Assembly (NCBI GenBank): GCA_030737835.1 | Contig: CM060848.1 | Location: 7,834,063-7,898,062 of the forward strand | DNA length: 64,000 nucleotides | Direction: 5' to 3' | Origin: Acorus gramineus | Lineage: Eukaryota > Streptophyta > Magnoliopsida > Acorales > Acoraceae | Notes under the pieces: model-generated | Seen by the model: the letters and a program-made list of their open reading frames with translations, nothing else | Told to the model about the DNA's origin: nothing | Databases searched by the model: none | Translations under genes and position numbers: made by a program | Shown here: in pieces, positions 1 through 64,000 of the stretch | Position numbering within the stretch: the stretch's first letter is position 1 | Layout: each line of letters opens with the position of its first letter

Positions 1-3000
1 TGGGTAAAAGACCACCCCACTCTTTTTGAGCCATAATGCCCATACTCTTGCCTGATTAGGGACTGACTGTTCAATGCACGCTTTAAGACTCCTATCATTG
101 TTCTTGGTAATGGTCCTAAATGCCTCCTTGATATTTTTCATTATTAGGGAAATACTCACTTGTATATTATTATGCACTCTGTATATATTGTTAACTCATA
201 CACTGTCATCCATCTTCTGCACATTATTATTTCAACTTTGGACATGTTATGATCCTATGTAAATTGTTAATTATCTATGCACTTTGGACATGTACATTGT
301 TAATTGAGTTGCACATACATGCACCGTTAGACGGAAGGACCTGAAAATAGTATAACCGCAAAGATGAGGATGTTTTTAATGTGCTAAAAAAACTAATGGA
401 CCTAAATAATAACACATTAACAATACTTTAAATTAATTTCCCTTTGTATTTTTACCCTTCATTTTTTTCGAGCCGCGTATTACTTAAACTCAACAAGACA
501 ACACAAATTAAAGAAAATTGTTATTGTATTGATTTCGCTTTCAATGACACAAGTTGAAGAAATATAAAGATAACTTGAACAAATAAATGCACCATATGAT
601 GTAATTCACTTCATGATAACATTACATGTGAATTACAGATGAGTATTTCACCAAAAGGTGGTTCATTTGCAAAAGTCATTCCCATCAAGGAATTCCACTA
701 AATATCAATTTGTCTGGTGAAGGTGCAATTGCTCTACTGAAGGCTTTATTATTATTATTATTATTATCTGAGAATGGGACGGCAAATTCACTAAAAATTA
801 CAATCAATTTGTCTAAAAAATGTTTGAATTTCACAATTGATTAGAAATGCGGTCTGTGCAGTCGCATATGTAAGCATCCGTGGCAAACAAATTTTTTTCT
901 TCTTTTCTTTTATCCTTTACTGGGTGGTTCTAATTGGTGTAATGGCATTTTAAAGGTAAATATGAAGGTGTAAATTAGTTGGTCAACATTAACATAGAAA
1001 TTGCCTCAGTAGTGACTACATGGTTTGAGGATCCATTCTTTTGAATTGAAATGACTCCTAGTTCCTAAGTTTTAATTTTATGACACTGACCTCCTATGTT
1101 CATAAAAACTTAGTTTTTGGGATGCCAACAAAATAGCTAATAAACCACTCCACTACAAATCATAAGCCATATCAATTATAAGGTATATTCTATCAGTATT
1201 TCTTGGGTCACAGCTTTATTGCACTACATGGTGACACCTACAGATGTCATATTGGTTATAATCACCAGGCATTCATATGAGTAGTATTGAGTACAATCAT
1301 ATTTAGCAACTAATATCAGAAGTTAAAATTTTGATAATTTATAACAGAAGTGCATGATACAATAACATGGAACAAGCCATAATTCCATACGATCTCAACA
1401 AAAAGCATATGTATAATTATCTAATGAGTTCAGATGCCTACAACAAATCCTCCCTTTCTTACTGTTATGAAAAATCTACTAATTAACTGACCAACAGAAG
1501 GAATGAAAGAAGTACAAATGGGCAGTAAGGATTGACCTGTGCACATTACAAAACAATGTTCAAAGGTAAAACAGTAATTTGAAAAAGCACAATATGGTCC
1601 AGGTCCTAAATTTTGGACGAGTTTTGATATTACATACTGTATAAAATCAAGCCTTCAGTGGGACTTGAAACTCAAACATCTACATCGTACACTCTAGTCA
1701 CAACCACGACCAAAGCCATCACCCACGGCGGTCCCTCGTATAGCAGGGTACGGGGAGGGGAGAGATTCGATACGATCTCAACATTTGAATATTTTTGCAC
1801 AATGCTTGAGGATAGGAAGAGAGCATGGGAACACTTTGTGAATAAAATGGCAATGAAGTTTTTGCACAAAGTGATCAAAAGCAAGGTCAATATTTTGTGG
1901 AAATCAACTATCAGACAAAGGATGGGAGGGGAAAGACATGTGGGGTTAAGGCCCTGTATGTTCAAAGGGGAGTTGTTGCAAATACAAAGATATTCATGGG
2001 GAGAGTTACAAAAGTTTAAAGTCAGGGGAGGAGCTATTGTCCCTAGCTGTCTGTGGTCACAAAACTTCAGAAAAGTTTAGGGTCACACACCAAATAGCAT
2101 TACAAGACAATTTCTGCCATACGGATTCATATAATATGACCCAAAGTCAAATATAAACCAAAATCTTTATGTAATCCTCCACCGCCATTTTGGATGAACA
2201 AGAAGACACTTGTTTGATCTAGTGAAATAGAGGAGTGTGAGTGAGGGATATTGGATAATCTGGATGAATCTCCTCTTAGAGATTTTGCCCAATTTTTAAG
2301 AGCCATGGGAAATGCCCATATATGTGGGCATTGTGTCAGATGTCATTCTTTCATAAGATTATATGCAATTTGTAGTGAGCTTATTAAAATGACCATTGTT
2401 TTTTTTAACTTTTTACTTTATTTTCCACAAGCCATTTTCACAGCTCATTCACACACAATAATTTCCAAAGTCCACTGTCCCTCATTTCATTGTGTGAATA
2501 CACGGTCTAAGAGATAAACAAGCCAAAAAAAAGATCCAACAGTGAGCACAGATCCAAATTGTTTTTTTTTTAAGGAGTCGAAACAGACCATACTGAACCG
2601 TACAATTCACATCAGTTTTTCACATTATCAATGCATATTGTAGTTATAATAGTAAATATGCAACCTTTTGTAATTACTTTTCTTCCATTTCCTATTTTTC
2701 TCTCATTTTTCCTTCTGTGTTTTGCACCTAGCTTAGGCCTTGATTCATAAACTTTGGAAAGGTAGAAATGAGATTGAGGGAAAATGGACATAAGAATATT
2801 TCAGCTAAAAACAGGAGAGGATAAAAAAGCACAACAGATCATGCTATTTCTTAGACATATTGTTTATACTAACTATATATCAGTTTTGGACTGTGGCAAT
2901 ATAATACAAGATTCCCAATCCTTCAAATCTAGTGTCAATCACCAACGGCCTCCCATTAATGGAATTCCAATGATTTTAAAATCGGTTAATACATCATTAA

Positions 3001-3419
3001 TACCACGTCCATGTTTCAGCACATCTCATAGTTTCATTTTAACATGCCTAGAGGTAAAGGATTGGAGCTTCATATCAAAGAAAATGACACCCCTCGAATA
3101 AAGTGGGTCCAAGGGATCTCCCCATAAAAGGAAAGTATAAATCAAAATACAATAAAATAAAATAAAAAGGAGAAAAAACACAACAAAATATAAAAAAAGG
3201 ACAAAAATGTTTGGAGGAACGGAGAGCTTCTATTTAAACAGTAGCAACCCTTGCCAACACGCTCCACCCTCGCGTGATGCAAGGATCATCACTCCTACAA
3301 GAGGACGCCCAAAGTCCTAAGCATTCCCACAATGGTCGCCAAAATGTTCTCAACATATGCTGAAAGTTGCTCTCTTCCAAGCCAATCATAGGCTCAAACA
3401 AACTGAAAATGTTCTAAAA
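1..3419. other. AT-rich stretch with no supported gene
   Basis: No open frame here resembles a known family. The longest, 140 codons at 1658-2080 (plus), has no recognisable domain and a mirror frame on the other strand, so I do not call it a gene. A short TTA trinucleotide run lies at about 746-767. The 3' part (3120-3230) is A-rich. Old transposon remains are likely but none could be named. Confidence 0.6.
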
Positions 3420-3545
3420 AGCGGGATTACATGGGGATTAAATGGACACCGTCTCAACTAGAGGATTAAGCGGCCGTGGGAGTAGTGATTAAGCGGGGAT
3501 TTAGTAGTTAAGTGGGGATTATGTGGGAATTAAGCGAAGTTTAAT
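3420..3545. repeat. Short degenerate GGATTAAG-type direct repeats
   Basis: Variants of GGGGATTAAGTGG / GGATTAAGCGG recur about six times in 125 bases, with a related reversed piece at 3755-3765. It ends in a T-rich stretch next to the minus-strand LINE fragment, so it might belong to that LINE's 3' region. That link is a guess; only the repeats themselves are seen. Confidence 0.35.
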
Positions 3546-3789
3546 TTGATTATTTTGATTTTTTTGCTTGAATTTATTGTTTGTCATTTTGTATTTCAAC
3601 AATTATATAAATATGTCACACACATATATATTATACATATTTATACATTCATATACACACTTATATGTATGCATGTTTATATATATGCACTTGTATATTT
3701 TAATCGTATATATTAAATTTTTTATTATTAAGAAAATGGACTTAATTCCCACCTAGCCGATTAATCCTTAGGTGACACTGACTGCCCGA

Positions 3790-4751
3790 CTAACGCATAT
3801 CGCTTTTTAGAAATTTGCACAATGCACATGGGATGGTCCCAAGGAATCTCACCATTTTGCTACAATCACCTTTCTTGAGCCTACTAGGTAAACTTTCTGA
3901 CATCACATCTGTGTTAAAAAAATCACATTTCGAGCAAAGTGTGATGCCCACCAATGACCACACCTTCCTACTGAGGCAACATTCAAATGAAGATATGATC
4001 CTGGGATTCCTCAATCTCACAAAACTCACACCAAAGGTCATCATTATTCGCCCATTTCGAGATATTTAACTTTCGTGAGAAGCTTATCAAAGAAGAGGAA
4101 CCACATAATAGGGGAGGGATTGAAATTGTGGGTGATTTGGAAAGAGGAGATTTCTCTTGAAGGGTCTCTACGAAGGCTTTGGTACAACGCTTTAACGGAG
4201 AGTTCAAGATATGGGGGGTATTTCCACAAAACCATGTCTTTCTCCTCTAAATCCAATTCCACCACTTGTAGCATTTTGAACAAGATGGAAATATCCTCCA
4301 CTTCATCGTCATTGAAATTTTTTTGGACACGGGGCTCCAAATTATGGAGTTGTTCCCGCAAGTAAAAGAATCATAGATATCCTCTTTGCTCAAAGCCACT
4401 CCATAGAGCCTTGGGAAAAGGAGCCACCTATCCTTCCAAAATCTCGTAGTCACCGTTCCCTAGAATGAATTTAGTCTTACTCATGACCTCCACTATCTCA
4501 ACAATATGTTCCACACTGTCGAGAGGTGGGCCCTTGGGTTGGGTAACAAGTTTAGCCTTGTACACCAAGATAACATCTTTTTCTCTAATCACCCAAGACC
4601 ATAAGGAATCCGGGCCCACTAGGAACTTGCAATGCCACTTGCCCAATAAAGCACGATTCATGTTCCGGATGTTTAGCACCCCCATAATACCTTCATCTAT
4701 CACAAATTCAAGGAATCTACTAAAAGAAGGCAAACAAAACATAAAGGTCAA
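3790..4751 (-). mobile_element. Degenerate LINE (L1-type) ORF2 C-terminal fragment
   Basis: Read on the minus strand from 4751 to 3790, successive frames give the pattern found after the reverse transcriptase of plant L1 LINEs. First comes NMNRALLGKW followed by a Trp-rich stretch and FILGNG (4751-4430). Then FWKDRWL and FPRLYGVA appear in another frame (about 4453-4380), then an acidic region with KALYQSLRR (about 4361-4150), then a zinc-finger-like tail with WCEFCEIEESQDHIF (about 4030-3985) and SRKVWSLVG. Five overlapping frames are needed, so there are about four frameshifts plus stops. The endonuclease and reverse-transcriptase domains are absent. This is an old, 5'-truncated, non-functional insertion. 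The family assignment rests on this motif order and is fairly secure; the subfamily is unknown. Confidence 0.75.
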
Positions 4752-5525
4752 CTGAACCTGGTACAGTATAACATCCTACAATCATGCAAAGAGGGGCAAT
4801 AGAAATATAAATTCACAAAATTCTTACACTAAATGAACCTAATCCATTGCTGATTGCCCCTTTCAACTTTCTCTTGATCAGATATCAATTCATGAAGTTC
4901 TTCTTACACTCCAATACAACCAGCATCAACCAATAAATATTACTTACATAGATGATGATGTACACAAGAATGTGTTAAGTTAAACCCTAATCCGAGAGGC
5001 GTCAGAGAAAATATCAGCAACAACCTATCTGAAGTCTAATTTCTGAACAAATACTACAGTTCCTCTCTGCACTCCAACTTCTCAAATGCCAATTTTTTTT
5101 TTGAAATAGAATCTTGACAGAGACAATGGTTCTGTAACATCTTTTCCTTTTCTATATTCAAGATTATTCATTTAAGAATGTCCCTAACACCATCCTCTTG
5201 CATATCATGCTGCTGCTGATCATTGGATAGCATGACAAAAATAAGATGCAAAGGCTATTGATTAGGATTTCAAATTTCAATCAATATATATAATGTAAAC
5301 GCAGTCTAATTTGGCAATAATGCAACATTCTCCGCTATGCTTGTCAAAGTCTTTAATTTTGATCACAATTCTCTATTTTCAGACTTCAATATGTTGCATG
5401 TGAGGCTAGAAGATACAAGGTGCAAACTCCAATGTGCAAATCTAACAAATTATCAAGTGAGCATATTTCAAACTAGTATAGAAAACCTGAAGAAATAGAA
5501 TGCAAACATGAATTTCACTAAATCA
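4752..5525. other. Intergenic: 3' flank of the PORR gene
   Basis: AT-rich sequence without a convincing frame. It should contain the 3' untranslated region and poly(A) site of the minus-strand PORR gene, but no clear AATAAA signal could be picked out. Nothing else was seen. Confidence 0.5.
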
Positions 5526-6767
5526 TCAACACAAAGGTTCTGAAGGCATTACATTGCCAAAATCATCACATACCCGACCGCTAAGTGCTAGAAACTTATC
5601 ATTAAACCTCAGTAGAGGGCACTTATCAATCAGATGAGACCCCTGATAAGCCTCCTTCAGGAAAACAGTACTCCTACCACCCTTATTTGTAAGATAGAAT
5701 ATCCCATGGTGCTTAACCAAACAAAGCAACAACTTACCCGGCAACCGATACTCCGCACGCAACGCATCCAACTGCGCAGTCGACATTCTCCTCTCCATGG
5801 TCAGGCTAAGCAGCTCGTGAAGCACAGCGACCATGCGTTTTCGCGCTTGGGGCGTAGCGTGGTTAACCCTCCTCCCGTTCAAGTACGGGGACGGGAACTC
5901 CAACTTCTGCCACTTCTTCACCTCCTCAAGGTAACCCACATTCGCCCGAAACCCGGGTGGGAAATTCAATCGAAAAGCGGACGGGCAATCATAATTCTCA
6001 TCCTTGGCAATCCAATTCCCCTCTTCAAACCCTCCAAGATTTGATCCTTTTTCACGGGCGGTCACTGCAAGCGAAGAATCCCAGCTCTCAAGCCTCAAAT
6101 GGTCCCTCCCCCTGATGACCACAACCGAAAAGAATCGGGGGTACTTCTCAATTATGGATTCCCTGAAGTTTCCAGGCAAACCCATTTCAGATTCAATCGA
6201 TTTGATCGTCTCCAACGAAACCTGACAATCCAGCGACATCATCAACAGCTTCCTCAGCTTCTTCACTACAATGGGTTCCATCAGTTCCCTCACCTGAGCC
6301 TCTTCGGCGGCGATCCTCGCCGCCTTCTCCGTGAGAGTCACCGCGATGGGTGAGAAGCGACTGCCACCGGTGACTCTAAAGATGGTTGAGTATCTCTCGA
6401 TTATGGACATCAAATTCCATTTTTGGATGAAACCCACCTCCTTTTCGAGGTCGCGGAGGTGGATGGAGTGAGTTTTGTTGGAAGTGGTGATGAGGTTCTT
6501 CAAGAGGAGGATCAATGATGGCTTCTTCTGGAGGTCCATTGCGTGGTCGAGGGAAGGGACGCGATAGTAGAATTTCTTCTTGGGTTTCTTGTTCTTCCCA
6601 CCTGTGGTGGTAGATTTGGGGGTTGTTTGGATGGAGAGGAGAGTCGGGAGAGGTGGAGGAGGAGGAGAGGTGGAGAGTTTCCATGTGATGCTAATGGTGG
6701 TGATAGGTCTGAGTCTCCTGTACATCTCTGCATATCTTTGTGGACCTTGTTTCTTCAAGACTCTCAA
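5526..6767 (-). CDS. PORR-domain organelle RNA-binding protein (WTF/RPD1 family)
   Basis: Intact 413-residue single-exon gene, the only undamaged host gene in the window. Residues 1 to about 60 are rich in Arg, Ser, Thr and Pro with almost no acidic residues, as expected of a mitochondrial or plastid presequence. A Lys-rich patch follows, and then a PORR (plant organelle RNA recognition, formerly DUF860) domain fills about residues 66-400. It starts at RVPSLDHAMDLQKKPSL and includes LRDLEKEVGFIQKWN, YPRFFSVV, LESWDSSLAVTARE and, near the end, LPGKLLLCLVKHHGIFYL. Family members (WTF1, WTF9, RPD1) bind group II introns and help splice organelle transcripts; which RNA this one binds cannot be read from sequence. 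A second in-frame Met at residue 16 (codon 6720-6722) gives a more typical presequence and may be the true start. Length and lack of introns fit the family. Its upstream side faces a MULE. Confidence 0.93.
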   Translation of the reverse strand: MRVLKKQGPQRYAEMYRRLRPITTISITWKLSTSPPPPPLPTLLSIQTTPKSTTTGGKNKKPKKKFYYRVPSLDHAMDLQKKPSLILLLKNLITTSNKTHSIHLRDLEKEVGFIQKWNLMSIIERYSTIFRVTGGSRFSPIAVTLTEKAARIAAEEAQVRELMEPIVVKKLRKLLMMSLDCQVSLETIKSIESEMGLPGNFRESIIEKYPRFFSVVVIRGRDHLRLESWDSSLAVTAREKGSNLGGFEEGNWIAKDENYDCPSAFRLNFPPGFRANVGYLEEVKKWQKLEFPSPYLNGRRVNHATPQARKRMVAVLHELLSLTMERRMSTAQLDALRAEYRLPGKLLLCLVKHHGIFYLTNKGGRSTVFLKEAYQGSHLIDKCPLLRFNDKFLALSGRVCDDFGNVMPSEPLC

Positions 6768-7570
6768 GAGATGGGGGAAGAAGGAGGAAGGGACACCTCT
6801 TCGGAGTTTGGACTTGAAAGATAGGATTTGTCAGAGCACCTCGAAAAGACACTCCTCGTGTCTTCCCTGTGGGGAGAGACGACTCTTTGTTATTTAACAA
6901 CAGGGTATTAATACACACAGTCTCTTTTACAGTATGAGCTGCAGTCTTCATGTTAGATTGCTTAAAAAATCACCTTCTCTCCTCCACGTCAGCGCGAACC
7001 ATATCAACTACCTTTTTTTTTTCCTTCTTTTTTCCTTTAAAACAAAATTTCCGTTTCTCTCCAAAACTACTTTTGATAAAAATAAATAAAACAGATTTTA
7101 TTTTTTCATTTATTTCACTTTTAACTTTGTTTCAGTGGGACATCACGCCTTTTTTTGCGTTAAAGCTTATGAAAAGTGAGCTTTTGTTGTTTGTGCTGCA
7201 ATTTTTTTATCAACATTTGAAGTATTGTCATTAATATCTAGTTCAAAGCAGAAAGTAAGTATTTGTTTATTTGTATTTAATTCTTTCACGTGATTCGAGT
7301 AAGCATAGCTTTTAATATCTACAAATCTTGACATTTTCTTTTGTGGGAATAAATGTTTGTCATTTTTTACTTTTGATATTTGTAAAACAAGGGTTCGTTG
7401 TAAGAAAATTTGGCGCACGTATTCTATTTTTAAATTGTTATTTCGTGGATGACATTTATTTAGTGTGTACCATAACACGCATGTTCAATAGGACGAAAGA
7501 GTGACAGAATAATCGAAATAAAAGCATCAATTAAAATATATATGTACATACTACATTATCTTAGTGTGTC
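6768..7570. other. PORR gene 5' flank and AT-rich spacer
   Basis: This holds the promoter and 5' leader of the minus-strand PORR gene. No sharp TATA box was found; a weak TATTAATA-like site lies near 6906. From about 7000 the sequence is T-rich with scattered stops in all frames. The left edge of the MULE to the right must fall in or near this stretch, but I could not find its terminal inverted repeat. Confidence 0.45.
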
Positions 7571-7665
7571 CTTATGTAACATAGCGTATACCTTTTTAAC
7601 ATAGCATATACTAAGTTAATGTTGTATATACAATATACTAAGCTAAATAGATTGTGTATTTTTTT
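7571..7665 (+). repeat. TAACATAGCGTATAC motif cluster 5' of the transposase
   Basis: Two clear copies (TAACATAGCGTATAC near 7577, TAACATAGCATATAC near 7597) and weaker ones follow each other just upstream of the first coding exon, which begins after an AG near 7668. The same motif recurs in the introns of both MULE genes. Confidence 0.7.
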
Positions 7666-7670
7666 AGTAC

Positions 7671-8205
7671 ATGAGTTTGTGCGGGGGCGATGAAATACAT
7701 ACAACAGATGCAAATGTCATCGTGGAAGACGAGGAAAATGGAGATACGGAACTAAAGGTTGGAATGGAATTCAACTCAATCGACGAAGCTTTCGAATCCT
7801 ATAAAGAATATGCTTTTCCATTGTGGGTTCGGCATCGTTAAAATGGGAAGGAAATATACTGTTGAAGGAGATTTAAAGGCCGTGATATTTGCGTGTTCCA
7901 AGGAAGGTAAGCAGAGGAAGAAGGCAACCGAGAGTGGCCCGGTGAAATCTGTGCATCGTCATAAACCAGTCTGTAAGACAAATTGCAAGGCGAGAATGCA
8001 AATTAAGACGTATGGAGATGGTATGTGGGTGCTGGACCTGCTCGTTCTTGAACATAATCACGAGGTTGATCCAAAGCTCTCACGATTTCACAAATGTCAT
8101 TGGGCATTGACTGCACATGCCATGAAACAACTGGCGATAAATGATTCTGCCGGGGTTCCGCCATGCAAGACATTTGATGCCTTAGCTGTCGAAGGAGGGG
8201 GATAT
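7671..8205 (+). pseudogene. FAR1-type DNA-binding domain of the MULE transposase (first coding piece)
   Basis: The piece opens with ATG at 7671, an acidic leader, and GMEFNSIDEAFESYKEYA, the start of a FAR1 domain. A one-base frameshift lies near 7815; the domain continues in the next frame with GFGIVKMGRKYT and then FACSKEGK. The zinc-ligand region follows: a Cys-containing basic stretch, CKTNCKARM, a Trp (MWVLD) and EHNHEVDP. In FAR1/FHY3 and related MULE transposases this WRKY-GCM1-like fold binds the terminal DNA. The piece ends at the GATAT target site where solo LTR A1 begins, and coding sequence resumes after it at 11164. The C2H2-like ligands remain visible, so decay is moderate. Confidence 0.85.
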
Positions 8206-8454
8206 TGTTATATAGGTGTCACTTTTTAGTCTTCTGGTAACCATTGGGACATTTTGGCAGTTTTTCGATTTTTTTCGTTTTTCGATCGGAACCGCTAAAA
8301 TTTTGGACTTTTAGCTATCATCCTGAGTTTGAGGACTCCGATTGAAAATCTAACTGCATATTATGTGTCCTGGTGCCATTTCAAGCCACTCACGAAAATT
8401 TCATCGAACTCCGGTAACATTTCAGAATTTCGCAGTTTCGAAGCGTATCCGGGT

Positions 8455-8562
8455 TTTGACCGAGCGAAAAGTCATTGGGAGACTTGACTTGGTCAAAGTT
8501 GACCTTTGACTTGGTCAAATGATTTTGGCTTTTAGTGTGGTTGGGTTGACTAGGGTCAAAGT
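8455..8562 (+). promoter_or_regulatory. W-box cluster in LTR A1
   Basis: Eight TTGAC cores (five forward, three as GTCAA) occur in about 108 bases, several as paired TTGACTTGGTCAA palindromes. TTGAC(C/T) is the known WRKY factor site. The cluster lies in the 5' part of the LTR, where U3 enhancers are expected. Related clusters lie in A3 (about 20719-20825, reversed), A4 (about 42870-42970, reversed) and F (62545-62605). Function is inferred. Confidence 0.55.
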
Positions 8563-9099
8563 GCACTTAGACCCACCTAAACCTAATCTAACCTAGCTCA
8601 ACCTAATCTAATTTCAAGTGGTGAGTGTGTGAGGTGTGTGTGTGGTCCCCTTTAAGTCCACGCCTAGGAATAGGATTTTCCCCTATTCATCATCTTCTCC
8701 ACCTCTCAATCTCTCTCTCCCCTCTCTTTAAAACCCCCATATGACCTAGTTCAAGAGGTGGAAATCAAAAACCGTAAGAAGAGAAAGGATAGGTAAGAAC
8801 CCAATCTACCTTCCGGTGGTCTCGGATTCGAATTCCCACATGTGTGACCCCCTCTCTTACCCTCTTTTCTCCTCTGATTTCAGCCCTCTTAGGCTGAGTT
8901 GGAGATCTTGGTGGTGGGGGCCTTGGAGGTGGTGTTTCGGTGCGCGAAGAGCACCCGTTCTTCCTCCCCTTCTCTTCCTCTCCTAGGGTAAGCTTTCTTG
9001 CCTTCCATTTCTTGTTTAGATGCTTGATTAGGAGGTGTTTTTGGGTATGTATGGCTTCCATGGTGGTTTTGGTGGCTGTCGGTGGCCGTTGGTGGCGGT

Positions 9100-9712
9100 T
9101 GGGGTGGTAGGCCGGCTCGGGCAGTGCGGGCTCATCGGGCCTGCGCGCGCGGGCAGGCAGGGCAAGGCAGGCAGAGCAGGCTGGCAGGGCGCGCAAGCAC
9201 GGGCATGCGCGCGGGTGGAGCAGGAGTGTGCGGGTGCTGCACGCTGGGCGCCGTGCAGGGGCATGCGTGCGGGGCGCTGCGCAGAGGCGCAGTGCGTGCT
9301 GTGCGCGCGGGGCCGCGTGCGGGTGCTGCGCGCAGGGGGCCGTGTGGGGGCGTGCGCGCGGAGCGCTGCGCAGAGGCGCAATGCGTGCTGTGCGGGCGCG
9401 GTGAGGCGAGCAGGTGGTGCGCGCGGGGTGCTGCGCTGGGGCGCAGGGCGTGCTGGTGTGCGCGCGAGTTGCTGCACTGGGGCGCAGTGAGCGCGTGCTG
9501 CACCGGGGGGGGGGGGGGGGGGGGGGGGCTCGGCAGCGGGTCCGGGCATGCGGGCAGGGGCTCGGCAGTGCGTCTGGGCGCGCGGGCTGGGGCGCGGCTG
9601 TGCGCCTGGGTCGGGTGGCCGTGCGTACGGCTGCCCGGGGGTTCGAGAGTGAGTCGGGGTGCTCGGACTCGCGTGCGTACAGGCCGTATGTACGCTTGTT
9701 CGAGTGTTGGGT
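9100..9712 (+). repeat. CpG-rich low-complexity domain of LTR A1 with terminal palindrome
   Basis: Irregular GCGCG/GTGCG/GGGCGC repeats with a G-biased plus strand, including a run of over 20 G residues near 9506-9528. It ends in a GC-rich palindromic segment (about 9660-9712: CTCGGACTCGCG ... TTGTTCGAG) followed by an AT-rich TTGGGTATTTTAG. Long open frames on both strands are by-products of high GC content. Confidence 0.8.
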
Positions 9713-10587
9713 ATTTTAGTGTATTTTTGTATATATTTTTGTATTTTACTCACTGAGTTGATTACCCTGTCTTGCAGATCTTGACGGACGGTCGCACGAC
9801 GACCCGGTTATTGGTGAGTGGTACAATCCAACCCAGTAGGGAGGCGCTATATGCACTTGGGCGTATACCGTCCTCCCCTGGGGTACCATAGTTTAATATT
9901 AACTTGTGTAATATGTAATCTATGCAGCATGATTAATATGTAGTATGCATGCTACCCCTAGACTTTGTATGTTAGGGACTTGCACCCTTAGGATATGTGT
10001 AAGAGCCATGCATCCTGTCACCCTGTTATCATGCTAGGAAAGCCTCGACCTATGCATGTGTCCTACTAGTTTAATTTATTAAATTAAATGCAAACTTATG
10101 GTATTTTAGCATGCCTTAGGGAATATTAAGGGGCCTTGCGAGGTCAGAATTGAGACCCGACTAGGGTATTCCGTGTTCCTTGTTTGGTTGTCGGGATATC
10201 CTATGTCGGGACCTCATGGTGCCTCCCAAGGTTTCTTTTCCGATAATATTATAATATATGTCTCCCCACATCTTAGTTATGCGCCCTGGAGAATTTCTGA
10301 AGAATTCATGGCATTTATAAGTTGAGATCAGTGTCGGCGGGTCCGAGTGGATTGTATGCGTATGGATAGGCTGTTTCTGTTCCCTTCGTTGGATTCGTAT
10401 AGAGACTGCCCCAGCGTTAGAAAGGTCGTCCCGTAAAAGGGCTCCCATCAGTAGGTACCTCCTGATTTGGATTCGGACTGTGCTGAAGTGTGGGAGTAGG
10501 CCAAGCGGCTACGGAGTGAAGGAGAGACTATCGGTGGACCAAGGGTGATTAACAGCCTAGTCAGTCCCAATATCCTATGTCACCTAT

Positions 10588-10635
10588 TGAGGGGTGAGGG
10601 TGAGGGTGTGGTGGGTCGGCGATGTAGCGACCCAC
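10588..10635 (+). other. G-quadruplex-like tract plus stem-loop in LTR A1
   Basis: Five G3-4 runs with TGA-type spacers (GGGGTGAGGGTGAGGGTG) are followed directly by a perfect 8-bp stem, GTGGGTCG (10611-10618) with CGACCCAC (10628-10635), around a 9-nt loop. The same arrangement recurs in the other long LTRs of the window with different but still pairing arms. Confidence 0.75.
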
Positions 10636-11163
10636 TGGATTGTGTAGTTCCTGCCACTTTGAGGCTTGTTTAATTATTTGTGGTTGATATAAATTGTGAT
10701 GCATGGGTTGTGCTATTCACTGAGCGTGTGGCTCACCCCTCACATAATTTTTCTCCAGTTATCACTGAGTCGGACTTGAAGGAGGAGCTCCCCGAGAGAC
10801 TTCATCAGTAGCGGAGCAGCGCCACGTCCCGCGAGTGTTAGAGGCCATTAGCATCCTTTCTTTGATTGTATGTATTATATTTCCGTGCTTGGGCACTCGT
10901 TTGTATATTACTTGGATGTATTTGTGTATATTGGCTCTCACAGGACAGTTGATTATGTATCGAGTCTGTAGTATGTTTTTGAATTACAGACTCAGTCTTT
11001 TAGCTTCCGCTATCTGTGTATATATCATGTCAGCCTTGCTTTCGTCTGTGTTGTCATTTTAGTTGTTGTTTAGAGTATTTTATTGATCTCCTGTATAGAC
11101 TGCTGATATCATGTATACACTTGCCGCGTCCCGGGAACGGTCGCCCTGGGGCGTGACAGATAT

Positions 11164-11760
11164 GATCAACTTCCATTTACATAAAAGGATTGTCGTAATT
11201 TCCTCAGTAAAGTAAGACGTATCGAGCTTGGGAAAGGCGATGCGGAAGCACTCCTTCAATATTTTAGTAGGCAGCAAGAAATAAATTCTAGTTTTTTTCA
11301 TAGGATTGATTTGAATAGCGATGGTCGTTTGAAGAGTGTTTTCTGGGCAAATGCAAGATGTAGGGCTGCATATCAGTATTTTGGTGATGTGATCTCATTC
11401 GACACGACGTATTTGACAAACAAATACGCAATGCCATTTGCCCATTTGTTGGCGTAATCCACCATGGACATTCTATTTTATTAGGTTGCGGCTTGCTAGC
11501 CAATGAGACGATAGAGACATACGTATAGCTTTTCAAGGCTTGGTTGGTGTGAATGGGGAACTGTCCCCCTCAAGCGATAATCAATGACCAATGCAAATCC
11601 ATCGGGGGAGCCGTTGAAAAAGTGTTTCCTAATGCAAGACATCGTCTTTGTCTCTGGCATATCTTGAAAAAAGTTCTTGAAAAACTTGGCATGATACATA
11701 TACTATTATCATCAATTCATCGACTTATAATATATATCTTCTAGAGCTTTCATAAATTAT
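11164..11760 (+). pseudogene. MULE transposase core (second coding piece)
   Basis: After the GATAT duplication the coding frame resumes with RRIELGKGDAEALLQYF, then [17 protein letters not shown] and [19 protein letters not shown], which contains the first catalytic Asp region (the FDTTY block). Further on come AIINDQCKSI with the second Asp, and FPNARHRLCLWHILKK, the CLWH block typical of MULE and FAR1-family transposases. Several frame changes and stops interrupt it (about 11164-11300 and 11450-11550). The third catalytic residue lies after the following intron. It is decayed but clearly the same gene as 7671-8205. Confidence 0.85.
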
Positions 11761-11794
11761 TCATCGTGCAGCTAGTCCATGTTTCACATAGTGT

Positions 11795-11915
11795 ATGTCC
11801 TTCCTAAAGCGTATACTGCTTTATTATAGCGTATACGTTTTTTAATGCACACATACGTGTTTAACATAGCACATACCTTTTTATCACAGCACATACCTTT
11901 TTATCATAATATATA
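11795..11915 (+). repeat. Intronic GCGTATAC/GCACATACC motif array
   Basis: Between two transposase exons, about six variants of (A/C)ATAGCGTATAC lie in 120 bases: AAAGCGTATAC, TTATAGCGTATAC, AACATAGCACATACC, ATCACAGCACATACC and weaker forms. All are in the transposase sense orientation. Confidence 0.7.
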
Positions 11916-11940
11916 TTATAATAAGTTCAATTTGTGAATC

Positions 11941-12105
11941 AGGGTGAAAGATTAAAAGTCTTTCAAAGATCAACTTATGAATCTAGTTTATGATTGTCTC
12001 ACCGTAAATGAATTTGAGGAGAGATGGGATAAAGTGATGGATGTATATGGTCTTCAAGAAAATACATGGTTGTCTTCTTTCTACGAGGACCGAGAACGTT
12101 GGGTG
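11941..12105 (+). pseudogene. MULE transposase third piece, cut by solo LTR A2
   Basis: This encodes NLVYDCLTVNEFEERWDKVMDVYGL and then WLSSFYEDRERWV, the segment of FAR1/MULE transposases just after the catalytic core. It stops at the GGGTG target duplication (12101-12105) of LTR A2. The next codons (PVYIRDTFWEGMSTTQ) resume at 15796 with no base lost, so A2 entered a frame still close to coding. Confidence 0.88.
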
Positions 12106-12647
12106 TGTCACGCCCCGGGCGTCCCCGAGACGCGGCAAGTGTATATAAAATATCAGAATCTACACAGGAGGTCAATAATATATCATACACAAGCAACCAA
12201 CATGACACACAGACAACAAAAGCAGGGCTGACATGATATATACACCAAATGCGGATAACTAAAGACTGAATCTGTAATCAAAACACACTACAGACTCCAT
12301 ACATAATCACATGTCCTGTGAGAGCCAATATACATACAAAGACATCCAAATACAACCAAATGCGTGCCCAAGCACGGAAAATAATACATACTGGCACAAG
12401 GGATGCTGATAGTCTCTGCAACTCGCGGGACGTGGCGCTACTCCGCTACTGATGAAGTCCCTCGGGGAGCTCCTCCTCCAGATCCAACTCAGATGACACT
12501 GAAGAAAAATATTGTGCGAGGGGTGAGCCACACGCTCAGTGAACGGCACAACCCATGCATCACAGACAATATTGACCACAACCAGATAAGTCTTAACATC
12601 CACTACCACATTACCAAAGCCACAAAAGATAACAAATCCTCAAACTA

Positions 12648-12838
12648 GTGGGTCGCTACCGCCAACCCACTACACCCTCACCCTCACCCTCAATGGGTGA
12701 CCAAGGATATTGGGACTAACTGCACAGAACCAGCGGGTCACTTCAGCCAACCCGCTACACCCTCACCCTCACCCTCAGGGGTGACCAAGGATATTGGGAC
12801 TTACAATCCAGTGGGTCGCCACATCGCCGGCCCACCAT

Positions 12839-12869
<31 letters not shown>

Positions 12870-12975
12870 ATAAGTGACCTAGGATGTTGGGACTTAACGG
12901 GCAGATAATCATCCATACACAATCCTGTGGGTCGCCGCATCGCCGGCCCACCATACCCTCACCCTCACCTCTCAA
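12648..12975 (-). repeat. Four-fold tandem G-tract plus hairpin units in LTR A2
   Basis: Four units of about 80-120 bases each hold a hairpin (arms at 12648/12665, 12733/12750, 12811/12828, 12927/12944), a CCCTCA-repeat tract and a GTGACC..GG.TATTGGGACT-type linker. Unit 1 has arms GTGGGT/ACCCAC and unit 2 has GCGGGT/ACCCGC, a paired change that keeps the stem. A1 has one such unit and A3 has two. Confidence 0.75.
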
Positions 12976-13874
12976 CAGGTGACCTAGGCTCTTGGGACTG
13001 GCTAGGGTGTTGGTCACCCTTGGTCCACCGATAGTCTCTCCTCACTCCGTAGGTCGTTTGGCCACTCCCACGTTCAGCACAGTCCTTCTACCAAATCAGG
13101 AGGCGCCTACTACTGGGAGCCCCTGCACGGGACAACCTGTCTAACGCTGAGGTAGTCTCTACACGGATCCAACGAAGGGAACAGAACAGCCTATCCATCG
13201 CATATGATCCACTCGGATCCGCAGACAGCACATCATAACAACACTAATGTTCTGAATTCCTCAGAACCCACCAGGGCGCATAACTAAGATGCGGGGAAAC
13301 ATGCATAAGGTTATAATAGGGTGGAATATCGTTGGGGAAAGAAACTCGGGAGGGCAGCGTGAGTTCCCGTTATAGGACACCCCGACAACCAAACAAGGAA
13401 CACGGTGTACCCTAACCCGGGTCTCACCGCTGTCCTCGCAAGGCCCCTCCCCAATAATATTCACTATAACATGCAATTTTAACGAATACTAGTATTTAAT
13501 TTAATAAATAAACTAGTAGGGCACATGCATCGGTCGGGCTTCCTAACATGGAACCAGGGGACATGCTGCATGGCTCATACACATATCCTAAGGGTGCAAG
13601 TCCCTAACATGCAAAGTCTAGGGTAACATGCATTCTACATTTAAATCATGCTCGCATGATATACATATTACACATGCCAATATCTATCCATGGTGCCCCA
13701 GGAGAGGTCGGTATACGCCCAAGTGCGTATAACACCTCTCTACTGGGTTGGATTGTCCCACTCACCGAAGTCCGGGTCGTCGCGCGACCGCTCGCCAAGA
13801 TCTGCAAGACAGGCATTTATACGGTGAGTAAAATCCACAATTACCCCAAAATACATTTAAAATACTCTAAAAAT

Positions 13875-15060
13875 ACCCAACACCCGGACAAACGTACATA
13901 CGGCACGTACGCACGCTAGCCCGAGCACTCCGGCTCACTCCCGAACCCACCGGGCAACCGCACGCACGGCCACCCGCCTCGGGCGCACAGCCGAGCCCCG
14001 GCCCGCGCGCCCGAACAGCCTGCCGAGCATCTGCCCGCAAGCCCCAGACACACTGCACGCCCGGGCGCACGCACGCGCCCGCCCGTGCGCACCGCGCGTC
14101 CGGCCCTAGGTGCACCCGCACGCATCGCGCCCCCGCGCAGCGCCCGCACGCACCCCCCGCCTGCACTGCGCCCCAGCGCAGCGCTCAAGACTGCCTGCCG
14201 CACGCCCTTGTGCCCCGCGCAGCACCCGCGCGCGCCCCGCGCACACCCCGCGCACACCACGCGAGCACGCCACACGCCCCGCGCGCCCAGCGCCTCGCCC
14301 CGCGCGCACCGCCAGCTCCGCCCCGCGCGCACCCTGCGCGCACCCTGCACGATGCCCCGCAGCGGTGCCCAGCGCCCAGCGCCCCAGCGCCCAGCGCCCA
14401 GCACCCTCGGCCAGCACCCGGTACCCGCGACCCAGCGCCCAGCACCCGGGACCCTCACCCAGCTTCCACGCGCACGCCCGCGCAACACGCGCCCAGCGCG
14501 CCTGGCAGCACGCGCCCAGCGCGCCTGCCAGCCTGCCCGCGCTGCTGCCCGCGTTGCCTGCCTGCGCGCGTCGCCGAGTGGCCCGAGCACCGCTCGCCTG
14601 CACGCCAGGGGCACTGCCCGCCTGATGCCCGAGCACCCCTGCCCTGCTCGCCTGCGCGCCCAGCCTGCTCGCCCGGCCTGCCAGCGCGCACAGCCACTGC
14701 CCGCAGCCAGCCTGCACTGCACACCTCCCTCTGCACCCCCCGAGCGCACGCCCGCGCGCGCGCACCCGCGCGCACGCGCTCGCGCGCCCAGCAAACTGGT
14801 GCACCTGCTCCCAGCCTACCCAGCTAACCCTGCCAGCCTGCCCAGCGCGCACGCCCAGCCCTGCTGGCCTCCAGCGCCAGTCGAGCGCCCGCACGCCCAG
14901 CCCTGCTGGCCCCCAGCACCGCCCGAGCGAACGCACGCGTGCACGCCCGCGCGCGCGCCCGCGCCAACCGCTGCGCCTGCACCCCGTGCGCTGCTGCCCT
15001 GCCCGAGACAGCAGCCCTGCCAGCCCGAGCTGCAACCCTGCCAGCCCGAGCTCCTCTTCC
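13875..15060 (-). repeat. Expanded CpG-rich domain of LTR A2
   Basis: About 1.2 kb of C-biased (plus strand) low-complexity GCGC/GCCC repeats, ending at the low-coordinate side in the palindromic ACATACGGCACGTACGCACG segment near 13890-13920. Overlapping frames of up to 429 codons on both strands carry only Ala/Arg/Pro/Gly-rich translations and are not genes. Confidence 0.75.
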
Positions 15061-15795
15061 ACCCACCTCCGACCACCACCACAGCCTCCGACCGCCTCCC
15101 ACAGCCCTCCGACGGCCACCCACCGCCGCCAACCTCCACCCAACCCCATTTCCACCCTCCTAGCATACATCTAGGCAAGAAAGAGAGGAAAAAGAGGCTT
15201 ACCAAGGGGAGGAAAGGAAATCCGGTTGCTCTCCGCGCACCGAAACCTCTCCCAATAGGTTTCCAACGCCCGGATCTACCTCCACCATCGAGATGGCTCA
15301 AAACAGAGGCGAAGAGAGGGCGGACGGACGGCCAAAACTCGCCGGAATTGGGATTTGAAACCACCGGGGTGTAGATCGGGACCCGATCTACACTTCCTAG
15401 GTTTTAACTTTTAAGGTTTGAGGGGTCTAAGGGCCTCAAACGGAAGAAAAACGGAGGAGAGGAGAGAGAGGGCTCAAGGTAGGGATGATGAATAGTGACA
15501 TGAGATATTTCTCACCCACCTTATATAGCCGGGTCACTTAAAAACCCAGATACGCCCCGAAACTGCGAAATTTTGGAAACGTTACCGGAATTCAACGAAA
15601 TTTTCGTGAGAGGTCTAAAATGGCACCAGGACACCAAATATGCAGTTAGATTTCCAATCGGAGTCCTCTAACTCAGGACGAGAGCTAATAGTCCAAAAAT
15701 TAGCGGTACCGATCGGAAATCGAAAAAAACGAAAAACTGCCAGAACGCTCCAACGGTTACCAGCAGGTTAAAAGTGACACATATATAACAGGGTG

Positions 15796-16640
15796 CCAGT
15801 TTACATTAGGGATACATTTTGGGAGGGGATGTCCACCACCCAACATAGCGAGAGCATGAATACATATTTTGATGATTATATTTTTTCAAAAACAAGTTTG
15901 AGTCAATTTGTTGCACAGTATGAGAATGCGTTAAAAAATAAGCATGAGAAGGAGGCCTTAGAGGACTTTACGTGCTTCCATAGTACCCCCCAACTTGTGT
16001 CATCAATGGAAATAGAAGAACAGATGGCGAAAATATACACAATTAATATATTTTGAAAGTTTCAAGAAGAACTCAAACAATTGATCCAATTGAATGCTCG
16101 GTGTGTATCAACAGGGGATAACAACATCATCAAATACGAGGTGATTGAGATGGTGAAGAGGCTGAATAGGCATTTGAAGTTGAGGTTGTTTTCTACCGAG
16201 GCACCAAAGAGATACAATGCATTTGTCGGTCATATGAATTTAGAGGGATACTTTGTCAACATCGTCGAAACGTTCTTCGAAATGAATTCGTGACGACTAT
16301 ACCTAAGAGGTATATTCTCCCTCAGTGGAGGAATGATTTCAAGCAGATTCATTCTTCATCCACTACTGGCACACTCGATCATCCAAACAAAGTAATGGAC
16401 TTGTTCAATTACTGTACAATTTGGGGATATGTACCATGCAAGAGGTCGTGGAGATGGTAAATTCATTTAAAGATGATTCAAAGTATGTTGCATCACTGTT
16501 TAGGAATCTAAAGACAAAAATGACTTACCATGTGTCTGGCAATTATCTTCGACCTTCATCAATTGGTAGCACACCTACGGAAGTTGATAAAATCCGACCA
16601 CCTTGAAGTTGTACAATCCAATAGTCACCCTCCAAGACGA
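15796..16640 (+). pseudogene. MULE/FAR1 transposase C-terminal part
   Basis: It opens with PVYIRDTFWEGMSTTQHSES and NTYFDDYIFSKTSLSQFVAQYENAL, the strongly conserved post-catalytic block of FAR1-family MULE transposases. YNAFVGHMNLEGYF-like and IPKRYILPQWRNDF blocks follow, the latter after a frame change near 16290. Only traces of the C-terminal SWIM-type zinc finger region (CxCxxF ... CxHxL) are left; I could not place its ligands. Further frame breaks lie near 16057, 16290 and 16430. Confidence 0.85.
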
Positions 16641-16811
16641 GGTTGAAATCCAGGACTGAAGTTGTATACAACAAAAAGAAGAAAATAACTGTAAGTATAT
16701 TATCTGTTCGGGCGCTTTGTGTAGCACATGCTTTCTTAGGTAGCACATAACTGCGTTGCTGATAATTCCCCCCACCGTTGTGCAGCAAACAAAGAAGAAT
16801 GATAAACATGT

Positions 16812-17131
16812 ACCATCAACGCAAAACTCTACACCAATGCAGGTCAATGTACAGTCAACTCATGAGAGAATGAATCAATGTGCACCATCAATGTGGTCCA
16901 CCGTCGATGCATATGCTGATAGCGAGTTTGATTGTTGGCTTGAATCCCAAGTTCCTCAGTTAACCATTGTACCATCAACGCAAAACTCTACGCCAAATGC
17001 AGGTCAATGTACAGTCAACTCAGGAGAGCATGAATTAATGTGCACCATCAATGTGGTCCACCGTCGATGCATATGCTGATGGTGAGTTTGATCGATGACT
17101 TGAATCCCAAGTTCCTCAGTTAACCATTGTA
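16812..17131 (+). repeat. Direct tandem duplication, 159-bp unit
   Basis: Two nearly identical units, 16812-16970 and 16971-17131, both start ACCATCAACGCAAAACTC and end in TTAACCATTGT. About ten differences were seen by eye, so the duplication is fairly old. It lies after an intron-like segment (GTAAGTATATT near 16691, acceptor CAG near 16784), in or after the last transposase exon. Confidence 0.8.
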
Positions 17132-17600
17132 GTAAAATGTAAAATTTGTGTACTTTATTAAATTTATATACAAATTACATCAGAATACAAAATGATTGTC
17201 GGTTTGGTAAAAAATGACTATATCATCATATAATACACCACTATATGAAAAGTTAGCTTGTACGCTATTAACATAGTGTGTACGCATTAATTTTAGCATA
17301 TACTAATATAACAAAGCATATACGATCTTACTATATTGTGTATTCGTTAATTGTAGCATATACTAACATAACAAATCATATATGATCTTACCATAGCGTA
17401 TACTCATTTGACATAGTGTACTTGATTAACATAATGTATCCTTATCTAACATAACTATATATATTACCACCACAATGCAAGAATGATAAAAACCTCAAAA
17501 AACACATTCGTATTATAAAACCATCAAAACACATGTTTCGATACTGCATATACTATGAAAATTGTATCATGATTGTTTATACACATCACCAACCCAGCAC
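17132..17600. repeat. AT-rich region between the convergent MULE genes, with motif copies
   Basis: No gene. At least six variants of TAACATAGCGTATAC (for example CCATAGCGTATAC near 17391 and AACATAGTGTGTACGC near 17270) are scattered over 17230-17460, mostly in the transposase sense. This is the 3' flank of both genes. Confidence 0.55.
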
Positions 17601-17619
17601 ACACGTTTATACAATAAAA

Positions 17620-18042
17620 ATAACCATATCAAACAGGTTCGCCAAATAAAAAACGAGCGGTGATTTTAGCTCAAAGGAAGTCCATGTCATGCTCACTGGA
17701 AAGGTAGAATTCGCGTCGCTAGAACACACAGTCCATCCAATGTGACACGAAGACGCCACAATCCTGCCCACTTTTTTGGGTTGGACACCAGCGATTCTCA
17801 TTCACCTTGAATGCTGATGTATCCTTCTGGTAACTCTTCAACAACCCACCTGCGCATCCTGATAACATGGAAAATGGAATTTAGGCGACATTATGTATTA
17901 ATATTGGGGAATCTGAAAGTTAAGTGCAACATGTACCACTTGTTTGGCGTACGTGTAGTGCCTAGGGTTGCGGGTGGAGTTAAATACATCGTATGTGTTC
18001 TTCACTCTGTCCAAGACCAGCAACAATCAGTGATAGTCGTGC
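17620..18042 (-). pseudogene. Ulp1-type (C48) peptidase, catalytic C-terminal part
   Basis: On the minus strand the codons after the CGTGC target site give the catalytic-His block (H, then LLLVLDRVKNTYDVFNS, where a stop replaces the Trp expected after His). Further on, at about 17795-17745, comes QKSGQDCGVFVSHWMDC, the active-site Cys motif QxxGxDCGxF of Ulp1/SENP peptidases. An intron-like segment separates the two, and stops follow. In plants such genes travel with Kaonashi-type MULEs; their role in transposition is not established. The 5' part of this gene lies beyond solo LTR A3, at 21072-22370. Confidence 0.82.
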
Positions 18043-21000
18043 TGTCACGCCCCAGGGCGGCCGTCCCCGGGACGCGGCAAGTGTATACATGATATCAGCA
18101 GTCTATACAGGAGATCAATAAAATACTCTAAACAACAACTAAAATGCTAAAATGACAACACAGACAAAAGCAGGGCTGACATGATATATACACCAATAGC
18201 GGAAGCTAAAAGACTGAATCTGTAATCCAAAAACATACTACAGACTCGATACATAATCAACTGTCCTGTAAGAGCCAATATACACAAATACATCCAAATA
18301 CAATCCAAACTGGGTGCCCAAGCACGGAAATATATACATACAGTCAAGAAGGATGCTGATGGCCTCTAAAACTCGCGGAACGTGGCGCTACTCCGCTACT
18401 GGTGCAGTCTCTCAGGGAGCTCCTCCTTCAAGTCCGCCTCAGTAATCACTGGAGAAAAATATTATGCGAGGGGTGAGCCACACGCTCAGTGAATAGCATA
18501 ACCCATGCATCACAATTTATATTAACCACAAATAATCAAATCAAAAGCCTCAAAGTGGAAGGAACTACACAAATCCAGTGGGTCGCTACATCGCCGAACC
18601 ACCACACCCTCACCCTCACCCCTCAATAGGTGACATAGGATATTGGGACTTACTAAGCTGTTAATCATCCATACACAAATCCAGTGGGTCGCTACATCGT
18701 CGACCCACCACACCCTCACCCTCACCCTCACCCCTCAATATGGTGACATAGGATATTGGGACTGACTAGGCTGTTGGTCACCCTTGGTCCACCGATAGTC
18801 TCTCCTCCACTCCGTAGCCGCTTGGCCACTCCCACATTCAGCACAGTCTGTCCCAAATCAGGAGGTGCCTACTGATGGGAGCCCTCTCACGGGACGGCCT
18901 TTCTAACGCTGGGGTAGTCTCTACACGGATCCAACGAAGGGAATAGAACAGCCTATCCATACGCATATGATCCACTCGGATCCGCCGACAACACATCTCA
19001 ACAACTCTAATGTCATGAATTCTTCAGAATTCCTCCAGGGCGCATAACCAAGATGCGGGGAACATATATGATAATAATGAGGAAAAGAAACCTTGGGAGG
19101 GCAACCTGAGGTCCCGATATAGGACATCCCGATAACCAAACAAGGAACACGGAGTACCCTAGCCCGGGTCTCAATGTTGACCTCGCAAGGCCCCCTAATA
19201 TTCCCCAAGGCATACTAATAGACATATGCTCGCATTTAATTTAATAAATCAAACTAGTAGGACACATGCATAGGTCGAGGCTTTCCTAGCATGAAAACAT
19301 GGTGACAGGATGCATGGCTCTTACACATATTCTAAGGGTGCAAGTCCCTATCATACAAAGTCTAGGGTAGCATGCATACTACATATTAATCATGCTAGCA
19401 TAGATTACATATTAATTAGGTTAATATTTACTATGGTGCCCCAAGGGAGGGCGGTATACGCCCAAGTGCATATAGCGCCTCCCAACTGGGTTGGGTTGTC
19501 CCACTCACCGATAGTCGGGTCGTCGCGCGACCGTCCGTCAAGATCTGCAAAATAGGGTAATCAATTCGGTGAGTAAAATACACAATAAATACCAAAAATA
19601 CTCTAAAAATACACAACACTCGGGCAAACGTACATACGGCCCGTATGCACGCGAGCCCGAGCACCCTGACTCACCCGAACCTCCGGGCAGCCGTATGTAC
19701 GGCCACCCGCCCCGAGCGCCCAGCCGAGCCCCGGCCCGCGCGCCCAGCGCACTTCTGAGCCCCCCCCGCCCGCACGTTCAGACACTCTGTCGAGTCCCCC
19801 CCCGGGTGCACCGCGCGCTCACTGCGCCCCAGCGTAGCAACCCGCGCGCACACCCGCACACCCTGCGCCCCAGCACCTCACCCCGCTCACACCCCGCGCC
19901 CACCACCGGCTCGCCTCACCGTGCGCGCACAGCACGCCTGCGCCTCTGCGCAGCGCTCCGCACGCACGGCGCGCACGCGGCCCCGCGCGCAGCACCCGCA
20001 CGCGGCCCCGCGAGCACGGCACGCACTGCGCCTCTGCGCAGCGCCCCGCGCGCACGCCCGTGCACGGCGCCCAGCGCGCAGCTCCTGCACGCTCCTGCTC
20101 CACCCACGCGCACGCCCGCGTGCCATGCCAGACTGCTCTGCCCGCCCTGCCTGCCAACCCGCCTGCCTGTGCTGCCTGCGCTGCCAGCCTACCCGAGCCG
20201 GCCTGCCATCTTGCCCGAGCCACCCTACCACCTCTCCGACGGCCACCAATGGCCACCCACCCCACCAACAGCCACCCATACTCAAAACCACCCCCCTAAC
20301 ATGCATCTAAGCAAGAAAAGGAAGGGAAGGGGATCGGGAGCTCTTCGTGCACCGAAACACCTCCTCAAGGACCACCACCACCAAGATCTCCTTCAGCCCT
20401 CAAGGTGGCTGAAATCAGAGGAGAAAAGAGGGTAAGAGAAGGGGTCATACACGTGGGAACTCGAATCCCAGACCACCGGTGGATAGATCAGGAGCTCACC
20501 TTATCTTTCTCTTCTTTGGGTTTTGGGATCCAAGCCCTCTAGCTAGGTCCAAAGGTGGAAAAAGAGAGAGGGGAGAGAGAAATTTGGGTGGAGAAGATGA
20601 TGAATAGTGGGGGGAGAAGATATTTTAGCTCACTTATAAGTTAACTCCCACTTAGATTAGGCTAACTAGGTTTAATTAGGGTTTAAGAGAGGATTAGTGA
20701 GGTTTAAGTGAGCTTTGACTTGGGTCAACCCAACCACACAAAAAAACAAAAGGGGTTGACCAAGTCATGGGCCCACTTTGACCAAGTCAAGTCTCCCAAT
20801 GACTTCTCGCTCGGTCAAAACCCGGATACGCCCCGGAACTGTGAAATTCTGAAACGTTACCGGAATTCGATGAAATTTTCGTGAGTGGCTTGAAATGGCA
20901 CCAGGACACATAATATGCAGTTAGATTTTCAATCGGAGTCCTCAAACTCAGGATGATAGCCAACAGTCCAAAATTTTTGCGGTTCCGATCGAAAAACGAA

Positions 21001-21066
21001 AAAACTCAAAAACTGCCAGAATGCTCCAATGGTTACCAGAAGGCTAAAAGTGACACATATATAACA
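18043..21066 (-). mobile_element. Solo LTR A3 (3,024 bp), reversed, in the Ulp1 gene
   Basis: In reverse orientation the LTR runs from TGTTATATATG (ending at 21066) to GGGCGTGACA (at 18043). It is flanked by perfect CGTGC duplications (18038-18042, 21067-21071). It holds two G-tract/hairpin units (18577-18640, 18684-18735), a CpG-rich domain (about 19620-20220), and a W-box-rich 5' block (about 20719-20825). It is close in sequence to A1 and A2. It splits the exon carrying the catalytic His of the Ulp1 gene. Confidence 0.9.
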
Positions 21067-21477
21067 CGTGCCACAGAGGAAACACAATCTTCCCCACCCC
21101 TCCAAGTTCATCATGCTTGAAGCACTACTCCTCTAGGAATTTCAGGGCCTAGTCTGCCCCAAGTTTAATCATATGCTGTGTTTAAAACATATCTACGTTA
21201 GAAAATCATCTAGTATATACCACTAGAAGGACAAACCACGAAAGGAAAAAAAAGGATATACGCACGTTTGAAGTGGACTTTACAAACTTCATCTTGTCCA
21301 CAGGGTCATGCATACGCTCTCTATGGGCGAACATCAACCCTAGGCCATCGATGACCTCTTCTCTGAGCCAATCATTTCCAATCACCGGAAACAGGTCTAG
21401 CCTTCTCACGTCAACATCTTCTGATTTCCAGACCACAGCACTACAAGGCAAGAAGTTTGCAAATTGTAAATAAGAAA

Positions 21478-21556
21478 GTATACGCTATATTAGATTAGTA
21501 TACGCTATGTTATAACAGTATACGCTATGTTAGTTACATATACGCTATGTTAGCAT
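21478..21556 (-). repeat. Intronic TAACATAGCGTATAC array in the Ulp1 gene (intron 3)
   Basis: Four near-perfect copies are spaced about 20 bases apart inside the 21642-21441 intron. On the plus strand they read GTATACGCTATATTA, GTATACGCTATGTTA (twice) and ATACGCTATGTTA. They are in the sense of the minus-strand gene. A second cluster of three to four lies at 22145-22225 in the upstream intron. Confidence 0.85.
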
Positions 21557-22244
21557 TATGTACGCGATTTCAGGAAAATGTCACAGATTTGTAAGACTAC
21601 TATTGGAAAATAGCATTAAACAGGAGAATATATCAAACTAACTTGTTCATTTTAAGCTGCAAGAATTCCAAAATGATCCGACATTCTTCATCTGAAATCG
21701 CCGATTTGAATGGGAAATTCTACAAAAGTAAAAGAAGGATGTTTATTCTAAGTTAAACGAATAGACGTATCACAGCACCGAAGGTATAGAATGTTACGTA
21801 CATCGATCAGTGCCGGTTTTACTTCCTTATACACAGGCTTTTGTTCTTCCGCTTCCTTCTTCGACAACTCTATGACCTTCTGGAGTTCTATGTCGTCTTT
21901 GTCTAGATCTTGGACTATCTTTGTTTTCTTTGGTTTTTTCAATTGAACTTTTGGGATTGCAGAAGGGTTAGCTCTAGTCCTTCGTCCTTGTACAATGACC
22001 TCCTTTACAGACTTTGCGGTCTCCCCCTTTATTGTACTGCCCCTTCCAGTTCTTATTTTTCTGGGGATCGTTTTCTCGCTCGGCTCCAATATCAGACGGA
22101 CTGTCCAATATTTTATTTATAAGAAGATATACTTTTATAATAAGACATACAATATGTTAGAATAGTGTACGCTATGTTAGTATCGTATACGCTATGAAAG
22201 AACAGTATACGCTTTGTTATAACGTTATCTATAAATGTATAACT

Positions 22245-22368
22245 TGCTTTTGTTGCTGCTGCTTCTACTTCTGCTGTTGTTGATGGTGCTGCTATTGCTG
22301 TTGCTGGTGCTTCTACTGCTCTTGTTGTTGCTGGTGCTAGTGCTTCTGCTGGTGCTGGTGTTGCTGGC
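22245..22368 (-). repeat. Imperfect GCT/GTT trinucleotide repeat
   Basis: About 120 bases of (GCT, TCT, GTT)n on the plus strand, giving Ala/Thr/Glu-rich or Ser/Asn-rich frames on the minus strand. It may be a coding low-complexity linker at the start of the Ulp1 gene, or simply a microsatellite next to the LTR G junction. Confidence 0.6.
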
Positions 22369-22370
22369 AA

Positions 22371-25300
22371 ATATATATAACATACAAGGCTGGTATAGCA
22401 ATGTTAATTGATAGTTCAACTGAAAAATGCGAAAGCATAAAAATATCAAAAAATCTGTAAACCAAAATGTTATTACAGACTCGAATACACAATCACTGTC
22501 CTGTGAGAGCCAAGTCTAGTCCAAATAAAATACAACCAGTGCAACACGCATGATTTACCAATACATACAACACTAGGACTGCTGACAGCCTTGTACTCGC
22601 CACAGCCTTGTACTCGCCAACTGCCAGACGGGACGCTTCCACGCACCTAAGACAACGCCACAGGAAAACTCCAGCTCCATGCCCAACATAGCCCCTGTAG
22701 AAGAAACAATGCGCGAGGGGTGAGCTACAAGCTTAGTGAGTGGTTGAAAACCAAACACCATCACAACAAATCAATACTAAGGCATTTTCCTTTCAAGGAA
22801 AAACATGGGTAGAAATCCAAAGGATAATAAGGTCACGCGACGGCGCGACCATGCCTCGCCCTCGCCCTCACTCCCGGAGGGAGGCTCTTGGGACACTCGG
22901 GGAGGAACAACTATTAACCATAACACATGGTGTTACTGGATAACGAGATACAACGAGTCCATCCGCTACGAGGTAGAGATACACTACGATACATGAAGCG
23001 TTAGGAGTAACATACCCAGTGTATACTCGATGGGTATAAAAGTCACGTGACTACACGACTTCAACTCACCCTCACCCTCACCCCTAAGGGTGACACGGGA
23101 CTGTTGGGAGAAATTCGTTTGCTCTACACCCTTCATCATCTGGTAGCCCTCTCCCAGGTAGCCTCTATCTAGTATACTCCCATGATTAGTATATCTATCG
23201 AACGCGTCGGTAGTACCTACAGGTGGGAGTCTTCTGTCAGAACAGCTTCAATGCCGGGCAGCTTCGACACGGATCTGGCAAAGGGGAGAACAACTCCATG
23301 CTCGCAATATCATTCGTTAGCCTTCTCCTAGATAGTCTCTACCTGGTATACTCCTATGATCAGTACATCTTGCTGCATGCATCGATACTACCTACAGGTG
23401 GGGGCCCTCTGTCAGGACAGCTACAACCCAGGGCGCTTCAACACAGATGATATTGGAAGGAAACATTTCATGTTCGCAATGCAAACCCAATGAAAAAATA
23501 ACTACTCTCGGTAATCACCTACCAATGCTATGGAATACACATAAACTCCCACACAGATGAGTTGCTCAGACTCAGGGAGTTACCTCAACTCTCGCACCAA
23601 AAATAAGCCCAAGGCATAACCAAATGAGCGGTTCATAAACGCGCCTAGCATGGGTAAGCCTAGCTTAATGCCATAACCACCGGCTTAACGAAACCGATAT
23701 GACTATGAATTCTCCTGAATTTCAATCGAGTGCATTACTCGGATGCAAGGGGGCAATTACATCGCTAGAACTCTAACTAATAAGGTACAACCCGATAGCG
23801 GGTCATACCCACGCCTATTACAGATAGGCCCAATTAGTCTAACATGCACATAATCATAATAGGAGAATTATACCGCAGTTATTTACGTGAACCACATGCA
23901 TGATAACATAATAATTAATTACAGGGGTACTCCCTAACATAGATAAAAAGCATAAACAATATATATGCAACATACATATCAGGTGTGGCCTAAATAATAT
24001 GCATACAAAGCCATTAATCATACAAGCATACAAGTGTACCCTAACATGCGTTGGATATCACCAACTTAAAGGGAAGGGTCAAGCGTGATCTCGCGCACTA
24101 ACAGGTGCATGCCAATATTCCCAAGCGAACCTGAGTCAAGTAGGAACCACATCTACTTACTCAGTTCGCACGATGAGAGAGGGCAAGAAAGAGCTCATCA
24201 TCTGTAGAAGTTGGTCATAGTTTTGCCCCTATAACATGGGCACAACAACTACACCACTCCCTCAAATCCTACGACCAAGGAATATTATGTATCCGATTAT
24301 TAACCCAGGCTTAATCAGGTTAGATATTACTATCATTGGGGGGGGGGGTAGTATTACAACCAAGACTACCTAAGGCATGCCGTATTCTATACATCCATAT
24401 AAATACAAAGAGATACATGCCCGTACAAGCAGGGCGCATGCAAACATAGTTATTCATTCATGAATACAATACATAGGCAAATATACGGTAGAATAGGGGG
24501 TTCTATGCAATATACAAGCTATACAAGCCTAGCATACAAAATATCTAACATAATATGGGTTAGACATGACCATACTACTCATCTAAACAAGTAGTATAGT
24601 TAGGGTGCCCCACGGATACGTGATGCATGACTACGTGCATCCAACGCTTCCCGAAGGGTTGGATCGAACCACTCACGTAACGACCCATTCATCGTGAGTT
24701 CCTCCAATGAAAGCTGCAAAACAAACCAATGATGCTCAATTAAAATATGAAGCCTCTTGATAGATGTACAAGCCTACTTCATGAAGACAATGACTCCTAA
24801 TATTTTCCACAACATGCATAACAACTCCTTGACACACAATCAAGCAAAACTGGTATATCTGCTGCAACCAGCCCTACTACTTGATCTCCACAGCACCAAA
24901 TACACATCCACAAATTATGAAATAAATCATACACGTTCTCTGACATGTTAGAATCATAATCTGTGCAGACATCATAACCTAATTTAGCCTCTACATGCCC
25001 GAAGTAAAATGTTTCTAGAAACTGATCAATTCCCACGCGAATCTGGATAGGCTATGCAAATTAGGTTATAACTTGCAACACAGATAATAAAATGATACCA
25101 AATTTCGTATATAGCATCTAGACACGTGGATGGTAATATCATATGAAGACATAATCCTTAGAATATGTCTCTAGGTACTAGTTCCACAAAGTTTTAAGAA
25201 CACAAATCTGCCTTACTACAATACAAAACCACCACCATTCATGCATAAACACAAACAATTCATGTGCAACAATTACCCATAACAATACTCCCCTAACAGC

Positions 25301-25667
25301 ACCCACACATACCCACATTAACACAAACACACTCACAAAGAGGGAAGGGAAGGCTCACCAATAGAGAGGGGGAGGGAAGGGGGAGGTGTATGGGATCGCA
25401 AGTGCACCCTTGACCACCTCGACCGCCACCACCACTACCACCACCTCAATTTTTGCTTCTCTTCACTTGGCAGAACCAAAAGGGGAGGGGAAAACAGGGG
25501 ATCAACTAGAGGAGGAGGAGAAGATGGCATCAACAACAACACAAACAAACAAACCTTGATCACTTCTTCTAACTCTTCATCTTCTTGCTCCATCTTCTTC
25601 TCCTTCTCTTCTCCTCTTCTCTCTCTTAGATTCCTTTGTTAGACCCCCAAAAATGGCAGCAAAAACC
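22371..25667 (-). mobile_element. LTR G, reversed, partial (D-related family)
   Basis: Reversed LTR sequence. The LTR 3' portion is near 22371-22760 (CTCACTAAGCTTGTAGCTC block). A G-tract/hairpin follows at 22835-22880 and again at 23036-23090, then a repeated GGATCC/GTAGGTA block (23200-23460). In place of a CpG domain there is an AT-rich segment (24714-25358) bounded by splice-like signals, and a CT-rich 5' part follows. Neither terminus is present: the left joins the Ulp1 gene without a duplication and the right is taken over by element D at 25668. Broken; age unknown, but older than D. Confidence 0.75.
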
Positions 25668-26696
25668 TGTTATGCCTGTGTCAGTTGAAGGCATATTTTT
25701 TGATCGGAGTCGCTAAAATTTTAACTTTTAGCTACATACCGGAGTTGTAGTGCTCTAATTGAAAATCTAACTGCATATATTATGGGTCTTGGTACTTTTT
25801 TGTACTGCCCATAAAAATTTCATCGAATTCTGGTAACGTTTTTAAAAATATGCAGTTCCAAATCGTATCCGAGTTTCTGTTTACTAGGTTGATTGGTGAG
25901 ATCTAGTGGTGCACGTGAGTTAGCCACCAAGTTATTTCTTTGGATATTTGTGTGTGTGTGGTGAAAGAAGCTTAAACTCACCTCCCTCTTACCTCATTCC
26001 ACCAACCCACTTTACATGAATTAAATGCTCTCACTCTTTCTTCTCCTTGGAATCGACTTCTTCTTCTCACTCACTCTCTCTCTCGGGACGGCAACGATGA
26101 GGAGGAAAGCAAAAGAAAGAAATGAAGTGAGAAAGGTTGGGTGTGCTTGAGCATTTTTTATCTCATTCTTCTTCTTCCCCAAAGAGGGTGGAGAGGTTCA
26201 TGCTTGCGGGGGGGAGCGTAGAGGCTTCGAGCGTGAAAGCGGAGGGAGCACGTGCTTGGAATACTCGGGTCCGCTTGTAGCGCGCGGAGTGCATGCGTGG
26301 AGTACTCACTTATGCTCGACAGTGCGTGTAGTGTATGCACGAAGTGCTTGGGGCTAGGCGAGCATGTATTGATGATTCAGAAGAGGTGGATGTGTGTTTG
26401 AACTTGCTTGGCCTCCCTTTTGTCCTCCCTCTCGAGGTATTCCTTTCCCCTTCTTTGAGCATGTGTGGAGGCTCCATCGCCTTGTGGTTGTTGTTGTGAG
26501 TGTTTGGAAGTGAAGAGGATGAGGGAGAGAAGCCCATGTTCATGCGTTATGTGTTGTGTATGTGTGCACGCCACCCGTTTGTGAGTATGTGTGAGTGAAC
26601 AATGTATGCCTCTTCTTCTCCTCCTTTAAATGGTTTTCCTCATGCATCACTTGAACTTGTGTTTATAGGCTAAAAGGGGTGTAAGGTTGACACACC

Positions 26697-26940
26697 GGGT
26701 GCTCGAGTGCATGCTTAGCATTCTCGCATGCGTGCGGAGCACGTGGACATCGTGCATCAGGTGCTCGAGTGCATGCTTAGCATTCTTGCATGCATGCGGA
26801 GGGCATGGACAGCGTGCATCGGGTGCTCGAGCGCATGCTTGGCGTTCTCGCATGCGTGTGGAGTGCGTGGACTACGTGCATCGGTTGCTCGAAGCGTGCT
26901 TGCGGTGCTTAAACACGTGCGCAGTGTGTCTCGGGGTATC
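26697..26940 (+). repeat. 62-bp tandem array (4 units) in D 5' LTR
   Basis: Units start at 26697, 26759, 26821 and 26883 (GGGTGCTCGAG...). The last unit is diverged. Each contains GCATGC palindromes and CTCGCATGCGTG. The corresponding array in D's 3' LTR has six units. Confidence 0.88.
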
Positions 26941-28172
26941 GGGCACTTTGTTGCAACCTAATCCAAACCATTGGTCAATTTCAGAATTGGACAATTCTTG
27001 GCGGATTAGTTTCTTGCTTCGGATTCCAAGTTGTCGCCCTCTTGCATTTCGCGAGCCGTGCGCTCGTTGGGTGAGTGGTTCGATCCAACCCTTCAGGAAG
27101 CGCTCGATGCACGTAGTCGTGCATCGCGCATCCATGGGGCATCTTGGCACCCCTATTATGTTAGATATTACATGCTAGGACTGTATAGCTTGTATATTGT
27201 GTAGAACTCCCTATTCTACCATATACTTGCCTATGTATTGTACTCATGAATGAATAACCATGTTTGCATGCACCCTGCTTGTACGGGAATGTATCTCTTT
27301 GTATTTATATGGATGTATAGAATATGGCATGCCTTTGATAGTCTTGGTTGTAATACTACCCCCCCCCCATGTTAGTAATATTTAATCTCATTAAGCCTTG
27401 TTTAATAACCGGGTATATACTTAATATTCCTTGGTCGTAGAATTTGAGGGCGTGGTGTAGTTGTTGCGCCCATGTTATTGGGGCAAAACTATGACCAACT
27501 TCTAGAGATGATGAGCTCTTTCTCGCCCTCTCTCTTCGTGCGAACTGAGTAAGTAGGTGTGGTTCCTACTTGACTCAGGTTCGCTTGAGAATATTGGCAT
27601 GCACCTATTAATGCGCGAGATCGCGCTTGACCCTTCCCTTTTATGTTGGTGATATCCAACGCATGTTAGGGTATGCTTTGTATGATTAATGGCCTTGTAT
27701 GCATGTTTAATTAAGCCATACCTTGTATGCGTGTTGCATGATATGTTGTTTATGCCATATATTCATGTTAGGGAGAACCCCCATAGTTAATCATATGTTA
27801 TTGTGCATGTGGATCATGTAGCCTACTTGCGATAACAATTCTCCTGTTATAATTATATTTATGTTAGACTAATTGTGCCTACCCGTGCTACGCGTGGGTA
27901 TGACCCTTAATCGGGTTGTACCTTATTAGTTTGAGCGCAAGTGATATAATCACCCTTGCATCCATGTGATGCACTCATGTGGAATTCAGAAGAATTCATT
28001 GCTGTATCGTTTTTGTTAAAGCGGTGGTTATGGCATTAAGCTAGGCCTACTCGTGCTAGGCGCATACATGAACCGCCTGTTGGGTTATGTGCCTTTGGCT
28101 TATTTCTACGCGAGAGTAGAGGTAACTCCTCGCGTCCGAGCGATGCATCTGTGTGGGAGTTCAAAAGTATTC

Positions 28173-28870
28173 TTGCCGCGAATTGATAATCTGTTTGACA
28201 AGCTCTGGGATCCAGTGTCTTCTCTTAGATCGATCTTCGCGCAGGGTACCCCAAATTGGAGATCCGGGAGTAGGACATCCCGTAGATGACCTTTCGTGAC
28301 CGTTTTGGGCACTACAAGTTTTAAGTACTGCCGTCAAGGTTGACAAATGCACCGGATGCCTTCAAGGATCTCATAAGTTTTATTGGGCCTCCGTGGACTA
28401 TTTTGAGGTAGTCTTTGTCGAGGTTGCTAGTGGCGCAATGTAAAGGTGATATGGGTAACTTTGTTTCCCCTGGTTGGCAAGTGGGTTATCTCGGATTTCG
28501 TTGCGGGCTCGCTAAAGTCACGTTCGGGTCGCGACGCTGTCTAGGTGATCATTGACCGAGTGACTAAGTCGACACTTTCCTCTTTGTCCGGCTGACTCTC
28601 CAGGCGCTTTGGCGCAGGTATTTGCCTCCATGATTGTTCGTCTTCATTGCACTCCGGTCGGCACTATTTTGGGTTGAGACACGAGGGTTACTTTGAGGTT
28701 CTTGCGCAACCTTTGTAGGCTTTGGCACGAGCCTCCATTTAAGTATAGTGTTTCATCGCCGACGGATGGCTAGGCAAAGAGGATGATTTAGACCTTGGAG
28801 GACTAGCTAAGTGCATGCATGCTCGACGATAAGGGCAGTTGGTGAGGCATCATCCGTTTAGTGGGTTTTT
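28173..28870 (+). mobile_element. Pol-derived fragment embedded in an LTR
   Basis: About 700 bases with no LTR counterpart interrupt the LTR sequence, which continues on both sides. They closely resemble the reverse-transcriptase part of element E at about 30087-30880. It is a Ty3/Gypsy fragment, broken, and has no terminal repeats of its own. Confidence 0.65.
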
Positions 28871-28961
28871 ATATCATCGGTATGTGATTATCGAGAGTAG
28901 TTGACTTTCCCATAGGGTTCGCTTTGCGAACGTTGGGTGTTTTCTCTCGACATCGTCGTGC

Positions 28962-29460
28962 GTCGAAGCTACCGGGTGTCGAAGCTGTCCTGTGTGGTGC
29001 CACCAGTTGTAGGTGCTACCGATGCGTATCACGATACACATTTGGTGAATGTATCGATCATGGAAGGCCGATAGGTAGAGGCTACGGGGGAGAGGGCTAC
29101 TAGATGATATTGCGAGCGTGGAGTCGTTCTCCCCTTCGTCGGATCCGTGTCGAAGCTACCCGATGTCGAAGTGCCCTGTATGGTGCCACCACTTGTAGGT
29201 GCTACCGATGCGTATCACGGTACACATCTGGCGGATGTACCGATCATGGAAGGCCGACAGGTAAAGGCAACGCGGGAGAGGGCTACCGGATGATATTGCG
29301 AGAGTGGAGTCATTCTCCCCTTCATCGCATCCGTGTTGAAGCAGTCCTGACATAGGGCTCCCACCTGTAGGTACTACCAATGCGTTCAGTAGATGTACTG
29401 ATCATGGGAGTATACCAGGTAGGGGCTACCTTGGAGAGGGCTACCAGATGACAAAGGCTG
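28962..29460 (+). repeat. 187-bp tandem repeats in D 5' LTR
   Basis: Three units start at 28962, 29149 and 29335 (GTCGAAGC / GTTGAAGC), the third shorter. Each has a GTAGGTRCTACCGATGCG block, a GATCATGGRAG block and a TATTGCGAGNGTGGAGTC block. Single-copy versions are found in the other LTRs (for example 34680-34830 and 40380-40500), so this is a local expansion. Confidence 0.8.
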
Positions 29461-29612
29461 TAGAGCAAAAGGTTTTATCCCAAAAGTCCCTAGGGACACC
29501 CCTCCGGGGGCTAGGGTGAGGATGAGTTGGGAGTCACGTGGTCATGTGACTCTTATACCCATTGAGTATACTCTAGGTATGTTGCGCCTAACGCTAAAGG
29601 TATCGTTGTCAC

Positions 29613-31573
29613 ACTATGCTTGTTGGTGCGCCCATATGGCAGAGATAGTGGGCTTGGGAGGCTACCAGGTAGAGGCCACACCGGGAGAGTGCTACTGGAT
29701 GATGTCAAGAGCGTGGACTCCCTGTGATGAATCTGCCCATGGAGTGCAGGATGCTGGAGTTCCAATGGTTATAGTTGAGCGACCTATCTCTGGCGGCATG
29801 TGAAGCACAGTTGTGGATACTGTCGTGTTTTGCCCCACATTGGTCGCAAATGAGGAGGCGCGATGCTAGCGTTCGTGATGGGACTCAACCGCCTTATCAG
29901 ATAGATGACGTCGCATAGGCATTGTCGAGGTTCGACGACCCCCCTTATTGCGTGTCTTGTGGATTAAGTGCGGTTGAGCAGCTTACCAAGCGTGTAAGTG
30001 TCATCATGAGCGCCAGCCATGCTTGAAGAGTAGAATCTGGACTTAATTGTTCGAGGTGTTGTTTTGATCTTCCCGTGAGGGTTGAAGATCAATTACCCTT
30101 GCCGCGAATCGATGATCTGTTTGACCAAGCTCTGGGAGCCAGTGTCTTCTCTTAGATCGATCTTCGCACAAGGGTACCACAAGTTGGAGATCCCGGAGTT
30201 GGACATCCTGTAGATGGCCTTTCGTGACCGTTTCGGGCACTACGAGTTCTAAGTACTGCCGTCGGGGTTGACGAATGCGCCGGATGCCTTCGTGGATCTC
30301 AAAAGTTTTATTGGTCCTCCGTGGACTACTTTGGGGTAGTCTTCATTGAGATTGCTAGTGGTGCGATGAAAAGGTGATATGGGTGACCTTGTTTCCCCAG
30401 GTTGGCATGCCCTCAGGCAAAGTTCGAGAATCATCATCGCGTTGGAAAGCGTCAGTCCATGGAGATTCCTCAGTGGACGTGGGAGTGGGTTATCAGGGAT
30501 TGTTGCGGACTCGCTAATGTCACATTCGGGTCACGACGCCGTCTAGGTGATCATTGACCGACTGACTAAGTCCGCGCTTCCCTCCCTAATCCGACTGATT
30601 GAGTCTCTGGACGCCTTGACGTGGGTTTTCACCTTCGCGATTGTTTGTCTTCATGGCACTCCAGTCGGTGCTATTTTTGGTTGAGACACGAGGGTTACTT
30701 TGAGGTTGTGGCGCAGCCTTGGCAGGCTTTGGCGCGAGCCTCCATTTAAGTATAGCGTTTCATCGCCGATGGACAGCCAGACAAAGAGGATGATTCAGAC
30801 CTTGGAGGACATGCTAAGTGCCTGCGTGCTCGATGTTAAGGGCAGTTGGGTAAGGCACCACCCATTTGTTGGGGTACGCCTGCAAGACAACTGCCATTTG
30901 AGCATCCAGATGGGCCTGAAAAAGGCACTCTACAGGCGTAGTTTTATACCTCCCTTGTGTTGGGACGGTTGAGGAGCGCCAGTTGGAGGGGCCACAAGTT
31001 ATTTATTTGACCTTGCAGTGGCCAGGTTGGTTCATGTGTGCATCCGCACCTCCCAGAATCGACAGAAGGGCTACGCAGGTCATCGTCGCCAGGAGCTTAC
31101 CTTCGGGTTTGGCGACCATGTTTTCCTGAAGGTGTCCCAGTTTAAGGGCATCCTCTGTTTCGACGTTCGGGACAAGCTGAGTTGGCTCTTCAATGGGACT
31201 GTTTCTCGTCATTGAGTGGATTGGGGAGGTGGCTTGTCATGTAGCCTTTCCCCCACAACTGGCTCATGCCCACGACGTCGTCCTTGTCTCATGGCTGAGG
31301 CGTTATGTCCACGATCCTGCTCATGTCATTCCATTCGACTGCCTCATCCTCGAGCTGGATTTGTCGTTCGTGGAGCAGTGGATCGAGGTCAAGGACCAGC
31401 ATGAGAAGTGGCTCCACGCTAAGACCGTTTCTTTTATTACAGTGTGTCGGTAGCGCCAGTCTGGTGCATGGACCACTTGGGAGCAAAAGGTCTATGCGTG
31501 ATACTTGCTATATTCGGTCTTCCCTTTAGGTTTCCTTAAATTTTGAGGACTAAATTTCCTAAGGGGGGGAGAA
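29613..31573 (+). mobile_element. Element E internal region (decayed pol remains)
   Basis: Short runs typical of Ty3/Gypsy pol are visible: a reverse-transcriptase N-terminal region near 30080-30260 and an integrase C-terminal region near 31000-31450, with the GDHVFLKV block and a PAHVI block that marks chromovirus-type elements. Gag and protease were not recognised. It is highly broken. The same short internal design recurs in elements B and D. Confidence 0.7.
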
Positions 31574-32051
31574 TGTTATGCTTGTGTCATTTGGAGCCAT
31601 TTCTGTTAAGTCTTTGTCACATCTGGGTAATTCAGGGCCTTTTTCTTTTTCGATCGGAGTCGCTAAAATTTTAGCTTTTAGCTATCTGCGTGAGTTCGAG
31701 TACTCCAATTAGAAATTTAACTGCATATTATGAGTCCTGGTACCATTTTGTACTACTCATAAAATTTTTATCGAATTCCAGTAACGTTTTAAAAATTATG
31801 CAGTTCTGAATCGTATCCGGGTTTTGGTCGTTACTGGTTTGTTTGGTGGAATAGTGTTGGGATATTTTGGTGGTTATGGTAACCTTGGGTAACCTCACCC
31901 CCCTCTTGCTTAATGGGTAAGAAAACTTTGGTTATTTTTGATGTGTGTGGGTGAGTTTAACTTAGGTTCACCACCCCTTTTTTCCCTTCTCATCACCCCC
32001 CCCCCCATTTGAGAAAAAGTTATTTCTCTCTCTCTCTTTCACCACCTCTCA

Positions 32052-35000
32052 TGTTGTGCTTGTGTCATTTGGAGCGCTCTGTTTGAAAATTTGGGTACAT
32101 AATTTTTTTTCCCTAGAAGTTATGTATTTTCAATTTGGTATTTGGATTTGATTTTGTTAAAATCCAAGATGAAGAGGTTTAAATATGATTTTATTATGAG
32201 ATGCCCAGTTTTGAGTTAGCTTTCGTACAGAAGTGGAATTAGATAAACTGGATTCTTGTAGTAAAAGTTATGGGTATTTTTCCAAGTATACCCCGGGGAT
32301 GGAAATTCTGGCAGCAGCCCTGTTCTATGTTTAGCTCTAATTTCGGAATAGCTAGAGAGATTATTTGATCTTGGCATAAACATGAAAGTTGTAGATAATC
32401 TTCTTAGCTTTCCATCGGACTTGGAATTGTGCAATTCGGAGCTATATCGAGGAAGTTATGGCTGTTCCAGTGAAGCATGCACAGAATTTCTAGTCAAAGG
32501 GCGACTAGGTCATTTTTCCTTAGATATTTGTGATAAATATCTTTCTTCCTCTCTCTCTCTCCCCTCCCAAACGTCCACGCCTATTTTCTGGTCTCTCTTT
32601 CTCTCCTTCAAAGCCCCCTAGGTGTTTGTGGAAATGCCTCAATGAGAATGAGATGGTGGTGGAGGAAGTGTTGGTGAGGGTTGTCTAAGTGTTGTTGATC
32701 CTTCTCTCTCAAGCCCTTTTCATGGATCCCCCCCCCCCTGATTTTCAGCTGAAGAAGAGGCTGAGGAGAGGACGAGGAGGTGGTGGTGGTGGTGGTGGCG
32801 GTTGAGGTGGTCGCGGGTGCGTCGAGGGCCCCTGAACCTCCCCCTTTTGTTCCCCCTCCAAGGTGAGCTCCTCCCCTTCTTTTCTTGGTTTTCTAGGCTT
32901 AAGGGGTTTTGAGAAAGTCATCCATGCTAGGTAGATGGGTTAGGGTGTGTGTGAGCGGTTGAGGAGGGTTAAAGTGAGGTTAGGACGGGGTGGGCGCGCG
33001 CTGGGCGTAGTCTGCCCGCGTGCGCGCGCAGGCGGGCGCTGGCAGGCGCAGTCAGGCGTGCAGACGCGGGTTGGCCCGTGCGCGCGGTGGCAGGCGCAGT
33101 CAGGCGTGCAGACGCGTTGGCCCGTGCGCGCGGGTGGGGAGTGTGCGCGCGGGTGAGCGGGTGCGCGCGGGAGTGTGCGCGCGGGAGTGTGCGCGCGGGT
33201 GAGCGTGTGCGCGCGGCAGTGCGCCTGGGCATGTGCCTGGGCGCAGGGCAGGGGACCAGTGCGCACGCGTGCGTGCGTGCGCGTGCTGGGGCGTGCGCGG
33301 GGTGCTGCGCGAGGGCGCGGGCTGGACGTGCAGTGCGCGCGGGCGCGCGCGAGTGTGCGTGCGCGTGCGGCAGCGCATCTGGGCGCGCGGGCAGGCGCGC
33401 GGCAGTGCGCCGATGGTGCTGGGGTGCGTGCGTGCGTGCGCATTCGTGCGTGCGCGTGCGGGGGGCCATGCGTGTGGCTGCCCGAGGGTTCGGGTAGGTG
33501 TCGGGGCACTCGGACTCGCGTGCGTACGTGCGTGCTCGCATGCGTGCGAGCCCGTATGCATGCTTGTTCGAGTATTGGGTATTTCTAATGATTTCTTTGT
33601 GTAAATTGTGTTGTTTCTCACCAGTTGGATGCCCCTACCTTGCAGATCTCGTCGGATGGGATGCGCGAGGTCCCGGGTCGTAAGGTGAGTGGTTTGATTC
33701 CAATCCCCCCCCCTCTCTAGGGATGCGCTCGACCCGCGTAGACACGCGTCGCGCATCGATGGGGCCCCCTAACTAATATGTAGATGTTTTGCATGCTAGG
33801 GATATACATCCATGTATCGTGTATAGAGGCCCGTACATGCCTGGACACCATGTCCTGTACTTAAAAGCCTTGATCTATGCATGATCAATATGATGTATCC
33901 ATGCCACCTTAGACTTGTATGCTAAGGATATGCACCCTAATGTTGTGGATAGAGGCCTATGCATCCTGACACCATGTTTTGATGCTAGGAAAGCCCTGAA
34001 CCTATGCATGTTCTCATTTAGTTTAATTTATTTAAATCAAGATGGGGTTATGTGATTATATTGTTGCAAGCATGCCTTAGAGAATATTATAACCTTCTTG
34101 TTATAATATATATCTCCCCGCATCTTGGTTATGTGCCGTGGAGGAATTCTTGAGAATTCATGTCATTAGAAATGTTAGGAAGCGTTGTCGACGGATCCAA
34201 GAGGATCGCATGCGTGTGGGTAGGCTGTTCTCTTCCCTTCGTTGGATCCGTGTAGTTGACATCCCCGGCGTTAGATAGGCTGTCGTGACAGAGGGCTCCC
34301 ATCTATAGGTACCTCCAATGCATCGGACAGTGCTGATCGTGGGAGTATACCGGGTAATCTACGGGGCGTGGGAGAGGCTACCGGTCGACCAAGGGTGATT
34401 AACAGCCTAGTCAGTCCCAAAAGACCATGTCACCCCTTCGAGGGTGAGGGTGAGGGTGTGGTGGGTCGGCGATGTAACGACCCACTGGATTGTGTAGTTA
34501 CTCCCGTTTGGGGACTATGACTACTTTAAGGTTAATATGAGGGTGTTGGTTGCTGTTATGCATGTGTGTGACATCTCGATGAGCGAGTATCGAGAGTGGT
34601 GAGTTGAGGAGATCGGGTTGTAGATACTACCCGGGAGAGGGTTATTGAATGATGTTGCAAGCGTGGAATCATTCTCCCCTTCGTTGGATCCGAGTAGTGA
34701 CAGCCCCGGCGTTAGACAGGCTATCCAGACAGAGAGCTCCCATCTGTAGGTACCTCCGATGTGTTCAGACAGTGCTGATCGTGGGAGTATACCAGGTAAG
34801 CTACGGAGCGGGGAGAGGCTATCGGTGGACCAGAGGTGTAGAGCAGTCTAGGTCTCTCCCAAAGTCCCAAGAGTGTCCTTTCAGGAGTGAGGGTGTGGAT
34901 GAGGCGAAGACGCGTCGCCTCGTGACCCATTCGTTGTTCGGCCGTTCCCATAGATGTTGGGTCCGGTCTCGTGATGGATGTTGAAGGACATCGATGGGCG

Positions 35001-35706
35001 ATTATCTAGATGTAGATGACCCAGTAGTCTTGAGTGGACCAGTAAATCCTGGTCTCTTCGACCGACGGCATGGTCTCTAGACCAGTAAATCCGGGTCTCT
35101 TCGACCGACGGTATGGTCTCTCCCATAAGTCCCAAAAGACTCCCTCCGGGAGTGAGGGTGGGGGTGAGGTTGGTCGCGCCGCCGCGTGACCCTGTTATCC
35201 ATTGGGTTTCTACCCATGTTTTTCCTTGAAAAAGGGAACTGATTATGTATTGAACTGTAGAATGGTGATTGGTTTCCAGCCCCTCACTGAGCTTGTAGCT
35301 CACCCCTCGCATACTATTTCTTTTCAGGGGCAGTGTTGGGCGTGGAGCTGGAGCTTCCTGTGGCGTGGTCTTATGGGCGTGGAGCGTTCTGCCGGCGGGT
35401 GGCGTGTGCGAGGCTGTCAGCATTCCTAGAGTCATTTATGCTTTGTAAATCGTGCATGTGGCATAGGTTGTATTTTCTTTGGTCTAGACTTGGCTTCCAT
35501 AGGACATTGATTGTGTATTCGGGTCTGTAATAATGTTTTTGATTTACAGACATTGTTATATATTATGCTTCCGCTTTTCAGTCAGTTATCATTATCTTGC
35601 TTTGCCGCCTTGTGTATTGTTGTTGGTGTCCTTATTGACCTCAGGTATTGATAGCTGATATTATATTTTATTATTGCCACGTCTCGGGGACGCCTGGGGC
35701 GTGACA
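32052..35706 (+). repeat. Element B 5' LTR (3,655 bp)
   Basis: Blocks in order: a family-specific 5' start (GGAGCGCTCTGTTTG); a CT-rich leader; a donor-like GTGAGC at 32863; a CpG-rich domain (about 32990-33580) ending in a palindrome; an acceptor-like CTTGCAG ending at 33645; a 39-nt exon-like piece and a second donor at 33685; a GGATCC/GTAGGTACC block, present twice; a G-tract plus hairpin (34440-34485); two further hairpins (34901-34921, 35172-35191); a tandem 50-bp piece (35035-35135); and the conserved 3' end. Confidence 0.85.
34440..34485 (+). other. G-tract plus hairpin, element B 5' LTR
   Basis: GAGGGTGAGGGTGAGGGTG followed by the stem GTGGGTCG (34461-34468) and CGACCCAC (34478-34485). 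Two more stems of different sequence follow in the same LTR behind shorter G-tracts: GAGGCGA/TCGCCTC (34901-34907, 34915-34921) and GGTCGCG/CGTGACC (35172-35178, 35185-35191, one G-U pair). Confidence 0.75.
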
Positions 35707-35713
35707 ATAAAGA

Positions 35714-35726
35714 TGGTATCAGAGCC
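35714..35726 (+). other. Primer-binding site of element B (Met tRNA type)
   Basis: TGGTATCAGAGCC, 7 bases after the 5' LTR end, matches the complement of the 3' end of plant initiator Met tRNA, the usual primer of Ty1 and many Ty3 chromoviruses. Confidence 0.88.
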
Positions 35727-38397
35727 TGGTCCTGTCAGAGCCTAAGTCTAGTCGTATAGATGATGAGTCGTAGGATTGTCATCCGAGTACTCTTGTTTTA
35801 GAAGTTATCTTAGGTTGCTGACATGCCTCCTCGCATCCGTTGACGTGGACGTGACCCCCTGGAACCACCCTTAAGTTGTCGACTGGGTCGACTGGTTAGG
35901 GTCAGTTGTTAGATCTCTTGTGCGGGATTAAGGTTTGGGTAGGAGATTTATGCCCAGTAGTGTGATAGTGATAAATTGGTTGCAATTTCTAAGGTATGGA
36001 TTGCGTCTCGATAATGGAGCTTCTTCCCCGTGTATCGGTATCGCTGGTAACCATGGAGTTCGCGTGCGGCGCCAGTGTAAAGTGTTGAGGATGTGGCATA
36101 TTGCTCATTAAGGGATGATGTCTTCTTCTAGACTTCTTACTCCGGATTAAGGGGCCTTGCAGGGTCAGCGTTGAGACCCGGGCTAGGGTACTCCGTGTTC
36201 CTTGTTTGGTTGTCGGGATATCCTATATCGGGACCTCATGGTGCCCTGCCAAGGTTTCTTTTCCCAGTCAAGGACTACCTTAGAAGCATCAAATTGATGG
36301 TGGATTTTTCCCTCTCACTTGGAAGGTGCTGTAGCGAGTGGTGATGCGTACGATCGGGATTGGGTGCGTCCTATTGCAGCTCAGTGGGCGATCGCTAGTG
36401 GACAGGGTTCCATAGTGGCATCTGGAGTCGCTTCGATATATCATTGTGCGTTGTAGCTGCCCGGTTGAGGCCAGAGCCCTGTGAGGTGCTCCCAGATACT
36501 ATGCTTGTGGTGCGCCCATATGGCAGAGATAGTAGGCTTGGGAGGCTACCAGGTAGAGGCCACACCGGGAGAGTGCTGCTAAATGATGTCGAGAGCGTGG
36601 ACTCCCCATGATGAATCTGCCCATGGAGTGCAGGATGCTGGAGTTCCAATGGTTGTAGATGAGCGACCTATCTCTGGCGGCATGTGAAGCACAGTTGTGG
36701 ATACTGTTGCATTTTGCCCCACATTGGTCGCGAATAAGGAGACGCGATGCTAGCGTTCGTGATGGGACTCAACCGCCCTATCGGATAGATGACGTCGCAT
36801 AGGCATTGTCGAGGTTCGACGACCCCTTATTGCGTGTCTTGTGGATTAAGTGCGGTTGAGCGGCTTACCAAGCGTGTAATGTCATCATGAGCGCCAGCCA
36901 TGCTCGAGGAGCAGAATCTGGACTTAATTGTTCGAGGTGTTGTTTTGATCTCCCCGTGGAGGTTGAAGATCAATTACCTTTGCCGCGAATCGATGATCTA
37001 TTTGACCAGCTCTGGGAGCGAGTGTCTGCTGTTAGATTGATCTTCGCACAAGGGTACCACAAGTCAGAGATCCAAGAGTTGGACATCCCGTAGATGGCCT
37101 TTCGTGACCGTTCAGGCACTACGAGTTTTAAGTACTGCCGTCGGGGTTGACGAATGCGCCGGATGCCTTGTGGATCTCAAAAGTTTTATTGGGTTCCGTG
37201 GACTACTTTGGGGTAGTCTTCATTGAGATTGCTGTGGTGTGATGAAAAAGGTGATAAGGGTGACCTTGTTTCCCCAGGTTGGCATGCCCTCAGGCAAAGT
37301 TCGAGAATCATCATTGAGTGGAAAGCGTCAGTCCATCAAGATTTCTCAGTGGACGTGGGAGTGGGTTATCAGGGATTGTTGCGGACTCGCTAATGTCACG
37401 TTCGGATCACGATGCCGTCTAGGTGATCATTAACCGACTGACTAAGTCCGCGCTTCCCTCCCTAATCCAACTGATTGAGTCTCTGGACGCCTTGACGAGG
37501 GTTTTTCACCTTCGCGATTGTTCGTCTTCATGGCACTCCAATCGGCGCTATTTTCGGTTGAGACGCGAGGGTTACTTTGAGGTTGTGGCGCAGCCTTTGG
37601 CGCGAGCCTCCATTTAAGTATAGCGTTTCATCGCCGATGGACAGCCAGACAAAGAGGACGATTCAGACCTTGGAGGACATGCTAAGTGCCTGCATGCTCA
37701 ATGATAAGGGCAGTTGGGTGAGGCACCACCCATTTGTTGGGATATGCCTGCAAGACGACTGCCATTCGAGCACCCAGATATATCTGTGAAGGCACTCTAC
37801 ATGCGCAGTATTATACCTCCCTTGTGTTGGGACAGTTGAGGAGCACCAGTTGGAGGGGCCATAAGTTAATTGTTTGACCTTGTGGCGGCCAGGTTGGTTC
37901 GTGTGTACATCTGCACCTCCCAGAACCGACAGAAGGGCTACGCAGGTTATTGTCGCCAGGGGCTTGCCTTTGGGTTTGGCGGCCACATTTTCAAGAAGGT
38001 GTCCGGGTTAAAGGGCACCCTCTGTTTCGACATTCGGGGCAAGCTGAGTTTGCTCTTTAATGGGACCATTTCTCGTCATTGAGTGGATTGGGGGAGGTGG
38101 CTTATCATGTAGCCTTGTCTCATGACCGAGGCGTTATGTCCACGATCCTGCTCAGTCATTCAGTTCGACTGTCTCATTCTCGAGCTGGATTTGTCGTTCA
38201 TGGAGCAGTGGATCGAGGTCAGAGACCAGCATGAGAAGAGGCTCCACGCTAAGACCATTCCTTTGATTATAGTGTGTTGGTAGCGCCAGTCCGGTGCGAA
38301 GACCACTTGGGAGCAAAAGGTCTATGCATGATACTTTCGGTCTTCCCTTTTGGGTTTCCTTAAATTTTGAGGACTAAATTTCCTAAGGGGGGAAGAA
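35727..38397 (+). mobile_element. Element B internal region
   Basis: Near 35824 an ATG opens a basic, Arg-rich start like Tekay-type gag. Further on are reverse-transcriptase-like (about 36960-37250) and integrase C-terminal-like (about 37740-38300) stretches, ending in a purine tract (38383-38397). A block at 36147-36262 is also found in the LTRs of family A. It is broken in many places and most of gag-pol is absent. Confidence 0.7.
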
Positions 38398-41300
38398 TGT
38401 TGTGCCTGTGTCATTTGGAGCGCTCTGTTTGAAAATTTGGGTACATAATTTTTTTTCCCTAAGTTATGTATTTCCAATTTGGTATTTGGATTTGATTTTG
38501 TTAAAATCCAAGATGAAGAGGTTTAAATATGATTTTATTATGAGATGTTCAGTTTTGAGTTAGCTTTCGTACAGAAGTGGAATTAGATCAACTGGATTCT
38601 TGTAGTAAAAGTTATGGGTATTTTTCCAAGTATACCCCGGGATGGAAATTCTGGCAGCAGCCCTGTTCCATGTTTAGCTCTAATTTCGGAATAGCTGGAG
38701 AGATTATTTGATCTTGGCATGAACATGAAAGTTGTAGATAATCTTCTTAGATTTCCATCGGACTTGGAATTGTGCAATTCGGAGCTATATCGAGGAAGTT
38801 ATGGCTGTTCCAGTGAAGCATGTGCAGAATTTCTAGTCAAAGGGCGACTAGGTCTTTTTTCCTTAGATATTTGTGATAAATATCTTTCTTCCTCTCTCTC
38901 TCTCCCCTCCCAAACGTCCACGCCTATTTTCGGTCTCTCTTTCTCTCCTTCAAAGCCCCCTAGGTGTTTGTGGAAATGCCTCAATGAGAATGAGATGGTG
39001 GTGGAGGAAGTGTTGGTGAGGGTTGTCTAAGTGTTGTTGATCCTTCTCTCTCAAGCTCCCTTTTGCATGGTTTTCTCCCCCCTGATTTTCGGCTGAAGAG
39101 GAGGCTGAGGAGACCGAAGAGGTGGTGGTGGTGGCGGTTGAGGTGGTCGCGGGTGCGTCGAGGGCCCCCGAACCTCCCCCATTTGTTCCCCCTCCAAGGT
39201 GAGCTCCTACCCTTCTTTTCTTGGTTTTCTTGGCTTAAGGGGTTGTGGGAAAGTCATGCATGCTAGGTAGATGGGTTAGGGTGTGTGTGAGGGGTTGGGG
39301 AGGGTTAAAATGAGGTTGGGATGGGTTGGGCGCGCGCTGGCAGGCGCAGTCGCGCGCGCAGCGGTGAGCGGGTGCGCGCGGGTGCTGGCGCGAGCGGGGG
39401 TGCGCGCTCGAGCGTGCTCGCGCGCGGCAGTGCGCCTGGGCTTGTGCCTGGGGGCGGGGCAGGGGACCAGTGCCCGCGCGTGCGTGCGCGTGCTGGGGCG
39501 TGCGCGGGGTGCTGCGCGAGCGTGCACGGGCGTGCGGCAGCGCGTCGGGCGGGCAGGCGCGCGGCAGTGCGCCGATGGTGCTGGGGTGCGTGCGTGCGTG
39601 CGCATTCGTGCGTGCGCGTGCGGGGGGCCATGCGTGTGGCTGCCCAAGTGTTCGGGTAGGTGTCGGGGCACTCGGACTCGCGTGCGTACGCGCGCGCTCG
39701 CATGCGTGCGAGCCCGTATGCATGCTTGTCCGAGTATTGGGTATTTCTAATGATTTCTTTGTGTAATTTGTGTTGTTTCTCACCAGTTGGATGCCCCTAC
39801 CTTGCAGATCTCGTCGGATGGGATGCGCGAGGTCCCGGGTCGTAAGGTGAGTGGTTTGATTCCAACCCCCCCCCCCTCTCTAGGGATGCGCTCGACCCGC
39901 GTAGACGCGCGTCGCGCATCGATGGGGCCCCCTAACTAATATGTAGATGTTTTGCATGCTAGGAATACACATCCATGTATCGTATATAGAGGCCCGTACA
40001 TACTTGGACACCACGTCCTGTACTTAAAAGCCTTGATCTATGCATGATCAATATGATGTATCCATGCCACCTTAGACTTGTATGCTAGGGATATGCACCG
40101 TAATGTTGTGGATAGAGGCCTATGCATCCTGACACCATGTTTTCATGCTAGGAAAGCCCTGAACCTATGCATGTTCCCATTTCGTTTAATTTATAAGCAT
40201 GCCTTAGAGAATATTATAACTTTGTGGTTATAATATATGTCTCCCCGCATCTTAGTTATGCGCCCTGGAGGAATTCTTGAGAATTCATGACATTAGAAAT
40301 GTTAGGAAGCATTGTCGACGGATCCAAGAGGATCGCATGCGCGTGGGTAGGTTGTTCTCTTTCCTTCGTTGGATCCGTGTAGTACAGCCCCGGTGTTAGA
40401 TAGGCTGTCCTAACAGAGGGCTCCCATCTGTAGGTACCTCCGATGCGTCGGACTGTGCTGATCGTGGGAGTATACCAGGTAAGCTACGGAGCGGGGAGAG
40501 GCTACCAGTGGACCAAGGGTGATTACAGCCTAGTCAGTCCCAAAAGGCCCATGTCACCCCTTTGAGGGTGAGGGTGAGGGTGTGGTGGGTCGGCGATGTA
40601 ACGACCCATTGGCTTGTGTAGTTACTCCCGTTTAGGGACTATGACTACTTTAAGGTTAATATGAGGGTGGTGGTTGCTGTTATGCATGTGTGTGAAATCT
40701 CGATGAGCGAGTATCGAGAGTGGTGAGTTGAGGAGATCGGGTTGTAGATACTACCCGGGAGAGGGTTATTGAATGATGTCGCGAGCGTGGAATCGTTCTC
40801 CCCTTCGTTGGATCCGAGTAGTGACAGCCCCGGCGTTAGACAGGCTATCCTGACAGAGGGCTCCCATCTGTAGGTACCTCCGATGTGTTCGGACAGTGCT
40901 TGTCACACCCTAGGGCGGCCGTCCTCGGGACGCGGCAAGTGTATACATGATATCAGCAGTCTATACAGGAGATCAATAACATACTTTAACAACAGCTAAA
41001 ATGACAACACAGACAAAAGCAGGGCTGACATGATATATACACAGATAGCGGAAGCTAAAAGACTGAGTCTGTAATTCAAAAACATATTACAGACTCGATA
41101 CATAATCAACTGTCCTGTGAGAGCCAATATACACAAATACATCCAAATAATATACAAACGGGTGCCCAAGCACGGAATATAATACATACAATAAAAAAGG
41201 GATGCTGATGGCCTCTAACACTCGCGGGACGTGGCGCTGCTCCGCTACTGATGAAGTCTCTCAGGGAGCTCCTCCTTCAGATCCGACTCAGTGATAACTG

Positions 41301-44099
41301 GAGAAAAATATGCGAGGGGTGAGCCACACGCTCAGTGAATAGCACAACCCATGCATCACAATTCATATTAACCACAATTAATTATTCAAAGCCTCTAAGT
41401 GGCAGGAACTACACAATCCAGTGGGTCGCTACATCGCCGACCCACCACACCCTCACCCTCACCCTCCAATAGGTGACATAGGATATTGGGACTGACTAGG
41501 CTGTTAATCACCCTTGGTCCACCGATAGTCTCTTCTCCACTCCGTAGGCCGCCTGGTCCACTCACACAATTCAGCAAAGTCCGAACCCAAATCAGGAGGT
41601 GCCTACTGATGGGAGCCCTCTGTCAGGAAGGCCTGTCTAACGCTGGGGCAGTCTCTATACGGATCCAACGAAGGGAAAATAAACAGCCTATCCACACGTA
41701 TACGATCCACTCGGATCCGCCAACACCGATCTCAACTTATAAATGTCATGAATTCTTCAAAATTCCTCCAGGGCGCATAACTAAGATGCGGGGAGACACA
41801 TATTATAATAACAAGGTTATAATATTATCGGGAAAGGAAACCTTGGGAGGGCACCATGAGGTCCCGATATAGGATATCCCGACAACCAAACAAGGAACAC
41901 GGAGTACCCTAGTCCGGGTCTCAACGCTGACCTCGCAAGGCCCCTTATAATATTATCTAAGGCATGCTAGAATATACCATAAGTTCGCATTTAATTTAAT
42001 AAATTAAACTAATAGGACACATGCATAGGTCGAGGCTTTCCTAGCATGAAAACATGGTGTCAGGATGCATGGCTCTTACACATATCCTAAGGGTGCAAGT
42101 CCCTAACATACAAGGTCTAGGGTAGCATGCATACTACATATTAATCATGCTTGCATAGATTACATATTATACAAGTTAATATTAAACTATGGTGCCCCAG
42201 GGGAGGACGGTATACGCCCAAGTGCATATAGCGCCTCCCTACTGGGTTGGATTGTCCCACTCACCAATACCCGGGTCGTCGCGTGACCGTCCGTCAAGAT
42301 CTGCAAGACAGATATTTAACACGGTGAGTAAAATACACAAATACACACAAAATACACAAAAAATACCCAACACTCGGACAAGCATACATACGGCCCGTAC
42401 GCACGCGAGTCCGAGCACCCCGACTCACCCGAACCCCCGGGCAACCGTCCGCACGGCCACCCGCCCCGAGCGCACAGCTGTGCCCCAGCTCGAGCGCCCA
42501 GACGCACTGCCGAGCCCCCTGCCCGCATGCCCAGACACGCCCGCGAGCCCAGACACACCGCATGCTCGGACGCACGCACGCGCGCCCGTGCGCACCGCGC
42601 TTCCAGCCCCCGGATGCACCCGCACGCACTGCGCCCCAGCGCAGCGCCTCGCGCGCACACCCGTCCGCACTGCGCCCCAGCGCAGCTCCCCTCATGCACT
42701 CCCCGCGTACTGCGCTCCCCTCATGCACCCGCACCACCCGCGTACTGCGCCCCCTGCACAGCACCCGTGCGCACGCCCACGCGCACGCGCGCGTGCCCTG
42801 CCAGCTAGCCCGACAGCACGCCTTCCCAGCGCCTGCCAGCCTGCTCTGCCTGCCTGCCTGCACTTAGGTGAGGTTTGACCCTAGTCAACCCAACCACACT
42901 AAAAGCCAAAATCAATTGACCAAGTCATGGGCCCACTTTCACCAAGTCAAGTCTCCCAATGACTTCTCGCTCGGTCAAAACCCGTATACGCTTCGGAACT
43001 GCGAAATTCTGAAACGTTACCGGAATTTGATGAAATTTTCGTGAGTGGCTTGGAATGGCAACAGAACACATAATATGCAGTTATATTTTCAATCGGAGTC
43101 CTCAAACTCAGGATGATAGCTAAAAGCCCAAAATTTTAGCGTTTCCGATCGAAAAATGAAAAAAATTGAAAAACTGCCAGAATGTTCCAATGGTTACCAG
43201 AAGGTAAAAAGTGACACATATATAACAGTGGGAGTATACCAGGTAAGCTACGGAGCGGGGATAGGCTACCGGTGGACCAGGGGTGTAGAGCAGTCTAAGT
43301 CTCTCCCAAAGTCCCAAGAGTCTCCTTTCAGGAGTGAGGGTGTGGATGAGGCGAAGACGCGTCGCCTCGTGACCCATTCGTTGTTCGACCGTTCCCATAG
43401 ATGTTGGGTCCGGTCTCGTGATGGATGTTGAAGGACATCGATGGGCGATTATCTAGATGTAGATGATCCAGTAGTGTTGAGTAGACCAGTAAATCCGGGT
43501 CTCTTCGACCGACGGTATGGTCTCTCCCCATAAGTCCCAAAAGACTCCCTCCGGGAGTGAGGGTGGGGGGTGAGGTTGGTCGCGCCGCCGCGTGACCCTG
43601 TTATCCATTGGGTTTCTACCCATGTTTTTCCTTGAAAAAGGGAACTGATTATGTATTGAACTGTAGAATGGTGATTGGTTTCCAGCCACTCACTGAGCTT
43701 GTAGCTCACCCCTCGCATACTGTTTCTTTTCAGGGGCAGTGTTGGGCGTGGAGCTGGAGCTTCCTGTGGCATGGTATTATGGGCGTGGACCATTCTGTCG
43801 GCGGGTGGCGTGTGCGAGGCTGTCAGCATTCCTAGAGTCATTTATGCTTTGTAAATCGTGCATGTGGCACAGGTTGTATTTTCTTTGGTCTAGACTTGGC
43901 TTCCACAGGACATTGATTGTGTATTCGGGTCTGTAATAATGTTTTTGATTTACATACATTGTTATATATTATGCTTCTGCTTTTCAGTCAGTTATCATTA
44001 TCTTGCTTTGCCACCTTGTGTATTGTTGTTGGTGTCCTTATTGACCTCAGATATTATATTTTATTATTGCCACGTCTCAGGGACGCCTGGGGCGTGACA
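38398..44099 (+). repeat. Element B 3' LTR, interrupted by A4
   Basis: The two parts 38398-40900 and 43228-44099 together give about 3,375 bp. The block order is that of the 5' LTR: donor-like GT at 39199, CpG-rich domain about 39325-39745, acceptor AG at 39806-39807, second donor at 39847, G-tract plus hairpin at 40563-40609. The CpG domain is shorter than in the 5' LTR (about 420 against 590 bases), showing that it changes length rapidly. Confidence 0.85.
40901..43227 (-). mobile_element. LTR A4 (2,327 bp), reversed, in element B
   Basis: The reverse complement runs from TGTTATATATG (at 43227) to the conserved GTGACA end (40901). It is a family A solo LTR with one hairpin unit (41419-41470), a short CpG domain (42370-42865) and a W-box block (about 42870-42970). 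The host flanks (AGTGCT left, GTGGG right) do not form a clean 5-bp duplication, and four host bases seen in the 5' LTR are absent at the junction. It is the innermost member of the nest. Confidence 0.85.
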
Positions 44100-46344
44100 T
44101 GTCACGCCTCCCTCTCCCTCTTGTTTGTGTGTGTGTGTGTGTGTGTGTTTTGAAGGAAAAGAAGGAGAAGAAGAAGCAAAAGAAGAAGAGAAGTGAAAGA
44201 GAAGGGACACACAAAGGTGTGTAAATGTGTTGTTTGTAGTGATTGTTGATTCCCTTCTCTTAGGCTCCCTCTCATGCTCCCCTTTTGCCCCTGATTTTCA
44301 GCGAAGTAAGGCTGAGGAGGTGGTGGTGGTTGCGGTGGTTTTGGTGCGCCAAGAGCACCCAAATACCTCCCCTTTTCTTTCCCCTTCTTTGGTAAGCTCT
44401 CCTCCTCCCTTATCTATGTTTTAATGGTTGTTAGGGCTGTTAGGGTGATCATGAATGCCATGCATGTGGGTTTGGGTGTGTGTGAGGGCTGTGGAGGGGG
44501 TGGGAGAGATCTGGGCGCGCGCGCGGGGCCATCTGCGCACGTGCGCGCAAACGTGCGCACGCAGAGGGGTGCTGGCGCGCGCAGTCGGGCGCACCCGCTT
44601 ACGCGCAGGCGAGTGAACGTGCGCGTGAGGAGCTGGCGCGGGCGCGCAGTGCGCGCGAGTGTTTGCTGGCGGGACGCGCAGTGCGCGCAGGCGCGCGCGA
44701 GTGTGCGCCGCGCGTGGCAGCGTGTCTGGACGCGCAGATGGCCGCGCGGCAGTGTGCCAGGGGGTGCGAGGGCGCGTGCGCGCGTGCTTATGTGTGCGTA
44801 CGCGTGCGGGGGCCATGCGTGTGGCTGCCCGAGGGTTCGGGTAGGTGTCGGGGCACTCGGACTTGCGTGCGTACGTGCGTACTCGCATGCGTGCGAGCCC
44901 GTATGCGTGCTTGTCCGAGTCTTTGGCATTTCTAGTAAATTCCATGTATATTTATGTAGTTATACTCACCATATTGAATGCCCTTGTCTTGCAGATCTTG
45001 GTGAACGGTCACGCAACAACCTGGATTGCATATTAACCATATTTGCATGTATATGTTATTATTGGGCTTGCTAGGTTGCATCCATGCCATGTTAGACCTA
45101 ACATGTTAGGGTTATACATCCTAGTACCATGTGTAGGGACCAATGCTTGTTCATGCATCATGTCCCATGTTAGGATAACATTTGATTCCTGCATGTACCC
45201 CGACCTTGCCTAAGTATACCCTTAGCTATCTATGAAAAGCATAAGTGTAAGCATGCCCTAGAAAATATTATGACCTTGTTATTATATTATTTAAATGCTT
45301 CCATGATGAATTCCTTGTGTATTTATTATCCATGTTATATGCTTAAGTTGAGCCTCAAATCATGCCTAATGAATTTAGGCAAGTGTATGACCACTTATGG
45401 GGGTCATACTTGGCAATTGTCACTATGAATAATATGTTTTCCCCGCATATGAGTTATGCGCCCTGGAGGGAATTCTTGAGAATTCGTTACCATATCGGTG
45501 TTTAGTAACCGATGTCGACGGATCAAGGAGGATCGTATCCGCAAGTGTAGATTGTTTTCTCCCCTTCATTGGATCCGATGTAGGAACTCCCCGGCGTTGG
45601 GAAAAGTTGTCTTGACAGAGGACTCCCATCCGTAGGTACTACCGATGCAATCGGGAACGTACTGATCGTGGGAGTATACCAGGTAGAGGCTACCCGGGGA
45701 AAGGGCTACCAGTGGACCAAGGGTGTAGAGCAGTCTAATCTCTCCCAAAAGTCCTATGTCACCTCTAAAGGGTGAGGGTGAGGGTGTGGTGGGTCGGCGT
45801 CGCTACGACCCACCAATTTGTGCAGTTACTCCCATCTTAGGGAGTTTAATGATTTTTTAAGGTTAAATATAAGTTGTGTTGCATGGATTGTACCATTCAC
45901 TAAGCGTGTGGCTCACCCCTCGCATATCTTTTTTCTCGAGTTGTCGCTGAGTCGGATCTGAAGGAGGATCTCCCTGAGGCATCGCACCAGTAGCGGAGCA
46001 GCGTTCGCGTTTTGGGTCTTGCGAGTGAGAGGCCATCAGCATCCCCCTTTTTTTCCTTGTATGTATTGTTACTCGTGGTTTGGCACAATACTTGTATGTT
46101 TATGTCTTTGTTTTATATTGGCTCTCACAGGACAGTTGATTATGTATTCTGGTCTGTAATATGTCTTTGAATTACAGACTCAATCGTTAAGCTTCCACTA
46201 TATGTATATATATTATGTCGGCTACATTGTTAATTGTGTTATTACCTTCAATGTTGTTTAGAGTCTTTTATTGATCTCGTGTATGGACTGCTGATATTAT
46301 ATATATTTGCCATGTATCGGGGACGGCCGCCCTGGGGCGTGACA
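44100..46344 (+). repeat. Element E 3' LTR, second part
   Basis: Continuation after element B. It includes a GT microsatellite (44127-44149), a GAA-rich leader, a donor-like GTAAGC at 44392, a CpG domain (about 44505-44930), an acceptor-like CTTGCAG ending at 44994, a G-tract plus perfect hairpin (45775-45813: GTGGGTCG 45789-45796, CGACCCAC 45806-45813), and a conserved 3' end before the ATCGT duplication. Confidence 0.8.
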
Positions 46345-47081
46345 ATCGTAGTGTACCTCTACCTCATAGCGGAAGGACTTGTTGTACCATGTTAAGTCTA
46401 ACACTTGAGGTATCGTAGTGTATCACTATCTCGTAGCTGTTAGACTTTTTGTAAACTATTATCTAGTAACACCATGTGTTATGGTTAATAGCTTATTTCT
46501 TCCCGATTGTCCTTTGAGTTTCCCTCGGGAACGAGGGTGAGGTTGGTCGGGCCGCCGCGTGACCTTGTTATCTGTTGGGTTTTCACCCATGTTTTCCTTG
46601 AAAAGAAATTGCCTTGTCATTCAATTGTTGTATTGGTGCTTGGCTTCTTGCCACTCACTAAGCTCGTAGCTCACCCCTCGCATATTGTTACTTCCACAGG
46701 GACGGTGTTGGGCGTGGAGCTGGAGCTTCCCTATGGCGTGGTCTTGCGTGCGTGGAGTGTCGTGTTCGGCGATTGGTGAGTGCGAGGCTGTCAGTAGTCC
46801 TAGAGTCAGGTATTTGTTAATCGTGCGTGTTGCACAGAATGTATTTGATTGGACTAGACTTGGCTCTCACAGGACGATGATTGTGTATTCGAGTATATAA
46901 TAATGTTTTGGTTTATAGACTTATTGATACTTTTATGCTTCCACTTTTCAGTTAGCTATCATTTATCTTTGCCTTGCCACCATGTATGTTGTTGTTGGAG
47001 TCTTTGTTGACTTCAGGCATTGATAACTGATATTATATATATATTGCCACGTCTCGGGAACAGCCGCCCTTGGGTGTAACA
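46345..47081 (+). repeat. Element D 5' LTR, last part
   Basis: It resumes D's LTR after the ATCGT site, carries a G-tract and a GGTCG...CGTGACC hairpin (46524-46563) and the CTCACTAAGCTCGTAGCTC block, and ends GGGTGTAACA. Confidence 0.8.
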
Positions 47082-49095
47082 AATGTTGGTATTAGAGCCT
47101 GGTTTTGTCAGAGCCTAAGTCGAGTCGTATAGATGAGTCGTAGGATTGTCATCCGAGTACTCTATTTTTAATAGTTTATCTTAGGTTGCTGGCATGCCTC
47201 ATCGCATCCGTGGACATGGACGTGGCCACCCTTGAACCCCGTGAGTTGTTGACTGGGTCGACTGAATAGGGTCAGTTGTTGGGTCCCCTGTTGTGGGACT
47301 AAAGCTTGGGCATGAGATTCTTGCCCGGTTGTGTCATATTGATGGGTTGTTGCAATTTCTAAGGTATGGATTGCGTCTTGATAATGGAACTTTGTTCCCG
47401 TGCATCGGTATTGCTGGTAACCATGGAGTTTGCGTGCGGTGTCGATTTCAAGTTTTGAGGGTGTGGCGTATTCATCATTAATGAGTGATGCCTTCTTCCA
47501 TTTTCCTGCTCGGGATTAAGGGGCCTTGCGGGGTCATTGTTGAGACCCGAGCTTGGGTGCTCCGTGTTCCTTGTTTGATTGTCGAGATATCCTATATTGG
47601 AACCTCATGGTGCCCTCCCAAGGAGTTCTTTTTCCCAGTCAAGGAATATCTTTGAAGCATCTGTTGGATGATCGCCTTTCTCTCTCGCTTGGAAGGTGCT
47701 GTAGCAAGTGGTGATGCATACGATCGGGATTAGGTGCGTCCTTCTGCAGCTTGGTGGGCGGTCGCTTATGGACTGGGTTCCATATCCATACCTGGAGTCG
47801 CTTTGATATATCATCGTGCGTTGCAGCTACCTGATAGAGGCCAAAGCCCTGTGAGGTGCTCCCAAGTACTATCTAGGACTCTTGTTGGTGTGCCCATATG
47901 GCAGAGATAGTGGACATGGGAGGCTACCAGGTAGAGGCCACACCGGGAGAGGGCTACTGGATGATGTCGAGAGCGTGGACTCCCCGTGATGGATCTATCC
48001 ATTGAGTGCATGATGTTGGAGTTCCAATGGTTATAGTTGGGCGACCTATCTGTGGTGGCATGTGCAGCACAGTTCTCGATACTGTCACGTTTTGCCCTCA
48101 CATTGGTTGTAAATGAGGAGACGTGATGCTAGCGTTCGTGATGGGACTCAACAACCATATCAGATAGATGGCGTCGCATAGGCATTGTCGGGGTTTGACG
48201 ACCTCCTGTTGCGCGTCTTATGGATTAAGTGCAGTTGTGTGGCTTACCCAATATGTCAGAGTCATCATGAGTGCCAGGCCGAGGAGCATCGAGATGCTCG
48301 AGGAGCGGAATTTGGACTTAATCGTTCGAGGAGTTGTTTTGATCTCCTAGTGGGGGTTGAAGATCAACAACGACTATCATTCGAGCATCCAGATGGAACC
48401 ATATGAGGCACTCTATGGGCGCAGTTTTAATACCTCCCTTGTGTTGGGACGGTTGGAGAGCGCCAATTGGAGGGGCCAGAAATTATTTAATTGACCTTGC
48501 AGTGGCCAAGATGGTTCGTGTGTGCATACGCACCGCCCTGAACCGTCAGAAGGGCTATGCGGGCCATCGTCGCCAGGAGCTTACCTTTGGGTTTGGTGAC
48601 CATGTTTTCCTTAAGGTGTCCCGGTTTAAGGGCATCCTCTATTTATGACGTTCGGGCAGAGCTGAGTCGGCTCTTCATCGGACTGGTTCTTGCCCTTGAG
48701 AGGATTGGGGAGGTGGCTTGTTGTGTAGCCTCGCCCCCACAGCTGACTCATGCCCATGACGCCTTCCTTGTCCCGCAGCTGAGGCATTATGTAACGTCTT
48801 TGTAGATCCTGGGGCGTTACACGTTATGTCCACGATCTTGCTCCTGTTATTCCGTTTGAGCAGCTCATCCTCGAGCTGGATTGATCGTTCATGGAGCAGT
48901 GGATCGAGATCATGGACCAACGTGAGAAAAGGCTCCACACCAAGACCATTCCTTTGGTTAAAGTGTGTTGGAGGAACCAGTCTAGTGCCTAGACCACTTG
49001 GGAGCAAAGGACTCTATGCATGATACTTCTACATTCTGTCTTCCCTTTTGGGTTTCCTTAAATTTCGAGGACTAAATTTCCTAAGGAGGGGAGAA
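47082..49095 (+). mobile_element. Element D internal region (2.0 kb) with primer site and purine tract
   Basis: The primer site TGGTATTAGAGCC is at 47087-47099 (Met tRNA type with one change). An Arg/Gly/His-rich gag-like start lies near 47193, and integrase sequence near 48370-48990 shows the RQKGYAGHRR and GDHVFLKV blocks of Ty3/Gypsy chromoviruses. The purine tract AAGGAGGGGAGAA (49083-49095) precedes the 3' LTR. The layout resembles that of B and E but is shorter in the reverse-transcriptase part. Broken in many places, non-autonomous. Confidence 0.78.
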
Positions 49096-51438
49096 TGTTA
49101 TGCCTGTGTCAGTTGGAGCCTTATTTTTCGATCGGAGTCGCTAAAATTTTAGCTTTTAGCTACCTGCGGGAGTTATAGTGATCTAATTGAAAATCTAACT
49201 GCATATTATGGGTCCTGGTACTGTTTTGTACTATCCATAAAAATTTCATCAAATTCTAGTAACGTTTTAAAAAATATACAATTCCAAATCATATCCGAGT
49301 TTTCGTTTCCTAGGTTGATTGGTGAGATCTAGTGGTGCACGTGAGTTAGCCACCAAGTCATTTTTTTGGATATTTGTGTGTGTCTGGTGAGAGAAGCTTA
49401 AACTCACCCCCCCCCTTACCTCATTCTACCAACTCACTTTATATGAATTAAATGCTCTCACTCTTTCTTCTCCTTGGAATGGACTTCTTCTTCTCACTCT
49501 CTCTCTCTCTCAGGACGGCAATGATGAGGAGGAAAGCAAAAGAAAGAAATGAAGTGAGAAAGGTTGGGTGTGTTTGAGCATTTGTTTTTGGTCTCCCTCT
49601 TCTTCTTCCCCAAAGACGGTGGGGAGGTTCATGCTTGCGGGGGAGAGCATAGAGGCTTCGATCGTGAAAGCGGAGGGAGCACGTCCTTGGAATACTCGGG
49701 TCCGCTTGTAGCGCGCGGAGTGCATGCGTGGAGTACTCACTTATGCTCAACAGTGCGTGTAGTGTATGCACGAAGTGCTTGGGGCTAGGCGAGCATGTAT
49801 TGATGATTCATAAGAGGTGGATGTGTGTTTGAACTTGCTTGGCCTTCCTCTTGTCCTCCCTCTCGGGGTATTCCTTTCCCTTTCTTTGAGCATGTGTGGA
49901 GGCTCCATCGCCTTGTGGTTGTTGTTGTGAGTGTTTGGAAGTGAAGAGGATGAGGGAGAGAAGCCCATGTTCATGCGTTATGTGTTGTGTATGTGTGCAC
50001 GCCACCCGTTTGTGAGTATGTGTGAGTGAACAATGTATGCCTCTTCTTCTCCTCCTTTAAATGGTTTTCCTCATGCATCACTTGAACTTGTGTTTATAGG
50101 CTAAAAGGGGTGTAAGGTTGACACACCGGGTGCTCGAGTGCATGCTTTGATTTCTCGCATGCGTGTAGAGCACGTGGATAGCGTGCATCAGGTGCTCGAG
50201 TGCATGCTTAGCATTCTTGCATGCATGCGGAGGGCATGGACAGCGTGCATCGGGTGCTCGAGTGCATGCTTGTCATTCTCGCATGCGTGCGGAGCGCGTG
50301 GACAGCGTGCATCGGGTGCTCGAGTGCATGCTTGTCATTCTCGCATGCGTGCGGAGCGCGTGGACAGCGTGCATGGGGTACTCGAGCGCATGCTTGGCGT
50401 TCTCGCATGCGTGTGGAGTGCGTGGACTACGTGCATCGGTTGCTCGAAGCGTGCTTGCGGTGCTTAAACACGTGCGCAATGTGTCTCAGGGTATCGGGCA
50501 CTTTGTTGCAACCTAATCCAAACCATTGGTCAATTTCGGAATTGGACAATTCTTGGCGGATTAGTTTCTTGCTTCGGATTCCAAGTTGTCGCCCTCTTGC
50601 ATTTCGCGAGCCGTGCGCTCGTTGGGTGAGTGGTTCGATCCAACTTTTCAGGAAGCGCTCGATGCACGTAGTCGTGCATCGCGCATCCATGGGGCATCTT
50701 GGCACCCCTATTATGTTAGATACTACATGCTAGGACTGTATAGCTTGTATATTGTGTAGAACTCCCTATTCTACCATATACTTGCCTATGTATTGTACTC
50801 ATGAATGAATAACCATGTTTGCATGCACCCTGCTTGTACGGGAATGTATCTCTTTGTATTTATATGGATGTATAGAATATGGCATGCCTTAGGTAGTCCT
50901 TGTTGTAATACTACCCCCCCCCCCATGTTAGTAATATTTAATCTCATTAAGCCTTGTTTAATAACCGGGTATATACTTAATATTCCCTGGTCGTAGAATT
51001 TGAGGGCGTGGTGTAGTTGTTGCGCCCATGTTATTGGGGCAAAACTATGACCAACTTCTAGAGATGATGAGCTCTTTCTCGCCCTCTCTCTTTGTGCGAA
51101 CTGAGTAAGTAGATGTGGTTCCTACTCGACTCAGGTTCGCTTGGGAATATTGGCATGCACATGTTAATGCACGAGATCGCGCTTGACCCATCCCTTTTAA
51201 GTTGGTGATATCCAACGCATGTTAGGCGGCCTTGTATGCATGTTTAATTAGGCCATACCTTGTATGCGTGTTGCATGATGTGTTGTTTATGCCATATATT
51301 CATGTTAGGGAGAAGCCCTATAGTTAATCATATGTTATTGTGCATATGGATCATGTAACCTACTTGCGATATAAATTCTCCTGTTATAATTATGCGCATG
51401 TTAGACTAATTATTCCTACCCGTGCTAGGCGTGGGTAT
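49096..51438 (+). repeat. Element D 3' LTR, first part
   Basis: It starts TGTTATGCCTGTGTCAG and matches D's 5' LTR block for block; by eye about 90% over the first 240 bases and higher later. It contains the 62-bp array with six units (50128-50497). It is interrupted at GGTAT (51434-51438) by element C; its remainder is not in the window. Confidence 0.82.
50128..50497 (+). repeat. 62-bp tandem array (6 units) in D 3' LTR
   Basis: Units start at 50128, 50190, 50252, 50314, 50376 and 50438. Units 3 and 4 are almost identical, so at least one duplication happened after D inserted. The 5' LTR has four units. Confidence 0.88.
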
Positions 51439-51612
51439 TGTAGATAACCTAATTTTGACTGTCCAAAAGGACAAAATTTACTTCAAGTGATATTTGGGAA
51501 TGACCACATTTGGACATCCAAATAGAAAAATTCCTTAGAAACCAAAACCGAAAACCCTAATCCAAAAACTTAGAGAAATCTGAGACCAAGACAGGGGCGC
51601 TACTCCCTTATT

Positions 51613-51864
51613 GGGCGGCTAAAAATAACTAGCCGCCCCCTAACCGACCCCAAACCGCTTCCCTTGGATGGGACATAAAGCAGCATTTAATGCTGATGAT
51701 TGCGGCGGTTTGTTCCCTTTAGCCGCCCCATCTTGGCCGGTTCAACCCTAGTAACAGACCCAAGCCACCGCTTGCCAGAGATGGGACATTTGTTAGACCA
51801 TCATGGGGACGATATCTCTAAAGTAGCCACCCCTCACCGGGTGGCTACTTACAACTAGCCGCCC
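51613..51864 (+). repeat. GGCGGCTA/TAGCCGCC palindromes in element C 5' region
   Basis: Arms GGGCGGCTA (51613-51621) and TAGCCGCCC (51630-51638) form a perfect 9-bp stem with an 8-base loop. Further versions lie at about 51703-51728 (imperfect) and 51839-51864 (GGGTGGCTA/TAGCCGCCC, one G-U pair). The last also pairs with GTAGCCACCC just upstream. Confidence 0.8.
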
Positions 51865-51974
51865 TTGACTTGTACACTATCAAAGAACAAAGATCTAATG
51901 GAAGGTCAAATCAATCACCTTATTACCCATTTTGATCTATTGTCCAGTTGACACTCCCCTGCCCCTTTTTTTAC

Positions 51975-51983
51975 TATAAATAG
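51975..51983 (+). promoter_or_regulatory. TATA box of element C LTR
   Basis: TATAAATAG after a T-rich stretch, about 540 bases into the element, followed by CA-rich sequence suitable for a start about 30 bases on. It is the clearest core promoter in the window. Confidence 0.65.
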
Positions 51984-52250
51984 GGGGCATCTAAATCATA
52001 TCTAACATATCCCCAATTAAAATCAATCACCCATTCTCATAATCATCAATTCACAACAATCCACCACACTGCCACACCCACCACTTGAAAACCTTTGAGA
52101 GAGAGAGAGAGAGAGAGTCAATTCCACCCAATCCCACTCCAAATCCACTCTCCTAGGCCCTCTCCAAAACCCAAGTCAAATGTAGTTTAACTGTAGCCAA
52201 ACCCTAACCCATTTCCTACCCAGGCTCTGCCCAAATAGAGCCAGACACCA

Positions 52251-52307
52251 GACGGCTACTCCTAACTAGCCGTCCCCCACCAGGCGGCTAATTCCCATTA
52301 GCCGAGC
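52251..52307 (+). repeat. Second pair of CGGCTA palindromes in element C
   Basis: GACGGCTA (52251-52258) pairs with TAGCCGTC (52267-52274). Right after it, GGCGGCTA (52283-52290) pairs with TTAGCCG-type sequence (52299-52304). The G-to-A and C-to-T changes in the first are matched across the stem. Confidence 0.75.
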
Positions 52308-52389
52308 CTCACCTACACCCTGACTCCCAAACATCCTTTAGTCGAGTTCCCGAAGCAGCAGAGGATCCTTGTTTTTCACCTTTGTGTGT

Positions 52390-52830
52390 GGCATGCCCGT
52401 ATCTCAGAGCGGAACCCCCATAAACTCCCCCACGAAGGCGACCAAATCCATCCCAACTTTTCCTGCTTTTTGAGAAAGCAGGTGGCGATCACAACCACCC
52501 CTGAATCCTCTTGAGGAGCTGCCGGCCGCCTCAGCAAGGAACCAACACCCTTCCCCCTTCCGGGAGACGATCTGACTGAACCTACCAAGGCACGCCTCCG
52601 ATCGGAATCCCCACAGACTCCCCCACGAAGATGATCAAATCCACCCCAACTTTTTCTGCTTTTTGGGAAAGCAGGTGGCGATCACAACCACCCCTGAATC
52701 CTCCTGAGGAGCTGTCGGCCGCCTTAGCAAGGAACAAAAACCCTTCCCCCTTTCGAGAGACGATCCGATCGAGCCTGCCAAGGCACACCCCGGATCCGAA
52801 TCTCTGAAGAACCCCCACACACGCCAAAGA
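52390..52830 (+). repeat. Tandem 195-bp duplication in element C leader
   Basis: Units start at about 52390 and 52589, with a partial third at about 52782. Each has CTCCCCCACGAAG, a GGTGGCGATCACAACCACCC block and a CTGAGGAGCTG-like block. Units 1 and 2 differ at roughly one base in ten. Confidence 0.75.
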
Positions 52831-53006
52831 AAGCCCATATCCTTTTCTCGGAGGCACCCACGCACCCGCTCCTACGTGAAAAACAACAAAAGGTAATCCC
52901 CCTCTGCTTCTTTCCACAACTTGATTAGAATGCCATCACCCCTTTAGGAAAGCTAGAATTTCCCACCCCTCAAGTCAGACCCTCCTCTGCTTTGCATTAC
53001 AACATC

Positions 53007-53074
53007 CTTTACTGCTTTAAGCCGCACACAGCTGCGCACCCTTTACTACTTTAAGCCGCACACAGCTGCGCACC
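53007..53074 (+). repeat. 34-bp direct repeat before gag of element C
   Basis: Two copies, 53007-53040 and 53041-53074, are identical except for one base (CTTTACTGC / CTTTACTAC), followed by a related third fragment. Each contains CAGCTG and TGCGCA palindromes. Confidence 0.85.
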
Positions 53075-53796
53075 CCTTTGCCGCTTTATTTACTACTTTA
53101 AATCTGCATTCATTCACACCTAGGCTTTTTCATATTCACACCATGGAAGCCTACACCCATGAGAAAACAGTAGAGGAGAAAGACAACCAGGGAGACCAAA
53201 CCGCCCAATTCCTCAGCCACCTAGAGGAGAGGATGGCTACCTTAGGATACCAATCGGTAGAGGACATGTTCAATGATCTCACCGACTATTGCCAGGCCAA
53301 GACCTTGAAGTGGTAAACCCTTGTCAAAACCCCCAAGGCTTGCCCCACCCCCAATACCCTACCAACACCCGGTTTCTCGATTAATCCGAGTCCAAGCCCT
53401 TTTTCTCCCAGCCCTCACCAGGCCATGTCCAACCCGGGACCACTGAATTGCCCACCCAAGGCGGAAACGCTTGACGAAACCATCCGAAGAATTCTCTCCG
53501 AGACTGGTCCTTCTGCTCCCAAGCACGTCTCTACACAACCTGAGACAAATTCTGTCAGTCAGCCTACCGGAGGGATTTAAAATACCAAAATTTCATCGGT
53601 ATAATGGTCGCGGAGACCTAGACATTCATTTAACTGCTTTCAATCTGGATGCCCGACATTTTCTAGATAATCAACCTCTGTTAGTATTCCTCTTCCAAAA
53701 ATCATTAGAAGGAGAAGCACTACAATGATTCTCCACGCTCCCTCTAGACCATTTGTCAAATTTCTCAGCTGTAAGCGAGAATTTTTAGGCCGTTAC

Positions 53797-56700
53797 TGTC
53801 ACGCCCCAGGCGTCCCTGAGACGTGGCAAAATAAATATAATATCAGCTATCAATACCTGAGGTCAATAAGGACACCAACAACAATACACAAGGCGGCAAA
53901 GCAAGATAATGATAACTGCCTGAAAAGCGGAAACATAATATATAACAATGTCTGTAAATCAAAAACATTATTACAGACCCGAATACACAATCATTGTCCT
54001 GTGAAAGCCAAGTCTAGACCAAAGAAAATACAACCTGTGCCACATGCACGATTTACAAAGCATAAAATGACTCTAGGAATGCTGACAGCCTCTCACACGC
54101 CACCCGCCGACAGAACGCTCCACGCCCATAAGACCACGCCACAGGAAGCTCCAGCTCCACGCCCAACACTGCCCTTGAAAAGAAACAGTATGCGAGGGGT
54201 GAGCTACAAGCTCAGTGAGTGGCTGGAAACCAATCACCATTCTACAGTTCAATACATAATCAATTTCCTTTCAAGGAAAACATGGGTAGAAACCCAATGG
54301 ATAACAGGGTCACGCGGCGGCGCGACCAACCTCACCCCCACCCTCACTCCCGGAGGAGTCTTTTGGGACTTATGGGGAGAGACCATACCGTCGGTCGAAG
54401 AGACCCGGATTTACTGGTCTAGAGACCATACCGTCGGTCGAAGAGACCCGGATTTACTGGTCTACTCAACACTACTGGATCATCTACATCTAGATAATCG
54501 CCCATCGATGTCCTTCAACATCCATCACGAGACCGGACCCAACATCTATGGGAACGGTCGAACAACGAATGGGTCACGAGGCGACGTGTCTTCGCCTCAT
54601 CCACACCCTCACTCCTGAAAGGAGACTCTTGGGACTTTGGGAAGAGACTTAGACTGCTCTACACCCCTGGTCCACCGGTAGCCTCTCCCACCCTCGTGGC
54701 CTCCGCCTAGTCCTCTGACAGGTATAGCCAACGCCGGGGAGTTCCTACATCGGATCCAACGAAGGGGAGAACGATTCCACGCTCGCGACATCATTCATTA
54801 ACCCTCTCCCGGGTAGTATCTACAACCCGATCTCCTCAACTCACCGCTCTACACCCTTGGTCCACAGGTAGCCTCTCCCACCCTCGTGGCCTCCGCCTAG
54901 TCCTCTGACAGGTATAGCCAACGCCAGGGAGTTCCTACATCGGATCCAACGAAGGGGAGAACGATCCCATGTTCGCAAAGCGAAACCCAATGGAAAACAA
55001 CCACTCTCGATACTCGCTTATCGAGGTATCACACACATGCATAACAACAACCAACACACTCATATTAACCTCAAAGTAGTCATAGTCCCTATACGGGAGT
55101 AACTACACAAGTTAGAGGGTCGTAACATCGTCGATCCACCCCACGCTCACCCTTTAGGGGTGTCATGGGTCTTTTCAGACTAGGCCACTCTCCACCCCTG
55201 GTCCACCCGGTAGCCCTTTCCCACCCTCGTGGCCTCGACCTAGTCCACTCCAACTACCAGTACTGTCCAAACACATCGGAGGTACCGGACGGAAGCCCTC
55301 TGTCAGGTCAGCCATCGCCGGGGAGTACCTACATCGGATCCAACCAAAAGGAGATACTCACACAGATACGATCCTCATGGATCCGCCGAAACCGATTGCA
55401 ACTCTACTAATGTCATGAATTCTCCAGAATTCCTCCAGGGCGCATAATTAAGATGCGGGGAGACATATCATAACCACAAGGTTACAATATTCTCTAAGGC
55501 ATGCTCACATTTTGATTTAAATAAATTAAACTAAATGGGTACATGCATGGTTCAAGGTTTTCCAATTAAGGACAAGATTACTAAATATGCATAGGCCGCT
55601 ATACATGATATAAGGGTGCATATCCCTAGCATACAAAGTCTAAGGTGGCATGGATATATCATATTTATTATGCGTAGATCAAGGCTTTTAAGTACAGGAC
55701 ATGGTGTCCAGGCATGTACGGGCCTCTATACATGATGCATGGATGTATATCCCTAGCATGCAAAATATCTACATATTATAGCTAGGGGCCCCCATTGATG
55801 CGCGACGCGCGTCTATGCGGTCGAGCGCATCCCTAGAGACGGGGGGGGGGGGGATTGGAATCAAACCACTCACCTTACGACCCGGGACCCCGCGCATCCC
55901 ATCCGACGAGATCTGCAGGTAGGGGCATCCAACTGGTGAGAAAAAACACAATTTACACATCGACAACATTAGAAATACCCAATACTCGGACAAGCATGCA
56001 TACGGGCTCGCACGCATGCGAGCACGCACGTACGCATGTGAGTCCGAGTGCCCCGACACCTACCCGAACACTTGGGCAGCCACACGCATGGCCCCCTGCA
56101 CGCGCACACACGAATGCGTACGCACGCACGCACCCCAGCACCCTCGGCGCACTGCCGCGCGCCCAAACGCGCTGCCGCACGCGTGCACACTCTCCCGCGC
56201 ACCCGCACGCACTGCACGTCCAGCCCGCGCCCTCGCGCAGCACCCCACGCACGCCCCATCACGCGCACGCACGCGCACGCACGCGCACGTGCGCACTGGT
56301 CCCCAGCCCCGCGCCCAGGCGCATGCCCAGGAGCACTGCACCGCGCGCGAGCACACTCGTGCGCGCGCCCGCGCGCACCCGAGCGCCCACTGCGCGCGCA
56401 CGCACCCGCGCGCGTCTGCGTGCCCGACTGCGCCCGCCTGCGCGCGCAAGCGCGCAGACGACCCGAAACGCGCGCCCAGCCAACCTTAACCCCATTTTAA
56501 CCCTTCCCAACCCCTCACACACACCCTAACACATCTACCCAACATGCATGACCTCCCAACCAACCCTAAGCCATAAAAATCAAGAAAAGGAGGGGAAAGG
56601 CCACCCCTCACCTTTGGAGGGGAATGAAAGGGGGAGGCTCGGGGCCCTCGACGCACCCGCGACCACCTCAACCGCCACCACCACTACCACCACCTCCTCA

Positions 56701-57421
56701 GCCTCCTCTTCAGCTGAAAAATCAGGGCTGGGGGAAATCCATGTAAGGGTGCTTGAGAGAGAGGGGAACAAACAACAACAACACAAGAACCAACCCTCTC
56801 TTCTTCCTTCACCTCCTCCTTCTCTTCATCTCTTTGAGGAATTCTATCAAACACTTGGTGGGGGCTTGAATGAGAGAAAGAGAGACCAGAAAAATGGCGT
56901 GGAAGTGAGAGGGAGAGAGAGAGAGAGAGAGAGATTTATGCTACAAATATCTAAGGGGGATGAAATGACTAAGTCGCCCTTTGACTAGAAATTCTGCGCA
57001 TGCTTCACTGGAACAGCCATAACTTCCTCAATATAGCTCCGAATTGCACAATTCCAATTCGTTGGAAATCCAATAAGATTATCTACAACTTTCATGTTCA
57101 TGCCAAGATCAAATAATCCCTCTAGCTAATCCGAAATTAGAGCTAAACATAGAACAGGGCTGCTGCTAGAATTTCCCTCCCCGGGTATACTTGGAAAAAT
57201 ACCCATAACTTTTACTACAAGAATCCAGTTGATCTAATTCCACTTCTGTGCGAAAGCTAACTCAAAACTGGACATCTCATAATAAAATCATATTTAAACC
57301 TCTTCATCTTGGATTTAACAAAATCAAATCCAAATACCAAATCAGGAATACATAACTTCTAGGAAAAAAATTATGTACCAAAATTTTCAAACAGAGCGCT
57401 CCAAATGACACAGGCACAACA
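53797..57421 (-). mobile_element. Solo LTR B2 (3,625 bp), reversed, in element C gag
   Basis: The reverse complement begins TGTTGTGCCTG (at 57421) and ends GGCGTGACA (at 53797). Perfect 5-bp duplications GTTAC lie at 53792-53796 and 57422-57426. It matches the LTRs of element B along its length. It contains a 190-bp tandem unit (54656 and 54846), hairpins at 54309-54330 and 54570-54600, a CpG domain (about 55975-56480), and a GA microsatellite (56908-56932). Confidence 0.9.
54656..54990 (-). repeat. 190-bp tandem units in LTR B2
   Basis: Two units start at about 54656 and 54846 and are nearly identical over about 125 bases (GGATCCAACGAAGGGG block). They are a local expansion of the GGATCC/GTAGGTACC block found singly elsewhere. 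Confidence 0.8.
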
Positions 57422-58390
57422 GTTACGGTTACCAGAGGATTAGAATCCCCTCTATCTCAGACCTAACCGTAGAAAGGATGAGGCCTAAGGAGGAATTTGA
57501 ATAGTACGTGTCAAGGTGGCGCACCCTAGTCCACAGAACTGGCCTCCAACTAACAGAATGTCAAGATATTGACATGATGTTACAAAGCTTGAGTCCAAAG
57601 CTTCATACGAGTCTTTCGTACGGAGCCTGCACAACGTACCAGCTTCTAATGGACCACCACAACAGGATTTCCCGTTGTACAGCCCCAGTAGTCCAAACAA
57701 AGTCCCCACCTATCAGCCATAGGGTTGGACAACCGCCAAGAAAGGTGCAAACCCCCACGGTAGAGGGGATCACACAAGTCTCGACACTCTACCCAAACGG
57801 AGCGTGGGTCCCTGATCAAGGACCAGCTCCGAGACAGTATACACTTGGTTCATCCGGATATATGCCGCCTCAGCCAAACAATCAAAACTTTGCTCCCCGA
57901 TCAGTACCCGTCCCGTGCTTACATGAAAAAAACCCAGTAATCCAAAGCCCTTCAGTCCAGAACCCCATGGTTCAAAATCAGGGTCAATCCAGAAATCCCC
58001 CTTCCTACTCTGCTCCCCCAAGAGCACAAAACTTAGTTCCCAGGCAGCCTACACAAGGCCCCTACAACGAAGTCTCCCCTCCAACATTTTATGGCCCAAG
58101 AAGAGTAGGAAAGAGAGACTCTTATCCACCTCTCCCAGAAATCTTAACAAATATTTTTAGGGTGATGGTAGACACCAATAGTATCTCTCTCCCTGCAGCC
58201 AAACCCCCACTCCCAGGAGTTAACACTACACGTTACTGCCAGTACCATCAGCAGCATGGTCACACTGTAGAACAATGCATAGTTTTTCAGGATTTTATCT
58301 ATGATCTGAATGATGATAGGCGCCTTGATTGGGCCATGATCAAAAGCCATCTAAGCTAGGGTAATCCCCCTTGCCAAGCCACCAAGCCAC

Positions 58391-59960
58391 TTGGCATATT
58401 CTCTAACCCAATGCCAGATCACAATCAAGCTTCCTCTTCTAGAGCCCACATTGTCAATGTGGTCAAAAGGGGGAGACATCCGCCACCGGAACCAAGCAAC
58501 TCAGAAAAGCACCACCGATGGCAGTTTTTCAGAAGGATCTGAGGAAAAAGGGCAAGAAGAACCTTTCCAGCTGAACCTCAACGATCACGACCTCTCCATA
58601 TTATATGGTGAGGAGGACCAAGTAGTCCCTACTATGGTTGAAGTCATCAACATAGAATCACATGAGAGCGGACTAGATAATCCGGGGGAAGAAGAAGAGG
58701 AGGAGGAGCCATTCGAGGAGGTCCTCGAAGGAGCAAACGAAGGACCCGAGGAGGGGGAATGTACTTCGGATGATCTGCATCTAGATGACAACGGGTCCTC
58801 CAAAAGCACTGACACAGTAGACGGCCCCTGCCGTCCAATGACCATCTCCTTCATCGACAAAGACCTTCTTGATCGAATACTGCGAGTATATCCCCTCCAT
58901 GTTCGCAGGCGACTCCAGGCCATCCCACTAAACAACATTTTCATCGATCTAGGGTCAGGGATGAACATCATGACTTGTTCCACCTACCAGGAAATACCCA
59001 AGCAAGGCCGCCCCTTTGTTCAGCCGGTACACTCCACCATTCAAGCGATCAACCACTCTGGAAAGACCATCTACGGTCCAGGGGTATTCAAGCTAGTCGT
59101 TGGTCCCGTAATTTGTGAAACAGAGTGGTTCATGGTCGACATTGACACTAGATACCCTCTAATGCTGGGACGGCCATGGTTAGACAATATCCAAGCCATC
59201 TGCTCCCCAAGACATCAATGTCTCTGATTACCATTCATGGACCACGTACTGACTATCTGGGGAGAAGCGTGCCTCAGGTACGGAAACAAAGATAACCGGG
59301 TCATACACAATATGTTTGCATTAACCGTGCACCCAGGTATCGAATCTGAAGGTGACAACCCACCTGGATCTTCCTACAACAACCATTACCTCAGAAGAAA
59401 CGGCCGGGACCATGAACTCGAAAAACAACCACGTAGAGCCCAACCAGATTGCCTTCCTCCCCCATGAAGCCCCAAAGATTGGAGCCCGCTCCGCGCCCCT
59501 CACAATCACTACAAGTCTCGAGGGGGGAATTCAAGCACATTCTCATCGATACGGGAGCGGAAACTAACGTCCTAATTTATTCTGCCTGCCGAAAGCTTGA
59601 AGGCAAGGTCCCCACGCTGGAACCGTCAAATGAGTTCATCTACGCTTTTGATAGCACACGCAAAAACGCCTGCGGACTGGTCACTCTCCCACTTAAGATC
59701 GGCCCGATAGCCACGATCGTCAACTGCATGGTGATGGACATCCAACCCCTCACCCCCTAATTGTTGGAATGACGTGGCTAGATAGCATCAAAGCTGTCTC
59801 GTCCACCTGGCACCAATGCCTTCGCTTCCCCTATCAGGAGAAGTGGTATTTGTCTGGGGAGAGGCGCGTTTTAACGGAGCACGAGTTCAAAATTGGAGCA
59901 TTTGTGCCTGCGCATCTGGCTAGAGGTGCTCGCATGCTGGAAACCGAACTCCACTGGTGA
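58391..59960 (+). mobile_element. Element C acidic region and aspartic protease
   Basis: A long frame (58391-59227) has an acidic middle and then a retropepsin-like segment. A second protease-like segment, with the clear active-site block DTGAETNV, lies at about 59530-59760, followed by a GRPWLD/GMTWLD-like end. Two protease-like segments in a row may reflect a duplication, or a clan AA region before the protease. Broken in a few places. Confidence 0.65.
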
Positions 59961-60129
59961 GGACCCGTAACAACAAGGGAGACCCCTCAAGAAGTTAATA
60001 GAGGGAGAATTTGGAAATAGGGAACCACCACCGGATATAAGTCGGCCTCCAAAGGCTAGCCGACTCGAAGAAGTGGTTCAGATCCACGAGCCTGGGACTG
60101 ATCCACCCAAGTAAGCCTTCACACTTTCA

Positions 60130-60350
60130 AAACTCCTGTACATATTTGTTTACAAGCTTTCTTAAACAAAACAAAAAATCTAAAAAAAATATATATGCTA
60201 ATCAGCTTTCATTCCAGACTCCTGTACATATTTGTTTACATGCTTTCCTAAAAACAAAAAAATCCAAAACATTTGTTTATCAGCTTATGCTTTCAGATTC
60301 ATATACATATTTGTTTACATATTTTTTTAAAAAAAAGAACAAAAAAATAT
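60130..60350 (+). repeat. Three diverged 80-86 bp repeats in element C
   Basis: Units begin near 60133, 60219 and 60290 and share TACATATTTGTTTACA plus an A-rich tail. They lie between the protease and integrase remains. Confidence 0.7.
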
Positions 60351-60360
60351 AGACGAAAAG

Positions 60361-60640
60361 AGGTTAAGAGCTGCAGACCATGCCCAGGCCTACCAGAGGA
60401 GGGTGGCAAGGGAATTTGAAAAGAAAGTAATAGAGAGAAAATTTAAAATTGGGGAGATTGTGCTTAAGCAAATTATGCCATCAAGACAGCCCCATCCATA
60501 AGGCAAGCTGCAACCCACATGGAAGGGACCCTATGTGATCACCCACGCCTACTTCGGGAATGCCTACCGCTTGGTGGATGCCGAAGGAGTTGAAGTCTCA
60601 GGTTCATGGAATGCACTTTATCTAAAGAAATTCCATGCAT
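60361..60640 (+). mobile_element. Element C integrase C-terminal remnant
   Basis: FKIGEIVLKQIMPSRQ, then WKGPYVITHAYFGNAYRLVD and SGSWNALYLKKFHA: the GPF/Y-type integrase end with the WN-type tail typical of Tat/Athila lineages. It is joined closely to upstream non-integrase sequence, so most of pol is absent from this copy. Confidence 0.75.
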
Positions 60641-62264
60641 AAAACTCTCAATATTTGAGAAATATTATTCTTCCTTCCTATGATTTCCTGTGTTTAGCAC
60701 CTGATGATAGAACTAGAAAGACTCTTAAGGATAACTTGCATTTTACTTGAGCTCATATATTCACCACTCATGCCACCTTCATCACACCAGTATGACTTAG
60801 GAATCAGTTTATCTGATAAAAGGAAAAATTGCCTACCCTGTAGTCTGGGACAATTTTTTAAACCCAAAGTATCTCCCTTTTATTCTCGCCTTTACTCGTA
60901 TCAATACGAAGTCAGAATGAGGAATTACCTGGACCTGGCATATGTCCCAAAACTGGCTCTGACACTATATAAACACTTCTAGAGGGGAAGCAGAAAAGAA
61001 CAAGGGTGAAAAAAAGAAAAGCGCCCCCCCCCCTCAAAATAAAAAAAGGAAAAACAATGAGAGGCCAGAAATCAAAACAACACCCAGAAAAACGGGTTAA
61101 ACTCTTTATTTTAGTAGGCGTGAACGCCTTTACGCACAGTATATGCTGAACAAAAGGCTATAGTAGTATACATCCAAAACAAACCGATTGTACTCTCCAC
61201 TCAAAACATGTGTAAACACTCGGCATGCTATACTCTCCACCCAAATAAAGAAGTGGTAAAAAGAAGAAAGCCAGAGGGACCTAGAAAGTAAGACATATGC
61301 CGGACTGGGACAATTCTAAAAATTGTCCCAAGGAAATAATACTCTTGCCCCTTTCACCCCCACCCTTTTATTTTTGCTATGGAGTTGAAATTGAAATATG
61401 TCTGCTTGGAAAGGTAAAATTTCAACCAAAGATAGACCTTTCCCTCTGTTTACAACAGTGCACACACTCACATGAGTTCATTTAAAGTCTTGCCCATCTA
61501 AAAGAAGCTTGTTTGACTTGATTCCTGGTTTATTCATTGATTTCCCAGCATGTTTAGAATAATATGATCAAGCATCTGAGAACCATTAACTTGAGAAATT
61601 GACACCTGAAGCCAATACCTTTCAAATACAATCTTGTTTTAGACATGGGTGACCACAAGGGCCACTCTTCAAGGACTTGATGGTATCTTTTACTTCAGGA
61701 AATTGAAAACATTGCCCTCCCACATGAAAGATCCTTTGAAGAATTAAAATGCTCCCTTATGTCACTCACACTTATGCATAAGATTGTATTTTTCCTTTTC
61801 CAAACATTTAGGCATTCAATTTTCTCAAAATACCACAATTGACTCCCATACCAAAAGAAAATTGCCCCTATTATTTTCATTTCACACCCTTCCACACACA
61901 CTCGAGATTTTTCCATTCTCACATATCTTCACGCTTAGAGTAGCTTAGGCTCCCTCCTTTGTATGTCGTATGTGGCTTCTCGCACCTTTTTCCTTGCTTT
62001 ACTTTTGAATTACCTTAGATGGGTTGTAGCCCTTGACAATTCAAGCAAGAGGGGCTTGAAAGTCAATGCAGGGGCACAATCCAGATAGATTTAACACTTG
62101 GTCCATGGAAAGAATGTTCTTTGCAGGTTTTAGAGGTTGACCAAACACTCACGGGACTCCCAGCAATGACAGCAAGACAATGGAATCAAAAAAATTATCC
62201 CAGGCCAGGGGCAGCTAAACCTGACTAGCCGCTTGACATCAGACGGCTGCAATCAACTAGCCTT
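60641..62264 (+). other. Element C 3' spacer, no gene
   Basis: AT-rich, no convincing frame. It has a poly-C run (61024-61033) and a final pair of CGGCTA-like palindrome halves at 62208-62264. Tat-like elements often have a long non-coding region between pol and the 3' LTR, which fits. It ends where LTR F begins. Confidence 0.55.
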
Positions 62265-63355
62265 TGTTATGCCTGTGTCATTCGGAGTCTTATTTTTTTA
62301 TCGGAGTCTTATTTTTCGATCGGAGTCACTAAAATTTTATCTTTTTAGCTACCTGTGGGAGTTGGAGTACTTCAATTTAGAATCTAATTGCATATTATGG
62401 GTCCTGGTACTATTTTGTACTACCCATAAAAATTTCATCGAATTACGGTATCGTTTGCGAATAATATGCAGTTCCGAATTACATCCGGGCTTGGTCGTTA
62501 CTGGATCGGGAGGTGATATTTGATTGTGCATGTCTAATTGGTTGCTTGACCTAGTCAAAGAGAGCATTTCTTTGGTTGTGTGTGGTTGGGTTGACTTGTC
62601 AACCCCCACCTGTATTAAAGGCCCCCAAGTGAGTTTTCTCACTCTTACTCTCTCCCTCTCTCATCGGACCTCTCTCTCCCTCTTATTTGGTTTCTTTTTC
62701 CCTCTCATGCTCTTTGGTCCAGCCCCTATATGACGGTGTTTTGAGCATGTTTTGAAGAGGGAAGTGAAGGAGGAAGTGAAGGTGTGTGTTTGTGCAAGTA
62801 GTTGTTGTTGCTATTGATTCTCTTCTCTCTATCTCCCTCTCATGCCCATCCCCCCCCCCACCCTCCCGTTTTCCATCCAAGAAAGACTTAAGGAGAGGCT
62901 GAAGAGGAGGTGTAGTGGTGGTGGTGGTTGAGGTGGTCGTGGGTGCGTCGAGAGCCCCGCATCTCTCCCTTTCCCTTCCTCTCTCTTGGTAAGTCCTCTT
63001 CCCCTTCTTTTCTGATTTTTATGGCTGTAGGGGCTATTAGAAGAGTCATGCATGCTAGGTGAATGGGTTAGGGTGTCTGAGGAGGGTTGGGAGAGGGGTT
63101 AAAGAAGTCTGGGAGCGCGCGCGGGTTTGTCTGCGTGCGGGCGGGCGCAGTCGGGCGCGCGCAGGGAAGCTCGTCTGGGCGCGCCTGGACGAGCGACAGG
63201 GCGCCAGTGCGTGCGCGCGAGTGCAGGGGCACGCGCGAGGCTGCCCGAGGGCTCGGGTAGGTGTTGGGGCACTCGGGCATGCATGCGTACGTGCATGCTC
63301 GCATGCGTGCGAGCCCGTATGCGTGCATGTCTAAGTCTTTGGCATTTCTAGTTAA
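62265..63355 (+). mobile_element. LTR F, 5' part (D/E-related)
   Basis: It starts TGTTATGCCTGTGTCATTCGG in element C. The same blocks follow as in E: a TCACTAAAATTTT block, W-box copies (62545-62605), a CT-rich leader, a donor-like GTAAGT at 62989, a short CpG domain (63110-63345) and the palindromic end. It then stops and an inverted copy begins. Confidence 0.78.
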
Positions 63356-63440
63356 CCAATATGATGAGTAAAACCACATTAATGTGTAGTCATGCGTAAA
63401 ACCAATATGATGAGTAAAACCATATTAAAACACTTAGAAA
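63356..63440. repeat. Spacer between inverted LTR arms, with 27-bp direct repeat
   Basis: The 85-base spacer holds two copies of ACCAATATGATGAGTAAAACC (from about 63355 and 63401). The second belongs to the reversed LTR (its acceptor-side AT-rich part); the first looks like a duplicate at the junction. Confidence 0.7.
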
Positions 63441-64000
63441 TTAACTAGAAATGCCAAAGACTTAGACATGCACGCATACGGGCTCGCATGCATGCGAGCA
63501 CGCATGTACGCACGCATGCCCGAGTGCCCCAGCACCTGCCCGAGTGCCCCAGCACCTACCCGAGCCCCTGGGCAGCCCCGCGCATGCCCCTGCACGCGCA
63601 CGCACGCGCGCACAAGCACTGGTGCTCAGCCGCTCACCCAGGCGCGCCCAGATTTGCTACCCCACGCTCCCGCCCAGCCACTTTTAACCCCCACCTAACC
63701 CTTCTCACACACCCTAACCCAATTATCTAGCATGCATGACTCCCCTAACAGCCCCTAGGACAAGGAAACCAAGGAAAAGAAGGGGGAAAGGCTTACCAAA
63801 GGAGGGAAAGAGAAGGGGGAGATGCGGGGCTCTCGGATGCACCCACAATCACCTCAACCACCACCACCATTACCACCCCTCCTCAGCCTCTCCACCAGTC
63901 CTTCTTGGCTGAAATCTGGGGAAAAAGGTGCATGAGAGGGAGCATAAAAGGGCTAGAGAGAAGAGAATCATCAACAACAACATCAAAGGCACACACACAC
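63441..64000 (-). mobile_element. Inverted LTR copy of F, running out of the window
   Basis: The reverse complement of the F type. TTAACTAGAAATGCC at 63441 pairs with GGCATTTCTAGTTAA ending at 63355. The palindrome, CpG domain, donor-like site (63796-63802) and CT-rich leader follow in mirror order. A short 24-base piece (CGAGTGCCCCAGCACCT) is tandemly repeated here and single in the plus copy. Confidence 0.78.

Follow-up and report, generated by a model that had tools for sequence, protein, structure and literature searches.

In retroviruses, packaging signals lie downstream of the major splice donor, and the leader hairpins of packaging and dimerisation are structured and placed so that unspliced RNA alone keeps them. 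For plant LTR elements, to our knowledge, the division of RNA among translation, splicing and replication and the signals of genomic RNA are largely open. The available text of a review (PMC12786077) describes plant LTR elements as generally intron-less apart from named exceptions, presents the intron-bearing elements Ogre, EVADE and BARE as well as RNA transport elements of mouse IAP and musD, and does not contain the term "packaging signal". The accessible parts of Lexa et al. (PMC3902901) report plus-strand G-quadruplex motifs, including motif doublets, downstream of the promoter in plant LTRs, and those of Benachenhou et al. (PMC3601003) tie conservation in long retroviral R regions to stem-loops. 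Spliced integrated retrotransposed elements of human L1 are the subject of PMC5860796, as far as its available text goes. Among the titles and abstracts listed, neither introns in plant LTR leaders nor the block studied here is described, which is weak evidence of absence.

The window analysed is a 64,000-nt stretch of Acorus gramineus DNA (GCA_030737835.1, contig CM060848.1), and all coordinates are positions within it (Table 1). The host element is a Ty3/gypsy plant retrotransposon with LTRs of 2.7-3.7 kb, probably a chromovirus. One element encodes protease, RT, RNase H and integrase in that order; its integrase zinc domain scores above its cut-off and its integrase core at 22.9 bits, below the cut-off of 32.6. 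At 22.1 bits, the Chromo domain misses its cut-off of 25.1. LTR starts were located in 24 of 41 LTRs (19 main-class and 5 family-A), and spacing was measured in 18 of these 24. In the 19 main LTRs, a TATA-like box is matched 14 times in the 250-299 nt bin; since the tract-hairpin block lies downstream of it, the block is probably part of the transcript leader. The Rfam search suggested for this locus gave no family match at gathering score anywhere in the window. The reading that we favour, though tentatively, is that the retrotransposon uses the block as a cis-acting RNA element to safeguard or mark unspliced genomic RNA.

Each unit of the block consists of a AGTCCCAA box, which recurs at the unit start in most blocks, a (GGGTGA)n tract and a hairpin, SL2. 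Blocks are placed regularly in the LTRs and hold between one and five units in tandem, the spacing being about 80-105 nt in most cases. The recurrence of the tract was borne out at genome scale, with GGGTGAGGGTGAGGGTGA at 3,197 overlapping places in the 398.6 Mb genome versus 13 for the reversed control. All eight arm positions of the original prediction (five arm pairs, e.g. GAGGCGA at 34901, GGTCGCG at 35172 and GAGTCAC at 29531) were recovered, but its statement that the arms differ almost completely went too far: by inspection, the usual main-class and family-A arms have a GGTC/GACC core in common. It had also described the tract as followed at once by a stem-loop. At least 6 of 193 blocks have the tract and no hairpin. 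In the reverse LTR with four tandem units (12640..12965), the 5' arms are GTGGGTTG, GCGGGTTG, GTGGGCCG and GTGGGCCG. A second pairing, SL1, had been missed: an upstream TCACC(C) can pair with the first tract repeat, and this pairing is nearly invariant and shows no covariation.

Table 1. Positions of LTRs, intron-like pieces and tract-hairpin blocks in the window.
Feature	Position	Strand	Remarks
Solo LTR, main class	8206..11158	+	starts TGTTATATAGG, ends GGGGCGTGACA; 5-bp target duplication GATAT (by eye)
Exon-2-like piece, after TTGCAG, before GTGAGT	9778..9813	+	similar piece in 23/24 LTRs (by eye)
Intron-2-like segment, GTGAGT to CTCCAG, contains block	9814..10758	+	removal not found
AGTCCCAA box, unit start	10563..10570	+	
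SL1	10580..10597	+	TCACC can pair with the tract's first GGTGA
(GGGTGA)n tract	10592..10606	+	
SL2 hairpin	10611..10635	+	GTGGGTCG (10611-10618) / CGACCCAC (10628-10635)
Branch-point-like GCTCACCCC and acceptor-like site of segment 2	10731..10758	+	
Reverse LTR	12106..15790	-	target duplication CACCC (by eye); four tandem blocks
Four tandem units	12640..12965	-	tracts 12675-12689, 12760-12774, 12840-12866, 12956-12964
Donor-1-like site CCTTG/GTAAGC (cut between)	15197..15211	-	GTAAG[CT] at equivalent place in 15/19 main LTRs (by eye)
Reverse LTR	18043..21066	-	target duplication GCACG (by eye); tracts 18607-18621, 18713-18733
Tract and hairpin	23039..23083	-	tract 23066-23083; AGTCGTGT / ACGTGACT type
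Short tract and hairpin	29514..29552	+	GAGTCAC / GTGACTC
Family-A 5' LTR, then tRNA-type primer site	32052..35706	+	primer site TGGTATCAGAGC
Main-type tract and hairpin within family-A LTR	34442..34485	+	
Family-A middle block	34885..34921	+	GAGGCGA / TCGCCTC
Family-A last block	35150..35191	+	GGTCGCGC / GCGTGACC
Block	40566..40610	+	GTGGGTCG / CGACCCAT
Block	41421..41464	-	GTGGGTCG / CGACCCAC
Block	45770..45814	+	GTGGGTCG / CGACCCAC

The LTR has two intron-like segments, and the block lies inside the second, flanked by the exon-2-like piece and the acceptor-like site; the original prediction was right to place it between exon-like pieces but had overlooked the intron-like segment around it, which gives this place more weight than the prediction could see. 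In segment 1, a donor-like site is present in 15/19 main and 0/5 family-A LTRs, and acceptor and exon 2 in 23/24. Segment 1 has been removed exactly at its splice sites in 21 genome places, five of which were read, and reversed controls gave none. Two junction patterns were used, the second being added because both halves of the first occur in 1/19 unspliced LTRs (11/19 for the added one). Segment 1 is a real intron, and the data support the view that some reverse-transcribed RNAs had it spliced out.

Segment 2 has a donor-like site in 23/24 LTRs and an acceptor-like site in 24/24. The usual branch-point/acceptor form, GCTCACCCCTCGCA..CAGT, occurs at 14,172 places genome-wide; the copy at 10731..10758 has CACA, not CGCA. 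Searches whose pattern halves occur in 14/19 (relaxed, 18/19) unspliced LTRs found no copies lacking segment 2, nor did a search for family A. The name "intron 2" derives from these donor- and acceptor-like signals, and the segment is a putative intron. Candidate junctions of exon 1 to exon 3 were discarded, the matches shown being unspliced CCCCAG or CCTCAG sites, and four further matches all proved unspliced on reading. A coding reading of the exon-2-like and exon-3-like pieces was dropped as well: inspection by eye showed that several copies have a stop in exon 2 when it is read in the frame matching exon 3.

In 14 of the 18 LTRs measured, 166-190 nt separate the last block from the acceptor-like site downstream of it, while segment 2 ranges in length from 1,052 to 1,712 nt. 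This nearly fixed distance would also suit a role in splicing control, in which tract and hairpin prevent the splicing of segment 2 as decoy donors or as a silencer. Each tract repeat does carry a GGTGAG donor-like core, and the loss of segment 1 but not of segment 2 among the copies found agrees with such a role. However, in predicted folds the branch-point-like CTCACCCC pairs weakly with the tract (the probability averages 0.14 over 56 main LTR ends and 0.19 over 17 from family A), and we regard splicing control as unlikely.

Selection on the pairing was evaluated on 193 distinct blocks, of which 35 were excluded as family A (wrongly in at least one case, window-51229, which is a main-class block) and 6 as hairpin-less; after trimming, 126 distinct main rows were kept and one gapped row was dropped. 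Among 56 non-redundant main-class blocks, 9 compensatory changes on both sides of the stem were counted versus a null mean of 0.4, and none of 300 null runs reached 9. This count excludes a degenerate copy, L036_p1164, which had contributed one of the 9 double events in a preceding count. The events are not fully independent because the copies are related and may recombine. Slid partners gave 0-1 double events, and partner columns change together 5.5-7.9 times as often as expected versus 2.1-2.4 times for non-partner stem columns. The event test therefore exceeds its phylogenetic null, but the R-scape-type test proposed for the block gave a different answer: over all pairs, no hairpin pair reached E<0.05 (best 0.67 in the untrimmed alignment of 149 rows, 0.72 in the trimmed one). 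Within the proposed helices, 1 of 16 named pairs reaches E=0.004 in the trimmed test, in which most stem pairs hardly vary and at least 1 of 400 null runs beat the summed score of the hairpin. The non-partner 5'-arm columns 64/71 outscore all hairpin pairs (E 0.02 untrimmed, 0.125 trimmed); therefore, linkage between subfamilies is present. The final 600 nt of the LTR were also scanned blindly for pairs at most 150 nt apart (56 main and 17 family-A rows): hairpin pairs were absent from the 45 best, and the single match with E under 0.1, columns 117/121 of family A (E=0.04), covers 4 nt and differs from this hairpin. For family A (17 rows, mean identity 0.90), no SL2 pair was among the best-scoring pairs listed.

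These mixed scores bear on a second rival, that the block is an old palindrome duplicated in LTRs, without present function, whose apparent covariation reflects common ancestry, recombination and the exchange of units. The strict tests, the low variability of most stem pairs, the co-change of non-partner columns and the commonness of tandem duplication all speak for it. The excess of partner over non-partner columns, the slid-partner control and the strand asymmetry described below speak against it, and we consider it improbable. Together, these results support the conclusion that SL2 pairing in the main class looks to be kept by selection.

The original prediction had spoken of RNA or DNA structure, and the single changes in the stem point to the former. 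On the sense strand, G-U outnumbers A-C, 33-40 versus 13-14, on all six trees (a single tree plus five built from resampled columns, L036_p1164 excluded; p 0.008 to 0.0003). Outside the stem, the C-to-T rate is below the G-to-A rate on four of the six trees and above it on two, and every tree shows a higher rate for A-to-G than for T-to-C. Because the tolerance of G-U is strand-asymmetric, sense RNA fits the pairing better than DNA does. Main-class hairpins are also more stable than their shuffles, with a median z of -3.4 and 97 of 125 rows below -1.5 (windows of about 32 nt). Family-A hairpins are no stabler than theirs (median z -0.3; 32 distinct sequences in 49-nt windows, at least one being a misfiled main-class block), and the two z values are not strictly comparable because window lengths differ, mononucleotide shuffles having been used for both. 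The predicted selection for structure is supported for the main class, whereas in family A the hairpin gets little structural support.

Being structured, some 2-3 kb downstream of the TATA-like box and so probably part of the transcript, the block could likewise serve translation, polyadenylation or transcription pausing of the LTR transcript; nothing specific was found against this, and we give it a low probability. A G-quadruplex, DNA or RNA, as the functional unit, in line with the G-rich plus-strand tract downstream of the TATA-like box and with the motifs in the available text of PMC3902901, is the least probable explanation of all, since four GGG runs occur within the tract in only 29/193 blocks and arm variants such as GTGGTTCG disrupt a GGG run yet retain the hairpin. 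Another 85/193 reach four only with a run borrowed from the next 30 nt, which include the hairpin arm, and 79/193 have neither; contrary to the original prediction, four G3 runs with loops of 1-7 are not a conserved motif across the 193 blocks.

We thus return to the block as a safeguard or mark of genomic RNA, a role proposed because retroviral packaging signals follow the same placement logic. Segment 1 was spliced out of some RNAs that were reverse transcribed, and the searches found no copy without segment 2, which contains the block; in unspliced RNA the block might act through packaging or export, by analogy with retroviruses, and only RNA that keeps it could replicate. A wider proposal, which we put forward with more doubt, is that each LTR has two introns, the second containing the RNA hairpin element in tandem, and that replication is limited to RNA retaining segment 2, which would amount to a retrovirus-like separation of genomic and spliced RNA wholly within the LTR. 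The candidate element is short, repeated, present in many copies and testable, and the natural intron-loss copies show leader splicing at the genome level, independently of RNA data.

Like the packaging hairpins of retroviruses, SL2 would be a structured leader hairpin in a segment that its signals mark as intron-like. Unlike them, it belongs to a plant LTR element and to units repeated within the LTR, and Gag binding, dimerisation or packaging would be candidate roles. The tracts share with the motifs of PMC3902901, in its available text, G-runs on the plus strand of the LTR downstream of the promoter; they differ in that most fall short of four GGG runs and that the partner kept is a hairpin, none being described there beside the motif. 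With PMC3601003 the parallel lies in the link between conserved long R regions and stem-loops, drawn there for retroviruses; its accessible text leaves plant Ty3/gypsy LTRs unmodelled as too variable in length. As in the L1 copies of PMC5860796, to judge from the available text, genomic copies derive from spliced leader RNA, but here the element is an LTR element, the loss falls within the LTR, and loss of segment 1 alone was found. The likeness to the IAP and musD transport elements, as presented in the available part of PMC12786077, would lie in a structured RNA acting, here as a proposal, on full-length retroelement RNA; no Rfam family matches the window at gathering score. In the same text, Ogre, EVADE and BARE are likewise plant LTR elements with spliced and unspliced RNA; in EVADE, the coding region loses its protease part through splicing, whereas the segment spliced here lies in the LTR leader.

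Blocks of the long LTRs were searched for in the whole genome (398.6 Mb, 137 contigs), which a PORR gene in the window marks as that of a plant. The pattern GGGTGAGGGTGAGGGTGA was found at 3,197 overlapping places, versus 13 for the reversed pattern, and the primer-type site TGGTATCAGAGC directly follows 3,224 LTR ends (reversed control: 0). The tract and the hairpin arms of the original prediction are present where it had placed them in the window. In the LTRs read, nearly all of them on contig 1 and the others in the window, on contig 2, or in five short pieces of other contigs, the block lies mostly ~540 to 900 nt upstream of the LTR end and comprises one to five tandem units. A unit consists of a AGTCCCAA box, a TCACC(C) able to pair with the first GGGTGA, the (GGGTGA)n tract and the hairpin SL2. 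In three LTRs (L033, L073 and L088) tandem units carry TATGGATGTG repeats after the tract in place of the hairpin, which is retained by the last unit. LTR length is 2,656 to 3,701 nt (24 of 41 LTRs, those with a located start). The pol frame of one element contains protease, RT, RNase H and integrase domains (integrase zinc domain above cut-off, core below), and a chromodomain match in one element was slightly below cut-off.

Main-class blocks were aligned with MAFFT without use of structure and tested for covariation in the manner of R-scape, the null being derived from a tree. With all pairs considered, no hairpin pair of this class reached E<0.05 (lowest values 0.67 and 0.72 in two runs), and a non-partner column pair of the 5' arm outscored the hairpin pairs (E=0.02 and 0.125 respectively). 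One SL2 pair (G-C to T-A) gave E=0.004 among the 16 pairs of two named helices. The summed SL2 score was 116.8; the 400 null runs averaged 0.5 (sd 28.8) and peaked at 121.5, so the observed score was surpassed at least once. When the final 600 nt were scanned blind, the 45 best pairs included none from the block hairpin.

Event counts were clearer than these strict scores. When stem columns were excluded from tree building, 9 compensatory double changes were counted, one of them in a degenerate copy, versus 0.47 expected; 0 of 200 null runs reached 9. Over five trees, joint changes exceeded the expectation under independence 5.5- to 7.9-fold in partner columns and 2.1- to 2.4-fold in stem columns that are not partners, indicating that linkage accounts for part, but not all, of the joint change. 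A non-redundant set of 56 rows (<95% identity, degenerate copy excluded) gave 9 double, 26 kept and 10 broken events against null means of 0.4, 14 and 29; 0 of 300 null runs reached 9 doubles, and sliding the partner by 1-3 columns left 0 or 1. The predicted covariation is seen in compensatory events above the null and not in the strict all-pairs test. These data support selection on main-class pairing; family A, the other LTR group, contributes little to the case.

The feature preserved is the hairpin, not the predicted G-quadruplex: four GGG runs lie inside the tract in only 29/193 blocks, 85 reach four only if the next 30 nt on the downstream side, the site of the hairpin arm, contribute a run, and 79 do so in neither way. 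In some arm variants, GTGGTTCG/CGAACCAC for example, the GGG run is gone, with all nine pairs intact in some rows. Quadruplex motifs are already known from plant LTRs (PMC3902901).

Across six trees, five of which came from column resampling, single transitions in Watson-Crick stem pairs left G-U in the sense RNA 33-40 times versus 13-14 times A-C (p between 0.008 and 0.0003). In stems, C-to-T changes were in excess (first tree: 22 to 7), which mutation bias hardly accounts for, since at non-stem sites the C-to-T rate was below the G-to-A rate on 4/6 trees. The A-to-G part is weaker evidence for RNA because that excess also occurs at non-stem sites. Such an asymmetry would not be expected of single-strand DNA or a cruciform, and the selected main-class pairing is better explained by RNA.

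The block lies within the second of two intron-like LTR segments, which are surrounded by exon-like pieces 1-3. Over 19 main-class LTRs, 14 TATA-like matches were found 250-299 nt from the LTR start. By eye, 15/19 main-class and 0/5 family-A LTRs carry a donor-like GTAAG[CT], preceded in most cases by CCTTG or CCTCG. Acceptor-like TTGCAG, an exon-like piece of 36-39 nt and GTGAG followed in 23/24 LTRs, and a second acceptor-like site after GCTCACCCC in 24/24 (both by eye). CTCAC, CTTAC or CTAAC, branch-point-like by the branch-point consensus, lies upstream of the first acceptor. The last block is 166-190 nt upstream of the second acceptor-like site in 14/18 LTRs, a constancy that could also stem from shared descent. 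Conservation of intron 1 is low among the 19 main-class LTRs. The inverted repeat of the exon-2-like piece may covary, and the one closer to the LTR end is possibly linked to polyadenylation.

Coordinates of features in the window and of LTR copies elsewhere in the genome.
Feature	Sequence	Position	Remark
PORR (plant organelle RNA recognition) gene	window	5529-6767	
Exon-2-like piece	window	9778-9813 and others	small inverted repeat, GGTCG..CGACC (main class), GGGA..TCCC (family A)
Branch-point-like CTCAC of second acceptor	window	10722-10739 and others	within small hairpin GAGC..GCTC, main class and family A
Inverted repeat AGTCTGT..ACAGACT	window	10963-10992	closer to LTR end
Intron 1 of one LTR	L017	about -2,900 to -1,640 from LTR end	mostly GC-rich low-complexity
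Intron-1-less LTR pair	C2	7693223, 7698346	
Intron-1-less LTR pair	C78	713390, 718478	
Tract copies of one intron-bearing array	C1	17396022, 17404028, 17412017	

Segment 1 is a real intron, because its exact exon joint occurs at 21 places in all (union of two junction patterns; reversed controls 0); its intact acceptor occurs at 7,209. The sequence of five of the 21 was read: in each, the joint is exact and GTGAGT stands at the start of segment 2, the base before GTGAGT being changed in one. Two pairs of segment-1-less places are 5,123 and 5,088 bp apart, as would be expected for two LTRs of one element. Comparison with the ~8.0 kb spacing in the intron-bearing array suggests a shorter element with intron 1 lost in both LTRs. 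Genome pattern searches found a segment-2 joint in neither the main class nor family A. The halves of the segment-2 pattern occur unspliced in 14/19 main-class LTRs (relaxed, 18/19, the last pattern letters lying outside that count), and those of the wider segment-1 pattern in 11/19. Fisher's test of 18 versus 0 gives 7.6e-6, although the copies are not independent.

The block would act in unspliced leader RNA. A copy losing segment 2 would lose the block too and, if the block marks genomic RNA, copies without segment 2 would not be made; the lack of any segment-2-less copy among those found fits such a mark. A splicing silencer would also fit this absence. By a small margin, we would rank packaging or export ahead of a silencer, in view of the tandem recurrence of the hairpins and of the position of the element, which, like that of retroviral packaging signals, is downstream of donor-like sites.
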